A stretch of 42,343 nt of DNA from positions 1 through 42,343 of the forward strand of contig JADGJT010000191.1 of the NCBI GenBank assembly GCA_027604005.1, written 5' to 3'. Made by a program: the position numbers and the translations under genes. Below, piece after piece: positions 1 to 42,343 of this stretch; position 1 is the first letter of the stretch, and every line of letters begins with the position of its first letter. The notes below the pieces were generated by a model that worked only from the letters and a program-made list of their open reading frames with translations, made no database searches and was not told where the DNA came from. The DNA comes from Dinochytrium kinnereticum. Taxonomy: Eukaryota > Chytridiomycota > Chytridiomycetes > Chytridiales > Chytridiaceae.

Positions 1-479
1 GAAGGTTGATGACAAGGACCTTCCGTAAGTCGGTCCTGCTTATTGAGCCCTTTGGCTTAGTGCGCAGCCTCATTGCGAATGGACTTGAACCGAAGTACGG
101 ACGCTCTGAGCATCGCGTCCGCGTAACATTCCTAATATGATTCATGGATGACAAAAGACTAAAATGATGGTGGACCGCAACGCTAAAACTTACCAACGTC
201 TTCGATCTGCTTATCACAAAGGTTTACGAGTTACACGGTCACGACCACTTAATACAACAGCCCTGAGTTATGATCGCACGTATCCGTCCCCCTTGGGTAG
301 GTAGGGTTGCGTGGCTGTCAATATACCCGCATAAATTGCTTACTGTATCTTAATGGTATGCGTTGAGATCACCTCTACGTTGAGGTCACCTCTACGTTTA
401 GTGTTTACTTAGTTAACAAAATTATGTGAGTAAGTAAGTTTTAGAGTAAGTAATAACGACTATGTCGTGAATTAATTTT
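1..479. other. Spacer upstream of cox1
   Basis: I see no gene here. It holds GC-rich hairpin motifs of the type found throughout the window (around 286-302) and an imperfect direct repeat with the shared core TCACCTCTACGTT near 366-400. The last 60 bases before cox1 are AT-rich and probably form its 5' leader. Confidence 0.5.
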
Positions 480-4058
<3,579 letters not shown>

Positions 4059-4814
4059 TACAACAACGTAAAAACATGGCTCGCCACAATTTATCGTTCG
4101 TCGTTTACAACTTGTTCCCCCACCTGCGTCTACGGCTGCATGGACCTAGAAGATCTGTAAGGATTCATATAAATGTCAATATGTATTCCTTAGTCTTTAG
4201 GTTCTTAAGTTCAGTAAAGCCGCATAGCGATAGCGTCGCGTCAGCTTCGCTTCCGCGTCCTACGGTTCAAATTTGATTCGTCGTGTAGCAAACCCATAGG
4301 GACCGCGTCAGCTCAGAGCATCGCGTACCTTCGGGTCGTTTCCGCTTGCAGCGTCCCGTAAGTATCGCTCCAACTCTTCGAGGTCCACTCGGCAACCCAT
4401 AGGTACACAGACCAAAGGGTGGTCGTATCGCTAGAAGACTAAGCATCTCAGTGATAAACAGCCACCTTCGTAACGCGTTGCGCTGAGCCGCCATGGACGT
4501 GACGATTGGGCTTACATGGATGGCTAGATGTGACAGCATATAAGCGTACGTGAGGGACTGACCAATGCTCGCACAACTTGTAGGGGGGGGGTTGCGCTGG
4601 AGCCCTTATGGTACGGTGCTGCGTGGCCTGTCGTTCCATAGGTTTGAGGGGGTGTTCGTCGCATGGCTCTGAGAACACGTAGCCATACAACCCGTTCGTC
4701 CGTAGGTAGGTCTGGACGCATGACCCGTAGGGATGTCAGCGAAAATGTAGACGCCATCCCCTTGGGTTGGTTGACCGAAAGGCCATTAGGGTGAATAAGT
4801 TATTTTCACTGTTA
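4059..4814. other. GC-rich spacer between cox1 and rnl
   Basis: I recognise no gene. The stretch is dense in short palindromes (for example the CGCGTCAGCTTCGCTTCCGC block near 4238-4257) and has a G run near 4581. All reading frames here look incidental to repeat sequence. Confidence 0.5.
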
Positions 4815-6610
4815 AAACATAAATATTCTAAAGGTTAATGGAAAGGAGAAACTAAATCCGTAAGGTAATAAGTACTCCAATACTGAGGGGGGAGATAGCT
4901 AAAAAGGGACTTAATGTGGATGACTAATCTGTTAAAAAATGGAGGGTATAAAAAACCAAAAAGCGATAATTCGATTCCTATGAGAATTGCAATTGAGTAG
5001 TTTCCATAGGTAAAAGCCTAAATAAAAAAGCTAGTGAACTGACATATCTTAGTAGCTAGTAAAAGAAGGGTAAATCCATACTCTCTGAGTAGTGAAGAGC
5101 GAAAGGATAAAAGGGGAATCAAGTAAGACCAAAAAGTCAAATCTTGAAATACATAAGCATAAGACCAATGGGTTAAACCAAAGGCTTACCAACATGGACT
5201 TGAAATCTGTAATGATTCATGTTAATGTCAATAAGGACGCTAGGGTGTCAAAGCTGAGTATGATTAACAGGTGATAGAGTAATAGTACCGAGAGGGAAAG
5301 TTGAAGAAAGTAACACGAAGTGTGGTGAAATAGAACCTGAAACAAGAAGTCCATAAAGATAGAAGGAGGAGATAAACTTCCTCTGACTATTTACCTATTG
5401 CATAATGGGTCGGCGAGTTAATAGCTTGGAGCAAGATAAAAATCGAGTGAAAACCTAATAAAGTTCCAACTATTAGACCCGAATCCAAGTGATCTAGCCA
5501 TGATCAGGTTAATAGACCGAACTTGTGAATGTTGCAATATTCTAAGATGAATTGTGGCTAGTGGTGAAATGCTTATCGAACTTGGAGATAGCTGGTTTAT
5601 TGCGAAAACTATGGTAGTAGTTAGACTATCAGTAAAATGTTAATAAGAATCATCTAGTATAGCACCAGCCATGCTTTGCATGGCGGAACTCAAAAAGAGA
5701 TGAAAGCACTTCTGTGCTGATAGTCTGTCAGAACGTAGCGGATAAGCGCTACGGTCAAGAGAGAAACAACTCCATCTATAGGCCAAAGTTCCAAAGTGAA
5801 AGTTTAGTGAATATAAGATAATCAGCCGGAAAAGAACTTCATAATGTAAGCTTGGAATGAGCTATCCTTAAGAGAGTAGGTAACACTACAAGGAAGGTAG
5901 GTCATGTCAATTATCATCAATTCTCGGATCTCTATACTATACACTTTAGCCATGGAAGAAAACGAAACATCAAGTACGACCGTCCGTGCCCTTCAGGCTT
6001 CGGTCGGTATGTTTGATATGCAAATTTTCTTGGTAGCAATACGAACAACGATATATAATCTTCGTTGTTTTGAAAATGCTGACATGAGTAACGATATGGT
6101 AAGAGACGTTATTTGTATGGATATTCATGCAAATGTCAATACGTCACACAAATTTACCAGCCCGAATTCCTAAGGTATTCGACGAAAGTTTAAAACACGT
6201 CTGAGTTAATTGGTACCTAACCTTTAATTAGGGATGGATAAATTTCAAGATCGTCCCTTCGGGTTGGATTTTGAAACCTACGGTTATCAACAGGAAATAA
6301 AAACGCGTAAGCGAAGCACGAGCGAGCGAAGTCGCTCGTGGTTAATACCATACTTAAACCGACACTGGTAGGAAGGCAATTCAAATTGCTATGGGTAACA
6401 GATAACCATCTAGAAGGAACTCGGCAAAATAGGAAGGCGACTGCTCACCTCAAGCACAAGACTTAGCAAACTTATTAAGGAAGTATTAGGTCTGTCATCT
6501 GCCCTATGCTAGTAAGTGAAATCCATAGAGGTCCTTTAGGACTTCTTCATGGTTTAAGCTCTAGTCAATGGCAGCTGTAACTCTAACGGTTCTAAGGTAG
6601 CGAAATTCCT

Positions 6611-7434
6611 CAATAATACAACAACATTTATTTGTTGATTGTCGGGGTCTTATTTATTGTGAAATGGTATTATTGCAGCAGTGTAAACTGTTCTCGGCCA
6701 TAAATTGGATATTCATTATTTACAATTGGAAACTAAGTTATATTTTAGATGCTTATGAAAATTAATCCATACTGGCTATCCGGCCTTATTGATGGAGAAG
6801 GTTCTTTTGGGGTTAGTGTTTCTGAAGTTGTTAGCAAAGTAAAAGGTAATATCAGTTTTAAGACTAGTACTACTTTTTATCTAGGACTTAATGGTAGAGA
6901 TCGTTTTGTTCTAGAAGCTATAAAAGATTATTTTGGTTGTGGTATTATAACTACAGCAGGCAAAAAATCTGGATATTTCTTTTCTTACCAAATTAAAGCT
7001 AATGCCGATTTGCGTGAGAAATTGATATCTCATTAGGACACTTATCCTCTTTGTACTACCAAACGTTTGGATTATGAAGATTTTCGTAAAGTAGTCTTTA
7101 TGATTGAGCGTAAGGAACATTAGACTCCTGAAGGTTTGGATATTGTTCGTACTATCAAAAGTGGTATGAACCGTGGCCGTAAAATTGATTCAGACTTAGT
7201 ATTAAGGGTGGGATGGTGGGTACCCTCCCAATTGTAAGGTATTGGAAGTCATGATTTATGATCTAGCAATAAATAAGAGAATCTCTCTATATGCTGGAAG
7301 GTTTATATGCTAATCAGCAGGAAACGAAAGTCATAAGACATAAATATATGATAAATAGGTCCTCAGAGACTACATGAGAGAAAGACAGCAATGCTGTTTT
7401 ATGATATAGTCCTAGAAAGACGAGTTTTTACTCG
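6611..7434 (+). other. Group I intron in rnl (domain IV)
   Basis: Inserted just after GGTAGCGAAATTCCT, a common site for LSU introns. Core elements lie downstream of the ORF: AATCAGCAGGAAAC near 7313, R-like GTCCTCAGAGACTACATG near 7361 and S-like ATGATATAGTCC near 7400-7412. The 3' boundary is approximate. Confidence 0.82.
6749..7192 (+). CDS. LAGLIDADG homing endonuclease in rnl intron 1
   Basis: Opens MLMKINPYWLSGLIDGEG, a classical first LAGLIDADG motif, and contains internal UAG read as Leu (SHLDTYPL, KEHLTPEG). A single motif is seen, so it probably acts as a homodimer. The family-like C-terminus KSGMNRGRKID is followed directly by UCA at 7190-7192, then UUA at 7196-7198 and 7202-7204. 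These are the first such codons in the frame. If UCA terminates, the product is 147 residues; if only UAA counts, it continues to 7237 with an unconvincing tail. Confidence 0.82.
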
Positions 7435-8037
7435 TTATTCTACTACGCGACACTTAATTGGTGCCCCGCATGAATGGTGGAACGATCTTCCAACTGTCTC
7501 CTAGATGGACTGTGTGAAATTATAATTCCAGTGCAGATACTGGTAACTCTCAGCTACACGGGAAGACCCTATGCAGCTTTACTGTTATGAATTGAATCGC
7601 ATAGTAGCCCATATGGGCACACCTTTAAGTGCCTTTCGATTCAGAGACATGTTTAACTGGGGCGGTTGCCTTCTAAATAGTAACGAAGGCCTACAAAGGT
7701 AAGTTTTAAGGTAATGCAATTTAGCAAAACCTTCATCGTATTGCAATGGATTTAACTTGCTTGACCTGTTTGACTTACAAGTCGTCAGGAGAGTTCAGGA
7801 TAGACTCAAACCTTAGGGTTCGTCTAAAAATCCTCAGCTCTGTCATAGTGATCCCCACGAAATAGATCGTGGGCTTAAGGAATTAAAGCTACGCTAGGGA
7901 TAACAGGCTGGTCTAGGGTTGGAGTCCTCATCTTACCCTAGCATCGGCACCTCGATGTCGACTCTTCTTATCCTCCCGGTGCAAGAGCTGGGAAGGGTGC
8001 GGCTGTTCTCCGCATAAAAAGGAACGTGAGTTGGGTT

Positions 8038-9127
8038 ATATAAATTAGCCCCAAATGATATGCTTAATACTGTTTACTTTACTATAATGACTAAGATTTA
8101 TTAGGTATCCATATTTTTGTATAATACTTTATTGTCATCTATTTACTCAAGTCATAAAATGTAAATTACGACTCATAAATAATATAATCATATGCGCAAA
8201 ATAAATTAGACTGATATTCAAAGAGAAACTATTATTGGATCTCTGTAGGGAGATGCTTATTGTCAAAGGGGTAAATAGAAAAATCATAGTTGTAATTGTC
8301 GTATACAATTCTCTCAAAATGGGAAAAATAAAGACTACTTGTATTATCTTTATGGTTTTTTAAGCACCTTCGGTGCTGTTCCACATGTTCTATTGCCTAA
8401 AGCTAAAGCGATCCCGTTGGGCCGCGTCAGCGTTAGCTCGACGCTGTCGCGTCAGCTTCGCTTCCGCTAATCCTAGAAAAGGCGGCCCCTACGGGGTTGA
8501 AAAAACTAGTGCTACTCACAGCTTCGCTGTTTACCAATGCATCCTGTTTTTAATGAGTTCAGAACTCTTTTTTATGATGCTCGCTAAGCGGACGCGTGCT
8601 CGGAGCATGCGACGAATGGTGTTAAATTTGTACCAAGTAATATAGGTGATCTATTGACTACTCGTGGTTAGGCTATATGGCTTCAAGATGATGGTTCTTT
8701 CCATAAAGGTAGTGGTGGTATGGAGTGAATGCTAAAAATGGTAATAAACCCTGCCAGCAGGGTGAACCCGTAGGGACGCTCGTTGCATGGATATACTTCG
8801 TGAACAAGTTAAACCATATTTTCATTCTAGACTGCGGAGCAGGAATTGGGATTGCGAGAGCAGGATTAAGTATCAATCATAGTCATTTAGAGCATCTAAG
8901 GGTGTTCTGAATTGGTGATACAAGTGAAAACGATTAACGATAGGTTATGCCTTCAAAGATCGTCAGAACAATTAACGATAGCAGCAAGCTTTGCTCCATG
9001 AGTTAAGTTGTTTTGCTACAGACTGGTACACTTGTGGGTCTCCACAGCTTTGTTGTGGTGGCTTAATGCACAGTCGGAAAGTCTAAATATTGCGATTCGC
9101 TCTAAGCAGATTGTAATTGGACTTTTG
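8038..9127 (+). other. Group I intron in rnl (domain V)
   Basis: Lies between GAGTTGGGTT and TAAGTACGTCGTAAGACAG, close to the well-used site near E. coli 2585-2593. R-like GCTACAGACTGGTACAC near 9014 and S-like TGCACAGTCGGAA near 9067 mark the 3' core. The same R/S style occurs in both cob introns, suggesting related introns. Confidence 0.8.
8192..8960 (+). pseudogene. Decayed LAGLIDADG endonuclease in rnl intron 2
   Basis: The N-terminal part reads ETIIGSLLGDAYCQRG and then RIQFSQNGKNKDYLYYLYGF, as in LAGLIDADG type 2 enzymes. A second block near 8645-8710 reads LAIWLQDDGSFHKG, the expected second motif. Between them are GC-rich insertions: AGCACCTTCGGTGCT near 8361 and the GCGATCCCGTTGGGCCGCG element near 8409. 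These break the frame, with TAA at 8468-8470. The gene appears to have been destroyed by hairpin insertion. Confidence 0.7.
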
Positions 9128-9365
9128 TAAGTACGTCGTAAGACAGTACGGACCCTATGTACTGAGAGATTAGTAAGAAATAAATCGAGCGCCACGGTAC
9201 GAGAGGACCTGGCTATATGAACCAATGGTGATTATTAAACTTTAGCGCGGTAGTGGTCCTACGATTCACTTCAAAAACCTTAAGGTTTAAAGTAGCTATG
9301 TTCATCCCAGTTAACTCCTGAAGCCATCTTAAGGAGGAAACACGGTTTATATTAAGTCTTACTTA

Positions 9366-10322
9366 AAGAAAGAAGAGCTAGAATAGCTCTTGATTCGCAG
9401 CTATGCTGTTACAGGATTTTTTATAAAGAGCACTAAAATGCTCTCTGATTTAGCGAATTTAAGCGGTAACCAACCCTACGGGTTGCCGCTATGCTATAGA
9501 TTAATAGCTATCTCCCTTAACTTGGACGGGACGACCTGTAGACTCGCAACAAACGGCTGGGGAAACATGACGTGCCCATAACAATAAACCTTTTAAGGTC
9601 AGTAAAATCAGTCTTATAGACGATTAAATGTATTGATTGTTACTACCATATTTTTAATGTGAGTATTTGCAACAACTCATAAGGATGTTGCTATAGAATT
9701 ATATCCCAACAATGAAGCAGACTGCGAGGTAGTCCGTCCGTCGGTTGGTTATGCTCGTCACCGAGGGGGACATGGTTACAACTCCGTTCATAATGACATG
9801 GTCCTGAGCAGCAATCAGTCTGTCCGTCCCTTCGGGTCGTCACCGTGACTAATTAGTACCTGTAGGACATTATTTACACTAAGTTAACATAACTATTACC
9901 TGTAGGACATTATTTACACTAAGTTAACATAACTATTACCACAAGGGGTCTGGTCGCACGCGGTCCACGAGTCCGCAGGTCGCCGTCGGCATCGTTCGCG
10001 TGGTTCTGCGGTGCTATGATCCTGCTGCCCCACGCATCTCTTGGCTCAGGTTGTATGGCTGTTTGAGCACGGGTCAGCGTTTTTCACGCTAATAGAACTG
10101 ATGATTTATAAGTGATGCGAGCCCTCGTCGGTTCGTCTTGCATATATGGTTGATCCAAAGGTTTCTATCAATCATACCTAAAGGTCCTAAGACAGTCCAT
10201 GATTCATGACAGATCGAAAGACTCATTCGTGACAATAGGATTAGTCGTAGGGACTCTGAGTCTTGCGTTCATTCTGTGAATGATGCCATAGACTTGTATT
10301 TCAGTATAAAAGGCTACGTAAT
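9366..10322. other. Spacer between rnl and nad4
   Basis: I found no gene. It contains a perfect 40-bp tandem duplication (9861-9940), several TTCG- or GTA-loop GC palindromes (near 9715-9845) and a GC-rich block at 9945-10040. The last 100 bases are AT-rich. Confidence 0.5.
9861..9940. repeat. Perfect 40-bp tandem duplication
   Basis: Two identical 40-bp copies beginning TGTAGGACATTATTTACACT, at 9861-9900 and 9901-9940. This suggests a recent slippage or duplication. Confidence 0.95.
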
Positions 10323-11834
10323 ATGTAGATAACATAGCTATAGATACCTCTAATTTCGATAATATGTGTATGGACATAGTGTAAAAAAGTACAAGAGGTA
10401 GTTTTTATGAGTCTAGCATTTTCGATATAGGAATAGATACAAACTTTGATAGTTCAACTACTTTTTAATAGTTCTACAGCTAATTTCCAAATGCAACAAT
10501 CCCTAGGTGGTGGTCAAATAGGAATAGATGGTATGTCTCTATGGTAGATATGGTAGGTAAATATATAGATGCCAATAATAATATAGAGTACATGGAAATC
10601 GAATAGTCCAGGGATTCAACAAGTAGGTGAAGTAATTACAGAAGGTGAAAGTCATCGTAGATCTATGCTTGGTATGAGTGAAATTCAAATGGGTAATGAT
10701 ATGAAACTATTTATGACATTTCTTATTCTAATTGGTTTTTGGTCTTAGGCAGTATTTATGGTTTAGGATCTACTACTATTTTATATAAGTTTTGAAGGAG
10801 TACTAATACCAATGTATTATTAGATAACATTTTATGGATCTCGTAATAAAAAAATTCAAGCAGGTTATCAATTTGTAATTTATACTTAGTAGGGTTCTTT
10901 GTTTTTGTTTTAGGCTATTCTACTTTTGTATTAGGAATCTGGTACTACTGATTATCAAACACTAATAGCTTAGCCATAGAGTGATAATAGACAATAGATA
11001 CTATGGTAGGGATTTTTTATATGTCTAGCAGTTAAAATTCCTTTGCCTTTTCTATATGGATGGCTTCTAAAAGCTCATGTTGAAGCACCTACATCTGCAT
11101 CTGTAATATAGGCAGGTGTACTACTAAAATTTGGTTCTTATGGACTAATTCGTTATTGTATTCCTCTTTTCCCAGTAGCATCTTATTATTTTACTCCTTT
11201 GGTTACTGTTCTTTGTATTATTGGTATCATTTATAGTTCTTTTGCTGCTCTAGTACAAATTGATATGAAATAGATAATAGCTTATAGTTCTATAGGACAT
11301 ATGAGTTCTTCTACAATAGGTATTTTTAGTAATGATATTATAGGTATTCAAGCTGGATATTTTTCTTTGATTAGTCATGGATTGATTTCTAGTGCTCTAT
11401 TTCTACTAGTAGGAGTATAGTATGATAGATTTCATACTAGAACTATTAAATATTTTAGAGGTTAGGTTCTAACTTATCCAATTTTTGTAACTTTCTTCTT
11501 GATATTCTCTCTTGCTAATTCTGCTGTTCCTTTGACCTCTGGTTTTATAGCTGAAATTCTAGCTTTGTAGGGTGCTTTTAATTTGAATCCTTTTGTAGCC
11601 TTTTTTGCTGCATTTAGTATCGTTTTGGTACCTTCTTTTATGCTAAATCTTCTACATCGTATATCTTATGGTAGTTATACTAAATATTTGCCATCTGTTC
11701 TTCCTGATATATCTATAAAAGAATTTAACGTTTTTCTTCCATAGATTTTCTTTACTCTTTATTTTGGTATTTATCCTCAACCTATTTTTGAAGCTATTTA
11801 TTAGCCTGTTGCTACTCTATTGTATGTAGTTTTA
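10323..11834 (+). CDS. nad4: NADH dehydrogenase subunit 4, ending at UUA
   Basis: Proton-pumping membrane subunit of complex I. With UAG = Leu it opens MLITLLLIPLISII, a typical NAD4 start, and contains IGIDGMSLWLIWL, DLLLFYISFEGVLIPMYYLI, GWLLKAHVEAPTSAS and IAYSSIGHMSS. The protein reaches its usual C-terminus (LPVATLLYVV) at UUA 11832-11834, giving 503 residues. The next conventional stop (UGA, 11907-11909) would add a tail translated from a GC-rich repeat, with a UCA in it. No other UUA or UCA occurs in these 504 codons, so UUA is taken as the stop. A second in-frame ATG at 10407 is less likely because the hydrophobic first helix precedes it. Confidence 0.95.
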
Positions 11835-11962
11835 TATGATGCTCAAAGCTTCGCTTTTGCGGCCTTCGGATCTTTTAAGGTTTCACGATTCAATTTTGTC
11901 CACCAGTGATGTAAAAGTAGCATAGAAGGCTCACTTTAAATTCACTTTTAATTCACTTTAAC

Positions 11963-12033
11963 TCACCAGTAGTGTAATGGCAGCACAATAGGCTCATAAT
12001 CTATTAGTAAAGGTTCGATTCCTTTCTGGTGAT
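11963..12033 (+). tRNA. trnM: tRNA-Met (CAU)
   Basis: All seven acceptor pairs match (TCACCAG with CTGGTGA). The anticodon stem-loop is ATAGG-CTCATAA-TCTAT and the T arm has a TTCGATT loop. The first pair is T-A and the anticodon stem lacks the GGG run of initiators, so elongator Met is the first choice; a lysidine-modified Ile tRNA is possible. The discriminator base appears to be T, which is unusual for Met. Confidence 0.85.
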
Positions 12034-12370
12034 AATCTAGTACTTTGAAAGAACTATATTTGATGATGCTAAGCATCTATGTAGGACGCTTTATAAGTTC
12101 AATCATAAAGGTTTTAAATAGCTCTTTAGAGTAAATTCTATAGAGTAAGACTTTTAACTACTTGGCTAATTGTGGTGGTTCCGCAGGTCATCATGATTAA
12201 AGGCTAACCCCTGACTAATCATAAAGAAGAATCGTTAAAATTTAATTAATATAAATATCGTCACTAACATTCTAATCTTGGCTTAGTTTTTAAATGTTAT
12301 GAGTCCTACGGTTTTTAAACGGGTATGTCACTACCGCAATTGTTTTCACCACTAACTCTAACGTTCGTCC
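12034..12370. other. Spacer after trnM
   Basis: AT-rich with short palindromes. I see no gene or tRNA. Confidence 0.45.
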
Positions 12371-13133
12371 AATGGTAAGTATTTCTCTTGTTATGATTAC
12401 TTCTAGAGGTTTTTCTGCACAAAGTAAACACAACTATAGATTGTTATCTAGTACTAACAGAAGATTAGGATGACAATAAATTTAGTTATCATGCTCAACC
12501 TATGCCAGCAGCAAAGCTGCGGTACCAAATACTACTTGTAAAGCTCTAGTTGTTTAGGTCAATATGATCAAGGATGGGATTATAGTTTTACAAATTCTAA
12601 GTATTATCCTCTAATCCTACTAGCTTACTTTACTTTGACTAAACTTCAAATGAGTGCCTTAGTAGGAATTATGCTAGGAAATGGAACACTAACACCTAGC
12701 TACTTTAAAAAAGGTATAGTAGCAAATTTTCTTTATGCTCAATCTATTATCCATTTTGCTCATTTTTTGCAACTAACCCAACCGGAAGGGACGGGACGAA
12801 CTCATCAAAATCCATGGCAAGTTCCTGCAGGTACTTTTAATGTTCTTCGGTTCGTAGTCGTAAAATAATTGGTATGTTGATGCAGTTAAAGTTCTTTCTG
12901 CTAATATTTTTGATACTATTACTCCTATTTATATTGCTTATTGGTAGCGAACATATCCAAGTGACGGATACGATAATTTATCTAGTAAAACAGAAGCAGC
13001 TAGTTATTATAATATATCTCGTGGAGCAATCCAAAAAAACTTGGAATGCTTGAAAAATAAAACTGTTTTTATTCATAACAGTATCAGTCTTGTTCTATCT
13101 TACGACAAATATCGTAAACAGTTAGTTCTTTAA
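12371..13133 (+). pseudogene. Free-standing decayed homing endonuclease-like ORF
   Basis: Fragments in different frames look like a LAGLIDADG type enzyme outside any intron. A leading piece contains SAQSKHNYRLLSSTNRR (about 12415-12465), then the core LTKLQMSALVGIMLGNGTL (about 12633-12690), then YYNISRGAIQKNLECLKN near the end, which resembles a helix-turn-helix nuclease repeat. At least two frameshifts and an inserted GC-rich stretch (near 12778-12800, CCCAACCGGAAGGGACGGG) break it. Unlike the core genes it contains UUA codons in leucine positions (for example 12659-12661), so it probably came from a lineage using UUA as Leu, or decayed freely. Confidence 0.6.
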
Positions 13134-13665
13134 GAATAATCTTCTCGTAGTGGTTCAAGTCCACGGACTGGTGATTTTACCTCCCCCATCAGCGTCCATA
13201 ACAGTAGACACTCGTGCGTCCCCATGGGTCCACGTCCGCTTGGAATGCTTCGAGTCCCTTCGCGTTGAGCACTCCAAAAACCGTAGGACTCGCATGGTGC
13301 GCAGCCACCAACGATTGAAGGGCCTCTTCCTTGGATCGTATCCATTCATCGCAGGCCCAACAAACCGACCCTACCCAATCCGAAGGGATGGGACGGACAG
13401 GCATCGACCAAACCTGAAGGATGACGAACAGATCGTTGAACTTGGACGGAACTACAACGCATCCCGTAGAGTTCGTCGCGTGGCTCCGCAGTGCGCAGCC
13501 TCACAAACCCAAAAAACAACGAACAGATTGCTGACGATCTAACCAACTTATAGCATCAGAAGGGACATACTCAATAGTGGGTAGTACATACCCTCTCTAA
13601 CGTACCTGACAGGGACGGAGGTGGCTATGCCCTGAACAGACTGAAGGACAGATGGTTCCGTGACA
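13134..13665. other. GC-rich spacer upstream of trnL
   Basis: GC-rich repeat sequence. Open frames on both strands occur here but carry no recognisable domain and overlap each other. A T-arm-like GTGGTTCAAGTCCAC at 13149-13163 has no tRNA around it. Confidence 0.5.
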
Positions 13666-13747
13666 ACCCTTGTGGAGGAATAGGAAGACTCAGTAGACTC
13701 TAAATCTACCGCCGAAAAGCATGTGGGTTCAAGTCCCACCAAGGGTA
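13666..13747 (+). tRNA. trnL(cua): tRNA-Leu (CUA), reads UAG codons
   Basis: The acceptor ACCCTTG/CAAGGGT is fully paired and the discriminator is A. The anticodon stem-loop GTAGA-CTCTAAA-TCTAC places CTA at 13700-13702. There is a long class II variable arm, as in Leu and Ser tRNAs, and the T arm GTGGG-TTCAAGT-CCCAC is perfect. This tRNA directly explains why UAG is used for leucine throughout the genes. It has no 5' acceptor mismatch, unlike most others here. Confidence 0.95.
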
Positions 13748-13854
13748 AGTAAAAGACATGGTTCCCGTAGGGTCGCGCACCATACAAATTGAAGGCAACA
13801 AAGTAAAAGACATGGTTCCCGTAGGGTCGCGCACCATACAAATTGAAGGCAACA
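13747..13854. repeat. 54-bp perfect tandem duplication after trnL(CUA)
   Basis: Two identical copies (13747-13800 and 13801-13854), each with a CCCGTAGGG palindrome. The repeat begins at the tRNA discriminator base. Confidence 0.93.
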
Positions 13855-14451
13855 GGACTCCCGTGTTAGACCGACCGAATCGAAGGACGGACGGGACGGA
13901 TGGAGCCACGCGACGACCAAGGTTTCAGAGTGAGCCGTAGGTCTGCGATGTTCTGCGGTCGTGATCAGTGCTTACCTCAGAACTGACTGCCGAGCAAGTA
14001 AGGCCCCCCCTACGATGGGCTGCGATTGACTCGTAGGCCCTTCGTGCTTACACGGTGTGGACATGAACAAATGGAACCAGGTTTTACGTGATACAGGTTG
14101 TCATTTTTGGGTGCGTAACTTAGATGAATCAGTTCGCAATGTGGCTTTAACAATAACCTACCCAATCAGAAGGGACGGATATCGTGGCTCATAATAAACC
14201 ATGGAGATCTGATGGTCACCAGTAATGCCATGTAGAGCATGCGCATGACTTACCCTCACAGATCGCTGAACGGATGCAAGGCTTAGAGCGAAACCCTTCG
14301 GGGAATTGCTACCGCTACGTGACGATCAATATAAGCTAGCACCATCGTTGTCGCGTCACCCTTGGGTAGGTCTGTAGGGTTACAGCTTAAGAAACCCTAT
14401 AGGATCTAAAAACCCTATGGTTCATGATTTATAAATCTATCATATCAATAT
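13855..14451. other. Spacer between trnL and cox3
   Basis: GC-rich palindromes alternate with AT-rich sequence. I recognise no gene. Confidence 0.5.
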
Positions 14452-15255
14452 ATGAATTCTTTTAAAAATTTGGTTGCTAAACAAGCACATCCTTTTCATT
14501 AGGTAGAAGTATCTCCTTGGCCTATTCTAATGTCTTTCTCTATCTTTACTGGAGCTGTTGAAGTAGTCTCTTGGTAGGGTGGTTGGCAAACTAGTGGTCT
14601 ATTTGTACCTGCTATATTTCTAGTTACTTTCCTATGGTGGCGTGATGTTGTTAGAGAAGCTAAAGGAGGTTTTCATACAATAACAGTACAAAGAGGATAG
14701 TAGATTGGATTTTTGCTATTCTTGATTTCTGAAATTATGTTGTTTGCATCCTTCTTCTGGGCCTATTTCCATGCTAGTTTGGCTCCTGCTATTGAATTGG
14801 GCTGTACTTGGCCTCCAGTAGGTGTTAATAGCGTAAGTGCTTGGAATCTACCTTTGGTAGGTACTTGTGTACTACTTGCTTCTGGTTTTATTTTGACATT
14901 TGCACATCATGCACTAATTCAAGGTAATAAAGATAGTGCTCTAGTAGGATTCTTTTTTACAGTTCTTCTAGGAGTTGGTTTCTAGTGCATTCAATATACT
15001 GAATATGTTTATTCTGAATTTACAATTTCTGACTCTATATTTGGCGCGTCTTTCTTTATGCTCACAGGTTTGCATGGCTTGCATGTGATAGCTGGTACTC
15101 TATTTTTGGCAATAAGTATGATTCGTATTTATCTAGATAACGTTACTTCTGAACATCATCTAGGAATCGAATTTGCAATTTATTACTGGCATTAGGTCGA
15201 TGTCGTTTGGCTTGTTCTATTTTAGATTGTTTATATGTGGGGAGGTGCTAATTAA
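14452..15255 (+). CDS. cox3: Cytochrome c oxidase subunit 3
   Basis: Membrane subunit of complex IV. 267 residues, the normal length, ending at TAA. It opens MNSFKNLVAKQAHPFHLVEV, matching the family's N-terminal HPFHLV. It contains WWRDVVREA, SEIMLFASFFWAYFH, FILTFAHHALIQ, and LTGLHGLHVIAGTLFL with the family's conserved histidines. YYWHLVDVVWLVLFLIVY stands near the end. Its UAG codons fall at conserved leucines. No UUA or UCA was seen. Confidence 0.97.
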
Positions 15256-15671
15256 GATACCGAATCCTACTGAACACTTATACTTATCATTCAGCGATTA
15301 TTTTTACTCATGATAAAATCACTCGAAACGGAGTGACGATCAAGACCTCAAGCCGCAAATCTTCAATTTTGAGCATTCCTAGTTTAATTAACGTGATGAA
15401 CCAAGGGGCTGACTGATACGGTGCTGCGCGTCCCTACGAATTGCATTCCGTAAACCTACCCAAAGGAACGGACTGACGGGATAGCGGACGGTTAGGCCTA
15501 ATTCGTCGTGTAACTACGTGTATCGCTCATACGACCTACGGACGCATGTGCTGTACATTAGGAAGGATCATAGCCATGCGTCCCAAGGGATGGACGGACG
15601 GGTTGCATGGGCATCCATCCTTCGGTTTAAGTCCGCGACCAACCAATCAACCCAAGGGGGGGACGAACGGA
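15256..15671. other. Spacer between cox3 and trnQ
   Basis: Holds a copy of the dispersed TTCAATTTTGA motif at 15363-15373 and GC-rich palindromes (15420-15660). I see no gene. Confidence 0.5.
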
Positions 15672-15742
15672 CTTGGAGTGGCCAAATGGTAAGGCTCTGG
15701 CCTTTGAAGCCAGGATTGTGGGTTCGAGTCCCTCCTCCTCAA
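15672..15742 (+). tRNA. trnQ: tRNA-Gln (UUG), acceptor pairs 1-3 mismatched
   Basis: Anticodon stem-loop CTGGC-CTTTGAA-GCCAG, anticodon TTG at 15704-15706. The D stem is GCC/GGC and the T loop TTCGAGT. Acceptor pairs 4-7 (GGAG/CTCC) are perfect, but pairs 1-3 read C-A, T-C and T-T. There is one further T-T mismatch in the T stem. The discriminator is A. Copying the 3' strand would give a 5' end of TGA, making a perfect stem. Confidence 0.85.
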
Positions 15743-15817
15743 AAACGAATGGAACCTAAGAGGCTAAACACAATAATTATGGGAAGCATTCCAATAACAT
15801 TTTAGTTTTGTTCTCCA

Positions 15818-16525
15818 ATGGAACAATACGTAGTACTTCCATTGTTGACTCTATCGATTACAGTAACTAACGTAATCTTTTATCTACTAATGGCTAGTTA
15901 GGTTTCTCTATTTATAGCAGCTCCAGGAATAGCTCATAAAGGAGAACTAGTAGCAACATGGTGGGGAATTTAGAATGAATCTTAGTATAGAACAATTCTA
16001 TCTATGGTAGAAAATTATATAGGAAAAAAATACACAGTATATTTCCCATTGATTTATACAATATTTCATTAGATACTATTTAGTAATTAGCTAGGTATGA
16101 TACCATATAGTTCTACACCTACAGTTGAAATTGTAATGACTTTGACAATGTCTTTTACTCTTTAGGGTGGTGTACTATAGATTGGATTTTTGACTCATAA
16201 AGCTTTGCTTGTAGCTGCTTTTATACCAGCAGGTACTCCATTGGGTTAGGTACCACTAATGATTGCACTAGAAATTTTGGCTTATTTTATTCGTATTCTT
16301 TCTCTTGGTCTTCGATAGGCTATTAATTAGATTACTGGTCATGTACTTACAAAAGTTATAATTAGCTTTATTTGGGTAGCTTATCTTAAAGGTACCTCTA
16401 TGTTTATTCTTGTAATGCCTATGCTATAGTAGACAATGTTTTAGGCTCTTGAATAGTTGATAGCATATTTGCAAGCATATATATTTACATTTATTGTATG
16501 TCTTACAATTAAAGATGTTTGTTAA
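15818..16525 (+). CDS. atp6: ATP synthase F0 subunit a
   Basis: Proton-channel subunit of complex V. 235 residues to TAA at 16523-16525. Family signals include LGMIPYSSTPTVE, GFLTHKALLVAAFIPAGTPLGLVPLMIALE, the RILSLGLRLAINLITGH stretch with the essential arginine, and a C-terminus LELLIAYLQAYIFTFIVCLT ending IKDVC. UAG codons occur at conserved leucines. It starts about 75 bases after trnQ. Confidence 0.96.
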
Positions 16526-17446
16526 CATTCTTCAATGTCACTTTTATAGTACTAAGTATCCTAACCTTATTCAAATTTGTCTAGTTGGACCAAAAAATAG
16601 GGAGTCTACATTAGGTGAATGCACTAAAAGATCACTATAACCAACCTACCCCCAAAGAGACAACCCATAGGGTGAAGGTAAATTATGAATATATGTATTT
16701 ACTCATACATCTACTAATCAACAATATGTTGGAGTCCTGCGGCTGCTGCAACCGTAGGACAACCCTACGGGACGCTGCGCACTACAACCAGAGGACAACG
16801 TGGGTGGTGGTCACTACCGCGATCCCCTACGGGAACAGCTGGAAGTGAGTCCTGCGGTTGTGTTCAGTCCCGTCCCTTCGGGTCGGGTTAGGTCGGTCGA
16901 TCAACGGACTCGCTGTTCGGTGAGTATGAAACCTTGCTGCGTCCCTACGGGTTGGTTTAAGTGCTTCATAATATATGAGGACGTACTGGCCCATGCATCC
17001 CGTCCCTCGGTAAGGTTGGGGGTTCGTCAGGTTGCATGACATGTTTTTTCGCTTGAGCTCGTCCCTTCGAGTTGGCAACCGGTAAGGTGGACACGATTTG
17101 GCGTGACAGAGCCATGGAGGACGTCCATCAGTCGGTTACGCTTGGAATCCTTCACCCTATGGGTTGTTGACGGTGTTAGAGATTATACCAATCCTTTTAG
17201 ATTGTTGAATTAGACCCAATTGAATTAATCGACGAACGAATTGTCGCGAGCTCATAACATAGCGTCCACGAGGCCGTAAACGATGAACTATTCTTTAAGG
17301 GTTCTTTAAGACATGATAACAAATCCAACCCCAAAGGAACGGATCACATCATCGTGTGTCATCCAACCCAAAGGGACGGATCACATCATCGTGTGTCATG
17401 ACTGTGTCATCTTGATGACGAATAGCTTAAAGGCTTATTAATATTT
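16526..17446. other. Spacer between atp6 and cob
   Basis: GC-rich palindromes (16740-17100), an imperfect tandem repeat at 17323-17397 and AT-rich flanks. I recognise no gene. Confidence 0.5.
17323..17397. repeat. Imperfect 37-38 bp tandem repeat
   Basis: Two copies starting ATCCAACCC and ending CATCATCGTGTGTC, differing by a base insertion and a substitution in the GC-rich part. Confidence 0.88.
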
Positions 17447-20400
17447 ATGAGAATTACTAAAAGAAATCCTCTACTAGCTTAGGTTAATGATTATCTAATT
17501 GATAGTCCAGCTGCTAGTAATTTGAGTTATTTTTGGAATTTTGGTTCTTAGCTAGGTCTAAATCTAGTTTAGATGATTATTACAGGGGTTGATCTAAGCC
17601 CCACATGGTATGAAAATGAATTTAACGCTACGCTTGATTTGAGTCCTTAGGGTTAGAATGTTTTTCTATGCAAAAATGTTGTTCCTCTTAAAGTTTATGA
17701 CAATTTGGCTGATAAAAATATTATACGTCAAATTAGGTAGGATAATGAAGATAAAGGTGGTATTTATGCAGTTGTTAATAATTTTAACGGCAAAATATAT
17801 ATTGGTCAAGCATCTTTGGGTAAAATCTATAGAAGGTTTAGAGCTCACAAACAATCAAAGATTGTGGTGGTAGCAAACTAGTAGGCAAAGCTATAGAAAA
17901 ATATGGTATTGAAGTATTTAGTTTTGTCATATTGGATTATGTTGATGCCAGCCCTATGGCTGATAATTCTTAGAAAGAATTTCTTGAGTTGCGGGAAACC
18001 CACTTTATTCGTTTGTTTCAACCTACAGGTTATAATGCTTCTAATAGTGGTTCTACAAGTTAGGGTTATAAGCACTCTGAGGAGACTAAAAAAAAACTAA
18101 GTGAATCTTGGACTGAAGAGCGCAAAAAAGCTGCTAGTGAAACAATAAGAGAGTATGTTACTACTCCTGAAGCTATTGAAAAAATGGTAAATAGTTAGAG
18201 AAATAAAACTCTTCCTGAAGATGTGCGTAAAAAAATGTCTGAGACTCGTAATCGTCCTGAATATAAATAGATGGTAAGTAAAAGACATAAAGGTAAAACA
18301 ATACCTGATTCTATTAGAACCAATCACAGTCTTAAATAGCTTGCTAAAAAAGGTTATGATATTTCTAATGCTTCCCCTGTTGATCCATTTTGTATTATTA
18401 GACTTGACGGTACTATACATTCTCGTTATGCCACTTAGATTGATATACAAAAAGTTTTCAAAGTGAATAGTTATCTAGTTCGCAAATGCTTTCATAAAAA
18501 ACTACTTTTTTTGGATATTGGTTATATAGAACTCAGATGATCTTTTACATTTTATTACCATAGTCATAAATTTCATATTTACGTTGGTTCTTGATTTATG
18601 GCGATATTAGTGTTAACGGTTAAGTTGCCTTCAGCAAGACCGTCGATAATGACAATGTTTGCTTTCCTAGTGCGAGTAAATACAATGAGTTTACAACTAA
18701 ATTGTGTTCTTATTCTTTATCGCTACAGACTGGTTCACTAATGGATGTTTTTTTTAGTATTGGTAAGAGATTTTCTTAGTACTAATAGGATATTTAATGT
18801 ACAGTCGAAGTCTAATGGACTTGTTTGTAGGCCATGCACTATAATAGTAATGTAGCTTAGGCATTTAATTCTGTCGAACATATTGTTCGAGACGTTAACA
18901 ATGGTTGGCTAATTAGATATATGCATGCAAATGGTGCTTCTTTTTTCTTTATTTTTGTATATCTACATATTGGTAGAGGTCTTTATTATGGTTCTTATCG
19001 TCATCCTAGAGCACTACTATGGATAATCGGTGCAGGAATTTTTGTTATAATGATGGCTACCGCATTTATTGGTTATGTCTTGCCTTGGGGCCAAATGTCT
19101 CTATGGGGTGAGTGCCCTAATGTATAGTTGCAAATATATATTATAGGAAAAACTAGAGTTCGATCTAATAAAAGAATTGGACCACATGATTTCGAAGTTA
19201 TTTCTTTTATTTTTGGTGCTGTTATATCTGATGCTCAAGCTGAACGTCATGGTAATGGTACAAGAATAGTTTAGCAACAGGAATCTAGTAATAGAGAATT
19301 TATTGAATGGTATAATAATTTTCTAGCTATTAGAGGTTATACTTCTCCAGATATGAAAATTTAGTCTAGAATAGGAACTAATTGTAAAAAAAGATTTTAT
19401 TCTAAATCTGCTACTTGGACTTATACTAGTTTTAATTGGATTTATGATAGTTTCTATAATGATTCTGTTAAAATTGTTCCTCTTAATTTTTATACTTATC
19501 TTTCTCCTATTGCTTTGGCTGTATGGATTATGGGAGATGGATCTAAAGTATCTGGAGGAGTAAAATAGTGTACAAATAGCTTTACTAAAGAGGATTGTGA
19601 AAGAATTTGCCTTACACTGCAGTGTAAGTATTCTCTTCAAGCCTCTGTTAATAGTGCTGGTGTTCCTAATCAATGGGTTGTTTATATCTGGAAAGAATCT
19701 ATGCCTACTCTTATTTCTATTGTTAAACCATATATGGTTCAATCTATGCTATATAAATAGCATCTATAATATGCAATTATATCGTTATAGAATAACAGGC
19801 ATTATGTATGTTTATTTTATAATTGACATAGTGAAAACGGTCAATAATAATATATAGGAAAGATTTTTTATCTTATCGGAACTTTAGTTCCTTTATCAAG
19901 ACCGTTGGGAGATTGTTTTTGCTGCAAGCGATAGCAGCTTGTGGAGCAACCTATCAAGATTTGCAACACTTCGTTATGGGCTTAACATCTTTCACTACAG
20001 ACTGGTTCACTATGGAAAATAGTTAAAGTATATCTACTAAGCTATTTTTTAATGTACAGTCGGAAGTTTAAGAAATAATGTATGGCAAGTCCATGACTTA
20101 TTTCTTTTAAGTACATCTTAACATGATCTACGATCGTTTTTAGGGAAGTTTTATTTTCCTGCAAGATAGTACAGGTAATCATCGAGATATATACTTGTTG
20201 GTTATTAAACTTTGGCAACCGTAATTACTAATCTATTTTCTGCTATACCATGGATTGGAAATGATCTTGTAGGATTCATTTGGGGAGGTTTCTCTGTAGA
20301 TAATGCTACTTAGAATAGATTCTTTAGTCTACATTATCTTCTACCATTTATTTTGGCTGCATAGGCTTGTATGCATTTGATCGCATTGCATGTAGATGGA

Positions 20401-20898
20401 TCTAATAATCCAGAAGGAATTTCTAGTACTACTGATAAACTAAGATTTCATCCTTATTTCACCAGTAAAGATTTGGTTGGATTTTTTTGGATGGCTATAC
20501 TATAGTCTATATTTGTATTCTTTTATCCAAATTATCTAGGTCATGCTGATAATTCTATTCCAGCTAATCCTTAGGTTACACCAAGACATATTGTACCTGA
20601 ATTTTATTTCCTACCATTTTATGCTATTCTACGTGCTATTCCTAATAAACTTTAGGGAGTTATAGCTATGTTTGCAGCTATTCTTATAATGATTCCATTG
20701 CCATTTTTTGCCACACTAAGTTAGCGTGGTCACAGATATAGACCAATTCTGAATATATTGTTCTGGATTTTTGTATTTAATTTCCTATTTTTGCTTTGGC
20801 TAGGTGCTAAACCAGCTACAGAACCTTTTGTAAGTTTGGCTCAAATATCTACTGTAATTTATTTTGGTTATTTTATAATGGTTATGATTCTAGGATGA
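17447..20898 (+). CDS. cob: Apocytochrome b, three exons
   Basis: Central subunit of complex III with the heme bL/bH sites and the quinol pockets. Exons are 17447-17589, 18824-19109 and 20215-20898, giving 370 residues and a UGA stop at 20896-20898. Visible motifs are NFGSLLGLNLVLMIITGV/LLAMHY across junction 1, [30 protein letters not shown] across junction 2, and [21 protein letters not shown]. The conserved heme-binding histidines are in place. No UUA or UCA was seen in the exons. It is one of three genes here ending in UGA. Confidence 0.96.
17590..18540 (+). pseudogene. GIY-YIG homing endonuclease with one frameshift
   Basis: The frame is continuous with cob exon 1. [20 protein letters not shown] carries the GIY and YIG motifs (about 17756-17815). 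A one-base change near 17851-17857 moves the remainder to another frame, which is open to UGA at 18538-18540. The second part holds NUMOD3-like repeats ([34 protein letters not shown]) and a C-terminal intron-encoded nuclease repeat-like segment ([20 protein letters not shown]). One base is missing relative to an intact gene; programmed frameshifting cannot be excluded. Confidence 0.75.
17590..18823 (+). other. Group I intron, cob intron 1
   Basis: Splits the ITGV/LLAMHY codons. Exon 1 ends in T at 17589 and the intron ends in G at 18823. R-like GCTACAGACTGGTTCAC near 18722 and S-like AATGTACAGTCGAAG near 18796 are clear. Confidence 0.85.
19110..19769 (+). CDS. LAGLIDADG type 2 homing endonuclease (exon-fused)
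   Basis: The frame is open from cob exon 2 through to TAA at 19767-19769, with several UAG codons read as Leu and no UUA or UCA. The first motif is [14 protein letters not shown] and the second [19 protein letters not shown], as in LAGLIDADG DNA endonucleases of organelle introns. There is no obvious internal start near the beginning, so it is probably made as an extension of the cob exons and then processed. It appears intact. Confidence 0.82.
19110..20214 (+). other. Group I intron, cob intron 2
   Basis: Lies between SLWG and ATVITN. The exon ends in T and the intron in G. R-like CACTACAGACTGGTTCAC near 19996 and S-like AATGTACAGTCGGAAG near 20050 match cob intron 1 and rnl intron 2. Confidence 0.85.
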
Positions 20899-20946
20899 AT
20901 TTTTCTTGGAAACCCCGTCGGTTGCCTTAATCAACGACTGAAGGCT

Positions 20947-21018
20947 CATGAATGTAGTTTAAAGGTAAAACACCAGCTTGTCGAGTTGGACGATGTGGGT
21001 TCGAATCCCATCATTCCC
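20947..21018 (+). tRNA. trnD: tRNA-Asp (GUC), acceptor pairs 1-2 mismatched
   Basis: Anticodon stem-loop CCAGC-TTGTCGA-GTTGG with GTC at 20979-20981, T loop TTCGAAT and discriminator A. Acceptor 3' strand CATTCCC pairs with GAATG, but the first two bases of the 5' strand are A and T opposite C and C. The expected 5' end would be GG. Confidence 0.9.
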
Positions 21019-21170
21019 AAAATCGTATTGTCACCGAATGGACTGCCCCGTCCGTCCATCCTTCGGTTGGTCGGACACTTGGAATGCTCCGAAGATCTGA
21101 CGTCCTCCTGTTGAGGCACCCCCTGGGCCTTCGGTTCGTCGCGAGCTCGGCGACCCTACGGGAACCATGG

Positions 21171-21242
21171 TGCGGTGTAGCTCAATGGTAGAGCAGCTGG
21201 CTTTTAACCAGTTGGTTGTAGGTTCAATTCCTATCATCTGCA
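21171..21242 (+). tRNA. trnK: tRNA-Lys (UUU), acceptor pairs 1-3 mismatched
   Basis: Textbook D arm (GCTC AATGGTA GAGC), anticodon stem-loop GCTGG-CTTTTAA-CCAGT with TTT at 21203-21205, and T loop TTCAATT. Acceptor pairs 4-7 (GGTG with CATC) hold with one G-T, but pairs 1-3 read T-C, G-G and C-T. The discriminator is A. Confidence 0.9.
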
Positions 21243-21663
21243 AGCTTGGGTGGCTGCTACGATTGTCCTTCGTAAAAGCCCGTAGGACCTTGATCACTCC
21301 TATTGTCACAAATGGTAACCTTTGGAATCATGACTCGTCGCGGCCGCATCTTGGAATGCACCTCGGCGAAGTCCCACGTTTACGTTGGGTTGCATGGACA
21401 TCGCATGGCCGTTCTTACGGCCCATACATTATTCTGAAGGATTTAAAGATGTACCTATGATTTATTGCTGAACATGTAGACGTCATCACTCATCCCGTAA
21501 GATCGCAGAGCATCCCGAAGAGTCCTCGTAGACCTGCGACAGCTGTGATTAAAGTATGGCTCTATAAGTCAATGCTACACGTGTTAGAATGCCATGCAAA
21601 GCATGGGGATGCATGAGTCTACCGAAGGACTTCGGAACTAATTAATGAAAATTATTTATTTTT
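21243..21663. other. Spacer between trnK and atp9
   Basis: GC-rich repeat fragments including a CTTGGAATGC motif also found near 13240, 21081 and 40730. I see no gene. Confidence 0.5.
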
Positions 21664-21888
21664 ATGTTGATGGCCGCTAAACTAATCGGAGCCGGATAGG
21701 CTACTATTGCTCTTGCTGGAGCTGCTACAGGAGTTGGACTAATTTTTGCTGCATTGATTACTGGAACTAGTCGTAATCCATCTTTGCGTAAAGAACTATT
21801 CAACACCGCTATTTTGGGGTTTGCTCTTACTGAAGCCTTGGGTCTATTTGCTCTAATGATGGCTCTAATTTTCCTATATGCTTTCTAA
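21664..21888 (+). CDS. atp9: ATP synthase F0 subunit c
   Basis: Proteolipid of the rotor ring of complex V. 74 residues from the first ATG, or 72 from ATG at 21670 (MAAKLIGAG). Two membrane hairpin segments: [21 protein letters not shown] and [21 protein letters not shown] (shown in the sequence as a pair of about 20-residue helices). The loop is [15 protein letters not shown]. The proton-carrying glutamate stands in ALTEALG. One UAG is read as Leu (GAGLATI). Confidence 0.96.
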
Positions 21889-23124
21889 CCATTTGGTCTT
21901 GATCGCAAGCATGGTCATTACGTGGCTCCACTCGGCGAAGCCATGGCTTGCCATGTATTCCAAGTTCAAACATCGCGAGGCCTTTAAGGCTTTTGGTGCT
22001 GATGCCGTCCGTAGGTCGGTCCCGCTGTCCATTCGTCCGTCCCATCCCTTGGGATTGGGTTGGTTGGTCTGTCGTTGATTATAATGTGTAATTTGGAACT
22101 AATTCAATTTTGAAAGCCTGAAGGCACGTCCTTTAATCCGTTATAACGAAAAAGAGATGATCGCTCTGAGTCACTCTAAACGTAGCAACATGTCTTTGTT
22201 AAAGGCTATCACGCGTCCTATGTGAGCAGTCAGTCCTACCGACTTACGGACGGACAGTCTGTCACGAGGTCGCATTCTAAGAAGTAAGGAGTACAGTAGC
22301 CGCAGGACTTAACCCTACTTGCGAGGCTTCGCAACTTGGAAGGTTTGTAAGCGTCCCAATCCGTAGGGACGGGTATGACAGTATCGTGCTATTCCTTCGG
22401 GTCTTGTAAGTACGCTTAGCGTTGTGGGACAAGTTGTATCTGTTTCGTCACGTGGCTCGGTGAGTGAGTTACGTACACTTGACCCCTGTCCGCTGAGGAG
22501 GACCTCGAAGAGCCGAAGGCTCATGCGAACCGACCGATAAACTTAACGGACGGACTGGCCTGCGGATGCGATCGTTGAAGTAAGTTGTGGTTACGTTCCT
22601 TAGGGTTTAGATGATTGATTGAAAAAATACTCAGTCTGGAGGTTTCTGAAATGCGGAAAGCTCTGACGAACTAGAAGACCATAGGATGATGGTTTAATAG
22701 CCACGCAATGAACGACCACGCTGCCTCAGGTCTGGCCTCCCAGCGCTATATGTTGGTGGGGATTGTGTGCTTCATCAGTCGAATGGTGCGTTCCTACCCC
22801 CGTAGGGACGGGTTGGTTTAACTGAAGTATGTGAAATACCAGCAAATGTCACGAACGCGAGGACCTCAAAGAGTTGAAGCCACCCGAAGGGGGGGCACGT
22901 TGTACAGCCTCGTCCATAGGTCAGGGTCACAGCGAACTAGAAGGAACAGGATTTACTGACGCTGCACAAATTAGTGCTGCTATTAGTCCGTCCGTACCCC
23001 CCAAGGGGGGGTTGGTCGGTTGGTAGGGCCACGATTGTTGCAATCAGTCCGTCCATTCTTCGGTTGGTACTCGAAGGGACGTCGGTGACGATTGCTAGTA
23101 AATAAATACAAAGAGCTACGCATT
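21889..23124. other. Long spacer between atp9 and nad5
   Basis: 1.2 kb dominated by GC-rich palindromes (CCCTTCGGG, CCCGTAGGG and similar). Contains one AATTCAATTTTGA motif at 22101-22113. No gene or tRNA recognised. Confidence 0.5.
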
Positions 23125-25119
23125 ATGTATTAGACTATTTTGATGCTTCCACTATAGAGTGGATAGCTAGCAGTAAATAGAAAATGTGGTCAAATAGGTG
23201 GACCAATATAGAGTGTAATATGTATAACTTAGACAGCAATACTAAGTACAATAGCATTTTATGAAGTAGGTTAGGGAGGATCTCCAGTATCTGTAAAATA
23301 GGGATATTGGATAGAATCGGTATATTAGAATGTAGAATGGACTTAGATTTATGATTCTTAGACAGTATCTATGTAGATACCTGTATTGTATGTAAGTACA
23401 GTAGTACAAATATATTCTATGTCTTATATGTCTGGTGATCCACATATGCCAAGATTTTTTTCTTATCTATCTCTATTTTCTTTTTTTATGCTAATATTGA
23501 TAACTGGAGAAAATCTACTAGTATTGTTTCTAGGATGGGAAGGAGTTGGTTTGGCATCCTATCTTTAGATAAACTTCTGGTTTACTCGTATTGCTGCAAA
23601 TATGGCTGCATAGAAAGCATTTCTTCTAAATAGAGTAGGAGATCTAGGTTAGGCTTAGGGAGTACTATAGACAATAGGATAGATAGGAGATCTAAGTATG
23701 GCAAGTATATTTTCTATGGCATCTCAATTGAATGCAGATTGGATTTAGCTTTAGACAATACTACTAATTATAGGTGCAATAGCTAAATCTGCTCAAATTG
23801 GTCTACATGCATGGCTAGCATCTGCGATGGAAGGTCCAACTCCAGTCTCTGCCCTTATCCATGCGGCCACAATGGTTACAGCAGGAGTATACCTATTTAT
23901 GCGTTTTAGTCCATAGCTAGAATTCTGTACAACTGGATAGATGATTATTACTTGGCTTGGAGGTCTATCTGCTTAGTTTGGAGCTAGTTGTGGTCTATAG
24001 GAAAATGATTAGAAAAGAATAATTGCTTATTCTACTACTAGTCAATTGGGTTATATGGTTGTTGCTGTTGGTCTTTCTCAATATAGTATTGCTTTGTTCC
24101 ATCTATAGAATCATGCCTTCTTTAAAGCTCTTCTTTTCCTATCTGCTGGTGCTGTAATACATGCAGTAAATGATCAACAAGATATTAGACGTATGGGTGG
24201 ATAGGTTTAGTTGTAGCCTAAAACCTATAGTTTTATATAGCTAGGTAGTCTATCTTAGATGGCATTTCCATTTCTAACTGGATTTTATTCTAAAGATTAT
24301 CTTCTTGAATTGGCTTTGGTTCCTAGAAATCTAACTAGTACTATTGCTTATCTATTGACTTTTTTTGCAGCTATTTAGACTGCTACTTATTCTACACGAC
24401 TAATGATTTAGACTTTTATTTCTAAACCTCATTTCCCTAAAACAACTACACTTATTGCTCAAGATCCTCCTATTCTTATGTTTATTCCACTATTTATTCT
24501 TTCTCTAGGAGCTGCTTTTTTTGGTTATCTAACTAATGAACTATTTATTGGTTTGGGTTCTACTTTCTATCAAAATTCTCTATTCACTCACCCTAATCAT
24601 TTGGCTCTTTAGGATGGAACAATGTCTCCAGGAACAATATAGAAATATCTTCCAATTACAACTTTGTTTATTTTGATTACTTTGATTCCTCAATTCAATC
24701 GTAATCCAAAAGGACATAATTCGGCAACGGTAGTTGGTCCATAGACTTCTAATTTGGCACAACCAGTTGCAGATGAACATACATATCGTGTACCTATGGC
24801 ATCTAGTCAAATACTTAATTATTTCGATGTATATAATCATTGGTTCATTGCTAATGCACTATCTTTTGGTCGTTATATTGATAGTGATTTGGATCGTGGT
24901 CTTATTGAACTAATTGGACCAACTGGTTAGATTCGTTTGTTCCATTATCTTTCTCATTCTTTGGAATTGTAGGCTACAGGATATCTACCTCATTATGGAT
25001 TTATTGTTGTCACAGTTGTTTTCTTTAGTTTGTAGTCTCTTATTAGTAATCTATCTATTTTCATAGCTTTGTGGCTATTGTTTATAATTGGAGTAGCAAC
25101 AGCCACAGCTGGACGCTAA
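23125..25119 (+). CDS. nad5: NADH dehydrogenase subunit 5
   Basis: Largest membrane subunit of complex I, 664 residues to TAA. Motifs include [85 protein letters not shown] and [18 protein letters not shown]. About 38 in-frame UAG codons are read as Leu. Not one UUA or UCA appears in 665 codons; UCG occurs as sense (AAT TCG GCA near 24721). The start ATG gives the usual MYLTILMLPLLSGL opening. Confidence 0.97.
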
Positions 25120-25924
25120 AACGTGTTGCTCGCTACACGCTCAAACTTGCAGCCCGTCCCTTCGGGTTAGGTCTGTCGGTTGGTTAGTCGTTGATGATGA
25201 ATGTGTTAAGACATGATTCGCCATTACGCTCATCCGTTCCGTCCCGTTCGTCCGTCCCTTCGGGTCGGTCTGATTGGGTAGGTATGTCCCATTCAATTTT
25301 GATCCTGAGGACTCATGATCTATTGTGCCCTATATGAACGTAAGGACTTAGCATTAGGCCCCCCTTCGGTCGTTGATTGCATCCTGTAGGGACCATGCCT
25401 CAACGTCCCGTCCCTACGGGTTGGGGTGGCCAAGTAAGACACAAGGCACTACGTCCATACCCATGCATGGCATTCGGTGAGTGGGCTACGCCGTCCATCC
25501 CTGCGATCCCTCACGTTGGCTCCGCCATCCATCCCTGCGACCCCCTTGATGATCGCAAGTGGACTTAGGTCTCAATGTTTAGTATTCACTGTAATAACGT
25601 AAAAGAATACAAAGAGAATGCTACGCATTGATCTGAATCTCTTTAGGATTCGTATTTAAAGCACGTGGCATTCAGTGATACGGTCACGAACGATTGTTCG
25701 TCGCGTGGCTCCGAGGGTCCTGCGGTTCAGAGTGTCACGAGCAGCATAGCGATCCCGTTGGGCCGCGTCAGCGGAAGCGAAGCTGACGCGACGCTATGTG
25801 TTCATACGGGTTGCATAGTGGGTTAATAAGGTTTGATGAATTATTGTACTTAGACAAACAAAAGCTTAAATTCTAAGGCTAAGATCAAAGATCTGGTTTC
25901 TTGGTAAGCGATAAATGTAACTTA
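25120..25924. other. Spacer between nad5 and rns
   Basis: GC-rich palindromes, an ATTCAATTTTGA motif at 25291-25302, and a strong hairpin element at about 25748-25800 in which GCGTCAGC pairs with GCTGACGC. No gene seen. Confidence 0.5.
25748..25800. repeat. Mobile-like GC hairpin element
   Basis: Contains GCGATCCCGTTGGGCCGCG followed by an 8-bp perfect stem (GCGTCAGC/GCTGACGC). A related copy interrupts the endonuclease pseudogene near 8409-8470, and a shorter one lies near 35030-35055. Confidence 0.75.
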
Positions 25925-27260
25925 AAATTAGGGTGTATGATCATGGCTCATTATGAATGCAAGTCATAGACCTAACACATGTTGGTCATCAGACGCGTAG
26001 CGTTTTGGGGCAGAAAGGTGAGTATAGGATAAATCTACCTCTTTAAAATGATTCGTCCCTTTGGGTCGTATGCTTTATTAAGAGATGATTAATCCGTAGG
26101 ATTAGGTAGATGGTAGAGTAAAAGCCTAACCATGCCAATGATCCTTAGCAATAGCCACAGTGATCTAAAAGAAAGGATCACCCCTTGGCAGCAGTGAGGA
26201 ATATTGGGCAATCAGCTAACGCTGGACCCAGTCTATGACAGAATAAAACCTGTAAGGGCATCTACAATGGATTAACAGAATGAGATAACCCATTGGATTA
26301 ATCCCTGCAAAATCTGTGCCAGCAGCAGCGGTAACACAGATGGGATTGCATTATAAGTAATAAATAGGCATTAAGTGTAGTAAGATGACAGATTTATATC
26401 TGGTAGAGTCATAAAAGAAGGATAGAGGAACAGTCTGTGTAATGATCAAATATGTAAATATAGACTGGAACATCAAATGGCGACAGCTTCATCCTATATA
26501 ATGACTGACATTGAACTACTAAAGTGAGGGTAGCGAAATGAATTAGATACTCATGTAGTCCTCACCCTGAATTCAGCTTGTTACAAAATTAAAAGAAAAA
26601 GACGACCCTCTTGGTCTAAGTCGCGATACCTCGCGTCTGTTCCGCGATTGCTAATAAATCAGCATCGTAGTCTAATTTTTATTGACAAGTCGCCTCCAGA
26701 GTACCAGGGCAACCTAGAAATGGAATTGATTTGGCGGGTCTTGACAACAACAGTGGATCATGTGGTTTAATTGGATATTACCCCCTACATCTTACCTTCC
26801 CCTTTGGTGTTGCATGGCCGTTGCAAGCTGGTGGAGTGATCCAGTTCAATCAGCACGAAGATCCTTTATGATCTTGACTTCAGGTACTCATGGCCCTATG
26901 GGAAGGGCTACACACATGATACAATGGTTAGACACAATCAAAATGACCGTAAAGGGTCTAAATCTAACCTTAGTACAGATAAATATCTGGAATTCGATAT
27001 TTTAAAGCTGGAATTGTTAGTAATCGTTGGACAGCATACAACGGTGAATCTTTTTATCGAGACTGTACAAACCGCCTGTCAATGGTTTATAGAAGTGTTA
27101 AGTCAATGTTTCTTAGATTGTCTATTCGTTTAACCTTTAAGAGGTATACCTTTTGGTCCTCTTGGCTTGTTTTGGAACTTTCTAGAACTTTCTTACCTCT
27201 TCGATAGATCATAAGTCATAACAAGGTTCCCGTAGTGGAAACTGCGGGATAAATTTAGTA
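25925..27260 (+). rRNA. rns: Small subunit ribosomal RNA
   Basis: Continuous gene with conserved blocks in order: GATCATGGCTCA near 25939, CCTAACACATG near 25971, GGCAGCAGTGAGGAATATTG near 26188, GTGCCAGCAGCAGCGGTAA near 26316, GAATTAGATACTCATGTAGTCC near 26540, ATGTGGTTTAATTGGAT near 26760, GGGCTACACACATGATACAATGG near 26906, and CATAACAAGGTTCCCGTAG near 27217. The 3' end lacks a bacterial anti-Shine-Dalgarno CCTCC. I see no split of the molecule. The ends are estimates. Confidence 0.95.
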
Positions 27261-28230
27261 AGCTTCATAAACCACTACCCCCCCCCCCTCCCCAACTGTC
27301 ACACCTTTGTTTCTTTCAGTTAGTCCCACTCTACTGTATTAACAATAATATACAATTAGTCCCACTCTACTGTATTAACAATAATATACATGATGTCCGT
27401 CCCCTCAGGTGAGTTAGTTGATTCAATCAGTAGGACTTATATTCAACAGTAACGCATCCCGCAGGGTGGTGCAAGCCCCGCAGATCCGCAGGTCTTCAAG
27501 ACCACAAGCATTCCATAAATCGCAGCTTACAAATGGTCACCAAGTGACCAATAACAATCCGTAGGGTGATACGGTACGACGGATAAGTATTCCAAGGACA
27601 ACATAGCCCATGCATCCAGTAAGGCAGCATTAGGAGGACGTGGCTATAAAGTATTCCAAGCACCCTAGGGGTTTGGTACACGGACGCGCATCCGCAGGCC
27701 CCCCCGCGTCCCTACGGGACGCTTAGCTTATACAAGGGTAGTATGGAGAGACCCGTAGGGAGACGAAGCCATACCATGCAACTTAGCGTGAGTACCACAG
27801 TAATCCTACGGTGATCGCTGTGGGGTGGTTTGTTATCATTGCTTTCTTCACGTTCCCATCCGAGTAGGTCAGCTCCCCCTTGGGTTGGTCTGTCAGGTTG
27901 GTGATGACGATGCAAAATGTTTAGGACCATCAGGATCCTAATTGAATCACGTACAACTTGGGCACTGCGACCTTACGGACCCTGTGGGATGTTGTCTAAG
28001 GTTTTACGACTGCGACTGCTACTGCGACAGCGACTGCGACAGCTCAGAGCATAACTGCGACAACTCTACGGGACGACTGCGACTGTAACTGCGACTGCTA
28101 CGACTCTACGGGACAACTGGGATTGTTAAGTATTATGTAAATACTGTAATAACGTAAATCAATTAAGGAAAGTTCCGGATGTTCCGGATGGATTGATGTC
28201 AATACTGTAATAACATAAATCCATTAAGGT
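27261..28230. other. Spacer between rns and trnW
   Basis: A C run near 27281, a 36-bp tandem repeat (27320-27390), GC palindromes, ACTGCG-rich low-complexity sequence at 28008-28115, and two near-copies of an AT-rich stretch (from about 28140 and 28201) just before trnW. No gene recognised. Confidence 0.5.
27320..27390. repeat. 36-bp tandem duplication after rns
   Basis: Two copies of a unit beginning TTAGTCCCACTCTACTG, period 36, at 27320-27355 and 27356-27390. Confidence 0.93.
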
Positions 28231-28301
28231 TAGGATGTAGTTCAATGGTAGAATACTGGTCTCCAAAACCAGCAATGATGGTTCGATTCCGTCCATCCCC
28301 A
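28231..28301 (+). tRNA. trnW: tRNA-Trp (CCA), acceptor pairs 1-2 mismatched
   Basis: Anticodon stem-loop CTGGT-CTCCAAA-ACCAG with CCA at 28263-28265, T loop TTCGATT and discriminator A. Acceptor pairs 3-7 (GGATG/CATCC) match; pairs 1-2 are T-C and A-C. The CCA anticodon agrees with UGG as the tryptophan codon and UGA as stop. Much of the sequence is shared with trnP at 40161-40231. Confidence 0.92.
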
Positions 28302-28414
28302 TGAAGTACGAGTCTAGTTAGCCAACCATACGTCCTTAAGTTGCACAGGCCATAGGATCACGTTGGGATGCATCTTGTCGCGTACGTCATCAGTCCTCCT
28401 TGGGTTGGTTCGGG

Positions 28415-28450
28415 TCATGCCACCTCATGCCACCTCATGCCACCTCATGC
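28415..28450. repeat. Short tandem repeat, 10-bp unit
   Basis: About three and a half copies of CATGCCACCT. Confidence 0.9.
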
Positions 28451-28570
28451 TGCTCCATCCCTTCTACTGACTAATTGCCACATAGGGATGGCTGCGTACT
28501 ATGATGACCTTACGAACTACTGTGGCCTTACGTACCCCCTACGAGGACCTTACGGACGACTGTGGCTATG

Positions 28571-28672
28571 ACAAGTGGTTTAGAGGAAACGCTACGCGTC
28601 TTCTAAGTACAAGTGGTTTAGAGGAAACGCTACGCGTCTTCTAAGTCTAGGGCGAACAAGTGGTTTAGAGGA
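28571..28672. repeat. 38-bp tandem repeat
   Basis: Two full copies of a unit starting ACAAGTGGTTTAGAGGA (28571 and 28609) and a partial third at 28656. Each full unit contains the palindrome-like ACGCTACGCGT. Confidence 0.92.
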
Positions 28673-29346
28673 CCTTATGATCAGTTAGGGTTTGCTAAGG
28701 CTCGTAACTATGTTGTTAGAAACGGAGTCGTGACTGTATTGTTAGAAACGGAGTCACTTGTAAACCTCTGAGGCACCGCGTCGCGGGGGGGGGACGGGAC
28801 GACGCCCTACGTGACTTGTGGCAGGACGGATTTAGGAGATATGAAAGGGGAAGAATACAATTCCCTATAAGAAAGCCCATTCATCAGTTGTGAGGATTCC
28901 TATCTAGGTGACGATGGTCGTGATCTAGGGGGGGTGTTCAGCTGAAGAAAAGAAATGCAAGGACACAATGCGATTATGGGTAACCCACAAGGGGGGGGTG
29001 ACTCATTAGAGGGTAAAAGATGCAACTGATCAACCGAAGGGCGGAAGGATGTACACAGTAGGTCGTGACCTGATGTGTTCGTCTGGCCCAACTCGTCCCT
29101 TTGGATTAGGGTTGGGGGTGGTCACAATTTGTATCAAGTATACCAGTCGCCGAGCTTACGGACTCTGCAGGGTTTGGTCATGGTCGTCCCGTAGGGTCGC
29201 AGTGCTCACTAGACCACCTGGGTCACAGAGGCACTGTATTACGTGACTAACTAACCGCAGGACGTAAATAGCTAAGTGGATGTTCATATAAATGCATCAT
29301 GTTGGTATACAACCGAAGGGCGGGTGCGCAAAACTTTAAGGGTAAT

Positions 29347-30093
29347 ATGACTAACTAGGGATGGTTTAACGCAATGTCTTAGCATTGTGATTCGCCGTAG
29401 GCTTACGGTGTAGGTTTTCAAGATCCAGCATCTAATTGGATGTATGCAATAATAGATTAGCATGATCGTATAATATTCTTTATACTAATTATATTTGCAG
29501 TTGTAGGATGGTTTCTAGTAAGTAGTCTAACAAATACAGATCATTTGTCTAATCTTCGTCATGGTGATTAGCTAGAATAGGTTTGGACTCTTACACCAGC
29601 AGGTATATAGTGGGCTATTGGTTAGCCAAGTCTTCGTCTGTTGTATATGATGGATGAAATTTAGGATGCTGAAATTACAGTAAAAGCTATTGGTAATCAA
29701 TGGTATTGGAGTTATGAATATACTGATTATGTAGGTGATGATGCTGCTAATTCTGCTATTGCTTATGACAGTTTTATGTTGGATGATGCTACATAGGAAT
29801 TGGGAGATCAAAGACTATAGTCTGTAGATAATTATTAGGTTCTTCCTGTTCATACAAGTATTCGTTAGTAGATAACTTCTAATGATGTTATTCATTCTTT
29901 TGCTATACCTTCTTTGGCTTAGAAATGTGATGCTATACCAGGTCGTTAGAATAGTATAGGTGTAATAATAAATAGACCAAGTACTTATTATGGACAATGT
30001 TCTGAACTTTGTGGTATTCTTCATGGTTTTATGCCTATTGGTCTACGTGCAGTAACAATTCCATCTTATATAAATTGGTAGGAATCTCAATTA
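29347..30093 (+). CDS. cox2: Cytochrome c oxidase subunit 2, unsplit, ending at UUA
   Basis: Carries the CuA centre that accepts electrons from cytochrome c. 248 residues: two N-terminal membrane helices ([19 protein letters not shown] and [15 protein letters not shown]), then [10 protein letters not shown], the [11 protein letters not shown] histidine, and the ligand cluster [16 protein letters not shown]. The family C-terminus (YINWLESQ) meets UUA at 30091-30093. The next conventional stop would add about 37 residues without family resemblance. No other UUA or any UCA lies in the frame. In Scenedesmus this gene is split, with the C-terminal half nuclear; here both halves form one gene. Confidence 0.95.
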
Positions 30094-30760
30094 TTCACAC
30101 TGCGTGTTACCACCGTATACTCTCCAATTCGCTAGACCACCTTAATGCTATGCATGAACGTCATGGTAATCATGATCACCATAGGTGTACGCACTGTTTT
30201 GAAGTGAGAAAGTTTGATTCAATTTTGACAACATCCCCCACTGTGCCAAGCGGATGCAACGACGGACGAGCTAGGCAAGGACACAATGCAACACGACCCG
30301 AAGGGACGCGCTTGACAGCTGGACGTGCATTGGGTCCATCCTTCGGTCGGTTCCGAGTGTCACGACTGAGTCCTTCAAACTACGATGGGCAAGCCATGTT
30401 CGTAGGCCTTCTACGATCATACCCCAAGGGTACGGAGCACTCCAAGAACTTGAAGGGGGGGGGGTGGGTGTAAAAAGCGGCCCGTAGGCCAGCGACAATC
30501 CACACTTAGCGTTAGGCTAAGGAATGGATGTGACGAGGCGCGGTGTGAGGACTCTATGGATGGTAGGTCATGACCTGCTGTGTCCTAGTGCGTAGCCTCG
30601 TCGCGTGGTCCAGTGCCTCACGTCCGCATCCCGAAGGGTGGTGGTAAAAGAGCCACTCTATGGGGGTTGTAGGTTCATAACGAACGTAGTTCTACGCAGA
30701 CAATGGTTAAACCATGAATGTCAATAGGAATCTAAGAAAAAATTGGAATGCTTTGTTTTT
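30094..30760. other. Spacer between cox2 and nad1
   Basis: Holds GATTCAATTTTGA at 30216-30228, GC-rich palindromes and a G run near 30455. Incidental frames overlap here; no gene recognised. Confidence 0.5.
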
Positions 30761-33700
30761 ATGATAGGAAGTATTATTGTTATTTAGGGTGTTATTCTAT
30801 CTGTAGCTTTTATGACTTAGGCAGAAAGAAAAGTGATGGCAGGAATGCAAAGAAGAATAGGTCCTAATAAAGTAGGTTGGTAGGGATTTCTACAACCGTT
30901 AAATGCAAGCGGCTTAGTGATAATTTAGTAAGTAAGAACAAAATTCTAACTTCTCATTATTACTTAGAAAACAGAACTATATGCTGGGAAGTATCACAAA
31001 TTTTATGGTTTGGGTATAATCAGCAGGGAAGATTTTAAAGTCAATTGGCTTATTATCCCCCCAACGATCACACGTTCTGCAAAATTAATTAAGGTTGATA
31101 TTTTATGACCTTTGAATTTTGATGATATGATCTTTATTAAAGTTGTATATTTGTTTATTTAGTTTATTTTTAGTATCTCTAATTAGTCTTCTACAGATGT
31201 TCTTATTGGAAGTGCAACTGTAACTAGTTTTTCGATAGATAATCAAGGTAAACAGTGTTGTCACACTATTAAATTTAAATCTTGGAAAAAGGTGATAAAT
31301 TTAAAAAACATAAAGCAATTGCTCATTGTAGAGATGTTCATTATAATCTAGTTAAATTTAGGGAAAAGTATTAGTGGGATTTATAAAATTACTTTTCTTC
31401 CTTATCGTCTATTTACTTATTATGGCTCTTATAAAGATCTAGGTGCTCGTTCACAACACTATTGTGTTGTTATGGTCCAAAACGATCTAACTTTTTGGGA
31501 TTGTTTCTTAATACATTTGGATGGTCTAATTTTTCTATTACTGCAGTATAAATTTGTTCTCCAGATGAACTAGAAGATAGAGAAAATAGGTATCTAACTA
31601 AATTTAATCCACTTCTTAATGTGGCTAAAAAGCTTATATAGATCCAAAACAAGATAAGAGTCTATCTAATCTTACTAGATATAAAATAAGTAATAGTCTT
31701 ATAGGTCGTAAAGATTCGGATACTACTAGAGCTAAAAAAAGTGAGGCACGAATGGGAGTTTAGAATCCTTTTTATGGTGTAGGACCATATATTAAAGCAT
31801 TGGTTGCTGAAAAAGGGTACCAAAGTATATGTTTATGATGCTGTTAGTTTGATTAATAACCGTCCTTTTAGAAGTTTGCGAATTGCTGTGGATGAAATGC
31901 CTATTTCTAGAAGTACGACCCTCTGGGCTTATTAAAAAAATAGATACTGGAGTACCATTTAAAGGGTATTATTCTAAACCTCGTTAATTGACATTCGTTG
32001 TATATATACGATGTCGATACAGATACTCCGAACATTGCGAATATGTATATATGATGTAGATACAAATAGCAACTTAATAGTTGCAGATGGTGTTAAATAG
32101 ATATAGAAAGAAACTGTACTTCCACTAGAATCTTCTAATTAGTAGTTTTAGGGAGCACCTTTCGCTACGCTGTATCTTGCTCTATTGAATTGGTTGGTTA
32201 TACCTTAGGATTATGGTCTAGTTCTTGCTGAATTGGTAGGAGGAGGTATATAGATAATGATAGCTATATCTGAACTAGGAATATATGGTATTATATATTC
32301 TGGTTGGGCATCTAACTCTAAATATCCATTTCTAGGATCTTAGAGATCTACAGCTCAAATGATAAGTTATTCTGTAAGTTTGTCTCTTATTATTCTTACA
32401 GTTATTTTTTCTTTGGGTACTATTGATCTACTTGAAATTATGGAAGGTCAAAGAGTTATAGGACTTATTTATTTTTAGTTGCCTGTTGGATTTCTATTTA
32501 TTATTAGTGCTGTTGCTGAGACAAATAGAGCTCCATTTGATCTACCAGAGGCTGATTCGGTCTCTTTAAATATCATAATATGCTGGAAAGGTTAGCATGA
32601 ACAAATGCCAATACCCAATCAGCAGGTTTCAAGTTCTTAACAATCGTATCCCGTAGGGGCCGCGTCGTGTAAAATTTAGGGCTTTCAGTTTTACATTGGA
32701 TAAGAATTGATGTCCTCAGAGACTAGTGCATGATACATATTAAATTAATATGAAGATATAGTCCAATTAAATTTAATATATGGTAAACCAATATACTTTT
32801 TATTATATGGAATACAAATTTAGTATCACCGCCCTTCGGTTGTTATTTTTTATGTCTCTATATTTTTATAGTTCAGTTTTATTTATACCATGATGATATT
32901 TTTATAAGTCTTATTTTTAGTATACCCCCCACAAGTCCAAATCCCATACATATTTATAAATAGTGCAATGATAAATCGAGCGCGTCCCTACGGATCGCAT
33001 CTTCTCTTAAATTTCGGCTCCGCATTGGACAAAAAATCTGGTATTTATGGTATAAGAAATATTGTGACTAATCAATTGTATATTAGTTCTGCTACTGATA
33101 TTTATCATCGTATTCTTGAACATATTAAAGGAAGAAAAAGTAATTAGAGATAGCAGCGAGCAATAGAAAAATATGGTATATAAAATATTGAATAGACAAC
33201 CGAAGGGTTGGTATTTGCACCATATGAGTTGCCTTATATTACAGATTAGGAAACTTTTTATATAAAATCATTTGATCCAGATATGCCAGCTAGCTCTAGC
33301 TTTGATGCTGTTTCAACGATCAAAGATCGTGAACATACTACAGAGGCTATTGAAAAAATGAACCCCCTACGGGTCTCTGATTCTTCTAATCATCCTATGT
33401 TTGGTGTTTCTCATACCTTTGAGGAACGTCAATAGATAAGTGAAGCTAGTAAAGAAGAAAATAACCCAATGTATGGGAAATCTCATAATACTAAAACAAA
33501 CCAACCCAAGGGTACGGATGAATTGTTTTATGATCAAAGAAGTACTCCTGTTGTATAGAGTGACTCGTAGAGGAAGCTCTACTCGTATAATGAGAAAATG
33601 GAAGACGCGTAGCGTTTTAAAAATAGTGTTAGACTTGCTGAATTTTTGGGTTGCAATAAAACTACTGTAGGGAGATAAAGTAGCTATGCTACTGGTACAA

Positions 33701-34021
33701 AGGTATCTATTATATTAAATCTAATTTAGGGAATCTGAATAGGTGGCTGGTTTTATGACAGAATATTCTGCAATTCCTTTTGTTTGTTTTTTTTAGGCTG
33801 AATATACTAATATTTTGGTTATTTCTACACTTTTCTTTATACTATTTTTTGGTATTTCTATGGCTCTACCTATGATTTTTATTATGATTTGGATTAGAGC
33901 AACACTACCAAGATAGCGTTTTGATCAATTGCTTCGTTAGGGTTGGTCTTATATTTAGCCTTTTACAATTGCTTATATTCTTTTTCTACCTCCATTCCTA
34001 TATACTTTTGACCTTGCTTAA
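30761..34021 (+). CDS. nad1: NADH dehydrogenase subunit 1, three exons
   Basis: Quinone-proximal membrane subunit of complex I. Exons are 30761-30899, 32081-32553 and 33731-34021, giving 300 residues to TAA. Signals include [33 protein letters not shown] after junction 1, [33 protein letters not shown] restored across junction 2, and LRFDQLLRLGWSYILPFTIA. Junction 2 is exact; at junction 1 the restored residue is Phe where Leu is usual, so that boundary may be off by a base. No UUA or UCA seen in the exons. Confidence 0.95.
30900..32080 (+). other. Group I intron, nad1 intron 1
   Basis: Sits in the conserved GFLQP(L)ADG sequence. Core-like ACTATATGCTGGGAAGT near 30974 and AATCAGCAGGGAAG near 31018 are present; I could not identify R and S elements with confidence near the 3' end (candidate near 32020-32065). 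Boundaries come from exon phase and the T/G rule. Confidence 0.7.
31120..31985 (+). pseudogene. Decayed GIY-YIG endonuclease in nad1 intron 1
   Basis: Pieces in several frames match a GIY-YIG enzyme: DVLIGSAT (second motif), [14 protein letters not shown] and [19 protein letters not shown] (catalytic-domain C-terminus with its glutamate), then NUMOD3-like [20 protein letters not shown], and [19 protein letters not shown]. At least three frameshifts separate them. Not functional as it stands. Confidence 0.65.
33015..33720 (+). pseudogene. Decayed GIY-YIG endonuclease in nad1 intron 2
   Basis: [22 protein letters not shown] carries GIY and a degenerate YIG (YIS); RAIEKYGI and [10 protein letters not shown] follow, then NUMOD3-like segments ([29 protein letters not shown]). 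TAA interrupts the frame at 33181-33183 and again near 33676. GC-rich stretches are inserted without breaking frame at about 33197, 33360 and 33503, and the 36-bp hairpin repeat lies at 33555. It contains UCA codons, but as a pseudogene these say nothing about the code. Confidence 0.72.
33555..33590. repeat. Dispersed 36-bp hairpin repeat, copy 1
   Basis: Identical to 36376-36411. The core TAGAG-GAAG-CTCTA folds as a hairpin. This copy lies inside the nad1 intron 2 endonuclease remnant. Confidence 0.93.
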
Positions 34022-34298
34022 ACGTCAATCAATACCCTCGAGTCTAATGACAACAACGTCATTAACGTCCCTTAGGGTTGAATTCTCTAATGCGTTCAGT
34101 AGAGACGCATGCCCTATGAGCGATTGTTACTTAGGGTTCAAGTCACGTCCCGTCCGTCCCGTCCCTTCGGGTTGGGTTGGTTCGAGCAGCCCTCCGGTCC
34201 AGACCACGTCAGCGTGTGGTTTATACGGGTAGCGTTGCTCCGAGCCTTGCGTCCGTCCTCCCCCCCTTGGGGGTAGGGTGACGAGCCTAAGATGATTT

Positions 34299-34478
34299 AT
34301 GGAACCTAAGCAAATTAGTATTTCGATTATGCCACAATTTAACCCTATATGGTGGATAAATACTTAGTCTTGGATGTTTGTAATAATTACTTTTGGACTT
34401 TGGTTCCATCAAACTATTAGTTTTCCTTCCATACTACGCATGAAACTATCTAGAGCTGTAATGTTGTTTTACTTCTGA
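34299..34478 (+). CDS. atp8: Probable ATP synthase F0 subunit 8
   Basis: 59 residues ending in UGA, or 49 if started at the ATG at 34329, which gives the family's typical MPQ opening (MPQFNPIWWINTL). One hydrophobic helix follows (WMFVIITFGLWF), then a basic tail with FPSILRMKLSR, resembling the PRILRIxKLR end of algal and plant ATP8. One UAG is read as Leu, so a standard-code search would miss the gene. Subunit 8 anchors the F0 stator. I know of no mitochondrial atp8 in Scenedesmus or Chlamydomonas. The short length limits certainty. Confidence 0.65.
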
Positions 34479-35748
34479 GTCCTGCAACCCCATGCCTTGC
34501 ATGGGACTCCTTTCAAGTTTTAGGTGACAGTCCAAAGTTAGGCACCGTATTCTTAACTTTACACCCCCACGTAAGGCCTACGTACATGGCAAGCCATGCT
34601 CTGATCCCTACGGGTCTCCTGCAACCCTACGGGACTAGTCTCCCTAAGAGGTACGCGACAACGAGCGTCATCCGCACCAATTGGTAATGTTACTCAATCA
34701 TCATGACCCTTCGAGCTCGTATGGTCACCAACCTAAACCCTCTAAACCGCAGGACTACCATGGAGGCTCCCGTGACAAACTATGGGACTTCCCGTCCCTT
34801 CGGTCGTGACGAACCCGACCGAACACACGTAGCGTTACGGACTGAACGCGCATCCTATAGGGTTGCGCACTGATTCAATTTTGAACCATAAGCCTTCATA
34901 CCCCCCTCTAAGAGATACGCCATCAGTATAGACCCAAAGGCTACCTGCTGATCGCATGTGACGCTTAGGTATCTTGGAATTGTTACCATACGCATGCAAG
35001 CCACGCGTATCGTCCAGTTCAGTGGTTTAGCGATCCCGTTGGTCCGCTGACGCTAAATAAAGGCCTTCGGGTCGAGATGTTTGTGCTGAGTCCGCAGGTC
35101 GCAGCCTCATCATGTACTCCCCACGTAGCCCCCTCCCCTTCGTCACATAGCTCTACTCATCGCGTCCACCATACATCCCTACGAGTAACATGGCTTGTAA
35201 CTCATACAACCGAGAATGGAACGTATGCTGAATGTATCCGGAACTAACAGAAAGATGGACCACATTCGTCGCACTGGCGTTCACCATGCAACCAACCCCC
35301 CCTCCAAGGGTACGGACGGACGAATGGCGGACGTGAATGCAACCCTACAGGACGTTCAATCGTAAGGCATACCGTATGATTACCCTCTCTATACTGCGCC
35401 ATACGTCACGTTGACGTGGTAAAACCCTACGGAACGGCTGTGACCGTATGTCCCTTCGAGTCATGTTAAAGAGACCCTACGGCTATACTTATGAAACGAG
35501 CTAGAATGTTCGTAACAGAAGGAAGATCGACGAAGGTCTTTGAGTCTCTACGACCACACTTATGAAACAAGATCGTAACACCAAAGGATACGCATGTTCC
35601 GTCCATCGGTCATACCTTCAGATCGCATGGAGGGGGAGGTTGGCTATGTCTGCCCCCTACGTAGCACCGTGTCATCAGCACTTGCATCAATGGTCCCGTT
35701 CGGTCATACAAGGTTGCACACAATGCGGTCATGTGGTACCATGAGATG
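34479..35748. other. Long spacer between atp8 and trnY
   Basis: 1.3 kb of GC-rich palindromic repeats with one GATTCAATTTTGA motif at 34872-34884. No gene recognised. Confidence 0.5.
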
Positions 35749-35827
35749 AGGGGTGTAGCCTAATGGTTTGGCAGCAGACTGTAAATCTGTGCGATTCGCA
35801 ATGTTGGTTCGAGTCCAACCACCCTCA
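35749..35827 (+). tRNA. trnY: tRNA-Tyr (GUA), acceptor pair 1 mismatched
   Basis: Class II tRNA with variable arm hairpin (GCGA-T-TCGC). Anticodon stem-loop GCAGA-CTGTAAA-TCTGT with GTA at 35781-35783; T arm GTTGG-TTCGAGT-CCAAC is perfect; discriminator A. Acceptor pairs 3-7 match, pair 2 is G-T and pair 1 is A-C. Confidence 0.92.
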
Positions 35828-35830
35828 AAA

Positions 35831-35859
35831 CCCGCAAGAACCCGCAAGAACCCGCAAGT
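35831..35859. repeat. 10-bp unit tandem repeat after trnY
   Basis: Three copies of CCCGCAAGAA, the last incomplete. Confidence 0.93.
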
Positions 35860-36531
35860 ACGCCCATCGTCACCATGCAACCCGTAGGGGGTTCAAGGCC
35901 TTACGGCTACACTCGTGGACAACTGTCCGCAGGTCAGCGGTATTGCGACCATGATGGAGGCTGCGCACCTCATACTTGTCAGAGGTTCCAATTGATTGAC
36001 ATAGGCCTTACAAGCTCCAATTGATTGACATGCACCATGGATGAACATTGTCGTGCGTATGTAGGCATAGGCATACACCATGGATTAACATAGGCTTATG
36101 CCTGCTCATGTAAGTAGGCCTTATGCGGTATGCAGTTTTACAGTGACCCTACCCAAAGGGCCCTGACCACTGTGGGATGGATAGTTAGAGGTGAGATCGT
36201 AGCCGCAGGGCTATGTGTTGTGTCGTAATCTGAGGGTAACGAACTACCATATGACTCAGAGCGTTCCCCCCGCTACGTGCCTTATATTTACAAGGTCCTA
36301 CGATATGGAGGATATGCGGTAGCCATTGCCTAAGATTATGCGGTAGCCGTGGGGGGGGGGTGATCAGTCTGCATCATAGAGTGACTCGTAGAGGAAGCTC
36401 TACTCGTATAAAGGATTTATGAAAGGTTACAAATTGTCCTTGTCTTGCTATGGTAAAGAACCCAAACCGACCGACCCAAGGGGGGACGGATGTCACCCAA
36501 AATGCGTCGCGCTATGCGTCTTTGATTTATG
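35860..36531. other. Spacer between trnY and nad6
   Basis: Contains near-repeats of CCAATTGATTGACAT and ACACCATGGAT (35988-36090), a G run near 36351 and the second copy of the 36-bp hairpin repeat. No gene recognised. Confidence 0.5.
36376..36411. repeat. Dispersed 36-bp hairpin repeat, copy 2
   Basis: Same sequence and orientation as 33555-33590, here in a spacer. The flanks differ, so the element itself seems to have moved. Confidence 0.93.
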
Positions 36532-37143
36532 ATGTCTTAGATTTGTTATGTTTATATAGCACTATGTGCTGTAGGACTATTTTCTGGTCTAATTGTAGTT
36601 AGTGCAGTGTATGCAATACACCGAGTAGCTCTATAGATAGTAGTATATTAGACAGGATCTTTTATATTTACACTATTGGATTATTATTTTCTAGGTTAGA
36701 CTTATATTATTGTATATGTAGGAGCTATTGCAATATAGTTTTTGTTTGTAATTATGATGGTTGATCTAGGTCAAACACCTATAGGGGATCAAGTTACAAA
36801 AGGGGTAGATAAAAGTAATTTGCAATGGTGGATTTAGTTGTCGTAGATTTAGTTTATCCTTTAGGTCATTAGTCCTTAGTTCCGTAGTACTTTTATTGAA
36901 GGTTCTTCGGAGCACGTTGGAGAAAGTTAGTTTAGTATTACAGGTATTTAGGAACCACATTCGTTGGTAACTTATTTTTATCCTTCTTGGGCATGTGATT
37001 TTAAAGGTCCTACTGATATTCAAAATTTGGCTTATGTTGTTTATATTGCTTATCCTCTTGCTTTGTATTTGATAGGAGTTATTTTGTGGGCAGTTATGAT
37101 TGGTATCATTGCTATTGCGATGACTACGAGCTCAGTCACTTAA
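36532..37143 (+). CDS. nad6: NADH dehydrogenase subunit 6
   Basis: Membrane subunit of complex I. Opens MSLICYVYIALCAVGLFSGL and contains VVYLTGSFIFTLLDYYFLGL and the diagnostic YIIVYVGAIAILFLFVIMMVDL. 203 residues if read to TAA. A UCA at 37132-37134, four codons from the end of the frame, is the only UCA I found in the core genes; if UCA terminates, as in Scenedesmus, the product has 200 residues. The hydrophilic middle (GDQVTKGVDKS onward) is longer than in short-form NAD6. No UUA. Confidence 0.95.
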
Positions 37144-38240
37144 ACAACCGACTGAAGCCTCCGCAGGAGTGGCACAGACGGATTGACAGCGTACGCGGGG
37201 GTCAACTAAGAAGCGACCGGATGTCTGAAAGGCCTACGATCGTGACCGTGTTACAGCAGGACCCATGAGGTCCCCTTCGGTTCTAGCCCCTTGCAATGCA
37301 TGATGAAATGGATAGGAGCTTTTAGCGATCAATTTACCTCTATTCACTGAGTTGACGTTCTAAGGTACGTGATTGGATGATGACCAATCTAAAGAACTTG
37401 TGTGGTCGACCGAACCTAGGACTCCTTCCAAGCCCATAAGGTCATATCTTACCGCACCATGTCCTCTGTCACAACCGCAAGGCTCATCGTATCCTTGGGG
37501 TTAGGCCATAGCCTTTAGATAACGCGTCTTAGTCAACCTCCACGCGTGCTGTGTCATAGCAAACCAACCCACTTGGTCTGTCACGCGTTCCTACCTACGG
37601 ACTGGTTAGCGTGGAAGGCCTACGTACATGGCTTACCATGCTCATGAAGTTGTGACCATCGCTTAGCCTAAATGCATCTTAACCTTATCTATATTGAAGG
37701 TTCGCTAAACAACGTAGTATTATACCCCCTTAATGGATTTTTAGAGGTATGCAACGCCTCGCCTGTTGCACATACGCCCTTTTGTGAAGTGCTTCATGCG
37801 GCCCTGTAGCCGAGCAGACGAACGATCGTTGATGGACCTGGTACTCCGCATGCCACACCCTGTAGGGTGGGATGTACGCAGCGTGTAGCAGCATAGCCAT
37901 GCGACTCGTTGAGAGGGCCCCGTCCCTTCGGGTTGGGCTATGCAACGTCCCGTAGGGTCTTGTAGGTAGAGTATATCTGCGACGGAAAGATTCGTCCCCC
38001 CTTGGGTTGCCTCGCCTGTTCCGGTCAAGTAGCAACCCGTAGGGTCACGTATGAACATGCGAGCAGCGTATCCCAACCAAAGGACGAGGGATCGTACGAC
38101 AGATTAAGGTAAAGATGCGAAGCGCTCGAAGGATTGGATGTTTAAGTGACGAACGAATACATTGATGTTGTATAGCCTTCGGTCGTATTTTCATACATTA
38201 TCCTAAGAGGACGGATAGTTTCCGTTTATTTGTAAATTTT
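37144..38240. other. Spacer between nad6 and nad4L
   Basis: 1.1 kb of GC-rich palindromes with AT-rich ends. Minus-strand frames near 37730-38076 overlap each other and have no domain. No gene recognised. Confidence 0.5.
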
Positions 38241-38537
38241 ATGAATGGATTTGGTATAAATATAGCAATAGCTTAGAATTGTGTAGCTGTATTGGCTTTT
38301 CTTTTTAATGGTGGTATACGTACTTCTGGTCTTATAATGATTGTAATATCTTTGGAATAGATTCTATTGGCTGTAGGTATTCTATAGGTAAATCTATCTT
38401 TTCATTTGGATGATAATATTGGAACCAGTTTGACTTTGTATATTTTGCCTCTTGCTGGTGCTGAATCTGCTATAGCTTTGGCATAGTAGATAGCTTATGA
38501 ACCTCTACGAGGCGGTATTGCATTTCGTTCTCGTTAA
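38241..38537 (+). CDS. nad4L: NADH dehydrogenase subunit 4L
   Basis: Small three-helix membrane subunit of complex I, 98 residues to TAA. NGGIRTSGLIMIVISLELILLAVGILLVNLSF matches the family's central SLEL...N region in two consecutive helices, and AGAESAIALALLIAYE matches the conserved AAAESAIGLAILV segment. Several UAG codons are read as Leu. It stands alone between long spacers rather than beside nad5. Confidence 0.95.
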
Positions 38538-39182
38538 GACTCATGACGATCTTGTTCGTCCTTTAGTCGGTTGGTCATAAATAGCCCCCCCATACATATC
38601 GGTCTGTACATATCGTCCTGCGATTTGGTATGTTCTGGCTGTGCATTGAGATGGTTGTCACGATCCGCAGGGGCGTCCCGTCGGGTTGTCACGATCCGTC
38701 CCGTTCCTTCGGGTCGGGTAGGGTCACCGTTTTTAATCGTATGCTCATTCCCCCCCTTCAAGTCTACGACCCCTATGGGCTACAGGTGTCAATCGCAGCC
38801 GTAGGATGCCGTGATGATCGTTAAGTTATAAGCACATCACGCTGTTTTACCGTAGGACCACATCGCCGTGCCTGGCCCTTCTAGTTGGGTAGGTTCGTGC
38901 TCACCACGGGACGAGGCTGCGCACTACAAAAGCCTTATCTGTCAGTATGCACAGCGATCCCGTAGGGGGTTGGTCGGTCAATCGTCGCATCTCCGATACA
39001 CGTAACGATCATATCCCTTTGGGGTTTGTGACCATATGATTATCGCCATGCAACTCAAGGACGCATGGCTGTGATTCACGAGCTTTCGCGTTCCTACGGG
39101 ATGCAACCCAAGGACGTATGGCTGTGATCCACGAGTTTCGCTCGTTGTTAAAACGGTAAATTGGTGAGTAAACTTTGTTTAA
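38538..39182. other. Spacer between nad4L and nad3
   Basis: GC-rich palindromes plus a near-duplicate phrase (GGACGCATGGCTGTGATT and GGACGTATGGCTGTGATC, 39059 and 39111). No gene recognised. Confidence 0.5.
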
Positions 39183-39563
39183 ATGATGGCATTTCTAATC
39201 ATTAGTCTAATTATTTAGGTTATAGTTAGTGCACTTTTTTTGGCTAACTACTTTATAATTTCTAGTGGTAATAATAAAATAGACCCTTGGTCTATGGGAG
39301 CAGATTTGTCTGCTTATGAATGTGGACTTGAACCAATAGGTGATGCAAGAATGAAATTTGATATACTTTATTATGTAATTGCTATATTGTATTAGATTTT
39401 CGATCTTGAAATCATTTTTCTATTTCCTTAGGCTACTATAATGTTTAGTATGAAATCTCTTATAGGATTTTGGATTGTAACAACTTTTTTGATAATTCTA
39501 ACTATAGGTTTCATTTATGAATGGAATATGGGAGCATAGGAAATTGTTCCAAGTGATTCGTGA
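39183..39563 (+). CDS. nad3: NADH dehydrogenase subunit 3
   Basis: Membrane subunit of complex I, 126 residues, UGA stop at 39561-39563 preceded by UCG. Family signals: LSAYECGLEPIGDARMKFD with the conserved loop cysteine, ILYYVIAILYLIFDLEIIFLFP and GFIYEWNMGALE. UCG is sense in cox1 and nad5, so the last residue is probably Ser. Confidence 0.96.
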
Positions 39564-39574
39564 GCATTTTAGCT

Positions 39575-39632
39575 CAGTGCGTTCGTCACCGAGGTCACGA
39601 GCATTCCAATCCAGTGCGTTCGTCACCGAGGT
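39575..39632. repeat. Direct repeat, period 37
   Basis: Two 21-bp identical segments with the core CAGTGCGTTCGTCACCGAGG at 39575 and 39612. Confidence 0.9.
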
Positions 39633-39988
39633 TTCAGGTCACGATCACTGTACCGTAGTGCGACGGGACCATGATTCATGACATATCCTGCGGTTTTTTC
39701 ACAGCAGGCGTATCCCATAGAGGCCCCACCCGAAGGTTGGGCTGGGAACGCACTGTCCGACTGAAGGACTGGCTTGCCTCAACATACAACAGCAGTCTAC
39801 GGCTAGTTATGTCGTATGAGCCCTTCAGTTTAGATTCAAATTAGATCTGTTAGTCCTACCTACCTATGGACGGACGGTCTGCAGCGAGTTACTCAGCATA
39901 GGAGAGACATACCTACCTACGGACAGACGAGTCCACTCATCGCGTTCATTTGGTAAGCCTTCTAAGAATACAACAGAAGGGATGTGTG

Positions 39989-40065
39989 GTGTGAATGCTA
40001 AGTGAGTGCCCCCTCCCGTAGAGGGGGTGTGAATGCTAAGTGAGTGCCCCCCTCCCGTAGAGGGC
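39989..40065. repeat. 38-bp tandem repeat with CCCTC/GAGGG hairpin
   Basis: Two copies with the shared core GAATGCTAAGTGAGTGCCCC (39993 and 40031); each ends in a CCCTCCCGTAGAGGG hairpin. Copies differ slightly in C-run length. Confidence 0.92.
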
Positions 40066-40160
40066 CTCTTACGTGATCGTCCCACCCTAAAGGTGGTCAC
40101 AGAAGGTTGGTATGTCCGTCCTTTCGGGCCGTAGCTCTGTAGGTTCGTTTTAGGTTACGA

Positions 40161-40231
40161 CTGGATGTAATTTAATGGTAAAATACTGGTTTTGGGTTCC
40201 AGTTTTGATGGTTCGATTCCATCCATCCCTA
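40161..40231 (+). tRNA. trnP: tRNA-Pro (UGG), acceptor pairs 1-2 mismatched
   Basis: Anticodon loop TTTGGGT with TGG at 40193-40195 and T loop TTCGATT. Acceptor pairs 3-7 (GGATG/CATCC) match; pairs 1-2 are C-T and T-C. The last anticodon-stem pair is T-T. By eye about 54 of 71 positions equal those of trnW, including the T arm, the D loop and the 5' anticodon stem, which suggests descent from trnW. Confidence 0.88.
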
Positions 40232-40791
40232 GATAAAGTCTAATGGTAAGTCGTCCTTCGGTTCGTATTCAACTTTGACCTAAGGGGACGGATGCTTGTT
40301 ATACGTCCCTACAGGGTTGCATGGATCAACGTTTCACGTGCCTATGGGCTTTTCATGGCACGAGGCAATTTACGAAGGGTGATAAGTGTTTACATAATTG
40401 GTATGGAATCTCGCAATATGCAAGCAACTCTTTAAGGGAGGGGTTGCGTCCTTGGGTTGAACTGACAATTGAGTGGCCTGTAGGGCAGACGAACGTAAAT
40501 GCGACCAACCGAAGAACGGTTCAGTAGGGGGATTCACATGGGGTATATAACTTGCGGTGTGGATGCCCACTGTGTATGTCGGTTTACTTATATATAAGTT
40601 ACGCATGAGCATGGATTTAAGTGCTTGAAATGCTTCCCAACCCAACGAGCGGCCCGAAGGGGGAGACCGACCGAAGGATGGACGGCGTAGTTTGCTATGA
40701 TTCTAATGGCGGAGGCATCTTGGAATGCTTCGAAGCACTAGTCGTAGACCTGTGCGGAGATCAGTCCAAACCGAAGGACGGACTTAAATAT
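40232..40791. other. Spacer between trnP and nad2
   Basis: GC-rich repeats, including a CTTGGAATGCTTCGA motif shared with 13240. No gene recognised. Confidence 0.5.
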
Positions 40792-42318
40792 ATGATACTA
40801 GGACTTGGAACACTAGGGTCTGTTTATCTAAATTTTTTGATTTAGCCAAATAAACCTAGTAGTACTTATAGTGCATCTTCTTATCTAAGTAGAGTAACAA
40901 TTTAGTGTTTGGCAATATTTATAATTTTTCAACTAGACTAGCTAATAAACCTACCTCTTGGTTAGTCTGGTCAAAGTGCTCCAACAGTGCTATGTATGGA
41001 TGGACTACTTACAATAGGAGATGTAAACATTTAGAGAGTTGAACTATTTGTAGGATTTTTGGTATAGGGTATTTAGTAGTAGAGTCAAGAAGTTACAGCT
41101 GTAAAAGGGTTTTAGTTTAAAGGACTATCTTTGTCGTATCTAATAATGATGACAAATCTAATAGGATAGGTATATCTATAGGAAAGTACAGATTGGTTGA
41201 TAACTATAATTGCATGGGAATAGTTTAGTATTTCTCTTTATTAGTAGGTAAGTCAATCTGGACAAGGTCAATCTGAAAAAGCGTAGAGTGCATCTATAAA
41301 ATATTTTCTATAGAGTGCTTAGACTACTAGTTTTTTGCTTTAGTCTATAACCTAGTTGTTTGGATAGACAGGTAGTACTCATTATGATAGTATAATGATG
41401 GTTCTAAATAGTCAAAGATTTCATGCCAGCCTAAATGCTGATCCACGACTTGTTATAGATTCTTAGGAAACTTAGGCTTAGTAGTAGATGACTATAACTT
41501 TTGTATTTAAACTAGGTGCAGCTCCTCTTCATAATTGGGCACCAGATTAGTATGATAATATACCAACTTATATTACACTTTGGATGACTACAATTCCAAA
41601 AATAGCAATATAGTGTTTTCTAATGCAATTGTATCAAGTTTATAATCTTTTGCAACCTTTGGAATCTGTTTTTCTTCTAGTTGGTACTTAGTCTCTTATA
41701 GTTGGTTCTATTGGACTTGGTAGTCAATGGAAAATTAAACGTTTTTAGGCTTATTCTAGTATTTCTAATGTTGGTTTTCTATTTTTGGCTTAGATTTGTG
41801 ATATTACAACATTTAATCTATATTAGGCTGTTTATATTATTTCGTTGTAGGGAATTTTTGCAATTATTTAGACTGTTAGTAATTCTTATGGTATTGAAAT
41901 TGACCAAATTTCTGATCTTAGTGGTCTATATAAACAAAATCCTGCTCTTGCTCTTGCTTTTTCTATTTCTTTCTTTAGTCTAATGGGACTTCCTCCTTTG
42001 ATTGGTTTTTATACTAAATAGCTAGTTTTTTATAGTATGTTGGAATCTTTTAATTCTTAGGGTACTCTTATTGTTATTATTGCTATTTGTGCTTCTACTT
42101 TGAGTGCTGCAAATTATTAGAGTATTATTAAAGTTATTCATTTCGATTTGCCACGTTATGGACATCGTTTTATAACAGCAGGAACTCATGCAGAACATCA
42201 TCAAACAACTGCTCAGTATACTGCAACTCTTCGTGTAAGTACCAAAAATACAGCTAGTTCTATTATAATTAGTTCCATTATCGGTAGTTTGATTCTACTT
42301 CTACAACTTGCTTGGTAA
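40792..42318 (+). CDS. nad2: NADH dehydrogenase subunit 2
   Basis: Proton-pumping membrane subunit of complex I, 508 residues to TAA. Motifs: [68 protein letters not shown] and SALSAANYLSIIKVI near the end. The N-terminal third is poorly conserved and especially rich in UAG (three in a row near 41070). No UUA or UCA in 509 codons. It ends 25 bases before the window end. Confidence 0.95.
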
Positions 42319-42343
42319 TTTAACTAATTACGTAGCCTCTCCC

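Follow-up and report, generated by a model that had tools for sequence, protein, structure and literature searches.

tRNA genes of the mitochondrial contig

The window, by which we mean the whole stretch of 42,343 nucleotides analysed here, is mitochondrial DNA in which ARAGORN finds eight tRNA genes (M, L(CUA), Q, D, K, W, Y and P), all on the + strand. It also carries nad5 (23125..25116, + strand), which is open under code 16 and served to place the organism. Rfam recovers the identical eight tRNAs, with trnQ matched from model position 4 to 67 only. trnL(CUA) is labelled Pyl by ARAGORN.

Mismatches are confined to the first three acceptor pairs

The 7-bp acceptor stems were positioned from the T arm before mismatches were counted. 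Pairs 1-3 are all mismatched in trnQ(UUG) (15672..15742), where the genomic 5' end is CTT and the end templated by the 3' strand would be TGA, and in trnK(UUU) (21171..21242; genomic TGC, templated GCA). Pairs 1 and 2 are mismatched in trnD(GUC) (20948..21019; ATG, templated GGG), trnW(CCA) (28231..28301; TAG, templated GGG) and trnP(UGG) (40161..40231; CTG, templated AGG). In trnY(GUA) (35749..35827; AGG, templated GAG) pair 1 is mismatched and pair 2 is G-U. We predict editing of trnQ, trnD, trnW and trnP, and regard trnK and trnY as weaker cases. The acceptor stems of trnM(CAU) (11963..12033) and trnL(CUA) (13666..13747) are paired throughout, and editing would not be needed.

Our recount agrees with the initial annotation of this DNA, both in the total for the six tRNAs, 13 mismatches in 18 at pairs 1-3 against 0 in 24 at pairs 4-7, and in its distribution (three each in Q and K, two each in D, W and P, and one, plus the G-U, in Y). 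With pairs treated as independent, the difference gives a Fisher p of 3.4e-7 for the six tRNAs and of 1.3e-6 across all eight (13/24 versus 0/32); without K and Y, 9 of the 12 pairs at positions 1-3 of the remaining Q, D, W and P are mismatched. Random 5' bases set against the actual 3' bases would be expected to give 12.6 mismatches in 18, and the 5' bases 1-3 therefore appear to be unconstrained. Confinement of mismatches to acceptor pairs 1-3, the hallmark of editing of the Acanthamoeba/Spizellomyces type, is thus what we find. The two fully paired tRNAs, trnM and trnL, had been put forward as internal controls; their stems are indeed paired at 7/7 positions, but they are weak controls, since the first three pairs would form by chance, from random bases, with p 0.08 and 0.13.

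We found nothing in favour of the six genes being pseudogenes or nuclear copies, or of the mismatches being an assembly artefact. Against it, the anticodon stems have one mismatch in 30 pairs (in trnP) and the T stems one in 30 (in trnQ), which makes 2/60 over these two kinds of stem, the ones counted. The contig, moreover, has an open nad5 and rRNA matches that span the whole models, and the trnQ region, the one region searched in this way, is single-copy in the assembly, so that nuclear copies of it were rejected. We consider this explanation scarcely credible.

Alternative 5' ends and folding

The mismatches might also be of no consequence. These tRNAs could work without editing despite mismatches or a bulge at the acceptor end, much as some animals tolerate unusual mitochondrial tRNAs, or their true 5' ends could lie elsewhere. 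The initial annotation had recognised that displaced 5' ends could restore pairing, and for trnK and trnY this holds: with G-U allowed, nucleotides 70-72 are paired when the 5' end of trnK is moved one base either way, and when that of trnY is shifted by -6, -1, +1 or +2. ARAGORN itself draws trnK in a different register, and in RNAfold the genomic trnK pairs with a one-base bulge on the 3' strand. It is because of these alternative registers that trnK and trnY are the weaker cases, trnY being the weakest. For D, W and P, however, no shift from -8 to +2 pairs nucleotides 70-72, and for Q only +2 does so, at the cost of two bases. The abrupt transition from pair 3 to pair 4 also argues against unedited function, as does the presence in the genome of an enzyme of the class needed for repair, a Thg1-like protein (TLP) described below, and we judge it very unlikely.

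Templating lowers the RNAfold energy of all six tRNAs, by 1.3 to 7.5 kcal/mol. These energies are a rough guide only, because RNAfold misses the cloverleaf in several cases: it is absent for Q and Y, whether genomic or templated, and for genomic P, and the D stem is missing from templated P.

Comparison with tRNAs from other contigs

In the 22.4 Mb assembly, 43 tRNA matches were listed from the 63 of 794 candidates that were scored. Eight of these lie in the mitochondrial window. Outside it there were 35, from which a single partial match was removed to leave 34, representing 21 distinct sequences. These 21 tRNAs have no mismatches at either pairs 1-3 (0/63) or pairs 4-7 (0/84), and so lack the pattern seen in the window.

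Mismatches by themselves are silent on which strand changes, and 3' editing is known in mitochondria and chloroplasts (PMC4284800), so that the 3' strand could instead be edited, or trimmed and re-added, to match the 5' strand. The first base distinguishes the two strands. None of the six genomic 5' ends starts with G, as against 18 of the 21 other-contig tRNAs (p 0.0003), whereas four of the six templated ends do (p 0.30 against the same 18/21), in a comparison that spans different compartments and amino acids. Since it is the templated and not the genomic 5' ends that resemble the other-contig tRNAs in starting with G, the 3' strand looks to be the conserved one, and the earlier expectation that copying it would yield normal-looking 5' ends, GGG for Asp among them, is upheld. 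Lineage and TLP alike indicate 5' repair, and we regard a change of the 3' strand as highly improbable.

The DNA comes from a chytrid

The initial annotation had placed this DNA in a green algal setting, which is not borne out: the genome matches the chytrid Dinochytrium kinnereticum, and nad5 is closest, among named matches, to that of Spizellomyces punctatus (71-72%), followed by Synchytrium. At an identity of only 71-72%, S. punctatus itself was rejected as the source. In the nad5 tree, which has long branches, the window groups weakly (81) with Spizellomyces and Synchytrium, apart from Chytriomyces confervae. Placement in Chytridiales draws on the D. kinnereticum match and on the TLP tree; the nad5 tree gives it no backing. 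Of the UAG codons in nad5, 35/38 align with Leu of S. punctatus, and trnL(CUA) presumably reads UAG as leucine. According to PMC6821328, no green algal mitochondrial genome is known to use table 16, which S. punctatus apparently does; table 16 was also applied to the chytrids assembled in PMC6131824.

To look for the pattern in relatives, we also sought related chytrid mitochondrial DNA in other sequence collections. In viral contigs there were 97 pattern matches, of which 0 were confirmed; in genome contigs, 473 loci were confirmed, and the 80 best of them all had bacterial titles, with a top identity of 52%.

A Thg1-like protein is encoded in the same genome

A search for a Thg1-like protein, proposed in the initial annotation, was successful: the assembly contains two Thg1-domain loci, a canonical Thg1 gene and, beside it in the gene complement, a distinct TLP gene. 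The canonical locus, split by apparent introns, also has a Thg1C domain, and a 104-residue piece of it best matches eukaryotic-type structures (3otb at 4.5e-34; 4kgk at only 1.7e-4). The 3otb structure is of the human enzyme, 4kgk of one from a Bacillus. The TLP matches PF04446 (2.1e-28), and a search of it for the Thg1C domain gave no match. As a single sequence it finds two Thg1-like structures at E <= 0.001, the best being 4kgk (4.8e-16); in the form of a 27-protein profile it scores 3.9e-33 with 4kgk versus 1.9e-10 with 3otb. Residues D31, D75 and E76, presumably catalytic, are invariant across the 27 aligned proteins, including the TLP of this genome. By these matches the TLP lies nearer to the bacterial-type Thg1-like proteins than to eukaryotic Thg1.

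A public D. kinnereticum protein matches the TLP with 100% identity across 97% of the query, and the public model has the same splice junction. That model begins MTPTPPP, without the upstream in-frame extension present here, which has seven basic and two acidic residues within its first 70 and could be a mitochondrial presequence. Its helix moment of 0.41 is not distinctive, relatives having values of 0.38-0.50.

Predicted repair of tRNA 5' ends

We consider it very likely that the mitochondria of this chytrid (Chytridiales, most likely D. kinnereticum) repair tRNA 5' ends by copying the 3' strand, so that six of the eight tRNAs would have their first letters replaced at the RNA level. The earlier proposal of such editing by a Thg1-like polymerase is retained as the best explanation, and given up as a green algal case. 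Positions 1-3 would be occupied by non-pairing bases in the precursors of four tRNAs (Q, D, W and P) and probably in those of K and Y as well. After removal of these bases, a Thg1-like 3'-5' polymerase encoded in the nucleus would rebuild the end by copying nucleotides 72-70 of the 3' strand, which would yield UGA for Q, GGG for D and W, and AGG for P (GCA for K, GAG for Y). The TLP, which would have to be imported into mitochondria, is the candidate for this enzyme, and because it is distinct from the Thg1 of the same genome it lends the editing reading independent support. A mitochondrial substrate pattern is thereby tied to a concrete candidate enzyme in one genome.

Mitochondrial 5' tRNA editing of S. 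punctatus was reported by Laforest in 1997, a work cited in PMC4991717 and PMC6821328. Mismatches reportedly occur in all eight mitochondrial tRNAs of that species, unlike here, where trnM and trnL are fully paired. The two chytrids also belong to different orders (here Chytridiales), and the monoblepharid fungi form a different class from this chytrid. Like S. punctatus, the present organism is a chytrid with eight mitochondrial tRNAs (for S. punctatus, PMC4394434), probably reads UAG as Leu (PMC6821328) and has mismatches confined to the first three acceptor pairs (PMC4284800). The same positions are involved in the monoblepharids Harpochytrium and Monoblepharella, according to PMC4284800, which documents 5' editing restricted to pairs 1-3 in Spizellomyces, Harpochytrium and Monoblepharella; the pattern is thus, as had been claimed, one known from chytrid mitochondria. 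In Acanthamoeba and Dictyostelium, which are Amoebozoa, these positions are likewise affected, and repair is the work of a Thg1-like 3'-5' polymerase; in Dictyostelium it is DdiTLP3 that mends tRNAs of this kind (PMC6471195). With a chytrid host, a nad5 closest to S. punctatus and table 16, our case sits inside a lineage in which mitochondrial 5' tRNA editing is documented (PMC4284800, PMC4991717). We found no earlier report of 5' tRNA editing in the order Chytridiales, to which the known repair system is here extended as a prediction.

Distribution of the TLP

The TLP family is present in many chytrid genera, Batrachochytrium among them. To our knowledge Rhizophydium brooksianum, of the same order as Batrachochytrium, is without editable tRNAs, and a TLP alone is therefore no proof of editing. 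We abandoned the idea that other fungi lack the family, since Pleosporales ascomycetes, as well as an amoebozoan, are among the best 120 of 704 matches. A tree built from 41 rows of our choice among the matches unites the TLPs of chytrids and Gonapodya in a single group with 29 members (support 85/95), outside which the TLP of the amoebozoan Polysphondylium violaceum lies on a long branch.

Whether 5' editing and a dedicated TLP are an ancestral trait of Chytridiomyceta (here the chytrids, Chytridiales among them, together with the line of Gonapodya and Monoblepharella), the TLP being vertically inherited, or had separate origins, seems to us evenly balanced. On the ancestral reading, this mitochondrial DNA would bring to three the major lineages in which the substrate pattern is seen. 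Because the TLP family occurs in so many chytrid genera, setting TLP presence against tRNA mismatches across the mitochondrial genomes of chytrids offers a test of how fungal 5' editing arose.

Mismatches at the first three acceptor pairs

ARAGORN and Rfam each identified the same eight mitochondrial tRNAs in the window. In six of them (trnQ, trnD, trnK, trnW, trnY and trnP), drawn in the standard register, 13 of 18 pairs were mismatched at acceptor positions 1–3 and none of 24 at positions 4–7, confirming the initial annotation that only the first three pairs are affected (with pairs treated as independent, a Fisher test gives p = 3.4e-7 for these six and 1.3e-6 for all eight). Random 5' bases set against the actual 3' bases would give 12.6 mismatches at pairs 1–3 of the six, so these pairs carry no sign of selection for pairing. 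In the anticodon and T stems of the six, one of 30 anticodon-stem pairs (in trnP) and one of 30 T-stem pairs (in trnQ) were mismatched.

The acceptor stems of trnM and trnL(CUA), proposed earlier as internal controls, are indeed fully paired, but they are only weak controls because random bases would also pair there, with probabilities of 0.08 and 0.13, respectively. A further control comes from the other contigs of the assembly (22.4 Mb in 558 contigs, the window being contig C191). Scoring 63 of 794 candidates gave at least 43 tRNA matches, eight in the window and 35 elsewhere; one partial match among the latter was dropped, and the remaining 34 represent 21 distinct sequences, with mismatches at 0/63 of pairs 1–3 and 0/84 of pairs 4–7.

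Alternative registers and the conserved strand

Were the 5' ends placed elsewhere, the stems might pair unchanged, an explanation that may apply to some of the tRNAs. Nucleotides 70–72 of trnK pair after a one-base shift in either direction, G-U allowed; ARAGORN draws this tRNA in a different register, and RNAfold pairs the genomic sequence by bulging out a single base of the 3' strand. Four shifts within the tested range of −8 to +2 pair the same nucleotides of trnY, G-U allowed, whereas trnQ has a single pairing shift, +2, at the cost of two bases, and trnD, trnW and trnP have none in that range. The robust cases are trnQ, trnD, trnW and trnP, in which 9 of 12 pairs at positions 1–3 are mismatched.

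Replacing bases 1–3 by the complements of nucleotides 72–70 lowered the RNAfold energy of all six tRNAs by 1.3 to 7.5 kcal/mol, with a cloverleaf not always formed: it was absent for genomic trnQ, trnY and trnP and for templated trnQ and trnY, and templated trnP lacked the D stem. The first base is G in 18 of the 21 other-contig tRNAs, in none of the six genomic 5' ends (p = 0.0003) and in four of the six templated ends (p = 0.30), a comparison that spans different compartments and amino acids. These frequencies suggest that conservation lies with the 3' strand, a requirement of 5' editing.

A chytrid host and known editing systems

The initial annotation had presented 3'-templated 5' editing as new for green algae. 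Judged from sequence, the mechanism is very probably right; the organism was wrong. Dinochytrium kinnereticum belongs to the Chytridiomycota, Chytridiales, Chytridiaceae, and a protein encoded on contig C64 (78,635 bases) matches its HDU67_008700 with 100% identity over 97% of the query. The window's nad5 is most similar to that of Spizellomyces punctatus (71–72% identity), in alignment with which 35 of 38 UAG codons lie opposite leucine. PMC6821328 states that, to its authors' knowledge, this code (table 16) occurs in no green algal mitochondrial genome, and that it apparently occurs in S. punctatus. The nad5 tree supports a chytrid, but not by itself the order, because the window groups weakly (81) with Spizellomyces and Synchytrium, apart from Chytriomyces confervae. 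In an environmental nad5, P0085, Gln stands opposite 11 of the window's 38 UAG codons, which suggests that the source rendered this protein's own UAG codons as Gln though the meaning is Leu.

The statement that this pattern is known from Acanthamoeba and chytrid mitochondria was borne out. Editing restricted to the first three pairs is described in PMC4284800 for Acanthamoeba, for Amoebozoa such as Dictyostelium, and for the fungi Spizellomyces, Harpochytrium and Monoblepharella, with Thg1-like proteins (TLPs) as the likely enzymes; PMC4991717 mentions S. punctatus as a case of mitochondrial 5' tRNA editing, and according to PMC6471195 such tRNAs are repaired by DdiTLP3 in Dictyostelium. Small mitochondrial tRNA sets are also described: eight in S. 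punctatus (PMC4394434), as in the window, five in Synchytrium endobioticum, with table 16 (PMC6131824), and five to nine in several chytrids (PMC7194472). Among titles and abstract openings on chytrid tRNA editing, chytrid Thg1 and Dinochytrium, from a collection without most subscription papers, we found no report of 5' tRNA editing from Chytridiales. Our results predict, with good support, that this known process extends to a further order of chytrids, and they offer a candidate for the enzyme.

Thg1 and Thg1-like genes

The search proposed earlier, for a mitochondrion-targeted Thg1-like protein, gave a candidate in the same genome. Two Thg1-domain loci were found. The locus on contig C126, apparently split by introns, is by its sequence a canonical Thg1, because Thg1C is present and a 104-residue piece best matches eukaryotic-type Thg1 structures. 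In the TLP on C64, a domain search did not match Thg1C. Two PDB Thg1-like proteins matched its single sequence at E ≤ 0.001, and a 27-protein profile favoured the Thg1-like 4kgk (3.9e-33), which we take to be a Bacillus protein, over 3otb (1.9e-10), presumably human. D31, D75 and E76, presumably the catalytic acids, are invariant across the 27 aligned proteins, the C64 TLP among them. Its gene has one predicted intron of 63 bases (positions 1440–1502 of sequence L002), and the junction is the same in the public protein. The public model of this TLP gene, P0204, is fused with an adjoining cystathionine beta-synthase-like gene, and another model, P0205, has 832 residues and carries a further domain; both are probably annotation mergers.

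Spread of the TLP

The organism-named proteins among 83 TLP sequence matches all came from genera that we take to be chytrids or Gonapodya, save one from the rotifer Rotaria sordida; Pleosporales ascomycetes and Polysphondylium violaceum also appeared among the best 120 of 704 profile matches. In a tree of 41 chosen rows, the chytrid and Gonapodya TLPs form a single group of 29 (85/95), outside which the four Pleosporales rows fall, and the C64 TLP joins Phlyctochytrium and Chytridium lagenaria (100/100). This topology fits, without proving, vertical inheritance across Chytridiomyceta. Batrachochytrium species have the chytrid TLP (P0032, P0037), although Rhizophydium brooksianum, a member of the same order, is not known to have editable mitochondrial tRNAs; the enzyme may serve a further purpose, or editing may have been overlooked. 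The TLP of R. sordida, a bdelloid (P0061), has a long branch and is placed next to the chytrid group as its sister (98/93), and in another tree it grouped with metagenome proteins; horizontal transfer is a possible origin.

Repeats in the window

Short GC-rich hairpin-like repeats with the core CCGTCCCTTCGGGT lie at 16864–16895, 25148–25179, 34153–34184 and 38695–38726, among other positions. They form overlapping families scattered across the window (D1 with eight copies, D2 with ten) and resemble the double-hairpin elements known from the mitochondrial DNA of chytrids. Other repeats adjoin tRNA genes: two 54-bp tandem units beside trnL (13747–13854), 3.9 tandem units of 10 bp beside trnY (35821–35858), and two 34-nt copies 61 bases apart beside trnW (28135–28229), the second of which stops just before the tRNA.
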